DNA of 64,000 bases from Mesodorylaimus sp. YZB2_4. Taxonomy: Eukaryota > Nematoda > Enoplea > Dorylaimida > Dorylaimidae. Every line of letters starts with the position of its first letter. Position 1 is the first letter of the stretch. Below are positions 1 to 64,000 of the stretch, piece by piece. The stretch is from assembly GCA_030248295.1 (NCBI GenBank), contig JASANH010001085.1, positions 248,001-312,000 on the forward strand, read 5' to 3'. Both the position numbers and the translations under genes were made by a program. Under the pieces are notes generated by a model, which was not told the origin of the DNA, made no database searches, and saw nothing but the letters and a program-made list of their open reading frames with translations.

Positions 1-353
1 AAATATGGCCGATATCGCCCAAGCATCACGTTTTTATGTGCCTTTTCATAGAGATGGGGTGAGAACCGTGTTTGACTTTCGCGTCACCATTCGCTCATTG
101 GGTTCATACTGCTAAGCACAAAAAACCATCGGGTCAAAATTTTTACTTTGCAAGGTCTCGGTCGACCCTTATAAGCAAGGCCTTAAATTTAAAAAAATTT
201 ATACAAGTTTGACCAAAGCTTTAAATTTATTCAACTCTGAGACTCGTCGAAATCTTATGAAAAGTAGAAACGGCGAGGATTCTGTATAATTTTTAAAGGA
301 AACTGGACTTTGCAGTTTTTGAAACGTAAATTATAAAAAATTTAAATTTTAAG

Positions 354-3300
354 TATCTGGGCGCAGTTGAAGTGGGCGAATCTCGAGGAATGCAAGTTTG
401 TGAAGAAGCTCTAAAAACGTTACGAGTCACTCGACGACGTCCAGTTAAAGGAATCCTGTACATTTCTGGCGATGGGTTACGGGTTGTCGATTCGGAAAAC
501 AAGGCAGGATTATAATTTATATTTTGAAAAACTCAAAAAATGCAATTTTCTATTTTAGGGCTTAGTTGTTGACCAGACAATTGAAAAAGTATCATTTTGT
601 GCACCAGATCGTAATCACGAAAAGGGCTTCGCTTATATTTGCCGCGATGGAACAACGAGACGTTGGATGTGTCATGGATTTCAAGCTAGCAAAGATTCAG
701 TAAGAAAAAAGCGGAACTACCGACAATTAAAAGTTTATTGAGTTTTTTCAAGATTAATTTAAAATTAGAAGATTGAATTTTAAAATGATATTTTGAATTA
801 AATTCATAAGTTTAAAGTAATCTGGGTAATAACTTTATGATAATTTCTTTAAAATGGTTTCAAAAATCGAGTTCGAACATTTAAATCAAAGATTTAAGTT
901 GAAATTTAGATTGCTTTCCAAAAAAGTATTTTCCTATACCGGATTGAATTGTGCGCTGTTTTTAGGGTGAACGTTTAAGTCACGCTGTTGGCTGCGCATT
1001 TGCCGTGTGTCTAGAGAGGAAACAGAAACGTGATCGTGAAGCTCAGCAAGCTTCCTCAGCTCAATCACAAGCGTCATCGACAACTACAACGCCTTTGCAC
1101 GCCGCTGTGCCCCCTGTCACGCAATCGGAAAAGGGCATTGAACCTTTCCAAAGACAAAGCTCTTTTAAACAAGCGCCTTTGACTGAGAGACTACAAGATC
1201 CACAAAATGTGAAACCTGCAGGTGGGTTTTCTGGAAACAGTGCAGAATTCTATGTATTTTTGCCAAATGGGGAAGAAGGACTGAATAGCTTGTGCCTGCA
1301 GTAGAACCAGGTCCGACATTGGGTCCCAAAACCAAACCCATTTTTTGGGTTTTTGGGTTGGGCTGGGTCGGGGAGGGCTTTTATAGAGAGTGGTTTTCGG
1401 TTGTGGAGGTTGACCTTTTTTCAAACCCAACCCAAAAACCCTTTTTTCCACTTGGGGTCAGCCTTATTAGTCAGCGTGAGCATGTGGACATGTGCATAAC
1501 GTCATTCCCGTGATAAGACCCTGGCCTTTCGAGTGCGCTGTGCCCCCAGTTAGTCTGACTCGACATGTCTTGCTTTTGAAATGCATTCCTTGAATATCAG
1601 CATCCCCCCCCCCCCCTAAAAACTTTGGAAAAATTCTCTGAAGGTGGCATCCTTCTCATTTTTTAGACCCCCCTGTCCCGCCCGCGGCAAGGGTGTGCAG
1701 GTAGCTATCTACCTTTACTGGTTTTTGACCCCCCTCTACTATTTTTGACAAAAGAACATTTTTTACATAGCGAAGACACCCCACCCTCCCCTCCCAAAAG
1801 AAAAATTTCAGTTTTCAATAGTAAAAAGACTTATTTTGCCTTGGAAGGCCCAAACTAATTTTAAATTTTCGCGGGAAAAATTTAAATTTAAAAATTCAAT
1901 TCTTACAAGCAACCAAAATGGGCCGCCATGTCGCCGACCCGCAGCCCCCCTCGGGATGAAGAGCAGACCCCCATCCCCGCAGACGAAGTCAGCGATGTTG
2001 TTGAATATGTTCCATGTGAGTATGTTGTTCTTGTGATGTCCCCAGCGTATGACTTCAGAAAACATTCTGAATGAATACTATAAGCTTGGAGTAGGTACGA
2101 ATTATATCGGGGTCAGGTTTCACCAAGTTACAGGTCCACAAGCGGCTGAGGCCTTTTCTCACTTTTAAAAAAATTGTTAGTCGGCCCCGTGCCGCCCCAG
2201 CTCTCCCTTAGGGCTGCCAACTCGTTTTGCCTATAGTCAGCCAGTATGCTAAGCGAGGCCGTGAGGTGACCAGCACTCACGGCAGGTTCCCTCTACGTGT
2301 CTCCAGAGCACCTCCACACGACGGATTCCTGTGCCAGCACCAGCCTCCCAGGATGATACTGGGCGAGAAGGGAGGATCCTTCCCGAGTGGTGTTCCGGAA
2401 TCAGTTTCCTGATCCTCTACTCGTTAGGCATCCGCCACTTGACGGTGCCCGATGAGAGGCCCAGAGCCAGGTGAGCAAGGCCAGCAACAACTACTAAATC
2501 GCAGTCGAGGGCCAGTTCCTGTTCTGACAACGGACTTACTAAACTGCAGTCCGCACGTGGAACAGAACAGCGGCCTCCCGGTCAGGGTTGCTGGCCCGAA
2601 CCCAGCATCGACCGATCCGACCCTCAGCCCGGATCCCGATCCCGATCCGATCCATGCTCTGGATCGGCCCGATCCGATCCCGATCCGATCCGATCCGGCC
2701 GATCCGAGCCGATCCGATCCCAAGCCAAAAACTGTGTCCAAAATTCTGCGCAATCTTTGTTCTTCATTCACTGATTTAAAAAACTCTGATTTCAAATCGT
2801 TTTACATATCTTAATTATGCCTTCAGGCCCAATAAGCGGGACTCCAAACAAGCTCGTTTCTTCGCGTGATCCTCAACGACAGGCCAGGATCCCGACGATT
2901 AGGCATGGGGATTCTGCATAAATAAAGAAAAAAGCACGCTAGCTAGGCTAGTCTGTTTATCGTAGTCTGTAGCAGCTCTGGGGGTGGAAGCAAAACTGGG
3001 GCGTAGCCTGCGGTAGTCGTTTGCCTGTCACGCTAGGTGCGCACTTACGATTAGAGGGGAGAGTTCGACTCTCGCCTGGGTAAAATTAATTGTAAATACA
3101 TGACATATGTTTCCTAACCCCCGATAGTGCTGCATGGTGCTTGGTCAGGAATAAAGCATGACATGACGTGAGCTGGCATGGCTTATCTATATATGGCCTG
3201 TATCAGAACTCCCTATTTTTCAAATCAATTTTCAAATTATCTATAATAATAATTAATTGGGGAAGTTTCAAAAAAGCTGTATGACTGAAAAGTGCTTCAG

Positions 3301-6300
3301 TGAGGTATAAAGGCTCATACGCAAAACACAGAAAAATCCTATCCCAATCGGGATCGCCCTGATCCTGATCCAGCTCCGTTAAGCTATCGTTAAGCTCCTT
3401 ATTCACTTCTTCTATTCGCCATTGCATCTGATTTCTCTCTGACCTCTGGAACCCATTAAAAAACTTCACGTACACGATGTCACAGAGACAATGATTATGG
3501 GAGAGAACTCAAATGTCAGAGGAGTATCGTAAAACAAGTCATACGCGTGTTTTTCAAGCAAGTAATGCGCGGCAAATTTGAAATGCCGATCCGGCCGATC
3601 CAGCGGTCGGATCGGATCGGGATCCGATCCACCCCCTGGATCGGCGGATCGGTTCGGCCGGATCGGTGGATCGGTCGATGCTGGGCCCGAACAGTGCGGG
3701 ACCAACGCCTCAACCCACTGAGCCACCGCGAGTCCAGCGACTCATGCTTCCCAAAAAAAAGCCATCGACATTTCCAAAAGTTACAGGACTTATTTTTAAC
3801 AAGAACTATAAGTGATCTTGGTTCAAAAACACAACTTTTAAGGAAAAGCATGGGCTTGAATCCTGTTAGCGATTGTCTACGAGTCAGAAGGGAGTAGGCA
3901 TTGCAGGGCCGCTTTCTAGTTTTTTTTAATGGAACTTCGGCCTTATCGTCCTTTGGTGGGGGAAGACCACTTTGTTCGAAGAACAGAGCTTGTAAGATTT
4001 AAAAGTGCCTTGGTCCCCCAACTGGGGTCATGTTATTTGTCACTTGGAGCTCGAAAATGGAATGATCGTTGAGATATGAGCAGGACACTTCCCTGGTCAT
4101 AGGGCTTTTTTTGGAGGAGTCCATAAGCCGAATTTGGAGGTGCATTCAGATTAGCTCATGTCAGTGTGTCGCCTGCTGGATAAGTTGCTTCTGCTATGCC
4201 TGAAAATATTTCTAAAGGTAGATAAAGATGCGAGCAGGCACGACTCATTCCAGGGGAGAGGGGCGACTCACTGGGGAAGCCAGGGGAGAGATTTCCATTA
4301 AACCTCCCAACTTCTCTCTCAGAGGAGACTTTCGAGTAAAGCCATTATGCTAATGCTAAGATTGCTTTTCCTGTGGTCATTTTGTGAAAAATGAAAAAAT
4401 TTTAACAATTCTGATAATATACAGTACTCTTCAGTGAACAAAAGTGGTTTTTTTGGTTGTAGTCAATTTTTTCAAAAAATGTGTGTTTTCATAGGTTGGG
4501 TTTGGGTCAAATTGTGAACCCACTGTCGGACCAGGCGTAGAAAAAGCTGGTGGGATGGAACTTGATCAGGGACATGGCTATGATGTGATTAGGGCAGTGT
4601 AGGTTAGAGCTTGCTCGGGACAGTGGTGGTAACGGGGTCAGAGTAGGCCATCCGTAGCAGGTGCGTACCTGTGATGTGAATTGGGTTGGAATGTGATTAC
4701 ATGACCTGTGGGCGCATTACAGGGAATGCATAAAGGATGTGGAATGTTTCAGAAAAACCACCAGTCCGTCCAGCAGTGAATCCACACGCCGTTGCCCGGC
4801 CACACGCTAACAGGAACCTGTTCGAACGACAAGGGTCATTGCGAATGCCGCAAATTCCGTTAAAGGAGACATCGAATGTGGACAATGGGACAATGGGAGG
4901 AGGCAATCAGGACATGTTCCGAAGATTCAATAGCTTACGTCTAAATCAACTGCCGTCCAACTTAGCTCGATATGAGCAAACAACGAGTGCAATCGGACAA
5001 GGTACAGTGGGCGTTTTTACTTGGTATTTGGGTTCATGCTTTGCCGCATCACATCACCAAGCACAGATACACGGGCGCACTCGAGGATGAAGGGACACAC
5101 GCTAGAGATTATTTACCGTCCACGTGTCGAACACTCGCCCGTGACTGCGCGCCTGGCGTGAGAGGCAGATGCTGTGTGCCTCGGAACCCAACTGAAGGCA
5201 CCGCAGGACCTCGCTATGGGGTCACAAGGGTGACCTGCTGGGCCTTTCACTTCTAGCATAGGTTCAACCAACAATGGTGTAGTGTGATCATTTGAATGTA
5301 GCGCACTTTTGATGCAAGCAGCTGAGTCTACTGAAGCGCGCTTGCGTCATGAGCTGCATTGCTCTGACGATAAGAGCGCCAGCACTCAATGCGGCGCCTG
5401 ATCGGTCAATAAGTTGATTGATTCACTTATCGCTATCTAATCATCAATCAGCCGATTGCATCGATCACTCGATCATACCCACCAGGGAATTGGCTATCAA
5501 TTGATCATTCGATTAACATAATCATCATTCCTATCGGTCGTATCGATTCATATCAGCTTTATCATATCCATTTTTCAAATTGTCTTATGGATTAAATGCG
5601 CTACAGCAAAGCCATGGTGCCAATAAATATCCCATCATTTTGGTTTCGTGGTTTTTTTAATCATAAAGTATCTCTGTCGGGCATAGGGCCCCGTTGCTGA
5701 TTGATTGATCGACTGATCAGTCGATTATCAGATATCGATAAGTAGATCAGTCGACTTATTGGCCGATCACACAGCCAATCAGGCGCCGCGTTGAGCGCTG
5801 GCGTTTTCTTCAGCCAAGAGTGTTTCATCATCGAGCCAAGAGTGCCTCCCAAAAAATAATTATAACTGAATATATATTTTCGCGCAATCAAAAATCGATT
5901 GTTTATCATTTAAAAATAATTTCAGGGGCAATACTCGAGGAAGATTCAACTCATCCTCTCGATGGTTCGTCCACAATTCACACAGCTGCGACTAATTTTT
6001 ACGGAGCACAGAGCAATTCGTCCTATTTTTCACCCCCCGTCTCCGAATTGGGCTCTCCATTGTCTCAAACACGATCAGCCTCTTTCGACGCCCCCTTGAC
6101 CAATGGTCAAGGTAAGGGTGGCACATGGGACTCCAGCTCAGTTCGAGGGGCACAGTTCGATCACTCAACAAACTATTCCCCAGCCTCTCATTTACCCACT
6201 GCTCATTCAACCACCGGCAATACAGGCCGATTGCGAGGCGACGAATGGTTACAAACTGCGGCTAAACAAGCAAAAATATTTCAACATTATCGAATGAGTC

Positions 6301-6707
6301 CACCCGTTAGTGAACAATCGGAACAACGGGGGATGGTGCAAGAAGCAATACCAACCAGGGCGCCATCTGGTGTGGCCCCACCCTCCTTCGCTCCACCACC
6401 ATTGCCACCACGTCAACCACAGCCACCACCACCACTTCATCAGTTCTCCCAACACGCGCACAGTTTCGACTTTGGTCACGCGCCACCCCCGATCGATACC
6501 AAGACAAGTTCGGGCACCAAACGATTTCCCGTCGATTTTCGATCACCCACTGAACCTGCAGTGGTCGACTTCGATACCAAGTGGAACGCATTGACAGCAG
6601 CTCAGCAGAGGAGACACTCTGAAATATTGACGGGAGGGGACAGTGCGAAAACAATGTTGTCATCAACAAATCCATTTAGTCAGGAATCATCATCTGTCAA
6701 AATTTGA
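354..6707 (+). CDS. numb: Numb, endocytic adaptor and cell-fate determinant (5' end outside window)
   Basis: This is the C-terminal two thirds of the Numb adaptor, which binds membrane cargo such as Notch and links it to endocytosis. Five exons fit: 354-503, 559-699, 966-1221, 4753-5001 and 5926-6707, and all junctions keep frame. The first three encode most of the PTB domain, including [41 protein letters not shown] and [20 protein letters not shown], which I recognise as Numb-specific. Exon 4 carries the NumbF-like block ERQGSLR ... [18 protein letters not shown]. Exon 5 is rich in Pro, Ser and Gln and ends with an NPF motif at 6669-6677, the known EH-domain (Eps15) ligand. The start codon and first PTB strand lie upstream of the window. 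The first intron (504-558) appears to use a GC donor. Intron 3 is 3.5 kb of nested transposons and intron 4 holds another element. Family assignment is firm; the exact exon 4 and 5 borders are inferred. Confidence 0.93.
504..558 (+). other. numb: Short GC-AG intron of numb
   Basis: The exon ends in AAC AAG and is followed by GCAGGA rather than GT. The intron ends in the T-rich acceptor TATTTTAG, and the next exon resumes with [13 protein letters not shown], the expected Numb PTB sequence. At 55 nt it is very short. GC-AG introns are a known minor class. No GT near the border keeps the conserved protein sequence. Confidence 0.7.
1640..1915. repeat. Dispersed repeat with 'GTCCCGCCCG..AAGGGTGTGCAGG' and 'TTAAATTTTCGCGGG' blocks
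   Basis: The blocks CCCCTGTCCCGCCC, AAGGGTGTGCAGGTA, TTTTTTACATAGCGAAGAC and TTAAATTTTCGCGGGAAAAA occur in the same order at 51160-51590. There the first part is repeated three times and the copy runs straight into reverse-transcriptase sequence. It has no coding potential that I recognise. It lies inside the numb-intron element, so it is probably a nested insertion. Confidence 0.6.
2165..2450. repeat. Degraded GC-rich dispersed repeat
   Basis: The stretch contains GTTTTGCC .. AGTCAGCCAGTATGCTAAGC .. GTGTCTCCAGAGCACCTCCAC. A diverged relative with the same order of blocks is at 22865-22985 (GTTTTGCCGGCTAGCAGTC .. GCGTCTCCAATTGGAGCACC). It may belong to a SINE or LINE body. No open reading frame of known type is present. 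Confidence 0.4.
2602..3684. mobile_element. hAT-like non-autonomous element with CCGATC subterminal arrays
   Basis: A 17-bp perfect terminal inverted repeat, CCAGCATCGACCGATCC, lies at both ends. The element is flanked by a perfect 8-bp direct repeat GCCCGAAC (2594-2601 and 3685-3692), the target-duplication length typical of hAT transposons. Just inside each end is about 100 bp of degenerate tandem CCGATC/GATCCG units, in opposite orientation at the two ends (2612-2725 and 3585-3670). The interior codes for nothing recognisable and carries a tRNA-derived SINE. It is nested inside the larger element of numb intron 3. Boundaries are certain to the base. Confidence 0.85.
3024..3170 (+). mobile_element. 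tRNA-derived SINE, family I (5'-truncated)
   Basis: The copy has a pol III B-box-like stretch GAGTTCGACTCTC (about 3061-3073), then CGCCTGGGTAAAATTAATTGTAAA, and the family tail GTGCTTGGTCAGGAATAAAG ending near GACATGACATGAC. The same body and tail occur at 18641-18815, and the tail at 39228-39288 and 62350-62475. It is inserted inside the hAT-like element, so it is younger than that element or moved with it. Confidence 0.7.
5376..5803. mobile_element. TIR element in the last numb intron with TGATCGAT-rich subterminal DNA
   Basis: The left end CGCCAGCACTCAATGCGGCG is matched in inverted orientation at 5782-5803 with few differences. Adjacent TGATCGGTCAATAAGTTGATT and its inverted partner extend the match past 50 bp. 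Internally, short GATTGATCGATCA-like units recur near both ends. I found no convincing target duplication, so superfamily is open; the CCAG...CTGG ends resemble the hAT-like elements elsewhere in this window. Confidence 0.6.
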
Positions 6708-6716
6708 AAGTGAGGA

Positions 6717-6722
6717 AATAAA
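6717..6722 (+). terminator. numb: Polyadenylation signal AATAAA of numb
   Basis: An AATAAA hexamer lies ten bases after the numb stop codon. It is the first such signal downstream. A very short 3' UTR would follow; later AATAAA hexamers, for example near 7360, could serve instead. Confidence 0.45.
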
Positions 6723-7700
6723 TGAACTATGAATTTAGTTTTTTGAGAAACTTCGATTGTTGATTAGAGATTAAAATTTTTGTTTTCTAGCTCTCTTAGG
6801 TTTTTCTGAGTTATACTACGAATTTAGTTTTTCAGCAGCTTTATCTTTTTGACCTGCGAAGATTTTTTATCAGAGCTACTGATGGCCGGTTTAAAGTCCT
6901 TACCTTCCATATTGTGCAATAAGCAATTGTTTCGATTCTCATTTATAATCCTAAGAAATTTTTGTCCAAAAAGTCAGAAGTATGGAAATTTTTTTCCTTA
7001 TACTTTGCAGAGGTGTGCTTGCCTTTTTTGCTTATACGTGTATCCACAAAAAAATCTGCTTCTTTCTTATTAATTCACCTAAATACCAAAAAGTCTTGGA
7101 ATTTTTTATTTTGCCATGCCAGTAATGGTATATATTTTTGTACATAATCTAGTACATACGAGTTTTCTAGCGTTGCTGCTTTTTTCGCCAGTTATAAGAA
7201 ATCTTATTAATTATAGCTCTGGTTCTGGAAAAGTGTTCAATTACTGACGGTTGTTATTCCTTTGCGCTTTTTTTAGATCTTTCAGGCTTTTGTGATTTTT
7301 GCGACTTGCAATTTTCTCTCCGGTTGCTTATTGATACTATTGTAGCATAAAGTGGTAATAAAGTTATAAATCAGGATATGTTGGACAGTATTTTAAGGGG
7401 AGGCCCTGTGAAAGGTAAGCTTGTGTATCAAGTCAGATCAAGTGACACTGTTGCGTGGCATAGAAACTCCTCCTCCCACCCCGCTCCTCTGATTCTCCTG
7501 TAGGTTGCAATCTTGCTAATGATCGACAGGCTGATCGTGAGCATACCATTGCAATACCAAACCCCGCACAACTGGATAAATTTGTCTTTTCCAGTCCAAA
7601 AATGATCTACATACTAGCGCGCTGTAGTTAACTTTGTGGGCTTTGATTGTTAAGAGGTACAAGATGGTGTCTTGGGGGGTCCCCATGGGTGAGTGACAAT
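6723..7700. other. AT-rich intergenic DNA, no gene seen
   Basis: The stretch is AT-rich with runs of T and A. The open frames are short and low in complexity, with no splice-linked or conserved protein motif. It may hold the numb 3' UTR. Confidence 0.5.
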
Positions 7701-7708
7701 GTATAAAG

Positions 7709-8706
7709 CCAGGGTCGACCGTACCGGCCGTACCCTACCGCAGTACCGGGGGGGGGGGGGGGGTGGCACGGTACGGTACGGGTACGGCACTAAAAATAGG
7801 GCGGCACGGCCGTACCGAGTTATATAATATTTTGTGTGTAATTTAACGCTCGCGCACATGCAGTCGCTTAAAAGCGGCAAATTTTTACGGAGAGGAAATG
7901 AGTCTAGCAGCTGTTGGTTATTAATCCTAAACATTTTCAGATAACTGAGCTATAAAAGTAACCAAAATTTTTTAAGCATTCACTCGCAGAGCATCTATCT
8001 TATAATCCTGATGCTATTAGGCTGACTTTAAGGCTGAATTCTCATGAATTCCTTATGAATTATTCTCATAAATATGACAAGTGCTGCTAAAAATGCTGCT
8101 TTCTTGAACTGAATTGTGGTCATTCATCGAGTCGCTGTTGCTGCATGCTCGCCTGCAATGCTATAGTTTCCTACATGAAAGACTAAATTCTTTGCCTTCA
8201 ATTTTTCGAAGCGAAACATCGAAACAGGAGGCTTCTGGATCTACTACAGCATGAGCACAGATTTATACCATGGTCTCATATCATTGGAGTTGTATGTAGA
8301 TCATGAGGGGTCCTTGAGCCTATAAGTGCAGCAGCATGGTAGAGACGAGGGATTTCTGGTAATCTGCGATATCAAACGAGTGGAGACCTCTTTAAAGTCA
8401 AGGATTTCGGGCTCTTATCCTTACATCATTGCTGTTCTTGGTTACAATACTGTATCTTAAAACCCGCCGATGATCAAACTGTTCGCAGCGATGGAGTAGA
8501 TAAATATATGGCATGACAATTTTCGACATGCGCACCAGAGCTAGAAAGCCTTTACTTAAAATATCTATAAAATCTTTCGAGAAAAAAATTCAATTTTGGC
8601 TGTCAAGATGGGGTTTTTAATTAGTACGGCACGGTACGGCTGTACCAGGCCCCCGGTACGGCTACGGTATGGGTACAGTCAAAAAAGTCGGTAAGGTCCA
8701 CCCTGG
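7709..8706. mobile_element. hAT-like non-autonomous element with GTACGG subterminal arrays
   Basis: The ends are CCAGGGTCGACCGTACCG and, inverted, CCAGGGTGGACCTTACCG (16 of 18 bases equal). The flanks carry a perfect 8-bp duplication GTATAAAG (7701-7708 and 8707-8714). Subterminal DNA at both ends is built of degenerate GTACGG/CCGTAC units (7718-7820 and 8622-8690), and the left array contains a 16-base G run (7748-7763). The 998-bp element encodes no protein that I recognise. CAGGG-type ends plus an 8-bp duplication are hallmarks of the hAT superfamily. Confidence 0.87.
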
Positions 8707-9048
8707 GTATAAAGGGTGAGCCAAGGGTCAATCTGGCTTGAATGAGCGACACCACGGATAAGACGTACAGCAGGTATATATGTACATATTGTGTCGCGTA
8801 TAAAAAGTATAAAAGACCCTTGGATAGCCTTGAACAGAATTTAACTAAAAAATATACCTGTGCAAACCCTAATATTTTTACAGAACTTATTCAAATTGTG
8901 TCATTTTACTTGATTCGTCCATATCACATTCATATAACCTGTTTCCTTCGAGAACACGCACGCCCTCCAAGCTCCGCATAGTGCCGCGTTTATATTCCCA
9001 GAGAAAACAAACTACTGATTCCACTAAACAATGCCTGCCGAATGACAA

Positions 9049-9306
9049 GTGTCAAAAGCCGCTGTTTCAGTTTTGCGAGGTTTCCATAATGCGATCAGAC
9101 TGGGCTCATTAACTTTCAGCAAAGCGTTTCTTATTGGCTTTTACATCCACTTCGAAAGTTGTATGCCAATCAGATACATGCGAGATCTGTTGCAGATTCT
9201 ATTTTACTGTGCTTATCTGCTGTGCTCCGGCTTCAACCTCGTGCATATCGAGCTCAACAAGGTCAATGATATCATGGAAGAGAATGGATATCCACACACT
9301 GCATGA
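9049..9306 (+). other. Possible exon or relic of a membrane protein
   Basis: An 85-residue frame contains two hydrophobic stretches, around FLIGFYIHF and LLQILFYCAYLLCSGFNLV. The composition is more protein-like than the surrounding frames. I do not recognise the family. It could be a fragment of a seven-transmembrane chemoreceptor, but it lacks a start context, splice sites and neighbouring exons. The stop at 9304-9306 is followed closely by a foldback element. Confidence 0.2.
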
Positions 9307-9324
9307 TAGATACAAAGATGGATT

Positions 9325-10096
9325 ATTTTAAAAAAGTCTGTTATGACAGACTCAAAACTTTTAGAGCAACCAATTCACCGAGTGGAACCAGGGCCTAGGA
9401 TGGCTGGTCTACTCGGCCACAGCTAAACGCAACCGCGGTTTAGGAAAAATGTTTGTGCAGAAGCTGCTTTTTCTGCATGAATATCAACAGGACGACTGAT
9501 CCTGGCAGCGAGCAGAGGACCATGCAATCCTGTGCTCGCGGTCCACGTAATGGGATGGGAGTGTCAAGCTATGCGTAGTAGATTTTGCTCTTATTGTCAG
9601 TAGGAGTGTTCGACTCGCGGCAAAGGTGAATCATTTTGTGTCATGTGCCCTTTCATCCTCGAGCGTGTCATTTCTGATATGACAAAGATGACCTTGATCA
9701 TGAAGTTGGAAGAAGGGGGGAATTTTTCAGTGTCGCTCAAGGCTTAGGCACCTAACGATAAGCGATATCGCTTTACTCGCAGCGCTACAGCTTTGGCTTA
9801 TTCAGGTTGCTCATGTGAAACAGCTCAGCTAGTATCCTCTAGGGAACCTGTTCCAACAGCAGCAGTACACAGATAACAAGCTATGTGGCTTTGATGCTCA
9901 CCTATCAACGCATGCATACAGTATAACTACTATATGTGTGCAAGCGATTACACGCTGTATGCAGTGCCTACCATGTTGGGCCACCTCTCCTTTTTCTTTT
10001 GGCCGAGTAGACCAGCCATCCTAGGCCCTGGTTCCACTGTGGGCATTGGCTGGTCTAAAAGTTTCAAGTCTGTCATAGACGGTTTGAAAATAATAA
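9325..10096. mobile_element. Foldback-type element with about 90-bp inverted repeats
   Basis: A perfect inverted repeat of at least 37 bp (9382-9418 against 10001-10037) includes CCAGGGCCTAGGATGG. It is extended outward by a looser match covering ACAGACT..AAACTTTTAGA..CAAC on the left and the inverse on the right, to about 9325 and 10096. The 580-bp centre has no coding content. No target duplication could be fixed because the ends blend into AT-rich DNA. Confidence 0.7.
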
Positions 10097-10099
10097 AAC

Positions 10100-13000
10100 C
10101 GTTTTTCGTTTTTTGCTACAAGCTACCGTAGTTTGGCCCAAAATACTGCATGTCCCTGCATAGATGAACTGAGAGAATTGTATTACTATCATTAGCCTTC
10201 TTCCAAACCACTGAAAAACTTCTTTATCCTCAGAGCATTCCATCAGAAGATGAAACTGAACACTCAGGATCCGCAAGTTTTATCAGGTCATTATTAGCTC
10301 TAATTTTCCTACGCGATATAACCTCCACATCTAATAGAACATGTCCTGCCCATTGAAACTCTTTCCACATCATTCATATTCGCTCGCACATTCCCAATTT
10401 ATTACCGGCAAATTTATTGGCGTACACCAAACCCATCTTCGATAGACGACGCTGAGCCTAGCCAATCAATGACGCTGCACCTCAACCCGTTCAGTTGATG
10501 TTTCTAAACACCGCGCCGAAAAAAAAAACAGGAGCACCTCAGCATTCGATAGTCGATAACTCAAGAACGATTCGACCAAAGAAGTTGATTTTTCGCACGC
10601 TTTGCAAAATAGGTCAGATCCGCTGCCATGTCAATTTTTATCAAAATCTGTTGAGTACCTGACGAGCGACGGGTTGAAAAAGCCAAAAAATGATTATTTT
10701 CAGGAATAACTTTTCAGAAACCGAAGTTTTTAAAAAACGAATGCCAAAAGGCATATTCTGAAGGTGCAAGCTTTCAGAAAAACTAACATTTACACCTCTG
10801 GTTGTAGATATCAGAAGACACTACCGTGTAGATATCAAGGCAGATATATGCAAAAGTGCCTTGATTAGTGCCCGTCGAAGCCCTGCATTAAATTCGAATT
10901 TCTGTATCCTACCGTTAGCTCTTCTTGGTTCACAGCTGGATCGGATCCCATCTGATCTGATCCGATCCGAAAAATCACCATCCGAAAATTCGGATCGGAT
11001 CATCTGATCCAAAGTTCCGAGCCAATGGTGTTTAGAAAACTGCATGCAAACAACTAACTAAAATTTTTCTTTAAACCTCTTTGTTGTGTGATGAATTGGA
11101 TGAGATCAATATTCTGCATTGATGCTTCCTTATTCTTGCTCACAAATAGAGTTAAAAGTTATCTTGTCGTTATTATTATTTGGGACCAGAGAAAAATGAA
11201 TGACTCAGATTTTGCAAATAGTTTGGAGTCGGTCGGCAGAACTATTTGTGAGTGAGGAGAGGAAATACACATTTTTATAAAATATTTTAAAGCTATGCTG
11301 CGGTCATTCATTTTTTCCTAACATTTTTTCGATGTTGGCAATCATGAATCAATGCAGGCACCACAAAAAACCTGGTTCTCCTAAACTTACCAGTCTAGTA
11401 TGGTTGCATGGTCCCGGTTGCCTTCCATACCTTTTTATCGACTAGTGGGGTTACAAATAAGTTTGGTTTTCATATTTTTTATTAGTTAGGTTATCACCTA
11501 TTCGAGCGAGTATGCTGATCCAGGAGCTCAAATTTAGCAGCTAATTCAGCTTTTCTGATATCCTTGTACAGCTGACCTGCGCAAGTTGTTTTGGTCCACG
11601 TGACCTGCCTTCAACAAAATAATCATAAATATCGAATAAGCGGAATTATTGTGAAAGCCCAGATTGTCATTCCTAAATTTTGATAGTCCGGGACTCCCTG
11701 TTCCTTGTTCCTCTTAAACACTAGTTTATTCACTATGTTGACTTTTGCTGGGTGCCAGAGGTGACTGTCAATTTTCCTTCTACTGTAATGAACCTCTGCA
11801 AGTTACAGTAGCTTCTGGTCATTGAGGCCGAGTACCACAGCTTTGATAAATTACCAGTGTTAGCCACAGATATTCAGCCGAAATATGAAATTTCTAAGCT
11901 CGGGATCTTCACTTTAAGTCCGCCAATGTGATCTGCGACACAGGCCAAGTTTTCGGATATCCCTGCTATCCAAAATCCATATATTTTCAGTTCATAATAC
12001 AAAATGCATCAGATCCTTTCCTGACCCCCGCCTGTTGATGGTCCTAATCAGCAGGATTTTGGTCTTCGCTCGTTTTAGTGTTGCACCTGACGCTCGTTTA
12101 TACATACAGTATCGAAAGCATGAAAAATTCGTTCTATCGATTTAGAACAGCCAGTCAGCAAGTTAGTGTCATCTGCGTGATTGCCAAGTTTTCTTTCGCG
12201 TCCTATTTATAGTGTCCACGCCCCTGGTCTCTTTGTCCTGGCGTACAAAAAATGTGTGACTGTCCCAGTCATTTATGAGCAGCATGTATCTTCTTTACTT
12301 TACTGTATCAGGCTGTAAAGTAGTCAATGATCCATGATGAGCTGTGTGGCAAAGCTTTCCCTGGGCGTTGCTATATCCATGGTACCATGATAATAAATAC
12401 CGTTGTTTCTCATGGGAAGAGGTTTTTCGAAAAAAGTTAATGCGTTATTGATTGTTGAAAAAATTACATGTATTTCAAGTAATCCGATCCGATTCGATCC
12501 GAAATTTTTCCGATCCGATCCGACAAATCCCCATCCGATTTGGTCGTGATTCTTGGTGCATTGCAGCTCACTTAAGCCGCGCTGAGGTCATCATGTTGTA
12601 TTGTCGCTCACGCACAATGGGGCTGTGGCAGCCAACAAAAAGGCTGTGCATAGACGATTGTCGTATTCTGTTTGACCCTCACCCCTGTCGCATTTGCATG
12701 GCCCCTAATCAGCGGATTTTTAAAAAAATTTTTAACGTATGAAGTTCACCAAAAAAGGAATCACTTTTTGATGATACCATGTTTCTCTGGGGGGACTGCT
12801 TTACCAGCTATTTCACTTACGGGCCGACTCTTCTGACGTTTTCAAGTGAGCTTAAATGAGGGCAGTCTTTGTGCTTACTTGACTAGCATTTGCTATTTTG
12901 TACTTGTAGCATTCTACTGTATCTGAAAGATATCATTTTTGGCTGAAGAGTGACGGAATGCACGACCATAATAATCTCCCACCTCTCGTTTTCTTGCGCT

Positions 13001-13280
13001 GACTTGCACAGTTTTACTGACCAGGCGACATAAAACACATGTCAACTACAGAAATCTGAATAAACATAAAGAGTTATACCTCAATACACTAAAAACACTA
13101 GCATAAAACCAGTGTGTTTTGCGTAAGTTAAAAAGCCAAACACGTAACAGTTCACTAAAACCCCAGTAAGTAATTTAACGATTGATTTTGTTGATTATAG
13201 CGTTGACTCTGACCTCAAAAAAGTTGAGGAATCACTGACCCTGCAGAAAATCACATCCAGTCTCACCATTTTTTTTGACT
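10100..13280. other. Gene-poor intergenic stretch with two GATCC-rich islands
   Basis: No convincing gene appears. Two islands of CCGATC/GATCCG units, at 10935-11010 and 12478-12545, resemble the subterminal arrays of the element at 2602-3684 and share a CCGA..AAATC.CCATCCGA core. They are probably ends of related, decayed elements. The rest shows only short random frames. Confidence 0.5.
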
Positions 13281-13289
13281 TCAACAAGG

Positions 13290-13715
13290 TTGTATAGATA
13301 TATATATATGTTTTATATATATTTTTTATTTATATGTTGTATATATGGTATATATAGGCTGTATATATCTTCCCTGCATATATACAGCATATATTATTTA
13401 TATTATGAATATATACATGTATATATATTGTATAAATTTATTGTAAATATTTATTATTCATTACATATATATATATGCAATAAATATGTTATACATTTTT
13501 ATAATATATACTGTATATATATAGGGAAGATATATACAACCTATATATACAACCAATATACACAACATATATATGTATATATTGTGTATATCAATATCTA
13601 TATATATTATATATAAAGTATATATGCAATATATATAATTTATATAGATTTTCATACAATTTTTTTATATCTACACCCTATATCTTCGACTATATACAGT
13701 ATATATCGTGTGTGT
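13290..13715. repeat. Compound AT microsatellite (TATA-rich)
   Basis: About 420 bp consist almost entirely of T and A, with TATATA and ATATATAC runs punctuated by short TGTATA or GCATA steps. Both strands show long open frames made of Tyr and Ile only, which are artefacts of the repeat. It lies just downstream of the GPCR gene on the minus strand. Confidence 0.85.
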
Positions 13716-13774
13716 GCGTCAAAAAATTTTGGATAAGCGCTATGGTGCTCTAAGTTTCGAGCATAGCGAAGCAG

Positions 13775-14830
13775 TCAAGTTGTGCGACTTCGCGCAGCCT
13801 GATTTTGACTGACCGACTTACTTGTTATAGTGTTGGCCTTTTTCGTAATGGTCCGCTTGATCATCCCTCGAAAAGATTTGCTCAGAATTAGCATCACATA
13901 AAAGTCAGACCCATTGACAAAAGCGATTTCCATTGCTCTTAGTGGTTTGAACAGCTTGGCTGCACAAGCTTGGAACCCCGGGGTTTGACCCAAAAAAGTA
14001 TGAGTCATCAATATGGTCATCTCATTGATAGTTTGCAAAGAATAATATACGGTCAAAACAAAAAGGGTTTTCTCAGTTTTCTTTGCCTTTTTCAATTTTT
14101 TCTCATCGCCCGAGGTCATATCAGAAACCTTCTTACTATTCTTGTGATATAGCACAACCACTGAGAACCCAGCGACTACCACTGACACCAGACCACTCAG
14201 CCATAGCACATTTCGGACATGCGCTAGTGCAGCAGCGATTGAGCCTGTCAGGTAGGGCACATCGTACATCAAAACATAAGTGGTGCTGTTCGAGCTTGGC
14301 TGGATAATAAAGTAGGGGCAAACGAATAAACTAGTGGATATGCCCACCAGAATGCTCGCACAGACGACACTGCCCTCCCACTTGTTCCTGTTCATGTTCT
14401 TGTACTTGAATGGCAGGCCGATGCTGATGGCCCGATCGATGGTCATGAACAGGGAGATGAAGAGGGAGACGCTGGTGGTCATATCGTTGAGGGGGATGGC
14501 CAGGTGGGCCGCGTACCACATCAAAGTGTAGTTGCCTTGGAACCAGCGGGCTCCCGGATAGTTCAGGCCGCAGAACCAGAACAACGTGGCCAGCAGAAGA
14601 AATGCGGACACTGTGTCGGCAGCCCGGGCCACAGCATCGAACAGTTGAAAAGAGTAAACGTTGTTATTCAGCTTCGATTCTTTATAGAATGCCACAAAGC
14701 AGATCACGTGACCTGCGAAATCGAACACTAAGCAGATTGGCCAGAACCAAAAATATGAAATGTATGATATTGTCTCGACGAACTTGGCCGTGGATTCTGT
14801 TCTGAATAACCAGCATGTGCTATTTTCCAT
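13775..14830 (-). CDS. Rhodopsin-like seven-transmembrane receptor, lineage-specific (copy 1)
   Basis: A single-exon gene of 351 codons. Seven hydrophobic segments can be counted, at roughly residues 27-50, 62-88, 103-132, 152-175, 208-230, 255-278 and 298-318. TM3 ends in IDRA, a DRY-like motif, and the TM7 position normally occupied by NPxxY reads SDFYV. There is an Asn-Ser-Thr glycosylation site near the N-terminus, and the tail is basic with KRTITKK. It is clearly paralogous to the gene at 29656-30696: both share NYPG/NYEG..WFQ, LMWYAAH, FKYKNMNR/TKYKLINR, EKTLF, and PGF-AC in the last extracellular loop. The first Met is used because an in-frame upstream extension is not needed and TM1 follows at a normal distance. 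The ligand cannot be told. Plasma membrane is the expected location. Confidence 0.85.
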   Translation of the reverse strand: MENSTCWLFRTESTAKFVETISYISYFWFWPICLVFDFAGHVICFVAFYKESKLNNNVYSFQLFDAVARAADTVSAFLLLATLFWFCGLNYPGARWFQGNYTLMWYAAHLAIPLNDMTTSVSLFISLFMTIDRAISIGLPFKYKNMNRNKWEGSVVCASILVGISTSLFVCPYFIIQPSSNSTTYVLMYDVPYLTGSIAAALAHVRNVLWLSGLVSVVVAGFSVVVLYHKNSKKVSDMTSGDEKKLKKAKKTEKTLFVLTVYYSLQTINEMTILMTHTFLGQTPGFQACAAKLFKPLRAMEIAFVNGSDFYVMLILSKSFRGMIKRTITKKANTITSKSVSQNQAARSRTT

Positions 14831-14849
14831 TGATTTTTCAATTAAAATT

Positions 14850-16660
14850 TGCTGCGAGATATAAGGAGCAAAAGAAAAAAGGGGAGCACACAGACTGACT
14901 GGGCAGAACTCAATCAGATGAGCACATATCTCGTCGCAGCTCTTTCGAGTCGTTTGAAAAATATACGAAAAGTCGAAGTTCTTCTAGCGGCAAATTGCAC
15001 AGAATGCCGGATCCATTTACTGATTAGAAGGGGGCGCACATCCAAAAATCCTTTTCTCAGGTTTCTCCCACATTGGCAAGCCCCCAAAGGTGAAGGAGGA
15101 TATTGATAAGCGGGCCTGGCTCGACAAACTGAAATAAATCGCATGAATTCCTACCGCTTATTTCTTCACTTTAGGTCCGCGCATTTGAAATAATGTTGCA
15201 AATGAAGGTAATTTCAAAGACTGCAAGAAAGAAAGTCTATCACAATCAGTATAGGTCTTATGTCGGCAGCCAAACCATGCCAGCTGTCGTGTGCGACACC
15301 TGAAAGGTCTTCGAGGATAAAATTCTTACCTACATCCCTGGATATTAGGACTCTTGTGCAAAAACGATGACGCACAAGCTGGCAAGGCATGACAGTAACG
15401 GCTCTCCCTGGCCATCATAGTCCCAGTCCATCTCTGTGATCCTGGATGGTTTCCAGTGAGCGGCAATGCTAGTATAAAAAAATTCATGAAAAGAAACTGA
15501 AAAAGTGTTCATAGCGCGCTGCTATATATTTCGTTTACATCGGGGGGGGGGGGGGGGCAACTTGAACTTGCGAAGCAATGAGAAACCAGCGCGAATTCCA
15601 ACTTTCAAGTTTTAATTTTTTTCACTCTTTCCAACTCAAAGTGAAATTTTGTATCGCAAGGTTACTTTTAAGGTGCAGAATCGGCATCTTCTAAAAAGTT
15701 TATCACATCGCTAATTTAATCGAGCTGTGTCGCACTTAAGAGAGGATTTCTGTAAGAGCCAACCCAAAGACAATTTTTTACCCCCCCCCCCTTATTTTAT
15801 GCAGCCATGAATGGTCTTAGTGACACAGGGGGTTTTTTGTGCAAACTCGATTTTCACGGAATTATCGAAAAAACACGTTTTTTCAGAAGTGGCTGGGCGA
15901 TATCGGGCATAACTCACTGACCTGACGGTCTTATTCGATCAATGATATATCAGCGTGTTTGCAAATAAATGGCAAATCGATCGCGGGTCGCGAAAAGTTT
16001 CTAGCTCTCACCAATCTCGACATATTCGGCCACAAAGTTAAAGGTGTCCTCCACGTCGACCATTCAGACCTCCTGTTCGTTTATGCCAACTGGGAGACAG
16101 GGTTTGACCAGCCTGACAAATACCCAATCTATTTAGCTTTCAACGCAACCCCCCCCCCCCCATTGACTATACTTTAGCTTCACATTTGATATTTTGATAT
16201 GCTAACAAAATTGCAGACAACTACACGGGATTTTAAGGAAAATCGTGCAAAACAGATCATGAAGTCGGCCATTTCTTTCAAGATAGAGCGTCGAAAAATG
16301 GCATGGGCTGGTTGTTTCCCGGTTAGAGCTCGGCCTCGAATTGTGGGAATAGAAGAAGAAAGTAGCGGCCACTAAGTGCCAGAAGTACGTAACTTTTGCA
16401 TTTTCCTCCTGCGCCGCTTATGACATTAGAGGCACCGGTTCCGAACTCTGGAAAAAATGTCTTACTTTTTTTGGTGACGTGTCGATCTAATTTCTTTAAG
16501 TGTTTTCTTGTTTCCTAGCGAAATATTAAATGTAAGACATTTTCAGCGATTTCCAGATCACCATTCGCGGGTGCAACGAATTCACACACAAAAGCTGAGG
16601 GCCAAAAATTGAAACTTGGTCGTCCATGTTCTCCACAGGTCGAATCTAATGGAAAGCATG
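14850..16660. other. Intergenic DNA, no gene seen; homopolymer runs
   Basis: Only short frames are present, without conserved motifs. A 16-base G run (15542-15557) and C runs at 15781-15790 and 16150-16160 stand out as poly-G/C tracts like those in nearby repeats. Confidence 0.5.
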
Positions 16661-16675
16661 TCTTAGGACGAATTA

Positions 16676-16946
16676 CACTCTAGAATCGCTGACAGAATAT
16701 TAAAAAAAGAATGCGATATTCAGATTCAGCGCCTACATATTTTAGGGGGAAGCCAAAATTTTTGACCTCTATCTCACTTACAAACTTTAGAAGCCGAAAT
16801 TTTCATTCACCCTTTGCAATCAAGAATTTCGACTTTTTTGCTTAGATGCTTGAGGTCTAGCACCTGGGTAACCCTATAATCCGTGGGTACTGAGTCTGAA
16901 TGTCGTATTTTTTCTCAATATTTCGACATGAGTTTTTTCTGGAGTG
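16676..16946. mobile_element. Tc1/mariner-type MITE
   Basis: The two halves are inverted copies: the left starts CACTCTAGAATCG, and the inverted right end reads CACTCCAGAAAAA. Both then share GAATATT..AAAAAA..GCGATATTCAGA-type sequence. TA dinucleotides border both ends (16674-16675 and 16947-16948), the target site of Tc1/mariner elements. A half copy beginning CACTCTAGAATCGATGTCG is at about 37075-37205. No coding capacity. Confidence 0.7.
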
Positions 16947-17261
16947 TACCTTGTCTTTGAGAGCAGGAAGATCAGTATCTAAAGCAGTGTTTTTCTAGAA
17001 CATACAACAATTTTGAATCACGACGATCGCCATTAGGTAAAACCGCTGCTGCGTATTTTCGTGCCTCTTCCACTAACAAAACTTCTTACAAATTTTTTAG
17101 CTGTATTATATTCATAAAAATGTCATTTCCATGAACTTTAAAAACTTTCATCCTTATAAATTCACTGATAACATCTCGGGCCTGAAAGGGTGTGCCTAGG
17201 GACTAGTATGCGTCGTAGGCGTATTCAAAACAAGCCACACCCTTTCTTACGCCGGTACTTC

Positions 17262-17710
17262 TTTATAGGTCAGATAAGGATTATATGAAGTGATAAGGAA
17301 GTACCCATGGGTCAGCACCTTATCAGTCCATTTGCCAGGTGATGTTTAGAAAACTAATTTCAAAGTACCGCCGGTTTGGCAAACTATCACCACCTGCCTC
17401 TAACAATGAAGGCATCAACACTGTTATCAGCTGGTGATAAGGTGGGTCACGGCCATGATGACACATTGGGTTAACGTGTTTTGGAGTAAAGATGAACTCA
17501 TAAACGAGATATCGTGTGCAATTATGGTTGTTTGTGCAAATTTGAAACCTCGCACTGATAAAGCAAGATTTATCACATGAGTCAAGCATATGAAGCACAA
17601 GGGCTGAAAAAACTTCGAAATGTCAGAAATCAGGTAAGAAGGCATAAAATATGCATCAATAGAAATAGAAGAAGCATGTAATTATCAGTGGACAAATTCC
17701 ATTGTTAATT
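17262..17710. promoter_or_regulatory. Cluster of GATA-type motifs near the 3' end of the IRF2BP gene
   Basis: Within 450 bp the core TGATAA/TTATCA or AGATAA recurs about eight times, several in the form TGATAAGG or CCTTATCA, in both orientations. GATA factors bind WGATAR. The density is above what the composition suggests, but the cluster could equally be a decayed palindromic repeat; similar CACCTTATCAG sequence is seen at 31373-31384. Function is inference. Confidence 0.3.
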
Positions 17711-17783
17711 GGTATTGATTGATTATCCATAAAAGGCACGGGATATGAATTGTGCAAAATGGTGTTTGTGTAATCACAAAGTC

Positions 17784-20700
17784 TCAGGCTGATGATGTTC
17801 TCGTTGCATTGCTCGTAGGGGATGCAGTTTTGCCATAAATATTCTCTTTCGAACCAGTATCCTTTTCTCGATCGGCTCCCGTTTCGCCTGGTTTTGGATG
17901 TGCAGCAGGTGGACTGCCATTACTGCTCCTGGTCGATGCTGCTGTCGATGAATTTCGATGTGGATAATCTTCGCCCAGAATGGTCACGATTTCGCCTTGC
18001 ATGAATGCCCAGGGGGCGCAGGACCCAGCCAAGGGGCATTTCTCGCCCGATGGACAATAGACCTCGTTGCCAGCGCCTTGTTTGATAATCGATGATTTAC
18101 TGCATGGGAAACAGAATTTGTGATAAGTGACCGACGGGCATTGAACAAAGTGAGTGTCCTCCAGGCGTTCGTGACACAAGGTGCATCGCAGATGGAGGGA
18201 AGCGGGCACTGAGGCTGCCGTGGGGGACGTTTCATGCCCGGATGCACTGACGGTTGAACCAGCTGACGAGCACGAAGTGGACTTGGCCGACAATGGGCCG
18301 GAATCCAAGTGGAGCGGGGTCACTGGCGCTGGTCGATGTGGTGCTGCAGAGGACACTCTGGCCGTGGAGGCTTGTAGGCGTTGAGCGACCGACTCCAGAT
18401 GCTGTTCAGGGGAGTGGACATTGGGTGGACTGAATGTGGGGCCACTGGACGCATGATATTCTTCATTCCGATCTGGAAACAGTGAAGCCATGTTAGACCA
18501 GAGGGGAGGAGAATGTTGTTTGCATAAAATTCATGTTTGTGCATGCACTGAAAATGAAGTCACTTGATATCCACTAGCTTAAAAAGCAGGTCACAATCAG
18601 ACACCTAGCAGGCTCAAACTTTAATCACTCCTTTAATCCGTGTATGGCCCAAGTCGTGGCCTAACGGGTCAAGGCGTTTGCTTCTAAAGCTGGGTGCGCA
18701 TTTACAGGGAAGGGTTCGACTCCCGCCTGGGTAAAAATTATTGTCAATCTTTGTGTTCCTTAGCCCTCAAGTGCTCCTTATAGTGCTTGGCTATGGATAA
18801 AGTGTGACATAACCAGTGGTAGAAAAAGCTGTTACACTGCAGTACGACTGGGTGTATTCCTGGATGGAGTGACCGGTGGAGCTTTTGCGCGGCCGCGGTG
18901 GTGCAGCGGTTCGGTTCGGAATTCGTCTCTCCGTATTGCTTGGGAGCGAGTGGCTGGACTCGTCCCGGGTTCGATCCCCGGTAATGGAGGTCGGTTCGCG
19001 AACCATAAACCCTCGCTGACCTTGCACGCCAGGCCGCGGGGGACCCACCCGATACCGCCGAGGTGCTCCGAGTGGAGAGACGGAACCCAAACTAGGAGAC
19101 AGTCTCGGCTGTCGAGCACCGACAGGGTTCAAAGCCCCCAACCAAGTCTATCGGCCTACCCCAAGGGTGAAACATCGCTCAGACGGGTCCTTGCAGAGAC
19201 CAACAACATGATCCTGAGGGCACTCCAGAAAGTGCATCCTATCGTTTCGCATCGCTCATTTTTTTCACCACGTGCCTCGCCAGGCGCTCCCTTTCATTCC
19301 GTTCAAGTATTCAAACCAGTTTTTCATTAACTTATGATCCAAGGGACCAGTGAATCGTAAAAACTCGTGACTTAGTCGAGCACAAACAAAATGTTTTCGT
19401 CATAGACTTATTTCAAGTTTCTTCGATATTTGATTGATTATACATAAAATCATAAAAACCTGTTTTCTAAACGGATGCGCCCGAAGGAACTAGATTCATT
19501 CCATTTTAAAATATTGTTCTAGCACCGATCTTTGCCCACCCAACATTTACGACTCGCGGACTAGTTAGTCGGCAAAAATCGCCAACCAACTACCTCATGG
19601 CCCAATGAACGATGACGATGAGGCAGTGGGTGGTGGTCTTTTCTAAAAAGTATACCCCGCCCGCATGAAGGTCACTAGAACGATGTCTCGCGGACGTTTC
19701 CACCAAGAACTGAGAGAATAGAAAAAAGTTGAAACCGAATTCTAAGAATTGACTGATGCGCTCATGCACCGCCTGGCCCCCAGCATGGAAACGTCATTCT
19801 TGCGTGGACAATTTTCGTCGACTCGAGGCTATCGGAACGCGTCTAATAATGGCATTGGCCTGAGGGGAAAGGAGAGGGCGAGGAATGCTGTGTTTCCAGT
19901 AAATATGGAGAATAGTGTTGATAGCGTATAAAAAGGGTAAAAAATTTTTCCACGTGATGAAGGAGTCGGAAAGAAGAGGAAATATAGCGAGAAAAGTAAA
20001 TCGGCAATTGGGACTAGAAAAAGCAGATGCGTGATTGCATGTTTTCTTGGAGATTATGGGACGGTTACGAAGTATGGCTTGAAAATCATAGGTGCGGTCC
20101 GTGAAAACAGTATTTACAGGGTGGTCATGCACGAAAAGAGTTGCAAACTGAGTCCTCTGGAAAGAAAGTCAAAGCTTATTGCAGTGTGGGAAAACTCCAA
20201 AAATATATGCACATAATCAGATACATCCTATGGCAAAAAGAGAGGGTGTTTTGAAATACTGGTGGTTCAAAGTTGGACGTTTCGTCACTGACGATGGATT
20301 ACACGTATATCCCCGTTTGAGGGAGGGGCAGCAGCTGGTTTACCAGGCCAACGCATTTTCGCAGAACTGTATATAATAAACCAGACTTACTTGCATTTGG
20401 CCCTTTCGGTTTCAAGTCATATGCAAGGAGTACTTTCTGCTCATCTGGCATTAATCGTTTTGCAATATGTCCATTAGAATTAGTCAGATCCTCGTCGTCA
20501 CCAGATCGTTTTCTACTAGCGATCGCGTTAGCCGTCTCGGAGCCGCTGCTGGGTCTGTTGCCCATGGCGGCGGCTGGAGCCAAGGGTGGCAATCCGGCGA
20601 ATGCCAAGGATGGAATGGAAGCTGGTGCGTGTATTGCCACTGGCATTTGAATATTAGCTGGTGGTATGGCCAGCCTGGAGCCAACACTGTTCGATGTAGT

Positions 20701-21645
20701 GTAAAGTGATCGGACGGCCATGGTTTCGGCAGCTGCAGCTGCGTGTATTGCATTCAGGTCATCGACTGAAAGTCTGCTGGTGTTGTTGAAATGTTGCAGG
20801 GCGGACGACGGCAGACGTTGAGGCAAGTCAAGATTGAGTGGGGCTTGCGAGGAACGTCCAAATGCTTGTAGTTGTTGTTGCACTAGTGAAGGACTGGCAC
20901 TGCGATTGGCCTGTACACCGATGCCCATATAATGGGTATCAGAAGAATGAGTCAGCCCATTTTGTTGGTGCATCTTGGCGTGGAGACCAGCTTGGAAAGT
21001 GTTGCTTGGAGTTCGAACGGCTTCTTGAAAGCCGTGAATACGTTTCATGTGGCGAATCATTTCGATGACGCTTTCAATGCGATCCGGTCCTTCGTAGTTG
21101 ACGCATCCTCGACAAACGGGCTCGCTAAATTCATTGATCATAGCCCAGAGCATACGGGGCAGATCGCATAAGTAACATTGTTGACGATGGGGGTGAGAAT
21201 TATTGGCCGCGTTAAGACTATTCAATCGGCTCAAACTCGAGCTGGCCGGACCGAAATTGCTCGTCATGGCCATCGAAGTGGGAACTGACCAAAATGGCGA
21301 GTTCAAAAGTGCAATTGCGGCTTGAATGACCGCTGCTGAAGGCTGTTCCGGCCCTGCAGCCGATGAAAATGGGTGTTGAGTTGGTGAAGAGGGTCTGGCC
21401 AACGTGTTCCTGGGATGTGCAATTTGGGTGGATGGTGGCGAGGATGATCTGATGTTGTGCACTTGGCTGATGGAACCTTGCTGATGACCGACACCAAAAT
21501 GAGACCTCTTATGACGCGACCGTATGACAACGCCGCTGGCCGGCACTGGCACGACGGCCGCGTTGTTGGCGCAAGTTGAAGACGACGTTTTGAAAGAAGA
21601 AAAATCCTGACGATCAAAATTTGTCAAATTGAAAAACTGGGCCAA
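17784..21645 (-). CDS. IRF2BP: IRF2BP family protein (N-terminal zinc finger plus C-terminal RING)
   Basis: Two exons: 20391-21645 and 17784-18472. The first ends ..CCAAATGCA A|gtaagt and the second begins after tttccag, in phase. Exon 1 carries the family zinc finger [20 protein letters not shown] and [16 protein letters not shown], then [10 protein letters not shown]. Exon 2 carries the unusual [24 protein letters not shown], then HKFCFPCS, then [15 protein letters not shown] and [10 protein letters not shown]. Both are diagnostic of IRF2BP1/2/L, nuclear transcriptional co-regulators (the Drosophila homologue is a single gene). The linker is long, Ser/Ala/Pro-rich and disordered, with a basic KRSGDDED patch that may act as a nuclear signal. 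The start at 21645 lies well before the first finger, and a non-coding or coding upstream exon cannot be excluded. The 1.9-kb intron holds two SINEs. Total about 650 residues, within the family range. Confidence 0.92.
18638..18815 (+). mobile_element. tRNA-derived SINE, family I (full-length head)
   Basis: It starts with a tRNA-like head. The A-box-like GTGGCCTAACGGGTCAAGG is at 18656-18674 and the B-box GGGTTCGACTCCC at 18712-18724, about 40 bp apart, as in pol III promoters. The tRNA-unrelated body follows, with TGTGTTCCTTAGCCCT, GTGCTTGGCTATGGATAAAG and the GTGACATAAC tail. The A-box resembles Ser/Leu-type tRNAs. It lies in the intron of the IRF2BP gene, antisense to it. Not a functional tRNA, because the acceptor stem does not pair. 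Confidence 0.8.
18885..19150 (+). mobile_element. tRNA-derived SINE, family II
   Basis: The head GGTGGTGCAGCGGTTCGG (A-box) and GGGTTCGATCCCC (B-box, 18967-18979) is followed by a body with GGTCGGTTCGCGAACCATAA, CCTTGCACGCCAGGCC, GTGCTCCGAGTGGAGAGACG and CACCGACAGGGTTC. The same order in the opposite orientation is found at 26745-27000. The two copies differ by scattered substitutions. Located in the IRF2BP intron. Confidence 0.8.
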
Positions 21646-21659
21646 ATTGAGAAAGAGAG

Positions 21660-22850
21660 GAGAATAACCGCCGCGTTCAGTCGTCCGGAAATTTCGTCAA
21701 CCACTACTCGTAGTTTGGAACATGGAATTTTCAAAATATGTCCTACATAAGAACAATCTTCGCCCGTGCTCTTTTGCCCAATTTATTGCCAGCAGTGTCT
21801 ACTGAACGTCCCTGGGGCTAAAAAAAGTACACGAAAAGTCATTCGGCGACTGGCCGCAACAATGTCATCAAAGAGCACGAGACAATGAGAGCAGACCATT
21901 TCCGGTCTTCGTCACGACCTCGCTACTCATCATCCCATCAGACAGGTATGTCTGGTAGAACGCGGCTCGTCGACGCCGCTCGACGCGAATGAACGGTGTA
22001 AGAGAATGTCAGCAGACCAGAAAAGCCGGGCCCAGCAGATGACGCCTCACCCCTTCTTCTTATCTCCGTACGTAGGTGCAATGTGGGACCAGTTAGTAAT
22101 CGCTGTTTTGGCTGAAGTCTAAACTAGTCAACTGGCGAAAAGCAAATACCAGTCCGGTTATCCGCTCTGCGAAAACAGGAAACCGTCGACAATGCGAAAA
22201 GGATGAGCAACGAGATTGAACGGGTTTCTCAAAGATGCTTATCGCTACTGCTAGAATGTACGATAAACTTGTCCTGCTCTAAGGTCATCACATGAACATA
22301 AGATGGCGCTTCGAGAGCAAAGTTGATGCCGAAAAAGATGAATTGATTGACAAACACATTTTGAAGACTGTCATTTTCGCGATCAATCATGTGCTTGTTG
22401 TGATATGCTGTGGAAGCCCCTGACGGTGCTAAAGAAGGAAAAATGGCTACAGAGACTCTGATTGAGAAAGGGGGATGTACTGTGAATGCGTGTATCGTCC
22501 TCATATAAACTCACAGATAACACATATTTTGCAGTGTAAACTGCGGATTTAACGTTTTGCGTTTCTGTTCGTGCATTCCTGGGAAAAGAAAAGGAAATCA
22601 AAAAATGCCATCCCGTAAGTTCTGAGTCCCAAAAGAAAAAAGGCGCGCATTTCAAATGCTCCGGACGAATGCTTATTTTTCAATTTTTCAACTGATCGTG
22701 AGACGAGCTGACTTTGAGTAAAGGCATTTTAAATTGTGCCGATTCCAATCGCTTATCGGAAATGAAAAAATTCAATAATTTTTCAGACTGATCTGGTGAT
22801 GACGATCACATTTGTTGTGCGAATTCGTTTTTCGTTCAGTAAATTTTTTT
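21660..22850. other. Intergenic DNA upstream of the IRF2BP gene, no gene seen
   Basis: No frame with recognisable protein features is present. The first few hundred bases may contain the 5' UTR and promoter of the minus-strand IRF2BP gene, but I see no clear TATA box or initiator to name. Confidence 0.4.
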
Positions 22851-23039
22851 AAATTTTTTTGCGGGCCTAAGGCCGTTTTGCCGGCTAGCAGTCAAACCTT
22901 CTAAGCAAGTCTGTGCGGGGACAGGCACACACAGCAGCGGCCTGCTGCGCGTCTCCAATTGGAGCACCTCCACGCGAGGCCATATCCTGAACCATACCCC
23001 CCTCAATCGCAAGCCCATTAACTGCTTTACTTAATCGAT

Positions 23040-24340
23040 CAATTTTGGAAGAGGAGTTCCAACCGCAGTGGAAACTAGCAAAAGTTATTCCGATTCCAAA
23101 ATCAAATGAAAAGTCTGACGTGAAGAACTTTCGGCCGATCTCACTGTTGTCAATTCTGTCCAAAGTACTCGAACGTCTTCTTCGTCCTCGATTTAATTTG
23201 TCCCAACATCAGCACGGATTCTGTAAACGGCAATCGACTACTGGGGCACTGATTTGTTGTACACAAGCAATTCATGACTGGCTTAGTCAGCGGCAGTATT
23301 CTGCAGTGACTGGCATTTTCTTGGATAATGAAAAGGCCTTCGATCGCGTCCCGCATTCACTTTTGTCAGAGACACTTACGAAGGCACCATCAGATTCCTC
23401 CGACTCCGCTCAACTGGCTACACCCGTATTTATCAGATCGTCAGCAATACATCAGCGTGAAGGATTGTGCATCGAGAACCGAATGGGTGGTTTCCGGTGT
23501 GCCGCAGGGCAGTATCCTTGGCCCGTTGCTCTTTGTGGCCTTTATTGATCCATTATTGCGACAGTTTTATAAGAAATTTCCAGATTTACGCCTGCAGTGC
23601 TATGCGGACGATACCCTGTCTTTTGGTTCCCGTTCGAGACATTAAAGAAGCTGAACGCACGATTCAACCTGCCCTTGACTTTGTTATGGACTGGCTACGA
23701 CCAGTCGATTTGTCTATTAATCTATCAAAAAGTCAAGCCGTTATTTTTCGGTATAGCCCTCCTGTACCAAGCAGCACACCCTCGATCACTATCGACGGGC
23801 AGAAGCTTACTTTCGTCAATAAGGTATTTTATTTCGGGGTGACTCTCTGGTGACATGAAATTTTCAGAACATGTCACCAATGTTTGCGCAAGCACGCAGC
23901 GCATGTTAGGAATGCTGCGTCGACGACTTGGAAGACATGCTCCGTCGAAGGTGATGCACTGCGTGCATTCGTACAAAATTGGAATATGCATGTCAGGATC
24001 CCATTCTGAAATCGGACATCGAAAATTTGGAAAGCACGCAAAGGTACGCTTTTCGACTCATCACTAAGGATTGGATGAATGCTTATGATGAGCTTTTGTG
24101 TCAATGCGGGTGGAGTATCCGAAGTAGGAGGCGAAAAGAACTAAAATTGGTCCAGTTTCATAAATTTTCTCACGGTGCACATGGTTATGTAAACGCTTGT
24201 TTTTTGCATGTTCTGGCCGCGAATTCTATGAGACACAGAAGCCGGCGTGTAAACATGGAGCATAGGTTACATCTTGTCCCAAAGATACACTCGCGAGTTC
24301 TAGCGCACTTATTCCAGTTTCTTCTTTATTGACATCATGT
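23040..24340 (+). pseudogene. Non-LTR retrotransposon reverse transcriptase remnant
   Basis: Fragments of one reverse transcriptase lie in successive frames: WKLAKVIPIPK and NFRPISLLSILSKVLER (fingers), QHGFCKRQSTTGAL, then FDRVPHSLL. Next come SGVPQGSILGPLLF (motif B), LQCYADDT (the YADD catalytic box), INLSKSQAVIF and a C-terminal region. At least three frameshifts separate them, so it cannot encode an enzyme. The order and spacing match jockey/CR1-like LINE ORF2. A more decayed relative lies at 51600-52600. Confidence 0.85.
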
Positions 24341-24414
24341 TGGACTACCTGCCCTTTGCCCTCGTAATAAGACCACCTATCCACCTCACCCTTTGATAAT
24401 AGGAATATGGTTTG

Positions 24415-26255
24415 CGGAAGCGCCCCCCACAATTCGCCCCCACAACTCGCCCCCCCTCGCCCCCACCCTCGCCCCCGCCAACTCGCCCCTACTCATTTTC
24501 ATTACTGTACATTTATGTTTCATGAACAATCAAGAAGCAAAAGTTGACTAAACAACATCCAATCATTGTCGCCAAAAACGCAAAAGAACCAAAAGAACCC
24601 GCATGTACGAGAATTAATTAGAACTCAAAATTATATGCATACCTCGCAAATATCAACAAATTGCGATTGCCGTAGTCTTGAACAATATTCTTACACGACA
24701 ATCGACATACTTCTTGTTTCGCGATTTCCAGATTTCCAGCAATCAACTGCGGATTTCGTAATTGTGATCCCTTGTTGCTGCTTGAGACATTCGATAACGA
24801 TAGATATTTGGGAAAGGCTGAAAGTTCCTTGAAATCACGTGCCATCCCTCCATCGTTGTTGGTGCGTTGGTGCCTTCAAGCGTACCTGCACGTTCCACAA
24901 TTCGATTGGAAAAGCTGGGCCTGCGACCTCGGCGTCCTCCGCCAATGTCACGTCTTCGAAAATTTCGATCGGTAAGCATCTTCAGGAAACTCTTCATTTT
25001 CGACAAGCTCCTCGAATGCGTTGACAACATCGGCAGGAGGAACAAATGCCAGAGCTGGTATCATTCGGATCCAACGGGCGAAATCGTGATCGTTCGAGTA
25101 CCTCTCTTTCAGGCCTTCGCTTTGAACCTTCCTCCAGACGCATTGAGCCAAATGGAAAAAACACCCAGTCTTGGTAATGCCTTGAAATTCCTGGTCAAAA
25201 GCTTGCAAAGCGGCTTGCTCAAAGTCAGTCATAAGCCTAGCAGGATGCAATCCAGGTTGTAAATTTTTCAGCTCCTGCAAGAGCTTCACGTATGTCGCCC
25301 GAGTCTTGTTTGGCAGCAGAGCATAAACGACAGGAATCACCGCATTGTACTTAACGACGTGAATAGTGTAAAGTTGATGAAACAAGCTGGGGGCGGTACT
25401 GAACGTGCCATCGACGAACCAATCCAAGCTTTTGGCTAATAATTGCAGATTAGCCCGCGTTGAAAAAATAAGCATCCGGCCAGGAAGCAGTTCGTCACCA
25501 GAATCATACATCAAAAAACGTTGATTCGCGCCGTTGATCGTGATTTCCTGATACGCTTCAGGAATAACAAGATCGGCGACGGTCTGTGGCAAGGCAGGCG
25601 TTTCACCAACGTTTCGGGTATTTCTAATCGTGCGTTTCAACGAATCTTTCGTGGGAAGCAACGCGGCGACGTTTTCATGAGCGCCAGCAACGACAGCAGC
25701 AACGATTTGCTGCGGCAATTCATGAGTGGTCGATGCTGACTTCTTCCATAATTCGCAGCGCCTCTGGACGCGCAGCTTGAGCGGCATGATTGTGGCCGGT
25801 GACAATCTTGACCACTTCTCCATCGACTCCGTTCGTCCAAACACGACCCTTGCAGCTGGATCGCTTTTCGCAAACCCATATTCCGTTGAGTTCGTTTTTC
25901 GTCTTTTTTGAGAACACGTAAATATGATTTTCATGTACCAGCTTTCCTTTTCCCCTTTGAGATTGGACGCTGTCGGCCATTTTCGAAATAATCCGGCTCC
26001 CAATAACAGTATTTTGAGAAAGGGGTTTTTAGAGAGACAGCCAACTGATTCGAAGCAAAATGGGCAATTGGCAAGATCTCCCATATAGCCCGCTTTTATA
26101 CTTGACACAACTGCTGACCCCAGGTCATTTGTTTGGTCCAAAATGATTTGGGTCAGGGGGCGAGTTGTGCGGGGGGCGAGTTGCGGCGGGACGAGTTGCA
26201 TGGGGGCGAGTTGTGCGGGGGCGAGTTGTGGGGGGGGGGCGACTTTTCCTCATGC
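24415..26255 (-). mobile_element. Mutator-like element (MULE) with tandem GGGGGCGAGTTGTG ends
   Basis: Both ends are tandem arrays of a 14-bp unit close to GGGGGCGAGTTGTG, inverted relative to each other (24421-24488 and 26155-26247). Between them is one transposase reading frame on the minus strand with FLYWCH and MULE-type DDE segments. No target duplication was found with confidence, so the outer limits are approximate. It was inserted among LINE debris. Confidence 0.8.
24618..25980 (-). pseudogene. MULE transposase with FLYWCH zinc finger, frameshifted
   Basis: Three frames together give one transposase. Residues from 25980 to about 25740 form a FLYWCH-type finger: HIYVFSKK, then GIWVCEKRSSCKGRVWTNG, then GHNHAA. 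From about 25740 to 24960 comes the catalytic part: SLDWFVDGTF gives the first Asp, LMTDFEQAA the second, and GCFFHLAQ the C/H signature. From about 25000 to 24618 is the C-terminal part, RRRDIGGGRRGRRP..F, TLEGTNAPTTMEGWH (a degenerate RTNN-E-WH-like block) and the LRNPQLIAGN..IVQDYGNRN region. Two frameshifts (near 25740 and 24960) separate the parts, so the copy is dead unless the assembly is wrong there. The long frame beginning at 26201 reads through the terminal repeat and is not the true N-terminus. Confidence 0.85.
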
Positions 26256-26429
26256 CAGGAAATATACCGGTTTTCTTTTTCATGTAATTGCAGTAGGCCC
26301 TTGTTTATGGTTTGCTGTTCACTTGTTACTTTGGGTTCAATAGCGAAAGGTTGCGCCTCTCTCAGCCTTTCTAATCCACACGACGCACGGTATCCACGTA
26401 ATTCTGCTATGTCGTGTTAACAACATCTA

Positions 26430-26600
26430 CTCCCACTGCGCCTACACGACACATCTAGCCTGTTATGAGACCAGGACTAAGTCGTTTAAGCAATGTTTTA
26501 ATTACATTGCTATTCGTTTGTGGAATTCATTGCCTTGTTATGTGGCATGGCCTCACGATGTTAGCTCTTTTAGGGAACTCTCACCAGTCTGAAACTTTAA
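26430..26600 (+). pseudogene. LINE 3'-end fragment
   Basis: A short frame reads ACYETRTKSFKQCFNYIAIRLWNSLP. Its counterpart in the LINE relic near 52490-52570 reads NFESYKKCFIFSAMPLWNTVP, which is the typical C-terminal motif of LINE ORF2 proteins. Only about 50 residues remain. It sits just outside the MULE. Confidence 0.5.
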
Positions 26601-26744
26601 TTTTCTTGATTATGACGTATTTGTAGTTTTAATGGATTTGATGATGTTTTTCGTTTTTACACATTTTCCTTTTCCATTTTGTTGATCTTATGTATCCCAC
26701 GATCTAAGTGCGCTTCAGCGTTTCCGTGCGGAGTAAACAGTGAC

Positions 26745-27000
26745 AGTGACACACCGACTTCCTCTGACGATTGCGGGCGGGCTGTGAACCCTGTCGGTGT
26801 TGGCTTCCGTCTCTCCACTCGGAGCACCTCGGGGGTACTGGGTGAGTCACCAACGGCCAGGCGTGCAAGGTCTGCGAGGGTTTGTGGTCCGCAAACCGAC
26901 CTCCATCACCGGGGATCGAACCCGGGACGAGTCCAGCCACTCGCTCCCCAGCAATACGGAGAGACAAATGCCGAGCCTCTGCACAACCGCGGCCGCTGTT
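26745..27000 (-). mobile_element. tRNA-derived SINE, family II (minus orientation)
   Basis: Read on the minus strand it has the same head and body as the copy at 18885-19150: GCGGCCGCGGTTGTGCAGAGG, then the B-box GGGTTCGATCCCC (26911-26923), then the CACTCGGAGCACCTCGG-related body. The order is inverted relative to that copy. Confidence 0.75.
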
Positions 27001-27287
27001 TCGTCTAGGATGGTTGCACGTTCCCGTTGCAGTGAGGTGAAACCAGCTACTCCCTATTCACGAGTTGTAATGTCCCAAACAGCGTAAACTAAAAGAATTC
27101 GCCCCAAATTCATGAAATTATGCCCTTTTTAAGAAGAACGTTTTATCAGATGATGCAATTCTTGCATTGTTTATGATGGAATTTACGTAGTGTGTGTAAA
27201 ATAAGATCACATCAACACTTCCCCGCTCAGAATATCAGCGGGTGAAGAAGGCTCACGAGATTGCAAGATCTGTGTCCAGTGGTTCCT

Positions 27288-27445
27288 GATCCAGGTCCGA
27301 CAATGGGTTCACAGTTCGATCCAAACCTAACCCAAAAATATTGGAGTCGAACCCAACCGGAAACCAATCTTCGAAAACTCAAACCCAGCCCATCCGCAAG
27401 TAAACCCAAACCCAATCCATAAAAGCCCATATTTTTCAGACCTTC
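27288..27445. mobile_element. Solo end of a hAT-like element (AACCCA family)
   Basis: The end CCAGGTCCGACAATGGG is nearly identical to the left end at 1307 and leads into AACCCA-rich DNA (27325-27420). I find no matching inverted end nearby, so this is a truncated copy or its other end has been lost. Confidence 0.5.
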
Positions 27446-27874
27446 AGGGACGCCCTCCCGTATATACAATATATAGTGTACACCTAGATCTTATTTTGAC
27501 TACTGAGAGCAGAAGCTCATTAGGAGATTTAAAGGTATCGTTTCAAGTGTAACGCTAGGAGCTAGATTTTGGCCAGAGTGAATTCAAAATTAGCACAAGG
27601 GGTCTGAATAAGGGCTAAAAAATATTTTCCGATTCAGTCACTCGGCCAGGTGACCAGCGCCCATCCTTTTTGATAGCAATGATCGGACTTATAACAAGCG
27701 CGGAATGGATATAATTGCCAGGTGTGCGCGCTCGAGCGACAAGACGTCAACAAGTTTTTGTTTTTTCGCACTTGGATTGGTCTCTTGACTTTGCTAACAG
27801 ATAATATAGTTTCTTCGCGTGATAGTAACTAATTAATTTTAATAACTTTCTAACAATTTTGATATACTCGTGAA

Positions 27875-28125
27875 ATGCCGCACAAGTGTTCAGTTCCTTA
27901 TTGCAAAATCGGATGGACACGCATCCACTGACATCGTTATTTGGATTACCAAAAGACGAGCAACGACGGGCAATATGGCACGCTGATGACCAAAAGCTGC
28001 GAGCGGAACCGAAGATTTGCATTCTTCATTTTGAAGAACATTTCCTCGTAACTGGTCGAAGTCGTGTTACATTGAAGAAAGACGCTGTACCGACAATCGT
28101 TGATCGGCATGCGCCTAGGGTCCAA
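27875..28125 (+). pseudogene. THAP-domain first exon of a Kolobok-like transposase
   Basis: The exon starts MPHKCSVPYC, giving the paired Cys of a THAP C2CH finger, then after a frameshift continues LTSLFGLPKDEQRRAIW..A, with ICILHFEEHF supplying the distal C..H, and VTLKKDAVPTI matching the AVPTI/F end of THAP domains. It stops at a GT donor (tccaa|gtgagt). THAP domains bind transposon ends. The frameshift near 27920 and the missing downstream exons make it non-functional here. Confidence 0.7.
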
Positions 28126-28532
28126 GTGAGTCTTATGAATACGATCATGTATGTCGGCTGGCTCCTTGTTTCCTCCTAGCTTTAGGCCATAGCTATAATT
28201 CAAACAGCTGAACACCTAGCAGGCTGAAGTTAGCTCGCGTTTAGCAAGTGAAGACCTGCTGATCTCCAAGTTTCTATTCTTGAAAACCTCTCAGTAACAC
28301 ACAAACGGGCGGGGCTGCTATGCCGGAGGTGTCGAAGTTGAATGCTTCAATGGCACGTTGCTTGATAGTTATGGAAAACGTGGCTAGTTGGTCCAAATGT
28401 TATTTCTTTTCTAGGACAGCTGTGCCTCGTCGGCGCCAATAAGAATCATTTTCCCATCTACTCTACATACCTCCTAAGGGAACAGTGTCAGATCGCTGCA
28501 ACACGCAGCCCAACATGAAACTAGCAACTTAC

Positions 28533-28639
28533 CTCCGTCGTTCTGCAAGTTGCCTTCGTCTTTCTTCTAACAACTCTCGCAGCCTCTCGTTGTCATCCGA
28601 TGGCTCGAAACGGTAGGCCTCGGCGCTGAAACTTGCCAT
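28533..28639 (-). pseudogene. Orphan first exon with YRFEP motif, second gene of the TTAA element
   Basis: From an ATG at 28637-28639 the frame reads MASFSAEAYRFEPSDDNERL, then a charged Arg/Glu helix, and ends at a good donor (CGGAG|gtaagt). Proteins with a P2X7-intracellular-type cysteine-rich domain often begin Y-x-F-E-P followed by acidic residues, so this could be the start of such a protein. No following exon is seen. The relationship is inference. Confidence 0.4.
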
Positions 28640-29655
28640 TTGGTGTTATCCAATTTCGTAATTACTAGATCAGACTCGACGGTCATCAGAGTAGGGAACA
28701 TGCAACGACTTGATGAAACATACCGACATATATGAAGACAAAGGTCGCTCGAGCGCGCACACCTGGCAATTATATCCATTCCGCACTTGTTATAAGTCCG
28801 ATCATTGCTATCAAAAAGGATGGGCGCTGGTCACCTGGCCGAGTGACCGGATCGGAAAATATTTTTTTAGCTCTTATTCAGACACCTTGTGCTATTTTTG
28901 AATTCACTTTGGTTAAAATCTAGCTCCTAGCGTTACTTTTGAAACGATACCTTTAAGCCTAGAAACGGACTTATGACCGTCACCAGTTTTGAATTCAAAA
29001 TTGCTCTTTTTCGTGAATGATCAAATCTCTGGGAACAAAACATTAAATTTAAATTCTAAGAAAAAATATTATCAATCAGCTAATATCACATTGTTTCATT
29101 TCAAGAATCACAGGGCGCTGTGGAATGAAGGCACCACAGCGAGTTCGCTGCAGTTTTTAATTAGATTTCTATCTTTTTTCAAACTGTCTGTGCCAGCCTT
29201 TGGCGAACATGTCTTGGCAAACCTCATCGAGAATGTGGAATTAAAATTTATTTTCATGTTTGAAACAAAATGGAATGGGTTCCATATCGACCAGGGTAAT
29301 CGGAAAGGCCTGAAACGAGATGATCTGCTGGAGCCATAATTTAGGTCAGCCGTCGCCTACTTGCTCAGATTCTGAAAAGGACAGTGAACCCCTGCCTAAG
29401 CTTATCGGCGGTAGAAAGTCAAAAGACGTCATTCGCTAGCTGAGAAATGAATTATTAAAAATTTAATTTGATGATCCTTGGGTTGAAGAAATGAGCCTCC
29501 TTCGAGGGCAATCCCACGAAACCTTGTCTGATCTTTCTTTGTGCTCGAGTCACTCACTGATCTTAATACGTCCCAGGTATTGTGTCAGAGCTACCATAAA
29601 GGCAAGTGAACCGTAAAGTTGACCAGTTGAGTCCAGTGCAAGCTTACTGATCATC

Positions 29656-30696
29656 ATGACCGACTGCCCATTGCTGGCTTTGAATTCAAGCCGATTAGCC
29701 ATAGCTAATCTGTCATATGCTGCCTATTTTTGGATCAAACCTATTTGCTTATGTCTCGACCTGATTGGCCACATCTTTTGCTTTATTGCATTTTATAAGC
29801 AATCTAAGACTAGCAACGGTAACATTTATGCATTCCAACTCTACGAATCAGTGGCTAAAACTGTGGACACACTGGCAGCTTTCATGGACTTGATAGCATT
29901 CCAGTGGTTTGCTGGGATCAACTACGAGGGTGTGCAATGGTTCCAGAAATCGTATATCCTCATGTGGTATGCCGCGCATATTTCTATTCCCCTCTACGAT
30001 GCCACAACGACCATCGCTCTTTTCGTATCTTTGGCCATGGCCATCGATCGCATGTACGCTATCGCTCGACCAACCAAATACAAGCTGATCAACCGACGAC
30101 TCTGGGAATGGGGATCAATACTGTCGTCGATCGTTGTCGGCGTATCGGCTAGCTTATTCGTGAGTTTCTATTTTGTGGTGGAAAAAGATGAGGCCAATGA
30201 TGTGTATCAAGTTGCGGGGGACCCTCGCTTCGGATCCAGCGCTGTGGCCACAATTCTGACTCACGTGAGGAATATAGTGTGGATTGCGGGGCTAGCGGGC
30301 ATCGTGGCCACTGGTTCGTTCTTAGTCTACATGTACCGAGATAGGCACAGGAAAGTAGCTGGTATGACCGGCGCTCCAAGTGATAGCATGCAAGAAAAGC
30401 AACGTAGAAAAGCTGAGAAAACTCTTTTCATATTGACCATTTACGATTCAGTACAAACAGCTAATGTCGTAAGCATTTTGATAGCCCACACAATGTTAGC
30501 TTTTAAGCCGGGATTTTTCGCTTGCGAAGGACAACTTTTCGCGGCATTAAGAAATATTGAAATAGCAATTGTGAATGCTTCAGATTTTTATGTCCTTTTC
30601 TTTGTTAGTAAGGCATTTAGAAATATGATTAAGCAAGCATTGCCGTTGAGACAGAGTGATATAGGCAGTTCCTCGGCGCCTGTGCTACACGCTTGA
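29656..30696 (+). CDS. Rhodopsin-like seven-transmembrane receptor, lineage-specific (copy 2)
   Basis: A single-exon gene of 346 codons with seven hydrophobic segments. TM1 lies at about residues 22-48 and TM3 ends in AIDRMYAIARP, a DRY-like motif. TM7 has NASDFYVLFF where NPxxY is expected. It is paralogous to the minus-strand gene at 13775-14830, sharing GINYEGVQWFQ, LMWYAAH, KAEKTLFILT, FKPGFFAC and VNASDFYV. N-terminal NSS may be glycosylated. The third intracellular loop is short and basic (RDRHRKVAG). The first Met is chosen because the hydrophobic TM1 follows after some 20 residues. The reading frame is undamaged. Ligand unknown; it may be chemosensory or peptide-binding. Confidence 0.87.
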   Translation: MTDCPLLALNSSRLAIANLSYAAYFWIKPICLCLDLIGHIFCFIAFYKQSKTSNGNIYAFQLYESVAKTVDTLAAFMDLIAFQWFAGINYEGVQWFQKSYILMWYAAHISIPLYDATTTIALFVSLAMAIDRMYAIARPTKYKLINRRLWEWGSILSSIVVGVSASLFVSFYFVVEKDEANDVYQVAGDPRFGSSAVATILTHVRNIVWIAGLAGIVATGSFLVYMYRDRHRKVAGMTGAPSDSMQEKQRRKAEKTLFILTIYDSVQTANVVSILIAHTMLAFKPGFFACEGQLFAALRNIEIAIVNASDFYVLFFVSKAFRNMIKQALPLRQSDIGSSSAPVLHA

Positions 30697-30839
30697 GACA
30701 AGTGTAAGTGCATGGAACATGGGAGAAAAAGTGAGTTAAGATTTGTCGCTAGGCCATTTAAATCTAAAATGCTGATAACAGCTTACTGCAGCCAAGCTGC
30801 CTGCTAGTTATTGTTATTGTATGTATTGTATATACTGTA

Positions 30840-30945
30840 TGTCGAAGATGGGCCAAGATGAGCCAGGATGGGCCAGAATCGACGAAGATTGGCGAAGATC
30901 AGCGATGATCAAAATAGCCAAAATCAGCCAGTATCGGCTTGGCCG
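30840..30945. repeat. Degenerate short tandem repeat (GCCAAGATNA-like)
   Basis: A run of about 100 bp is built of degenerate units such as GATGGGCCA, AGATGAGCCAG and AAATCAGCCAG. It sits about 145 bp downstream of the GPCR stop codon. It resembles the subterminal arrays of the hAT-like elements but no terminal repeat is visible. Confidence 0.5.
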
Positions 30946-31989
30946 ATTTCTGCACGAACTCGTAATATATTAGCGCAAAGTCATATATGAGCGCCACAAG
31001 CCACGATCTTTAATTTTAAGAATGATCAAATATCGTCCATGCTCTTTTTTTCTGGAATCAGTGTCAGATTTTTGTGTCGAGTCAATACGTGGTTATGCTG
31101 TCCAAGTTGGTTCTAAACCTGTTTCCGCAGATTTTGCACACCTTACACAGGGTATGCCATGTCGTGTCATGCAGCACTTCGACCAAAAGCAGCAGGGCAC
31201 TTACTGGGACAGAAAAACAAACAAGAGTCGAGACAAAATCGTTTAAGATATGCATTTGAAGTCGCCTACATATGTTGATTCACAAATGCACTGACCCTTG
31301 ATCGACACAAGATGGAATGACATTAGTATTAGCGACAGCGCAAACCCTTGCAGGGACCAGATGAATAAGGTGCACCTTATCAGCTCATCAATGATCAGGT
31401 CTGTGCGCTTGCACTAATTCTGAGCCAAATCACTGATGGCCCTCGACCTGTCATCACGGTAAACCTGAAAAAGTTTTCACTGACTTGGTGTCTTGCAAAG
31501 TGTCTTTTTGAGCTGCACTGATATCACTGTCAGATCATCTCGAATATTCTGTGGCTTAGAAAAGTCGGTAGATTTATTGTGTGATTTTATCATTTATCAT
31601 CAAGCTGCGAAGGAAATGCCTTGAGAAGCAGTAAAAGAGGAAAAGAGGCCATGATGTGTTTCAGATCCGGTTTTTGTGCAAACGAGTCTGTTGAATCTTG
31701 TCAGGTCAGGTTAGGTTTCAAGTGCTGATTCATTCAGACACGCAAAGATTTTAATTTAAACCTACTATTTACGCATAATGATGCAAAGGCTAGCATGAAA
31801 CTTTAAGTTGGCGTCTGAGCATGGATATATATGAGAATTTTTCGAAATCTATGGCCTAATCCTTTCTTGCTTTTCTGTTAGCCGTGCACACCACACGGCT
31901 AACAGAAAAACATCTAGCATTTCATGCGTCATACAACTCTGATCTTTGATTTTATGCCCTTTTTAGGCCAGAAAACATATTTTCGAATC

Positions 31990-32430
31990 ATGAACACTTT
32001 CGCAGTGGTGCTGATTTTCACATTCGCCTCTATCGCCTCGGGCACCGATGTGAACTTCGTGAATCGATGCGGTCGCGATGTTTCAGTCATTAAAACCGAA
32101 AATGGACGCGGTCCTGTTCAAGAATGTTACCTGAGCCCGGGTCAGTCCTGCGGCAAAACCTACGAAGGAAATGGGATGAACTTCAAGAACGGCTGGGGAG
32201 GACTGACTTTGGCCGAGTTCAGTTTCAACAGTTGGAATAATATCGATTTCTACGACCTGAGTGTCATCGTAGGTTTCGACACCCCCATGCAAATATCGAC
32301 CAATGCTGGTGGCCCGACAGTCACGTGTCATGGGCCTGGATGCCCCGAAGCATACCTGTTCCCCAAAGATGATAGCAAGACACACGGATGCAGGACTGGT
32401 GGAACGTTCCAGGTAGTATTCTGCCCTTAA
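31990..32430 (+). CDS. Small secreted thaumatin-like protein
   Basis: A single exon of 147 codons. The start at 31990 gives a clear signal peptide, MNTFAVVLIFTFASIASG; the ATG at 31924 would bury it behind 22 extra residues. The mature part shows the thaumatin-like pattern: VNFVNRCGRDV, a Gly-rich stretch, GWGG, LAEFSFN, NIDFYDLSVIVGFDTPM, then Cys-rich GPTVTCHGPGC and TFQVVFCP. DFYDLSVIVGFN-type sequence is the core of the family's acidic cleft. It is shorter than plant thaumatins (about 220) and resembles the small thaumatin-like proteins known in insects and nematodes, which have been linked to antifungal defence. AATAAA follows at 32566. A broken relative lies at 41750-41930. Confidence 0.92.
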   Translation: MNTFAVVLIFTFASIASGTDVNFVNRCGRDVSVIKTENGRGPVQECYLSPGQSCGKTYEGNGMNFKNGWGGLTLAEFSFNSWNNIDFYDLSVIVGFDTPMQISTNAGGPTVTCHGPGCPEAYLFPKDDSKTHGCRTGGTFQVVFCP

Positions 32431-32565
32431 GATACAAGGCCCACCAGTCAAGTAGGTGGTGATGGGAACAGTGATTTAGGTTTGATAGTCGAAACCACAG
32501 CGCTGTTGAATTCTGCAATGTGTGTTTAATTATTTCATTGTCAAAATTTGCACATTAACTAAATC

Positions 32566-32571
32566 AATAAA
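32566..32571 (+). terminator. Polyadenylation signal AATAAA of the thaumatin-like gene
   Basis: The first AATAAA after the stop codon, 136 bases downstream, in AT-rich sequence. Confidence 0.5.
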
Positions 32572-32962
32572 TTAGTATAATTTCCCCTATTCTCCTATTT
32601 TACTTGCAAGTTGCAAGTTGCTTCGAAAACATACGCAAGCGCACGACTCTTGCACCTTCCACTTCATTCATGCATCATCCTACCCTTCTTAACAGCCGAA
32701 GGAGCATGTCTAGATGCACAGCACCCCAAGCGGTCCGCTCCCCTGGCTGGGACTTCAACCTCTTCGGTTGATGTTTCTAGGGCAGATATAGTCGCGAGAC
32801 TTGTAGAATTTGGTGTTGACCGGCTATCTCCTGCCGCCTGGGTGCGGTGATTACACACATTAAGAATGTTGGAGCTGCAGGATGCTAACTTCAAATCTAT
32901 TAACGATGGACAAAATATCAATGTCAGGGCTCCTGAGCTTATCCAGGTTCGGCATCTCTATT

Positions 32963-34437
32963 TTACGCACAAGCGCTTTTCCATAATTCCCTCCTCAAAA
33001 TCAGAGGTCCTTGCAGCAGTGCAAGTAATTCTTGGCCAAATCTTTCGTCCTTCCAGCCGAATAAGTACAATGACAATATTGTGTTGAGCAGGGAGACCGC
33101 GATGGGAATGCTCATCCATAAATTCATTCCGAATTCTATGTTAACAAAGGTGCCAGAGATCACGCCGACACCAGCAGTCGCAAAGTGACTGAATAAGGTG
33201 ACGAAAGAGACGAGTCGAACACGGGCGACCAGTTTCCTCTGCTGTTCCTCGATGCCACTGCAGTAGACGACCACGTTCTGACTGCTGCACATGACTCGTT
33301 TGCAGTAGCCGCCAGCCAGACTGGGAATAACCAGGTAGAACACAATCTGCAGGACTAAGCAGAGCCCGTCCGACACACCGCTCATGATGTTGAGCCCGTT
33401 GAAGATTCGACCTGGCATGAGCGAAGTGTGACGGAAACACTGCAGTTCTGTGCCAACGCAGCATCCATTCAGCGAGAAAACATTTCTGTAACGTTTTTGT
33501 TCATCCCAGGATCATTGCAGACGACGTAAGATGGATCTGTCAAGACGTCAAAACATTCCTCGAATGTGTACTTGAAACTGGTTGCCACAAACGACGCTCC
33601 TTCTTGCATAATTGACCAAAGAAAAGCGAATGCGATCACTAAAAAACCGATAGTTCTGCTTCATTTTAAGCCATCGAATTGAAAATAATAACAAAACCAC
33701 TCGGTCGATTGCCACGACTAAGGCCACTCGTTGCCTGCACGTGAGCAGGATATTCGCTGGCAGATGGATGAAGATACACAAAAATGTTTCCGACTCTCTG
33801 TCCTCGTTCAGATCGTAGTACCTGGTGCTGCAGGTGTAAGGGGACACGAGGAGCATCCTGGTTGCCCCCATGGCCCAGAACCAGCTGGCCATCACATCCA
33901 CTGTGGCCTGGCTGACAAGGGAACATCGCCAGCCGTTAAGTCGAATTTTGGAAAACCAAAAATTGTGGCATGCTCCTGGTTGCAAAAGAAAGCTCTATGC
34001 AAAATATTAGAGGCGTCTGGTCAGTTCTGGTCAGCGCGAAAAGTACAGTTAAATTTTCAAATTCTGCTGGATTTTTTGAGTTTTTTCAGCAGAAAACCCT
34101 AAACCCGCGTGTTGGAAGCTTAAACTCGAAACTCCGAACCCAAAAATCTAGTTTGGAGAAAACTTTGCGTGTTTTTCTCAACGCTCAGCTTCGTTAACAC
34201 ATAAAAATTCGGGACTTTAGACGCGGACCACTGCTGACCAGTTGGCCAGACGCCTCTTATATTTTGCACATAGCTTTCTTTTGCACCTAGAAACATACTA
34301 CAATTTTTGGTTTCTCAAAGTTCGACTTAACGGTTGGCGATGTTCCCTTGTGAGCAACCACTAGCCAGAAGATGCCGTGCATCACACCCAGCCATCCAAT
34401 TATGGCAGTGGTGTAGTAGGCGTGTTTGGCCTGTGGA
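32963..34437 (-). pseudogene. Seven-transmembrane receptor pseudogene, split by a MITE
   Basis: Read on the minus strand, three blocks form one receptor. About 34437-34354 encodes a TM segment (YYTTAIIGWLGVMHGIFWLV). Next, 33912-33548 encodes ASWFWAMGATRMLLV, CRQRVALVVAIDRVVLLLFS (TM3 with a DRY-like IDR) and a loop rich in basic residues. Then 33420-32963 encodes TM5-TM7, including LQIVFYLVIPSLAGG, VSFVTLFSHFATAGVGVISG and IAVSLLNTILSLYLFGW. The blocks are in different frames, and a 435-bp MITE sits between the first and second. The loop between blocks 2 and 3 still reads as extracellular sequence with Cys and Asn-Val-Thr. It differs from the other receptors in the window and recalls nematode-type serpentine receptors. 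Confidence 0.75.
33916..34350. mobile_element. 435-bp MITE with about 120-bp inverted repeats and TGA duplication
   Basis: The ends start CAAGGGAACATCGCCA on both sides, and the inverted match continues for about 120 bp with scattered substitutions. TGA flanks both ends (33913-33915 and 34351-34353). A 3-bp duplication is typical of PIF/Harbinger elements, whose usual target is TWA, so TGA is a slight departure. It has no coding capacity and lies inside the receptor pseudogene. Confidence 0.8.
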
Positions 34438-34439
34438 GG

Positions 34440-35680
34440 AGGTAGTGTGTCTGGTTGCCTTAACTGGCCGCCTTATACACGGAGCAGTATGTGGTTGCCT
34501 TGACTGGCCGCCGCATACAGCGTATCAGTTGCCTTCGTTGGCCGCTCGATACGCTCCTCCAGGCGAGGCTGAAAGCCGTCGGGTTGATGTCTCGGGCACC
34601 TACGACTAGGTGACCTGCCTGGAGGGTTTTATGAGTCCATCCGCTCCCCGCGGTATCTCCTCCAATGTAGGGCTTCTCCGCCTATTACAGTGGCCAACGC
34701 CAACAGACTGTAAGATTGTCTCCACAGCTTTAAATGACCTCCGAGATCAAAATCAGAGCAATTACCAAAACTAAATATCTCTGACATGGCGGAAAATGGT
34801 GAGCCTAAAAAGCAAGCTTGGTGTTGCGGGGACCAATATTGCGCATACGTATATCCAGCCGCCAGTCAGTCAGTATGCTCGCGTGATAAGATAAGCCGAA
34901 TTTTTGGAGTTTAAAAAGTGCGCTAGCACTCGAAGCGTTGAAAGCATGTGAAAATCATGCTGGTCGGCTTTAGTATCGTATCTAAGTAATTTATAGGAAT
35001 AAAGCAATGATGAAGGAAGTTTATTAAAAGTTTGTGGTACTAGGAAACCTGTTGTTCCTCATTTCTTTTCATGAGGAACAAAAAGTTCTGTGAAGTCGAG
35101 TCTTCCATCTGAAGTCTCAAACTTCTCGTCGAGAATACGGTCCAACACAACTCAGAACCTATCTAGTACAGCTGCGACTGTTGCTCAATCCTCAGTGGCC
35201 TCATGTCTTTTATTGTGAACAACAAAGTCGTGCAATATAGCGATGTTGATGTTGTGTTCACCCGAGTGAGAGACAACCCCGACCATTTCGGTGCAGGGTG
35301 ATGCGGAATTTAAAAAGAACTGCGACTTGTTGCTCGCAAAACACACAAAAAATCTCTGAATTGAATGAGAAGAAAAAATCACAAAATCACTTTAAATGCC
35401 AAAAAAAGAGATCTACTAAAATACATAAAATCCAATAATATTCGACCATGGTTCAAATGAACAAGACCCCCAGATATATTTTCCGATCGCAAAAATGCGA
35501 AAAAGGAAAAAGGCGCATGAAAACGGAACGCACTGAAAAAAGTAACCAGAAGGAACTTAAATTAAAGAAACAAAAACAAAACTGAGCCTGAGAAAACAAA
35601 ATTCGAATATATATCATTTCTAGCTGCTTGGCACATATTTTGCTGACCGGGGCTTAAAAATTACACGAAATTGCTCGAAC
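34440..35680. other. Intergenic DNA with short direct repeats, no gene seen
   Basis: A local repeat (GTTGCCTT.A.TGGCCGCC, three copies in 34452-34545) is followed by sequence related to a stretch at 32740-32800 (CGGTTGATGTTTCTAGGGCA against CGGGTTGATGTCTCGGGCAC). Frames near 35060-35160 on the minus strand vaguely resemble a LINE C-terminus. Nothing is firm enough to call. Confidence 0.35.
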
Positions 35681-35689
35681 TTACGAGGG

Positions 35690-36597
35690 TTACTGACTCG
35701 GTGGTTTCTTGACCACCTGTGGTCCAGCATTTCTTTTTCCCCCTTGCTTCTTGTTTGACGCCTGTTTCGGAGTGGCCTCTTTCTTTTCCGCAATGCCGGG
35801 CAATTTGGCCACCTGTTCTACAATTTCTGTGATTGTATCGACTGGAACTAATTGAGCTTTCTTCTTGTTTGCCCCCTTCTTTTTCCCGCCGGTCTTCGGT
35901 TCCAAAGCCTTTGAAATAATAAATGGTTGGACTAATATGAAAAAAATTAATCAAAAAGTTAGATAATTTGATAGTCGAAAGACAAACATAACATAAATCA
36001 GGGGGAAAACCCATATTGGCTACTCGAATTGAATGTAATCCCGCCAAGAAAAAACTACCAGCAGTCCCTGGAACTACTATCTTACCATTCTGTAAATACG
36101 GTACTGACTAGCTCAGCTGTCATGCACATCGTCAGGGGTGGAATGCTCCAAGATTTGGAATTCATGCTACCCCGAATCGATATCCCTCATCAGCCGCAAA
36201 CTGATTCTCGCAGTCCGCGGTTCAGATGCTGAACGACCCTAGCTCCTCGCCCAGGCAGTCAAGTTTGTCCACTAAGGTGCGAGGTCTAGTCCTCTCCCAC
36301 AGTCTTTGGCCAACACCGCCTCACCTTCTTCTCCTCCGCAAGAGCAGGCATCCGATTACCTCTTCTACAACTTCTGTGATTGTATCGATTGCAAGTGCTT
36401 GAGGTTTCTTCTTGTTCGTCGCCTTCTTTTTTCTTCCGCCAGTGTTTGCTGCCGCAGCCGGTATTTTAACCGGCCTGGCGCGTACTGTAGTCTTGTGGCA
36501 ATCGGCTGTTCAGCCGCGGGTTCGGCTTCTTCGTCGTCTTTCGGGCTATCTGGCATTGTGACCACTCCTGGTGTTTTATCAGACAGGCATGAGATAT
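35690..36597 (-). CDS. Uncharacterised lysine-rich protein with an internal repeat, exon model uncertain
   Basis: The last exon (35690-35909) follows acceptor tttcaaag and reads ALEPKTGGKKKGANKKKAQL, then DTITEIVEQVAKLPG, then a basic tail ending KKPPSQ. A second block at 36345-36480 reads NTGGRKKKATNKKKPQALAI, then DTITEVVEE, and ends at a GT donor in phase with the last exon. So the two blocks may be consecutive repeat-bearing exons rather than two genes. Upstream, MPDSPKDDEEAEPAAEQPI (from 36555) precedes the second block in another frame, so either a frameshift or an unseen splice lies near 36495. I do not recognise the family. The composition suggests a nucleic-acid-binding or chromatin-associated protein; this is inference. 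Confidence 0.45.
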
Positions 36598-37074
36598 CCT
36601 AAACAGTGTTCATCGACTCTCGGATATGGACTTTCCTTGTTGTCGGCCGAACGATAGATGGTAGATTTGCGGGGCACTTCGCTCCGGGCAACGGATGATG
36701 TGGTATCAACGACGTGCGATCATCGTCCGATCCAATACTACGACTATTGCTGAAACGTCTAGACTTCACGACGATATTACGACTAGTGCGAAGAATCGAT
36801 TTTAATTGCATCGTTCTGCCTGTCAAAATGATAAGCTTTTGAAGATAACCTGGTCGAGTTGGATCTGTTGGATGGGGCTCGAGAAGAGATCTGGCTTGAA
36901 TGGCAAATATTCGAGCATTTGCTCGCTCAGATCTTATTCCCCGCGGGAGACTCCCTGCAGGACCACGCAATGCTACTACGCACATATACACCCCAACCTT
37001 GAATGGTTGGTTACTAAGTGTGTCAATGCATGATAGCGCCCTTACACTGTCAAAACGTGAAAAACACAGAGTCC

Positions 37075-37205
37075 ACTCTAGAATCGATGTCGAAATATCG
37101 GAAAAAGAGGATGATATTCAGAGTGGGCACCGACGTTTTATTAGACTAGCCACATTTTGGAGCCTCTAGCATGCAAAAAAGTCGAAATTCGTGATTGCAA
37201 ATGAC
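37075..37205. mobile_element. Half copy of the Tc1/mariner-type MITE
   Basis: CACTCTAGAATCGATGTCG, then a GATATTCAGAG block and AAAAAAGTCGAAATTCGTGA, follow the same order as in the MITE at 16676-16946. The second half is missing. Confidence 0.5.
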
Positions 37206-37209
37206 CAGG

Positions 37210-39225
37210 AAAAATCGAAAAGTTTGACTTCTCAAATAATTGAGATCATGGTCAAATCCTCTAATAACAATAACAATAAAGCGGAGAAATCAACTGTTGG
37301 TGCAAATTCGACTGAATTGATGGACAATTTTCCGCGATGTGGCCCGCTTCCTTATATGCATAGCCGTAGTTTTTTGGACTTCGATGCTCAGTACTGGGGC
37401 TGGGTTTCATACATAAGGCCGCAGAAATATGTATACAACACAGACATAAAATCTGGTTTATGCCGCAACTCACGCAGCAGAAAAAGGATGATTCCCATTC
37501 TGATAAAACCACTTTCAAGGCCACAGCACAACCCTCACCGGGCAGGCCCTAAGCATAATCACAAGCTTTAGAAACCAGATTGAACAGGACAGAACCCACT
37601 GAAACCGTCCGAACCCAGCTCCTAAGCACGAGGCTAGCAAACCAATTACCTGGCGCTAACTGCGGTCCTAGTCCTGCGAACCTTCTGGATTTCCCCTGTG
37701 ACAAGCATTTAAATGTAATCTATGCCTTAGTTTTGTAGTAGGTAGAAGTTTTTACGTTATTCGGGAATTGGCATAACGTTAATTGGTCATAAGACGATTT
37801 TTCGGCAGGTCCAGATTTTAGTGAAGCAGTGATGCTGGTGACAAGTGCATAGTATGCCAACTAGATTACTCATGCTCATTTTAGATTTTGGCAGAGGTTG
37901 AGCTTTTTGGGTGGGTTAGCTGGCCGTATTTAGTGGAGATGCTGGTTGCTAAGAGGCTACTGTTGAGTAAACGTGCGGAGGAACGGTGTTGTGGAGCTCG
38001 GAAAGCCACCCTTAATACCCCTATTTTAGACGATATATTTACCTGCGCAGTGAGGGGCTCTCTCCCTCTCTTTCTATGTACACCAGACGTTTCCCAGCAG
38101 ACGTTCTTCCTGCGGAAGTACCTGTTGTCTACCTGCGGAGGTACTTGTGTTGCATCCCTGCCGACGTGTCCGGTAGACTTACAATATCATTATTCCTGCA
38201 GAGGACCAAGAACGGGAGTCACTCATTGTTGCTTGGTAAAGACATGCCTGTAACCCCGCATAAAGCATGAAGGTATGCGGCCGACATACAGTAAGGTGGT
38301 GCCATTCAATGAGAAGTTGATTGAAACGTAAACCAGACTCGGTGTTTTGGACAAATTTCACGTTTAAGTAGTCGTGAAAACAAGCATAAAATATGTAAAA
38401 TTCGATCAATTCCAAACGTTTTTTAAGCGAAGACCAGCAACACTGCTTGTTAACCTTTTTCTATGCAATCTGAGAGAGAATGATGAACATTTTTTTTTGA
38501 CAAATGCCAATACTGAATAAAAATATTGATGAAACTTCTCGTATACTCAAGCAGCACTGATTTTTTCAGGCTTTCATAATTGGTTATTAACAAGGATCAA
38601 TTATGGATCAATTACGGATCAATAATGAACAGCATCATGAAAACGCCATATGGGGGAACTTAATGAAATCGAGATCGTCCTCGTAAAACGGATGTATTCT
38701 GTGCATCACTTTGCCGCTTTCCTCTCTTCGTCGGAAAAAGGCCTCTAACTTTGAGATGATACGAAAAGTTTTCTCCGACAAGACTTGGGCTGTAGTAACT
38801 GTTTTAACCCTTTTTGTCAGTGCACCAGGTTTGAAAACTGGCGAAGATAACCCTTCATAACATTTTTTTTTGACAGAGAGACATGTCGGCTAATTAAAAA
38901 AAACTGTGCGAAAAAAGCACAGCTTATTGTTAGCTATACCACGCTGCACTTACAGTAGTTCTTGTTATTAACGCTACGGATCAATAATGAACAGCATCAT
39001 GAAAACGCCATATAGGGAAAACTGGGCAGCACAGATTTTACCCTACACGCACTACTGTAAAACTACTAGAGTAATAATAATTCCTGTATGGCACAAACGT
39101 GGTCAAACAGCTGTTGCTATACCCCACTGGGTGTATTGCCATAACAAAATCCAGCTATAGTCTGAAATCCTTGGCCTGTTTTACTAGGATACTAGGATAC
39201 ATATACATCGGTGGATAATATCACC
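37210..39225. other. Gene-poor stretch with a 39-bp exact direct repeat
   Basis: A sequence beginning TACGGATCAATAATGAACAG recurs exactly at 38613-38651 and 38975-39013, 362 bp apart. On the minus strand near 37350-37400, YGYAYKEAGHIAENC looks like a decayed CCHC zinc knuckle from a mobile element. Other frames are unremarkable. Confidence 0.45.
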
Positions 39226-39227
39226 TT

Positions 39228-39288
39228 CACCTTATCCAGAGTGCTCGTTGGTGCTTGGTCAAAGAAAACTTAAATATGACCTGTCAAG
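39228..39288 (+). mobile_element. SINE family I tail fragment
   Basis: The stretch CTTATCCAGAGTGCTCG..GTGCTTGGTC and the following AAA..TATGAC match the 3' tail of the family I SINE at 18641-18815. It abuts the hAT-like MITE and its target duplication. Confidence 0.55.
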
Positions 39289-39839
39289 CCAGGTCCGACA
39301 TCGGTTAAGGAAACTGTACCCGACCCGACCCGAGGTCTGAAATTCAAAACCCGAACCCGACCCGACCCGAGGGCTACTTTACCCGAACCCGACCCGACCC
39401 GCGAAATCCCTTCTAAACCCGACCCGACCCGACCTGATTTTTTTCTAAAAAAAGGTTTTTTTGACAAAAAGTTTTTCGCAGTATTTATTTCTGACGCTGA
39501 AGAAATATGTTCTTTCACGAAAATAGAGGCTTCTCATCAAAATGGCGCACAAAAAGTAAATTGCAAACGGTTTCAGGGGCCAATCGATTTCGCAAATCAG
39601 TCACTGTCAAACCACCATATCTTGAATAACCACCATATCATTAAATAATTTGAATTTGATTTGCGGTAATTTGAAATTTGAATTTTTGTGTGTCATAAAA
39701 GTCGGGTTTTTTGGGCCTCATAATTAAAGCCCGACCCGACCCGACCCGAGAGAAATCGAACCCGACCCGACCCGAACCCGACTTTTCGGGTCGGGTTTTC
39801 GGGTTCGGGTAAGGGTCGGGTACCCGATGTCGGACCTGG
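39289..39839. mobile_element. hAT-like MITE with ACCCG subterminal arrays
   Basis: Perfect 16-17 bp inverted ends, CCAGGTCCGACATCGG, with a perfect 8-bp duplication CTGTCAAG (39281-39288 and 39840-39847). Subterminal DNA at both ends is made of CCCGA/ACCCG units (39313-39432 and 39731-39829), inverted relative to each other. The 551-bp element has no coding capacity. It shares its terminal 12 bases with the elements at 1307 and 27288, whose subterminal unit is different. The right target copy overlaps the stop codon of the adjacent receptor gene. Confidence 0.9.
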
Positions 39840-39842
39840 CTG

Positions 39843-40958
39843 TCAAGTAAACATCGGCCCAACTTGATTGGAGCTGGTGCCGAGTAGCCATGCCCTCAGA
39901 GACTCCTTGAAATCACCGCATTTCAAACTGAGTACGCAAAAGTCGATTAATGGCAAGAGAGCCTTGACTGGGACCAGATAAGTGGTTGTTCTTTGAACAA
40001 ACGCTGCGCTGGCAACTCTTATTAGAATCGACGAGATAAGTGGGGGTCCAACGCCGATGACGGTGTAGAAAATGATCAAACACTGAATGACGGGAAATAG
40101 CTTCAACTGTTTCTTTATAAACAGATTTGTTTCCATTGTTGCCGAATCTGCAGAGTTAGATAATCCAAGCTTCAAAGTGTGCTTGGTCCACACAACTGAG
40201 CTGTGCATGGCAATGTAACACAGCAGTGCCAAAATGTGAAAGCAGAGTACAAAATAAACAAAGAAGTTTCTGGCGATAGGGCTAAAGAAGCTGGCCTCGT
40301 TCAAACATTGGACAGGGACGTCCCATGGATGTGGCACTGTCAGAACAGCTGCGGCAGAGCAGACACCGCCGGCGGTTATTGTGGAGACTACAGCTAAAAT
40401 TGTGAAACGTGGGCTGTTTACGCGGTAATAAACTGGAAAAGCAATCGCTGCCAGCCGTTCCAGAGCTATTAAAACCGTTATTAAAGCACTGGAAGGAGTG
40501 CTGAAGGTGATGGCTATGTTCAAGCAAGCGCATCCTAGTCGGGTGTAAACTGCCTGAAAGAAATCAAGGGCCACGCCCACATCGTGCACAGCGCTTATTC
40601 CAAAACCGATCGCCATCGCCCAACAGTAACAAGCGTGAGCCACGATCAAGGTGAAACAGGGCGAGCGCATACTCGACTTCCTTCTTACCACAAAAACTGT
40701 GATCATATTGACAAACAAACCAAAAACGGAAACAATAACCGAAATCAGACCGCAAATCAAGGATTCTGTACACAAAATCCGTCCAATGCTACTGACATGT
40801 GAGGCGTTTAAAGAGGCATTGTTCCTTACGATTAGGAGATTCATTGAGACTAGAGATATTTTCAGTCTGGAGAGAACCTCTTTGCCTTTCTCGGAACTAG
40901 CACTTGTAGCCAGGATTATGGCCTCTTGAAACGACTCTGTTACCCAAGTCTTTTGCAT
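39843..40958 (-). CDS. Rhodopsin-like seven-transmembrane receptor, third type
   Basis: A single exon of 371 codons. The N-terminal 60 residues are extracellular with NNASLNAS glycosylation sites. TM1 contains GLFVNMITVFVV with the usual Asn, and TM2 follows SMRSPCFTLIVAHACY. TM3 ends VLIALERLAAIAFPVYY (ERL in place of DRY). TM4 and TM5 follow with a Cys in between (VPVQC), TM6 lies around LFPVIQCLIIFYTVIG, and TM7 in LVPVKALLPLIDFCVLSL. It is not close to the two receptors at 13775 and 29656; the TM3 style recalls nematode srsx-like receptors. The first Met may be replaced by the internal Met before the NNAS sites. The stop codon (39843-39845) lies inside the target duplication of a hAT MITE, so the reading frame has survived that insertion. 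No frame damage. Confidence 0.85.
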   Translation of the reverse strand: MQKTWVTESFQEAIILATSASSEKGKEVLSRLKISLVSMNLLIVRNNASLNASHVSSIGRILCTESLICGLISVIVSVFGLFVNMITVFVVRRKSSMRSPCFTLIVAHACYCWAMAIGFGISAVHDVGVALDFFQAVYTRLGCACLNIAITFSTPSSALITVLIALERLAAIAFPVYYRVNSPRFTILAVVSTITAGGVCSAAAVLTVPHPWDVPVQCLNEASFFSPIARNFFVYFVLCFHILALLCYIAMHSSVVWTKHTLKLGLSNSADSATMETNLFIKKQLKLFPVIQCLIIFYTVIGVGPPLISSILIRVASAAFVQRTTTYLVPVKALLPLIDFCVLSLKCGDFKESLRAWLLGTSSNQVGPMFT

Positions 40959-41749
40959 ATCACGTTGGCGGAGAGAATAAAAATTAACATTGATGAGAAG
41001 CTAATATTTTTAAAGCAAGCCAAGCCTCGCTCGCACGCTCCGTTTTAAGATTAAATAGCAATTGTCATTCCTCTGGTGATTACTGCCCACGACCTTCTGG
41101 CCTAACATTCGACCCACAGACATTGATCCAGACTCGAATAATAAGTGTCATGGTCGGTGCAGCGCTGGCTGCAATTGGATAATGTCTTGTCGTCTGACGA
41201 AATACTTGACTTTCCGTGCACTACATGACTGAACAGTGTGAGTCAACTCTTTGCTCATCAGGCACAAAGTATGCACATATATTTTTCAGTGCGACAGCGT
41301 TTTAGCGTCAGACGTAAAATTTCTGGTTAACGGTTTGAAATGAATTGATCACAGATAGCACAGTGCAACGAAAAGCCCAATAACACGGTTAAAGTTTGCG
41401 CTTAAAGCTCAGGATTTTGTTCTCAGATTAGTTACAGAAATTGTACACACCTTGTACATAAAGTGAAACAAGTGAAAGCAGTTGCCATGATCATGGGTTA
41501 CTCGTCGCCTAAGCCAATACTGAACATGCACCTGACATGTGAGACAGAAACTGATCGTGAGAGAACATGTCCCTCGTGGGAAGGTTCGAAAATCAAAGTT
41601 TTGCTCTTTTCCTTTGGCACCATTCATGCTATTTATGCACTGTACTTTCCTTATGACGAGAAAAGGAAAAGTCGCCAGTTAACATTGTTACCGCTGCCCT
41701 GGTTATGCGCGAAGGAGGAGAAATGTTAAAAATAGGATAAATGCATCGA

Positions 41750-41930
41750 GCGGATGGGTAGGATTGACGTTGCCCGAATGCAGGTTAACTCGAATGATGT
41801 GGATTTCTACGACCTCACTATGATCGCTAGCTGCAACACCCATGCATGTATAAGAGATGCCGGCGGGCTGGCAGTCATATCACAGCTCGAGATCTTCCTC
41901 AGCGAACTCGTGGACTCGTGGGAGACATTG
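41750..41930 (+). pseudogene. Thaumatin-like gene relic
   Basis: Across two frames the DNA encodes GWVGLTLPEC, then NDVDFYDLTMIAS, then a broken Ala/Gly-Gly stretch. This matches residues GWGGLTLAEF..NIDFYDLSVIVG of the intact gene at 31990. Nucleotide similarity also holds over GTGGATTTCTACGACCT. Start, N-terminus and Cys-rich end are lost. It lies about 0.5 kb upstream of the GH45 cellulase. Confidence 0.7.
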
Positions 41931-42413
41931 GAGGAAGTCTATGCGCATTAGTTAAAGATCAGCGGTGGCACATTGGCGAAAAGATTTTCTACTTGCGCGT
42001 TCGCTTTAGCTGCACCCGGCTCTGTCTGTTCAAATAGAACCGATTAACCTGATCAAAGAAATCGAACTTTAAAGACTGCGCTTTAGTGCAGCCGCCGCGC
42101 CACTATCTCGCGCAACAACGCGTTCACCAACAAGCAGGTGCTGCTAATTGGGCAAGGGCATTCGATTTGGCCACGTGTACCTGCGAAAGGTTCATGCGTA
42201 CCCATGCAACAAACTGAACCCATTTTAAAATCTTTTCAGTGTACATTCAGCTTTTATCTTTTCCGCGTGCCTCTCAAGCACTTGGTAACACAGCTAACCA
42301 AACATGCGCAATTCAGCAAGTCAGCTATAAAATGGGAGAAAAGTCTCAAATTAGTATTGCGAAAGCAATAGATACAAGTAGCGATTCCTGTTTTGATTTT
42401 CTCGAATCTGAGA

Positions 42414-43079
42414 ATGCTGCGCTTGCTCACTTTGCTGGCTGTTGCAACTGCTGTCCTGAGCGATTCGGGCAAGACGACCCGATACTGGGATTGTTGCAAA
42501 GTGAGCTGCGGTTGGAATGACAAAGCCGATTTCTCTGCGCCCGTGCGCTCTTGTCAAAGAGATGGAAGGACAGCCATCGACAAGAACGCCCAGAGTGGAT
42601 GCAATGGCGGCAATAGTTTCGTGTGCAGTTCGAACCAGCCGTGGGCCGCCAACGACAACTTGTCCTATGGATTCGCCGCTGGTCATCTAAAGGGCAAGTC
42701 AGAACGCGATTCTTGTTGCGCCTGTTACGAGCTCACTTTCACCAGCGGACCAGTGGCGGGCAAGAAGGTCCAAGTGACCAACACGGGCAGCGATTTGGGC
42801 GAGAATCACTTCGACTTGTAAATCCCTGGCGGTGGTGTAGGAATCTTCAACGGGTGCGCACCGCAGTGGGGTGCTCCCAACGATGGCTGGGGATCGCGCT
42901 ACGGTGGAATCAGCAGCCGCGGAGAATGTAGCAAGCTGCCCACAGAATTGCAGCCGGGATGCCGCTGGCGTTTCGATTGGTTCAAGAACGCCGACAATCC
43001 AACCATGAATTTCCGTCGTGTCAAATGCCCAACGGCCATCACAAACAAGACAGGGTGTCGTCGCAAAGACGATAAATAA
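42414..43079 (+). pseudogene. GH45 endoglucanase, intact except for one in-frame TAA
   Basis: GH45 enzymes are secreted inverting endo-beta-1,4-glucanases. Signal peptide MLRLLTLLAVATAVLS starts at 42414 (another Met lies at 42393). The first catalytic motif TTRYWDCCKVSCGW includes the nucleophile-side Asp, and NTGSDLGENHFDL includes the second catalytic Asp. A TAA at 42819-42821 then replaces the Gln expected before [12 protein letters not shown]; a single C-to-T change explains it. Downstream the same frame continues undamaged for 85 codons to TAA 43077-43079, with [16 protein letters not shown] and the rest of the Cys pattern. So the ancestral protein was about 220 residues, the family's normal catalytic length. 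It could be a young pseudogene, an allele, an assembly error or a read-through gene. AATAAA overlaps the final stop. Confidence 0.9.
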
Positions 43080-43089
43080 AAAGAAATGG

Positions 43090-44990
43090 TGAGCGAAATT
43101 GGGTAATATTTTACGCCTATCAGTTGAATAAACCGCAGATCAAATTGCTGCTAAGACATTTTCAAACATTACGTTTTGCGGAGCATGTATCCCTCTTCCA
43201 TAACCAATCAAACTTGACCTCCCCCCTTCTTCAGGGACACGAAAAAAAGATAAACAGTGCATTAAAGAAGTCTTCACAACATTTTGCAAAAAAGTCGTCA
43301 TCTTGATTTATGAAACTCTTCTTTTAAGAATTAATAGAAATATTTGGGGCAGTGTACCCTGGTTTCAAAAAAACGCTTGCACCGTCTTGTCCACATAAAT
43401 ACAGTACCTCTGTCTCCGATAGGTTGGCATAGGTAGCATATGCCAGTACCTGCAGTACTGTTAGCATACAGGGGCAAACTGCCCATTACCTCGTTGGGCT
43501 TTTCGTCCACGTAAGGCTGTAATAGGCAGTTTATAGCAGGAAATGCGAATTTTTCATCGTGTTAGGTTCGCGAAATGATCTACTCGACCCGCGACATTGT
43601 ATCCATGCATGTCACGGAGGTGTCACCCAGGAGCTGGAAAACGTTTTAAGAGTACTGCCTCAGAGCTGGCAGCAAGTGGAGTGGCGATTGAAGTGTTCCT
43701 GCCGGCCTTGGAACGCCCATGGTGCCCCGTGCAAACAGATAGGACTATAATTATGAAAGATGCCGTGGATTAGTTGTCGATTTGATGATTCACGTTTACT
43801 CGTACTTTACCCACTGATCGATTATCGCGCCTCATCGTCATCGTGCGCCGCCTCCCTAGGCTTCTCAGGGGGCGCTCGCTAGCGTTTCCTTCAACCGATG
43901 CCGCAATGGCGCCGACTCGCAGGCCGATCCCGCTTTTGCTCCGGCTGATATTGACTAATATATTTGTCTGAAATCAAATAAACGACAATGTTAAAGCCTA
44001 TTCCCAAAACATTCTGCCCATATCACTTTATTTCTCGCATCGTCGTGACTAAGCATTCTTGTAATTCCTCTCTCAATGATGAATCGTAGCCGACTAGTGA
44101 TTCGTCTATACGAGAAGAGTAATGGTGGTCTGCACGGTCTTCGGTCTTTGGTAGTGTGCTAGGTCTCCCTAGGTACTTACTGTAGTCCGCATAGGACGTT
44201 TAAGTGGTGGTCTAGGCCGTTAAGAGCGAACAGCCCATGGGGCATGGGCTGACCAGAGAACGACTTTGTGCAATGTGTCGAGGGGTATTCTGCGTCCTTT
44301 CACTGGTTAGCCGGCTAGTAACTACACCTTCTGTGCGACACAGTTACAGACCACGTGTTACTAGACGAGGCGTGGTGTACAGAAGGTGTACGAGGTGAAA
44401 GAGGCGTGGAAGAAAAGTACCCAATCAGAGCGGAGCTTCGAGGTGGCGTGGTACACATGCAAGTTAGCGCAACGTGGAGCACTGGCAAAGCGCCCCCCCC
44501 CCCTCTGAAGTGCTTTGGGCGATATCCTAATCCCTCTCGAAAAAGACAGGGATGCCCTAAAAATAAATTCAAGCCTTTTTCAAGAAAGACTCCGCTCAAG
44601 GTATACTTTTATGCGCGCCCCCACTGAAGTGCTCGGGAAAGATATCTCCTTCAAGAACACAGGCACTGTAAGCTTTACAAAGGATTCCGGCGAAGGCTTG
44701 GCTAAAGGATGAACTCTAAATGTACTTCTTTGTTACCCGTATATTTCGTGCAATAATCGATGGACGACCGCCTGGTTAATCTATCATGATCAGCGGAACA
44801 TGCGGTTGTCGCTGCGTCACGTTGTGATACGGAGGGAGTTCAAAAAACCCGTAGCCTGAGTGCCTTCCGCATGAGCTGCAGCAGTGAAATTGGTTCTGTA
44901 CACTGCCACATATCCCACTAGAATCCCTGCAATTAATCACGCTGATCCATTAACGCGTTTTTGAGATTTGGTCATCTATGTAAAAGTGGG
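43090..44990. other. Intergenic DNA, no gene seen
   Basis: The frames are short. Around 44325-44392 TACACCTTCTGT and its inverse form a short hairpin pair. Two similar blocks (CTGAAGTGCT..GGG..AGATATC/GATATC) occur at about 44503-44526 and 44624-44646. Nothing further is recognisable. Confidence 0.4.
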
Positions 44991-44994
44991 CCAG

Positions 44995-45400
44995 AGAAAT
45001 TACAAGTCTGAGAAAGTTTGCGCATCAGTCTGTCATCGAGTTTTTAACAAAAGAAGGCTTGAAGCCCTCAGAAACTAGCGATCAGATGGTCTTAGTGTAT
45101 GGCGATGATGCACCTAAATTGTCGACAGTGAAAAGTGGTCAGATTTGCTCAAACATTGGGGGAGAATCGACTGAAGATGACCCAAGATCTGGACGACCAA
45201 TCGAGGCGACACCGGACAACAAATGCGACGTTGTAGCAAAGATTTTTATAGAAGACCTTCGAATAAACGTTGTCTAAATAGAGGACAAAGTGGCCTTACA
45301 GTATGTAGCGTCGAAACAATTTTACAGGAGAAATTGAATTTATCCAGCGCATTGGCCTGGCGCATTGGTCTCAGGGGATGTTATGTCGAAAATACATAAG
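44995..45400 (+). pseudogene. Mariner transposase N-terminal relic
   Basis: Through shifting frames it reads HQSVIEFLTKEGLKPSE, then YGDDAPKLSTVK, then EDDPRSGRPIEATPDNK, then YGSVETILQEKLNL. These are the helix-turn-helix and GRP-type (SGRP) AT-hook region of mariner transposases. The catalytic domain is missing and stops are present. No terminal repeats found. Confidence 0.8.
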
Positions 45401-45676
45401 CATGGCTTGTACAGTTTCAATCAAAATGTGGTCCGGCTACGAACTTTTAGTGCTCCCCTCGTAGGTCACAAATACAGTAGAATTCGCACTACTACACCCT
45501 TTTGGCAAATCAAGCTTTTATTAGCACTAACGTAATACATGGTATCGTAGGAAACCAGAGTGTTGTTTGTGGCAAAAACGGTTAAAATGAAAAGGTTATC
45601 TATCACGTCTACGTCTTTCGATGCTCCTATTGTAGATGTTCTTTGCTGTGGGCTTCACTGAATGTGACGCCACAGC

Positions 45677-47794
45677 CTAAAATCTGAACACTTGTCTTGC
45701 ATCTTTAAAATTATCGATGTTATAATCGACAATACGATCCCTAATTGCAATCCGTTCTTCTTCGGTGACGTTCTTCATTTGCTTCGAATATGCATCGAGC
45801 ATTGTTAAACTACAGCCCCACATTGTGGCTGTGTAGGCGAAATAATCATCGAAAGCTCGCTTTGTATCATCGAACGAAATACGATTTTCTGCTTTCGCCA
45901 CTTTTGAGTTAAAAAGCTGAAAGTAATCCGCAAGCTGCAAACAATTTAACACGTGCAAAATGCAGTAAGCTTCTAAACCCTTTGATAAGTTTTTAGGGGC
46001 CATCCATAAAGGACGTCCAGCAAAAAACTGGTTTTTTTTACTCCCCCGTCCCCCTATCCACCCCCCGTCTATTTTGCCGTGACCCTCCCTAAAAATGGAC
46101 GTCCACTTTAGCGGACCCCCCCCCCCCCTGCATAGCAAATATTCGTTCAAAAAAGCATTTCTCCCAGCTTCGACCAATCCGCGAAATGATGGGCATTGGT
46201 CTTCAGTCTGATCCGACTGCTGCATTTGCCGGATTGACTACTCATAACTTTTCGCCCTCTCTGCTTGCAAATAATGTCTAACATACTACACACAATTAAT
46301 GAATCATAATTTTTCTCGCAAGTTGGTATTGAATCCCGCTTTAAGTGCAGGTTAGTTCTACGCAGTGTTCGACCGAGGCCGAGGTTGACCACCCTCGACC
46401 TCGAGGAAAAACGGCCGAGGATCAAGGTTCACAAGCAAGATGCAACCAATAAGCTGTTTCCCAGTTTTTACAGAAGGCGCACAAGTGTGCCTGCTTCTTG
46501 CACACAAAAAAATCAGGGATTTTTCTTCTAGCGTATTATTATATCACTGTGTAGGCCTGCTTCGTCCAGATAGCTTGCCTTTTTATTCCTGTGGGTGATT
46601 TGTCCCTTGAAAATACAGTCAGAAAAGCATGGGAGTAGACTTAAATCAGGATAGAAATGAACCGCAGCATTCCGCAACTTTTGTATACATAGTAGTTTTT
46701 AAATTTTCGATCAATATTTTTTAACTCCTTACTTCTCATGTACGTTTTTAAAGTTTTTGAAAACCTGCAACTTATGTTTAATGTTTACCGCTGTACTCGC
46801 AGCTGTTCTAAGCCAAGCTTACCTCGACGTAGCGTCCTACAATATATTCCCTATATTTGTGTTTCTTCTCAATTGAAATCGACATAGCCACCAGCCTTGA
46901 CAAATCTTCCATGCCACATCCTTGATGCGCAAATTGCCAATCAATAATCGCCAATATTTCATCGCTGTATATATTTCTGTCGCATTTCTTAAACATCGTA
47001 TTCACAAAATGCAGATCACCATGAACCAATACCACGGGCAAATTATATTTTTCTCCAGGGTCACAACCAAAAACTTTTAAAAATTCTCCATATTGTAAAT
47101 ATTTTCCCAACTTTTCCTCATTAATATTTTCGAATGCATGCGGATATGTATTTTTAGTTTTCTGGTACATATTAGCTAATTGGTCAAAGAATGTGCGCAT
47201 GACATTAAAATCTTGGAATCGTGGAATAACCTTTTTCCAATCGATCGTAGTTGTCACTGACCAAGCGTGCAGTGTTGCAAGTTTTTCAACCATTTCATTC
47301 ATTCGAACTTCTTTGACACCTAATCCAATCAATTCAGGTGGCATGACTACACCTTTGTGGCCAAGATCTTCCAAAATAATTATTCCAGGTTCATTGTCAG
47401 TATTTCGAGCTTTGTAGTAACAAATTGGCAAATTCATCAAATTTGGCAACTCATCCAATTCGTAAATTGAACATTCAACATTATGAATTTCTGCCACTTG
47501 CTTATTCAATTTTTCCACTTCTTCTTGTCTCATGGCATCGAACATTTCACCAACTGCTTTATTGCCTATTACTTTAACAATAATGGAATCTGGTGGCATG
47601 GTGTTCGAAGATGGATCTGCTTTCCATTTTAATTGAATCCGCAACACTTTCGACGTCATGCCCTGACCATCACCAACCATTTTTGCATCCACTTGTTCCA
47701 AGTGATGGCCATTTACGTTAGCTCGTGGAGATGAGGCTAAAAGGTCTTGCAATTTGGCACCAGTGAGCAGAGTATCGCATAAATTTTGATCCAT
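45677..47794 (-). CDS. CHK kinase-like protein (EcKinase/DUF1679 family)
   Basis: Two exons: 46823-47794 and 45677-45934. The first ends GRYVE|gtaagc and the second starts after ttgtttgcag with LADYFQLFNSK, in phase 0. The family phosphorylates small hydroxylated compounds such as ecdysteroids or xenobiotics, and is related to choline and aminoglycoside kinases. Visible are a Lys in SIIVKVIG (ATP-binding lobe), GIIILEDLGHKG (hinge), VLVHGDLHFVNTMF (catalytic loop with Asp and Asn) and AIIDWQFAHQG (metal-binding Asp). About 410 residues, normal for the family. The start at 47794 is the first Met of the frame. The 0.9-kb intron contains C-rich tracts (46025-46130). No damage seen, so probably functional; the substrate is unknown. 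Confidence 0.9.
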
Positions 47795-47799
47795 GGGGT

Positions 47800-49070
47800 T
47801 GAAGTACTGTAAAAATGAGAAATCGATGGGACAGACTGATAAATTGACCAGAGCTCGGGTTCTGTGGTTAGCTCACGATAAGGATTTATATATGTGGAAG
47901 GATTGCATAATCTCGCGAACTTTGTTGGGCAAGTGGCGGTCGGTTGTTATCTCAATAAAACTTGGACTAAAGCAAGTTTGCATTTATGACTGCACTTCTT
48001 CCGTCAAGGCAAAACAGATAAGACCAGATCAATGAGCGAACGGTATGCTTGATTCACACTTTGCCTGTGTGTCTGCGTCAACAGTAAGTCGCGCGTGCCC
48101 GCAGCAGACAACAGATCGGTGCAGTCAGAAGGTTCAGTTGATCTACTACAGACTTACTGCAAAATGGCTAAATTTGAAACTTGCGCTAGGAATGCAGTGA
48201 GAAGTGCTATATAACAAATAATTAAGACAATGTCGTCGGGTTGTTACCAAGCTTGGCAGGAGTAGGAGGGAGGCGGCGGTCAAAAAGAACATTGTCATCT
48301 CCGAGCTCGATCACTAATCATGGACCAATCTTGCCGTTCTGCGCCGAATCCGCAAAAAACGACAGCCATATGTATTCGATTCGGAGTCGGCTGCCGCATC
48401 AGCCCCATTGCGGTCGGGGACCAGGCCAAGAAAAGAATGTGTATCTGGCAACATGCCAGAGAATGCGAATGAATCTAGCTCATTTTTTTGCAACGACATT
48501 CGCTTCGAAATTTTCTTGATTTTGCCTTGTGTACACCCCACATAGCATGACAGTTGGCAGCTGTCATAAGCAAGCAAGCCGACAGCGTGCTTATCTGAGT
48601 CCTCATTTCGAAATTGGAATTTCCATGCTTTAAAGTGAGTGAACTGCTGCTGTTTATGTTCCGAGCGGGCCAGAAACCATAAACTGGTTATCCAGTCAGG
48701 AAATCAGATTTGCGCACTCTTTACGCAGCAAAATGTTCTGTCATTGTCCTGGATGAACATTTTTAAGTTGCAAAGGCTATCAAATCCCACATTAACGGAA
48801 TTTTTTTACATGGACTTACTAATCGCTAGGGTATTTGGGTGCGTCACAGTTCCTCAAACCTACGTGGAGACGTACCTGACGTGTCTCACAATCAGGTGAA
48901 TCTGGTAGTTCCCCCAACTGTTTGACTTCATACTTGCGTTCTGCCAGTTTCTCAAACCAGCATCACCCCACTGAACCAGCCAGAATATGCGCGTATGAGA
49001 AAACTGAGGCACCAAAACACAGTCTCGGTAGAAACCTGAGTCTACCACCGAAAAGTCGACGGTCAGCTCT
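47800..49070. other. Intergenic DNA, no gene seen
   Basis: Several frames of 60-95 codons occur on both strands near 48240-48580 without recognisable domains or splice partners. The part next to 47794 should contain the promoter of the minus-strand kinase-like gene. Confidence 0.35.
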
Positions 49071-49075
49071 TAAAA

Positions 49076-50576
49076 ATGATCACTTCGCTAATACTCTCTG
49101 TCATATCACCTTGGTTGTTTACCGGCCAATCATATCTGATGATCAAGACTGGATACAGCTGGCACGAAGCGACATATTTGTATTGGGGTGGAGGATGCGA
49201 TTGGAATAATGGTGAGATAGGCATTGTGCCAGTGCCAAGCGATCAGTGCGGTAGCCAATGTGCAAAAACGCCTGGCTGCACGCATTTCACTTGGACCAGG
49301 GCGAATGGTGGGACGTGTTGGGTGAAGGGTGGTTCAGTGACCCAGGGTCGAGCAGTGCCAGCAGTCAGTGGCTATTCTACATGCGGGATGATGAAACGAG
49401 GCGCACCCATGGGCGCCAAATATGTGCGTGGCTGCTACTATACCAGCTGGTCACAATATCGACCTGGCCAAGGAAAATTTACGCCTGAAATGTATGTGCC
49501 AGGCATATGTTCCCATCTCTTCTACGCTTTCGTGGGCATGGGAAGTGATTTTGAAGTCAAGTAAGTTACTTCGAACTGATTATTTCAATGATCTGTTTTT
49601 TGTGAATTGGTCGGATTTTCTGATCTTTTCAGGACAAGAGATCGAACAGACGAAGCCACTTTCATCAAACTGAATGCCTTGCGTCATCAGCAGCCAGATC
49701 TTAAGATCCTCGTGTCCTTGGGCGGATGGTCATTCAGTATTCACAACGAAGCTCTGATCAGAAGCATGACCTTCAACGCTGCCAGTCGCGCCATCTTCAT
49801 CCAATCAGCTGCTTCTTTCGTCCGCCAACGAAACTTTGATGGTTTCGACATCGACTGGGAATTTCCGAAGCTGGAAGACAAAGATAATTTCGCTGCACTG
49901 ATCACAGAAATGAGGGCATATTTTGAAAAAGAGGCTGAGTAGTGAAAAACCTCGTCTGTTGCTCACAGGCGCTGTGGCATCGACTAGTTATCTGATCGAC
50001 CGTGGATATGATGCCCAGAAATTAGGTCAAGCATTCGACTACATCAATATCATGTCATACGATTTCAATTTAGGCAACCAGTCTCGAACTGGTTTTAATA
50101 ATCCTCTCTATGGCCGCAACGGCGATGGGCGATCCATCTCAGATGCAGCTAAGCACTGGACTGAACTCGGGGTGCCTGAATCCAAGATACTGATCGGATT
50201 GGCCACTTACGGCCGCGGATTCCTCAGCTCTAGCACCAGTGTAGGTGCGCCTGCCACTGGACCCAGTCCCCCGCAAGCTTATTCCCGCAAGCCTGGACTG
50301 GCTCCTTATTACGAAATCTGCGCGAAAGTGGACAAGGAAGGATTTGTACAGAGATATGACACTGTTCAACAAGCGGCCTGCGCGACTGGACAAGGCCAGT
50401 GGTTCGGGTACAACGACGTGGCCAGCTACCATGTCATTTTGGACTGGCTCAAACGCAATAGATATGGCGGCGCGTTCGTGTGGACTTTGGATGATGATGA
50501 TTTCTTGGGCGTTTGCCCATCGAGCCAGGGAAAATACCCACTGCTCACTGCGATAAAATCGAAGCTGGGTGGGTGA
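49076..50576 (+). pseudogene. PAN/apple-like domain fused to GH18 chitinase, one frameshift
   Basis: Exon 1 (49076-49560) has a hydrophobic leader, then a Cys-rich PAN-like module, GGGCDWNNGEIG..CGSQCAKTPGCTHFTW..GTCWVKGG, then the start of GH18 (YVRGCYYTSWSQYRPGQGKF, HLFYAFVGM). Exon 2 follows a short intron (gtaagt at 49561, acceptor ttttcag) with LVSLGGWSFS and FDGFDIDWEFP, the DxxDxDxE active site. At 49940 the frame meets TAG; shifting by one base restores AGAVAS-like GAVAST, YDYINIMSYDF-type sequence, the GLATYGRGF block and GGAFVWTLDDDDF to a stop at 50574-50576. So a single-base lesion lies close to 49940. Chitinases hydrolyse chitin; the PAN module could bind glycan or protein. It may be a recent pseudogene or an assembly error. 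Confidence 0.85.
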
Positions 50577-51159
50577 GACTTAGTTGTTGTATCAAAATGT
50601 TTAGTGCCTTGAACGTTAGACAAGTTACTGTTAGGGAATAGCGGACAGGGAAAAATGCGGAGGAATAGAATCCGAAGATTCACGATAATGTTCTTGCGTG
50701 CCTGGAAGATTAATAATATACTGTATATATGAATAATATGCAAGTGGAAATTTGCAAGGACGATAAAACCGAAACATGCTCACTCAAAAATCTCCAAACA
50801 AGATAATAGAGAGAAAACTGATTATTTCTGTGCTTCCTCATAAAGCAGATGTTATGTATCAGCAGCACTTAAACCCTGCATAATCCATCCAAGTCACTTT
50901 CACTATGTGCATGCAGCATTTACAAAGTTTACGCTTTGATGAGCGGGATGGAAAGGGCTTTACTAGTAAGAATGTTCCACGACTTGCACACATCTCCGAT
51001 TGTGAAACTGGCCTCTGCACACAGACTGCTAGTTTGATTTGATTGGTGTTGACCTCTGCATAAAAGCTATGTATCTTTCCTCTGGGGCGCAGGTCAGCCC
51101 ATATTTTCTGCTAAAAATACCAAAAAAATCCACTTCTTTGTCGTGTTGAACTTCAGTTC

Positions 51160-51600
51160 AACTTCTGTCCCGCCCAGCGAGGGTGTGCAAGGTGCCTTTA
51201 CTGTGTTTGACCCACCCCGCACACCCTATTTCTGACAGAAGAAAATTTTCTTACATGGCGAAGACCCCCATTCAAAGTTTTTAAAAAATTTTGTAAAGGG
51301 GGGACCGTTCAATTTTTTAGACCCCCTTGTCCCGCCCGGCGAGGGTGTGCAGGTAACTTCACTGTTTTTACCTCCCCCCCTTCCCTACTACCTTTGGCAG
51401 AAGAAAATTTTTTACATGGCGAAGACCCTCCTGTCCCGCCCGGCAAGGTTGTACAGGTACCTTTGCTATTTTTGACCCCCCAAAAAAAATTTCATTTTTC
51501 TATGGTAAAAAAAGACTCAATGGGTTGCCTTGTAAGGCCCAGACCAACTTTTAAATTTTCGCGGGAAAAATTTAAATTTAAAAAATTCAATTTTTTCAAA
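51160..51600. repeat. Dispersed repeat, internally triplicated
   Basis: The unit TGTCCCGCCC.GCGAGGGTGTGC..ACCTTTACTGTTTTTGACC..AGAAAATTTTTTACATGGCGAAGAC recurs about three times (51165, 51327 and 51430). It then continues with TTTTAAATTTTCGCGGG. A single-unit copy is at 1640-1915. It joins the reverse-transcriptase relic without a gap, so it may be the 5' region of that LINE family or a fusion. Confidence 0.65.
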
Positions 51601-52600
51601 GTACTGCCGAAGCTTATTCGTTTGCTCTCTTATTTATCTGACCACAGTCAGCGGGTTGTCGTGGACGACTGTTCTTCAGACATTGTGCATGCTGCGCCTG
51701 GAGTGCCTCAGGGCAGCATATTGGGGCCCTTATTATTCGTTTCTTTGATTGACTCGTTATTTTGCGGCTTCCAGAATCAGAAATGTCTTTTCAGGGATAC
51801 GCAGATGATACTGGCATGTTCGTCGTACTGAAATCATTGCAAGATGCGGAATGGCTACCACAACCAGCGATTGATTACGTCTCATCATGGGTCGAGTCCG
51901 CTGGTCTCGATTTTAATCTCGATAAATCCCAAGCGATCATCTTTCGGTATGGTCATGGTAGGCTGCCTTATTAACCCTCATTTCTCTTACGAGGTCACAA
52001 ACTGGAGTTCAGGGATGAGGTAGTATATCTTGGCGTACTTTTCGATTGTAAATTGAAGTTTAGCGCTCATGTGTCTAATGGAGTTTGCAAGGCTGCTAAT
52101 ATGATAGGGGCATTAAGGAGAAGACTTGGCAGGCACGTGGACCCGAGTGTTTCAGGAAAAGTTTATAATACTGTGCTAGAGTATGGGGCAGCATGCTGAA
52201 ACTCGGTGTTACAAAAGAAAGTTGATGAATTAGAGCGCGCACATTTCTACGCTCTGAGGCTCTGAGGCTATATTTAAAAGATTTTGGAATTTCTTATGAA
52301 GATGGATTAGCAAAGGCCGGTTGGAGTCTTTATTATAGGAGGAAGCGCTTGAAGTCGTGCCAGTTTTATAAGTTTTATCATAGCCTTCATGACTTTCCAA
52401 ACGCGCGTTTTTTACATAAATCAGATACTGTTCGCGCTAATGTTCGCTCGATTAAGTGACATAGATCTCCATTTATTGGTCCCAAGGCATAACTTTGAGT
52501 CATACAAGAAATGCTTTATTTTCTCGGCAATGCCTTTGTGGAATACTGTGCCGTTGGATGTTGCTTGGGGTACTTTACACTGGCTGGCTGGGGTGTGACA
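51600..52600 (+). pseudogene. LINE reverse transcriptase relic, 5'-truncated
   Basis: Frames read LLSYLSDHSQRVVVDD, APGVPQGSILGPLLFVSLID (motif B), GYADDTGMFV (catalytic box), LDFNLDKSQAIIFRYG and a C-terminal YYRRKRLKSCQFYKFYH..PLWNTVPLDVAW. Several frameshifts and stops. It is related to, but diverged from, the copy at 23040-24340. Confidence 0.85.
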
Positions 52601-52906
52601 AGTCTCAATTTCGTCAATGACATGACATTTTCCCCTTTGTGTGTGGAGTAGCGTTTTTAGCATGTTTCATGATCCCTGAGTTTGCTTTTATGCATTTGGT
52701 CATGAATGAATGGATGAATGAATGAATTAATTGGGGCTCAAGTAAATAAGTGCCTGTTTCAGGCACTTTGAACTGTCCCTTTGATGTCTGCAGGTTGTAT
52801 GCATGCAGGTATTTGGCTAATGATAAGATTTCCTCTCTACATTTTTTATCCTGCGTTCCGCAGCTCACGATCAGTCTTGGTTTTGAATTGCGTAACAACT
52901 GTAGAT

Positions 52907-55030
52907 TAGTGTTACAATGACCTGGGTTTTTCACTGTCTGACCTGACCCTGACTCTGACCGACCCTTCAAAAAATTTTCTGACCTGACCCTGACTCTGAC
53001 CGACCCTTAAAAAAACTCTCTGACCTGACCCTGACCTTGATCGAACCAAAAAACTTTCTGACCTGACCATTGACCTGCTAGGAATTGTGAATTTTTTGGC
53101 TCCGACTTTGTCATTGATCGAACAAAAAATTTTGCTTACAACTGGCACCAGTAATAGCTTCTCTGTGTTTGGAATTTAACCAAGAAATTTCACTACAGCT
53201 TACAATATCCTGGCATTGTGTTAAATTTCTCGTTCAGCTCAAGAAACTGAATTTTTATCCAGCTCAAAAAGATATGCAAAGCTGTTTTCAAGGATTTGGG
53301 AAAACTAGAAAAAAGTTGACGCCCATTGAAAATCATAAATAAATCTCATTCGTTATAACGTCAATTCCTGTTCCAACTGCCCCCGCATGATCGATTTCTT
53401 TGAATCCGAGATCCCGTAATTCCGTAATCCGAGAAAAGGCGCTCTACCAGGCTGGAATTGGCTGGTACAGCCAGCATATCTTTCGCCAATTAGGCCGAGC
53501 TTGGATGAAAATTCGAATGGGAAGAGATAATGATGGCTATGCCACGATAGCTGGCATTCGCAAGCGCACACTACGCTGGCATACACAAGTCTATTCAGCT
53601 GGGCTGGTAGGTTGCTGGGCGAGTAAGATGACCGCACTAGCACAATACTAACAATCAGCAGGGGCAAGTTTCACAGTACGATCCTAATTTCATGACAGGT
53701 ACAACTTCAGGGCATTGTTTAGGACAGCAACTTGGGACAACACAATATCTGTCCTAGAAATGCCTTCTCCGTAGATTTAGGCACGCCCTAAGACAGGTCT
53801 CATCTAGTTTCACAGTTAAAAAAGGATGACTTAAGACATTTCAGCAGACAAAAAAATTCAACGCTGAAAATACATAAGTTACTGTACGTGTAAGCTGGGC
53901 ACCCATTACTAATCGAAGTTTGCTGTGCGATTGTATCTGAATGATTTTACTATTTCACGAGGACGGCTTGGCTAAGGCAGGCTAATCCACGTTATATGAG
54001 CTCTATAAACGTGATAAATTGGGTTTATTTTAAAAGCTTTAGCATGGGTTTAACGATTTGGAAATCCTCGTTTCATGTACAAAATCTGACCGTCATGTTA
54101 GTGGGCGACTGGGTGAACTACATCATTTGGTTTCTCCGAGTCAAAATTTTGAGTCTTACAAAACACAATTTTGTGTTTTTTTTGCGACTCTTTTGCGGGA
54201 ATCTGTACTATGGGAGAAAACTTGCTAATAACTATACCGCGCGTATAAGTGAATTAATTCTATGCGTGTCCGTCACGTCAAGTGCCAGTATTTGCTTGGG
54301 TTAGGAGTAAAATGATGATGATGATGACAGGATTATGTCGTCCCTTTTTTGGCTTCAATAGCTAAATAAGGACGATAGAATATCAGTTCAGTTGAAAAGA
54401 GTCGTTTTTGCGGGTGGAGAGAGCTAGGGCAGTGCCGAAATTCCAAGACGCTAAAAGATTGCCCTGAAAATTGCTCTAGAAAGTCAGCTCAAAATTGCCT
54501 TAGATGAAGGGCAATCGCCCTGTGCCTGACAGCCATGACAGCATGGCAGTGCTGCCAGGATATAAAGACACCAGACTTGGGACAGGGTCGAGGTTGTCCT
54601 AAACAAAAGACAGCTCGGTGTCCCAGGGTAAAACACCAAGCTGATTATGAAATGACTTGGGACTGTCCTAGACTTTAGTACATGCCTCGGGATTTAGAAT
54701 TGTGACACTGCCCTCAGATCCATACACAGGAAGGCGGGAACTTGAAAATTCTTTCGCCAACATTTCTCTAAACTAACTTTCTTTCGCTGCCAGAATACCC
54801 TGACTGGGTGCAAGAAATTTGTTGTGTTTTCCGTGAGCTCGGGGTACGTACTTAGATATCTTAATCGAAGATTTAATCTTAATTCTGACCTGACCTTGAC
54901 CTTGATCGGTCCCTCAAAAAACTTTCTTGCGTGACCCTGACCTTGACCTACCCCTGACTTTGACTAAGAGTCGGTCAATCAGGGGTTTGACAGAATTCTG
55001 ACCTTGACCTTGAGGTCATTTCTAACACTA
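52907..55030. mobile_element. hAT-like element with TGACC subterminal arrays
   Basis: The ends are TAGTGTTACAATGACCT and, inverted, TAGTGTTAGAAATGACCT. The flanks are CTGTAGAT (52899-52906) and CCGTAGAT (55031-55038), an 8-bp duplication with one change. Subterminal DNA is a degenerate array of CTGACC/TTGACC units (52920-53070 and, inverted in part, 54885-55015), with regular AAAAA..TTTCTGACC spacing. The 2.1-kb interior shows no transposase. A TAG start and 8-bp duplication are seen in some hAT lineages. Confidence 0.78.
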
Positions 55031-55286
55031 CCGTAGATTCCACCTGCTGGTAACTACCAGGCTAGAGTCACATTTCCACATATAGATATCTGAAATCGAT
55101 ATTCATCGATATATTTTTGAAGATATGGTTAAATATTCCGTAATTATTTCGAAGAAAAAGTATAAAACATGGGTAGCGATATTCATAGTTTATTGACATA
55201 CAGTATGTACGGGTATCAATATCATATCTATATCTACAGTACACCTTTTTGCCCTATGATATCAACAGTAATCGAGCCTGCATTAA

Positions 55287-55831
55287 GAACCCCTGCCGTT
55301 AAAACTGTCATATGATCGCGGCATATGACTTCTCACGGATGCGGATGAAACTTGGGGCATTTGATGCCCTACCCAACAGAAGTCCGTGGCCGCAGTATGA
55401 CCGCTTCACGTTGCATCTGTTGGGCTTGACGCAATTTCAAAAACGTGACTAAATTCTTGGCCAAAAAAATCAGTGGCCTTAGCATAAACGATGGTTTCTC
55501 AATAACTACTACAGATAACTTGACTTTTTTTTTTAAAGATCGAGCAGAGAATCAGCTACAAACACTTTTTTTTAAATTAGGAATTTGCAAAATTTTAAAT
55601 TTTGGCGGGAAATCGAACAAATTCAAAAAATGGCCAAGTTTGGTATCGCGGCATTCCTGTGTCGCTCCAGATATTTGAATGAAACTTCAACCCTAGGTAG
55701 TTCATCATGTCCTGTACCTGTGATAAAATTTTCAGCCTCGGCATCGAACTCTGTATTGAGTTATGGCTCCCAAAAAAGACCCCATTTTTCTAAAAATCCA
55801 GAATTTTGGCGCAGCCCTAAAGCGTGTAAAG
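55287..55831 (+). repeat. Left long terminal inverted repeat of the TTAA element
   Basis: It pairs with 62765-63308. Frames across it (for example NFKFWREIEQIQKMAKFGIA) are mirrored in the other copy but have no gene context, so I treat them as non-coding. Confidence 0.9.
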
Positions 55832-56001
55832 CGCGCTCGCTAATAGCTTGTGGAGCTAATACTAGGTAGCATACTCCACATATAGACCGTTATAAATACA
55901 TCTTTTTATTACTAGACCCCTGTCACACTTTTATGCTCTTAAGGGCGCCGCAGCGTGGTAGTAAGCAGTAATCGATTCCTCGATGCAAGACTGAGGTCGA
56001 G

Positions 56002-57476
56002 TCAGCTCCCGCTTGGATGATGGGCGCCCTCCAACGCTGCTGCTTCTGGTTCGGTTTCGTTCAGCAAGAAAATTTCGGCGTTGCGTTTGCCTATGTAGCT
56101 GGCTTTCATAAGAACTCTTTTTTTCTTGCTCGCAACATCGGCGCTGTTCAACTGTGCAATCTTCTGAGTGCTTCCCATGTAATGGATTCCCGTGGTATAA
56201 TCCGGCATTAGGGCGGCTGGCATGATCACTGGAAAATGTTATTGCAAATTGAATTGCTGGAAAGCCAGTGGAGCTGATCAACTGATAATCATTTTTCGCG
56301 CTATGTGCATCTATTTCTCCCGCAATCTTTGCACGCCATGCTAGTTTACCTCATCCCAGAATGCAGCCTCTGCCATTCTGTCATCCCTTTTACTTTCCCG
56401 ACGACGGTCCAGCCAGTTATTCAGCTCTGATCGTAGGCGAGTGAGGATGCCTGGAATAAAATTATAGAATGAGGGGGACACACAATTGTCAAACTGAAGG
56501 AAAACGTATCTTTTACCACTACATCCCTTTACTTTGCCCTAGTAAGGCTGTTCCTCAAAGCGAAGAGAACATGAACAAAAAATTTTTGTTCACCTCCTTT
56601 CCTAGGCTGATTCGGGCATCCAGAAACTTCGCATAAAATTGCAGATGCTTCTCCCTGCTCCACTCGTTGGCAGTAGGAGCGCTCTCCTCCACCCTCATGT
56701 GATCTTGTATTCCCATCTGAATTTGTCTGATGCATGCGATACGGTTTAGCAAAACCATGTGATTGATGTCGGCTGCTTGTACTTGGTCCATCTTCATCAC
56801 TGCTTTCATTGTAGTGTTGAGACCATCGATCTTTTAATGGTGCATCTCTGCATCAAGCTTGAACTGAGGTACGTCTATGCGTTGATTTCTGAGACTTTGA
56901 CTTGGTTGACGAGTCGCTCACTCTCTTCTGGTTCGCATTGTGCAGCAGATATTTGCTTTCCACCTGGCTAGTCTCGTTTTTTCGCGATCCACTTTACAGC
57001 ATGGGTCTTCTGTCTGAGCAGCTTGAAGCATGCACTTGAACTGGAACTTGAAATGTGCCAGATGGCTGATTGAGAGTCTGTATGCTTGCTTCATTGTCGT
57101 CAGTAGGTCCACTTTGCAGTCGAGACCTGCGTACTTCTGTTTCTGAATGACAATATTGTGCTGATCGCTTCTGTGGCTTTGGCTTCGTTGAAGACCCGGC
57201 TGTTGTTCCATCATCAGCTGCATCTTGGAATATAAAATCTTTCTCCAGATCATTGCAGATTTTTTCATCAAATAACAATGTAGGCCTAGCTATTCGTTGC
57301 TTAGCGCCCTGACAGATAAGCAAGCCAGGTCTTGGTTCTGGAAGTATGTTTAAAATGTCGTTTTCATTCACTATCACTGGACTTTCACATTCGCTCCTCA
57401 AGAACTGATTAGTCTTTGATGTTTTTTGAAGTGTGCGGATCTGTGCTTGCTGCTGATCATCGTCCACCTTCAGCAC
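56002..57476 (-). CDS. Uncharacterised frames inside the TTAA element (second ORF or 3' exons)
   Basis: Several minus-strand frames carry protein-like sequence: 56994-57476, charged and Gln-rich with ILPEPRPGLLICQGAKQRIA; 56555-56809, with NHMVLLNRIACIRQIQ and WSREKHLQFYAKFLDAR; and around 56002-56229, with ADVASKKKRVLMKASYIGKR. Borders of the form ag| or |gt are near their ends, so they may be exons of one gene. I do not recognise the family. They could be a regulatory or accessory protein of the transposon. Confidence 0.35.
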
Positions 57477-57632
57477 TTCAGCGGCTGTCCATGAATTATT
57501 TATCCGGATTGCACAGTAATTGCCAGATTCCAGTGCTAATGTGCCATCAATTGCATGGATTTCTTCTAAATCAGGTATAACGCCTTCTTCAAATGCAATC
57601 TGGTTTTCAGCTTCTTGCTCTTCTAGACATTC

Positions 57633-60600
57633 TTAAAAAACTGTAGCTTCTTCCTCATCGTCTAGATTGATTTCTTCTAAGTGACGATGTGATGAATTTT
57701 TATCTGGCTTGACTGGTGCACCTATTTTGCCAAGTTTCACGTAAGCAGACAGCTGACTGAAGTACCGAGTAATTTCTGCCACACGAAGCCATTCTTTTGG
57801 AGAAAAAATTCTTGACCCATCATCATTTCGTTCTTTTCTCATATCTCTTTCGACGTTTGAAGGAACTACTGTGCGCGTAACCTTGGTTTGCCCTTCCCAA
57901 AACAGATTCTCCAAATACTGTTTCTGTTTCGCATTCGGATATCTAGGCTGCCGTCTTCGAGCTAGAGCAAATCCTTCTTCACACGAATCAGAATTTTCAT
58001 CGATTGGTAGATCTTACAATACTGGGACATCGGTAGCTGTGTTTCCTCATTGCTGCGATGACCATCCAGAATTTCGAGCCAAAGAGTCTTGATGCTGTCG
58101 TCGGTATTCTTTTTTATTGGAAGTCTTGAATGATCAGCATCAGAAATATGTTCTTGCCACCGTTCAGTAGATCGAAATCGCTGGTGACAGAATGGATACT
58201 CGCAGTATAACCACACTGTGTCTTCCTCATTGTCCGCAATTAGCTTTGGCTTCACGGCTGTAGAGACTGGTGGATGCTCTGGAAAATCTTCTTCAATTTC
58301 AACCATGCGCTGTGATTCGTGAAGTCGGGGCATGTTTGCCAAATTCTTGCTCCATCTGCTTCATACCTAATGGAGTGGATACTGGTAATATTTGGTCCTT
58401 TTGGTGGCTTTTATTTGTCCATTTTCACCTTAGGACAAGTGACTACGGCAGATTTCACACTCGGCAGAAGGCCAGCGTCGCATGCTATCTTCATTTCAGA
58501 TGCTTTAGTAATGTTATTGCCCGCGTTGACGTAGGATTGCAGCTGTGACTTGATCATTGCGATATCTCGATCAGCCTGATCCTTTCCTAAAAGAACGCAA
58601 AAGCCTAAATGTCGTTTTCTCGATTTTTGCATCAGCCTTCTCTAGGCAGATGTGTTTATTACATACAGCAAAAGCTCAACTCGCAGTGGCACCATTCAAG
58701 TGATCAAAATGATGAGCGAGAGGTCACTTATCTCTTTGTGGCTCGTTATTGTGCGTCTCAAGGATTTGAATGCCAACCTCGCGCCCAATGTGATAACGTT
58801 CCCTGATCAGCTTCCAGTTTCGGAAGTGTCCCTGCAAGGATAAAGCATGTACTACGTGTTTGTAGTCAGCAAACTGCAATAATCTCTTACAGCATTGTCG
58901 CTTCTATCATAAATGAACTCCAATAATGGGAAATCTTTCCTTATTTGTCCCAAAATGTAGCGATACAAGCTGGCTGATGCAGCCGCGTCTTGATCGCATT
59001 TGGAAACGAATACAACGTATGTAGCTTTTACAAATTCGTCGTTCACTTTTGTCAGCACGCTAAACACAATCCAGGATGTGCCAACTTTGCCAAAAAACTG
59101 GCTTTGCTTTTCTCGGTAGTATGCTGGCAGCCATTTCATTGCGTAATCAAATATGACAAAGGCAGTGCGTTGATCCAGAGCCGCGATGATTGAGCGTTTG
59201 ATTTGGTCCTGGTGAACACCTCGAATAATGTGGCTCTTCTGCCACATAATGTCATCACGGGCCTTTTTGTAGTCTTCCAATAATTCCATTTGCTCGTCGG
59301 AGCTGATGCCGGCAGCTTCAAGCTCTTCCCTGATGGCTTCAATTACAGAATGCAACAACTCACAGTCCTCGCATTGTTCGCTGTGTTGATGATCATCACA
59401 TGGATGATGCAATTCAGGGTTCTTTGGATCAGATAATGCAAAACGCCGACAATGACGCGTGCAGCTTGATGTTTCAGTTACTACGTTGCAAAAGAACTGG
59501 CCAAGTAGATAAGTTCGAGACGCATGTAATGCTTTCTTCAATTGGTTGGCCCTTTGCTTGAAAATGCACGACTTTTCTTCCAAGGTTACGATGATTTTTT
59601 GTAATAACTTCTAAGCAATTGCAGCATCGACCTAAAAGACAAGAGCAGTAATGCTATGTGTACTTATTAGTGGCAGAAATTTTGCCACCTTTTTTGCTTT
59701 TACTGCGCTACATGCTTTCTCTCTTGTTGGCAGGAACATACGAGATCTCAAAAGGCTGTGACCCAGGGCGGGATGTGAGGGTATAAAAAATGTGAAGTTA
59801 CCAAATAATATTTTTCAGCTTGCCTGAAGTCTACCTACATTGCATACGGTAGTTCTATGTCACAAAACTTACAGCAACGTTGTCTAATCCAGACATTGCC
59901 TTCCTTTCAGAAAACTTTACTTTCGTGAATAACTTGTAGAGCGTCCTTTCATGGAGCGGCCGATATGGCGGTGGCGAGTCCTTACAATCTTGTAAATACA
60001 GGCGAATCAGGTTGCTGCGGCTGTTTTGCAAAACCACTTTGCCGAAAGTCGTTTCTTCTCCAGATGAACATTGCATCTTTAGAGTTGACCAGCTCATTAT
60101 CTAAAGAGGATAAGCAAGGACTAAATTATTACGTCAAGCTTCAGAAAAAATCAATCCTCAAAATATCTCTCGAAATTACCTGGACAAACCCTCGATTGAA
60201 GAGCCAGGAGAAGAAATGTACCACCTGGGGCATACTGAGTTTGTGACGAACTATTGCAGATCTTGTAACAGGTCTGCCAGCTCCTGCAGTTGCGCGGTGT
60301 TCTCGGGCTCTACGAAGTAGCCGATCCGTTATAACAGGTGACAGGTCTTTCAGCTGGGAAAAAGTGAAGTCGTCGCAGATTTGAGAAAGAAGGAGGATTT
60401 TGCCATCTAAAAATACTCCAGCTCATCAAGGGTAAATGGTATACACACATCCAGTGAGAGTGTTCAATGAGTATGGCTGGCATTATGACACAAACTGCTG
60501 TTACACTTACTTATGCTTGGGCTCGCTTCAATCGCATCGATAACTTGCTTCACGACTGCATTGTTGGACCTGGCATACGTAATTTCCTGCTTGACTATGG

Positions 60601-61622
60601 CTTGGCTGACTCTTGTAAATAACTCGAGCCCTTGGCCAGGAGCTAATGCGTTGCAGACTAATAAACAAGCCTATCTGGCAGCATTTGTGACCACTCTAAC
60701 AGTTTTCTCAGATGCCTGATCTAGTGGTACATTCTGAAAAAAAATTCAGCTGGTACAACGCTAATAGATATACAGTAGGTATTCTAATGTATTGCACACG
60801 CAAATGGGAAACAGATGGCTCAGAAGAGCATGCTTACCAGCTGAAATGAAATGTGTTCGCACTGCTGTCCAGTTACAGAAGACAGCTCCTGCATGGAAGA
60901 GTTGATGGTTGACAAGCGTAGGCTTGCTTGAGACAAGCAATAAGGCGATCATGTCGACTGCGGGGATGTCGGTTGACTTGCTGGGCTTCCTAGACCAACA
61001 ATACTGTATAATCATGAATTTTCTCTTGCGCTCTTGCTTTTGCGACTCTGGTGTCTGGTGTAGATGGAGGAAATCTGGGCTCAAGGGGCTGCGGTCGCGT
61101 TGGGTATGGCGGTGGAGGTGGCGGCGCTAAAGTAGTTGTCCAAACTAATCTCTCGTTATCGTAATGAGCTTGATTAGCTCCAGGAGTCATAATGAAAGTG
61201 TCGCGGCCTGGGTAACAATGTCGACAAATCAGTGTCCCTATCGATGCATGTTGCTGATGTCCTCCCACTGGTCTCGCAACCTGTTAGCCAATAGGATAAG
61301 TAACGACGCGATCTGCTCTGGCTGAGTGATTTCCATGTTTCCATTTGCAAATGGTACCTCGAGTAATATTTGCAGATAAATTTATATTACCGAGCCCCAG
61401 TTGATACCTGTGCTCTGGACACAGCTGAGTACCGTGGTAAACTGGAACATCTGTATGGTCACAAGTCAACTTGTTCAATATCAGGTCTCGTTCTGCGAAG
61501 CCCTCCGGCAGCCCAAGTTTGATTCTCGTATCGTTATCGCTAAACGCGTCCGTCAAGTCACGAAGATAGGATGTCTCTTTTGACAGCCTTGTAACCCCGC
61601 AATTGCGTCTCGACCCGAACAA
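57633..61622 (-). CDS. DDE-type transposase-like gene of the TTAA element, multi-exon
   Basis: Exons follow one another on the minus strand. The N-terminal part (61622-61284, then from 61268) has a Cys/His pattern: LCPEHRYQLGL, CKWKHG and LICRHC. The core (59583-58891) has LSDPKNPELHHPCDDHQHSE, FVIFDYAMKWLPAYYREKQS with FFGKVGTSW, and LEFIYDRSDNA, which ends at a donor (gtaaga). It continues after a 59-nt intron with GHFRNWK..NNEPQR (58831-58732). Next comes GKDQADRDIAMIK and NITKASEMK (58586 down), then a C2H2-like finger CEYPFCHQRF..HISDADH (around 58200), and a C-terminal block with KQKQYLENLFWEGQTK, SPKEWLRVAEITRYFSQLSA (57914-57633). I recall this architecture from large, repeated genes in cnidarians and other animals. 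The Asp in FDYAMKW and in RSDNA fit DDE spacing. One splice donor appears mutated, so the copy may be dead. Confidence 0.7.
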
Positions 61623-62349
61623 TATGCATTCTTGGACGTTTTGATAAGTTGGCTTTGGTTTTTCCTCTGCTGAAGTGGAAGGGCCTTCTGATGCATTATC
61701 TTGTCGCTCTGGTTCTCGGCTCTCAGCGGTTGCAGATGAGCTTCTTGTTTGTGGTCCTACAGTAAACGCGAAGTCATTATTATTGCTGTAAACATAGAAT
61801 GTACAACTTACATGACTCTGACTGCTGCATGCAATGAAGCAGTAACCAGACTATCTTTGCGAACAAAAGCTATTGTACTCCCTACCATTTAGCTTTATGT
61901 ACATCAGGAAATGCAACACGAGGTTGCGTAGGAACCTTTCGCTTCGACGCTGTGCATTTCCCCAGCCATCATGAGCAAAGAAACACCGCAAATCAAATTT
62001 AAAGAAAAATAAAAAAAAGATTACTCACCTGGATTACGTCGCCTGCTAATATCACTAACACCAATAACCAGTAATAGGAACTAATTCTTGAATGTTGAAA
62101 TCTCAAAGACCAGGAACGACGACGAACGACGACGACACAATACTGAATTTCGCAATGCCATTGTAATCTATCAGTCAGGAGTTTTGCGCTTATAATGACT
62201 TCAAGCTTGAGAGCATTAGCTGTTGGGCGCTGGGAGGAGCAGACCAGAGCAATCAATAACTTTGAGACAATAATACCAGAAACAATGCCTTTGATAACCA
62301 TGATTCCGTGTCAGGCAACCATATTCACCGCCCGCCATATTCACCCGCC

Positions 62350-62475
62350 GCACTTACAGGGGAGGGTTCGACTCCCGCCTCGGTACAAAGTGATTGTCAA
62401 TTATGTGTTCCTTAGCCCTCGAGTGCGCCTTATGGTGCTTGGCTATGGATAAAGTATGACAAAGTATGACATGAC
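62350..62475 (+). mobile_element. SINE family I (5'-truncated) inside the TTAA element
   Basis: The B-box GGGTTCGACTCCC (62364-62376) is followed by the family body GATTGTCAATTATGTGTTCC and tail GTGCTTGGCTATGGATAAAG, then AAAGTATGACATGACATG. Confidence 0.75.
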
Positions 62476-62764
62476 ATGGCCTTCTCTCTACTTGCCAGAC
62501 TCACAAAATCGAGCTATAGCAGACAGCGAAAAGTTTTGCTAGTACTGTACAGAAAATATAAGCCTTTCTGCAAATCAGAACTTATCATTCGCGTGAGTTT
62601 TGATCTGGCTTGAGGAGTCCGCCGCCATATCTTATGCGCAATCTAACTTCTTATAGCCAAGCTCGGTTCTTTAGAGCGCGTACAAATAAAATCCCTTCGC
62701 TTAGGATGTTGAACTCATCATTACGATCTATTTTTATTTGTAAGTTTACTTTTCATTCGCACCA

Positions 62765-63308
62765 CTTTACACGCTTTGGGGGTGCGCCAAAATTCTGGAT
62801 TTTTAGAAAAATGGGGTCACTTTTGGGAGCCATAACTCACTACAGAGTTCGATGTCAAGGCTGAAAATTTTATCACAGGTACAGGACATGATGAACTACC
62901 TAGGGTTGAAGTTTCATTCAAATATCTGGAGTGACACAGGAATGCCGCGATACCAAACTTGGCCATTTTTTGAATTTGTTCGATTTCCCGCCAAAATTTA
63001 AAATTTTGCAAATTCCTAATTTTAAAAAAGTGTTTGTAGCTGATTCTCTGCTCGATCTTTAAAAGAAAAGAAAGTCAAGTTATCTGTAGTAGTTATTGAG
63101 AAACCATCGTTTATGCTAAGGCCACTGATTTTTTGGCCAAGAATTTAGTCACGTTTTTGAAATTGCGTCAAGCCCAACAGATGCAACGTGGAGCGGTCAT
63201 ACTGCGGCCACGGACTTCTGTTGGGTAGGGCATCAAATGCCCCAAGTTTCATCCGCATCCGTGAGAAGTCATATGCCGCGATCATGACAGTTTTAACGGC
63301 AGGGGTTC
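62765..63308 (-). repeat. Right long terminal inverted repeat of the TTAA element
   Basis: The inverted partner of 55287-55831, with few differences. It ends in GGGGTTC next to TTAA (63309-63312). Confidence 0.9.
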
Positions 63309-63658
63309 TTAAACCCTGAGCTGCTGAGCTGGTTCTATTACCATGGCCATTAAAGTCAATTTTTATTTCTCGAGGGCTTAACGTTAAGACAAGTATTTGA
63401 GCACACTACTTCTGTAAGCGCACCAAAGCGCTCAGAAAGATAAAAATGCTATAAATTACAAACTGGCGCCGATGGACCAGCTTTGATTTTAATATGTATT
63501 CCGAAAACCGCTTTTACAAAATGACGTGATACAATGTAATCGTTTTCAGGAGAAGGATCTACAGTGAAGCAATTTTGCTGTAGTGGAGTCGGGATGACAC
63601 GTTTGTTGATTGGTAAAAAGAGTAATCTCGAATTCATAGCGTTTTAGGCAGGAGGTCA

Positions 63659-63860
63659 TCATTCCAAATTTGTTTCGCCACCATCACCCACATCTGGTGA
63701 GATTCTGATCTCGGCGTGCACTTCCTCAAATGACTTGCCAATAACGCTTCCAATGTCGCACACAAAGCGAAGCGATAGCGAATTGTTTATCGGAGGTCTT
63801 GTGAATGATATTCCTATCGTAATAATAACGTATCGCGCGAGACAATTTGTCGAAAGTCAT
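63659..63860 (-). pseudogene. ETS DNA-binding domain, C-terminal exon (GABPA-like), frameshifted
   Basis: On the minus strand, after acceptor ccttttcttgcag, the exon reads MTFDKLSRAIRYYYDRNIIH and KTSDKQFA, the recognition helix and wing of an ETS domain (KLSRALRYYYDK..I). A few bases later another frame continues with RFVCDIGSVIGKSFEEVHAE to TGA at 63659-63661. In GABPA-type ETS proteins YKFVCDLKTLIGYS follows the wing, so the two pieces belong together. A four-base excess near 63770 (a CGCTT microduplication) explains the shift. The rest of the gene would lie to the right of the window. It is either a pseudogene, an assembly error, or a gene with an altered end. Confidence 0.7.
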
Positions 63861-64000
63861 CTGCAAGAAAAGGAAAAACTCATTCGACCGCTGCTGCAAT
63901 GCACCGCATCGTTTTATCTTGAAATAAAAAAATAGTCAAGAGTCGACATTTCGACAGTTTTCCTGGTAGGTGCGCGACAGAAGGCCTAAAATTCAATCAG

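Follow-up and report, generated by a model that had tools for sequence, protein, structure and literature searches.

How elements that end in the same bases come to carry different short repeats just inside those ends is the question raised by a stretch of 64,000 nucleotides of the nematode Mesodorylaimus sp. YZB2_4 (C66:248001-312000), here called the window, which was analysed together with a genome of 145 Mb in 1067 contigs. A first, sequence-only reading of the window had described a set of hAT-like elements, each with its own tandem unit inside both ends, and had proposed that the unit turns over faster than the terminal inverted repeat (TIR).

Five elements, all given without strand, and one lone end are present in the window. 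For the three elements described as having perfect 8-bp duplications, both coordinates and sequences hold. The first, at 2602-3684, belongs to the CCAGCATCGACC / GATCC family and is flanked by GCCCGAAC at 2594-2601 and 3685-3692; its TIRs lie at 2602-2613 and 3673-3684 and its unit arrays at about 2614-2721 and 3586-3672, no coding sequence was seen in its six frames, and the whole is nested inside a further element at 1307-4535. The second, at 7709-8706, belongs to the CCAGGGTCGACC / GTACC family, with the duplication GTATAAAG and one TIR mismatch, and has at both ends a unit array that is weak if taken alone. The third, at 39289-39839, belongs to the CCAGGTCCGACA / ACCCG family and has the duplication CTGTCAAG; its arrays occupy 39318-39430 and 39730-39825, and it contains on the minus strand, at 39539-39625 (C66:287539-287625), a remnant of 29 codons of the ACCCG-family transposase with 93% identity, which is the only trace of a hAT dimerisation domain found in the window elements. 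The element at 52907-55030, with a duplication of 7 of 8 bases (CTGTAGAT/CCGTAGAT), and that at 1307-4535, with a degraded one (CAGTAGAA/CGTAGAAA), are also as had been stated. The former is hAT-like, with the TIR TAGTGTTA, which matches in its first 8 of 8 bases and is divergent beyond, and the unit TGACC, and is a sister of an element on C114 with the unit TTTGAC; the latter belongs to the CCAGGTCCGACA / AACCC family, has one TIR mismatch and is interrupted by 2602-3684. An element reported to start at 27288 proved to be a lone end of the CCAGGTCCGACA / AACCC family, of the other end type than 1307, which lies on the plus strand at 27291-27400 and for which no partner was found in the window within 2 mismatches. 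TIRs of 12 bp with 0-1 mismatch bound the elements at 2602, 7709, 39289 and 1307, and also those on C813, C330, C237 and C1061 described below.

A window-wide scan for an 8-bp duplication combined with an 11-bp TIR returned two pairs at 0 mismatches (2602 and 39289) and seven at one mismatch (7709 included; three of the seven sit in GATCC arrays), and three shuffled windows gave no mismatch-free pair and 0, 1 and 0 one-mismatch pairs. Unit counts in the outer 200 bp, each set against the highest of 200 shuffles, were 52/26 (left) and 25/20 (right) for 2602, 54/22 and 33/19 for 39289, 46/34 and 24/15 for 52907, 15/25 and 16/16 for 7709, and 15/21 and 8/20 for 1307. The arrays claimed inside both ends, in opposite orientation, are thus clear at 2602, 39289 and 52907, and those of 7709 and 1307, not exceeding the shuffles on their own, rest on the family copies. 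Chance or low complexity was ruled out by these shuffles and by the reversed-pattern controls given below, excepting the weak arrays of 7709 and 1307.

The window also holds features of other kinds. Pfam matches were obtained in 7 of 10 window reading frames tested (GPCR, EcKL kinase, chitinase, IRF-2BP and MULE), which mark the DNA as that of an animal, and Rfam at its own thresholds gave no match within the window. The MULE transposase frame (24951-26249, minus strand) lies between or beside two oppositely oriented arrays (CCCCCACAACTCG, 24424-24489; GGGGGCGAGTTGCGG, 26156-26236), and the region 24424-26249 may be a Mutator-like element that carries end arrays of its own. The stretch 27587-28898, immediately inward of the solitary AACCC end at 27291, also resembles an element, with near-identical 25-bp inverted ends (AAA.TAGCACAAGG.GTCTGAATAA) and the duplication TGAATTCA. 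A tRNA-like stretch of the GGTTCGATCCCCGG type, probably a SINE, occurs at 18965, 26925 and L068:937.

Elsewhere in the genome the hAT dimerisation domain has at least 94 matches (150 of 171 candidates scored), and 16 of the 30 PF05699 loci fetched were flanked by two ends of these types and an 8-bp duplication, L019 being counted among the 16 from its printed ends and not by the script filter. Two elements are complete and have perfect duplications, C813:3341-6044 (duplication TCCTTAGG, TIR CCAGCATCGACC, unit GACCC) and C330:78617-81231 (duplication AGCCTAAA, TIR CCAGCATCGACC with one mismatch, unit GAACC), both of which encode a BED-finger hAT transposase. In each, a BED exon adjoins the right end, and a predicted intron separates it from a second, long open frame (629 aa in C813, 627 aa in C330). 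Perfect duplications also flank the elements C237:124588-127249 (ATTCAGAA) and C1061:1137-3805 (GTCTATAA), both with the TIR TAGCGTTCGTTC, the unit GGGATC and a stop inside the BED region, and C114:18039-20193 (ATGCACGT; TIR TAGTGTT, unit TTTGAC). At C25, a BED exon and a frame of 607 aa are accompanied by a single decayed end of GTACC type, a second end of this element being sought and not found; the locus (L045, C25:105800-110500), in which the hAT frame and the BED exon are still open despite the decayed or missing ends, is either an old copy or a host-kept gene. C901 combines a GACCC end with a BED exon that shares 69% identity with the C813 one, and of the second exon it has the first part only. 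Pfam PF05699 (hAT dimerisation) matched C813, C330, C25 and C237, and PF02892 (BED) matched C813, C330 and C25 above the cut-off. Homology of the transposase to Hermes was found, C813 aligning across both catalytic stretches. By their duplications, TIRs, dimerisation domain, BED finger, Hermes alignment and subterminal repeats, the elements are real hAT transposons. The BED exon of the GATCC family, the largest, was not found among the 36 matches of a PF02892 search, among the 33 matches of a search with the C813 BED exon, or around C6, a relative that is truncated at its 5' end, contains stops and has an end of the GATCC type; C953 was rejected as a candidate, its match being weak and its other frame glycosidase-like, as judged by eye only. 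A search for a complete ACCCG-family transposase gave 43 matches, fragments only and no whole gene.

The window elements belong to multi-copy families, and when ends were collected genome-wide and their units grouped, as had been suggested, one 12-bp TIR was found with different units in different families. Places were counted against those of the reversed pattern. CCAGCATCGACC (35th place non-A) occurs at 937 places (control 21), followed among 100 matches listed by GATCC in 50, GACCC in 16, GAACC in 5 and other bases in 29; the near-identical CCAGGGTCGACC (35th place S) occurs at 182 (control 11), followed among 100 matches listed by GTACC in 69 and by GATCC, GACCC or GAACC in none. CCAGGTCCGACA was found at 227 places against 19 reversed, one of its pattern searches being noisy by itself (37 places against 14), and the 137 ends classified (100 of 190 of one pattern and all 37 of another) comprise AACCC (72, two end types), ACCCG (37, two end types) and others (28). 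The ends at 1307 and 27291 represent both end types of a single AACCC family and hence do not differ in unit; of the claim that 1307, 27288 and 39289 share their outer 12 bases and differ in unit, what survives is the difference of 39289 (ACCCG) from the other two. TAGCGTTCG..CGG has 340 places (control 17), with GGGATC in 66 of 100 matches listed, GGGGTC in 10, a GGGGAC type in 8, a GGGGCCCC type in 2 and others in 14, and here the three bases preceding the unit vary with it, being TTC in 62 of 66 GGGATC ends and ACC in 9 of 10 GGGGTC and 8 of 8 GGGGAC-type ends. One TAGCGTTCG-type element (L007:1501-2438) is nested within a CCAGGTCCGACA / ACCCG element. TAGTGTT..AAATGAC.TC has 142 places (control 0), and its 100 matches listed include the TGACC family (window 52907) and the TTTGAC family (C114). 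Ends near CCAG..TCGACC with the unit CCAGGACC are found at L120, L123, L124 and L129. One TIR with several units is therefore found in the CCAGCATCGACC and also in the TAGCGTTCG, CCAGGTCCGACA and TAGTGTT ends.

The units track the transposase clades. From 65 rows, 23 C-terminal domains were kept for a tree; near-copies, short fragments and rows in which no end could be seen were set aside. The 11 units need 10 changes on this tree, the fewest possible, against a mean of 16.9 after shuffling, and none of 200 shuffles reached so low a value; near-copies help this score. GATCC, GACCC, GAACC, GTACC and GGACC fall into one clade (99/98) and GGGATC, GGGGTC and GGGGAC into another (99/98), the GGGGAC label of C464 being weak on account of a mixed array; neither GGACC nor ACCCG forms a single group. 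This is as expected if arrays co-evolve with the predicted binding domain, in agreement with what the sequence-only reading had supposed. Its fast switching or swapping within a family was not borne out, as over the copies listed each family has one main unit. The transposases of C813 and C330, which have a common TIR and different units, are 54% identical (that of C25 is 49% identical to C813 and 54% to C330), so the change is old and accompanies protein divergence. The opposing picture drawn beforehand, in which each family would have a fixed unit and the termini would be unrelated, applies in its first half, since the unit is largely fixed, and fails in its second, since the termini are the same.

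Inside the TIR, the scaffold of the ends is kept and the unit bases are changed. Right ends of the GATCC, GACCC and GTACC families have the same order of TIR, unit, ACC, unit, GGCC, unit, unit, GCC and unit, and GAACC ends have the first 39 bp in common with them. Over the outer 39-47 bp, differences at unit bases 2-3 against differences at the other inner bases amounted to 9/10 v 0/25 for GATCC-GTACC, 10/10 v 1/25 for C901-GTACC, 9/10 v 1/25 for C813-GTACC, 5/10 v 1/25 for GATCC-C901, 4/8 v 0/19 for GTACC-GAACC, 4/8 v 1/19 for C901-GAACC, 3/8 v 0/19 for GATCC-GAACC, 3/10 v 1/25 for GATCC-C813 (p 0.061) and 3/8 v 1/19 for C813-GAACC (p 0.065), whereas C813 and C901, which have the same unit, gave 2/10 v 2/25. 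Seven of the nine different-unit comparisons have p below 0.05 (6e-8 to 0.019) and two miss 0.05, values which are to be read with the pairwise comparisons being non-independent and the 47-bp stretch having been picked after the ends had been inspected; in an alignment of 150 bp of the ends the excess is seen only in comparisons with GTACC. Some slots hold the unit of another family: GATCC ends and the C813 end both read GAACC in slot 3, the C813 end reads GATCC in slot 5, and the L079 end, otherwise GACCC, begins with GAACC in slot 1. This suggests that the sites changed one by one, and with the spacers between units being kept it disfavours wholesale swapping. Slippage is visible in L088-L094, which have lost units, and at a GTACC end (L060:640-798) copies of a 22-bp superunit follow one another head to tail, a case of array growth by slippage.

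A study of Hermes describes a single BED helix by which the subterminal repeat is read, with R63, Q64, T65, S66, N67 and R70 at the bases (PMC10368747), and Ac is described as binding AAACGG repeats to which specificity is attributed (PMC3260210). From the comparison of ends and enzymes, we consider it probable that the specificity of the BED finger and the site array diverged together, TIR and spacing being kept. The elements would then form sister families of hAT transposons with a BED finger, in which most copies have suffered internal deletions. Common to these families would be the outer 12 bp together with the way the adjoining sites are spaced, and the 5-6 bp unit would be the word that the BED zinc finger of each family recognises. 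Where the finger of a lineage changed its reading, the sites would have changed at the same base positions, presumably one at a time under selection, with TIR and spacers staying as they are; the outcome would be families that are alike at the tips and probably unable to move one another.

In the fingers, Hermes positions 63-67, mapped by hand and anchored on the shared R-H pair, correspond to C-N-N-S-S and C-N-N-S-H in the GACCC fingers of C813 and C901, to C-S-P-T-P in the GAACC finger of C330 and to C-T-P-G-P in the GTACC finger of C25, R70 being constant among the four. As there are four fingers for three units, a residue code can be offered as a hypothesis only, in which G-P would select TA, T-P would select AA, and S-S or S-H would select AC. 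The fuller reading of which this code is part, a radiation of specificity across several hAT lineages of the genome in which residues 66 and 67 set unit bases 2 and 3, sites on a fixed scaffold were rewritten and mutually incompatible families arose on one TIR, is tentative, and we hold it to be somewhat doubtful. Within the TAGCGTTCG class, fingers that go with different units have much the same helices. A PDB search with a BED exon gave ZBED2 as the sole BED protein (E 0.26), and a structure model of the BED region from four exons (mean pLDDT 59) was too poor for use.

Other histories can be set against a joint divergence of finger and sites. The families may have diverged in other hosts and arrived singly, with no rewriting in this genome, and transposases that are 49-54% identical fit such an old divergence; however, separate invasions relocate the change without explaining the kept scaffold and the changed unit bases, and we regard them as rather unlikely to be the whole account, although they are compatible with the explanation preferred here. 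Array turnover may instead have been neutral, a new unit being spread by slippage and gene conversion by chance while the transposase tolerates it or follows later. Slippage does occur, as the superunit of L060 and the unit loss in L088-L094 show, but irregular spacers (ACC, GGCC, GCC) keep their register between ends of different unit, foreign-unit slots such as slot 3 (GAACC in GATCC and C813 ends) persist, and units track transposase clades, which together make a neutral origin improbable. Nesting (2602 in 1307; L007) would give recombination the opportunity to place one TIR before unrelated arrays, but such an exchange of ends is very improbable, as the likeness spans 39-47 bp with spacers in register, beyond the 12 bp, and the families compared have sister enzymes.

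The hAT superfamily and its repeat-binding transposases are already known. Hermes likewise has 8-bp duplications and a BED-finger transposase whose BED helix reads short repeats near the TIR, but as presented in that work it is one element with AAG(T/C) repeats, without one-TIR sister families of different units (PMC10368747). Maize Ac/Ds is similar in its 11-bp TIR, 8-bp duplications, many short derivatives and AAACGG subterminal repeats, which are bound by the transposase and are the probable source of specificity, and differs in that the Ds classes vary around one repeat and one transposase (PMC3260210). In Tgf2/Tol2 of fish the BED zinc finger is required to bind an end of TIR and repeat, but a single family is concerned (PMC4890040). 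Kat1, a domesticated yeast hAT, has TIRs and subterminal hexamer repeats whose polarity is reversed from one end to the other, yet it is a single locus with a repeat conserved among related yeasts (PMC4763223). What looks new is the presence in one genome, and in more than one TIR class, of sister families that keep TIR and spacing and differ in unit; among the papers listed in a search of the open-licence literature there was no earlier report of one-TIR sister hAT families with different repeats.

The finding bears on the question of how families of DNA transposons become separate, so that one family no longer mobilises the copies of another. The BED finger/site pairs are ready material for learning how BED domains choose their DNA, and the ends are candidate independent ends for laboratory transposon tools. 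The sister families described here differ by one or two bases in most of their putative binding sites, with a matching difference in transposase clade, and offer a natural case of transposon family separation.
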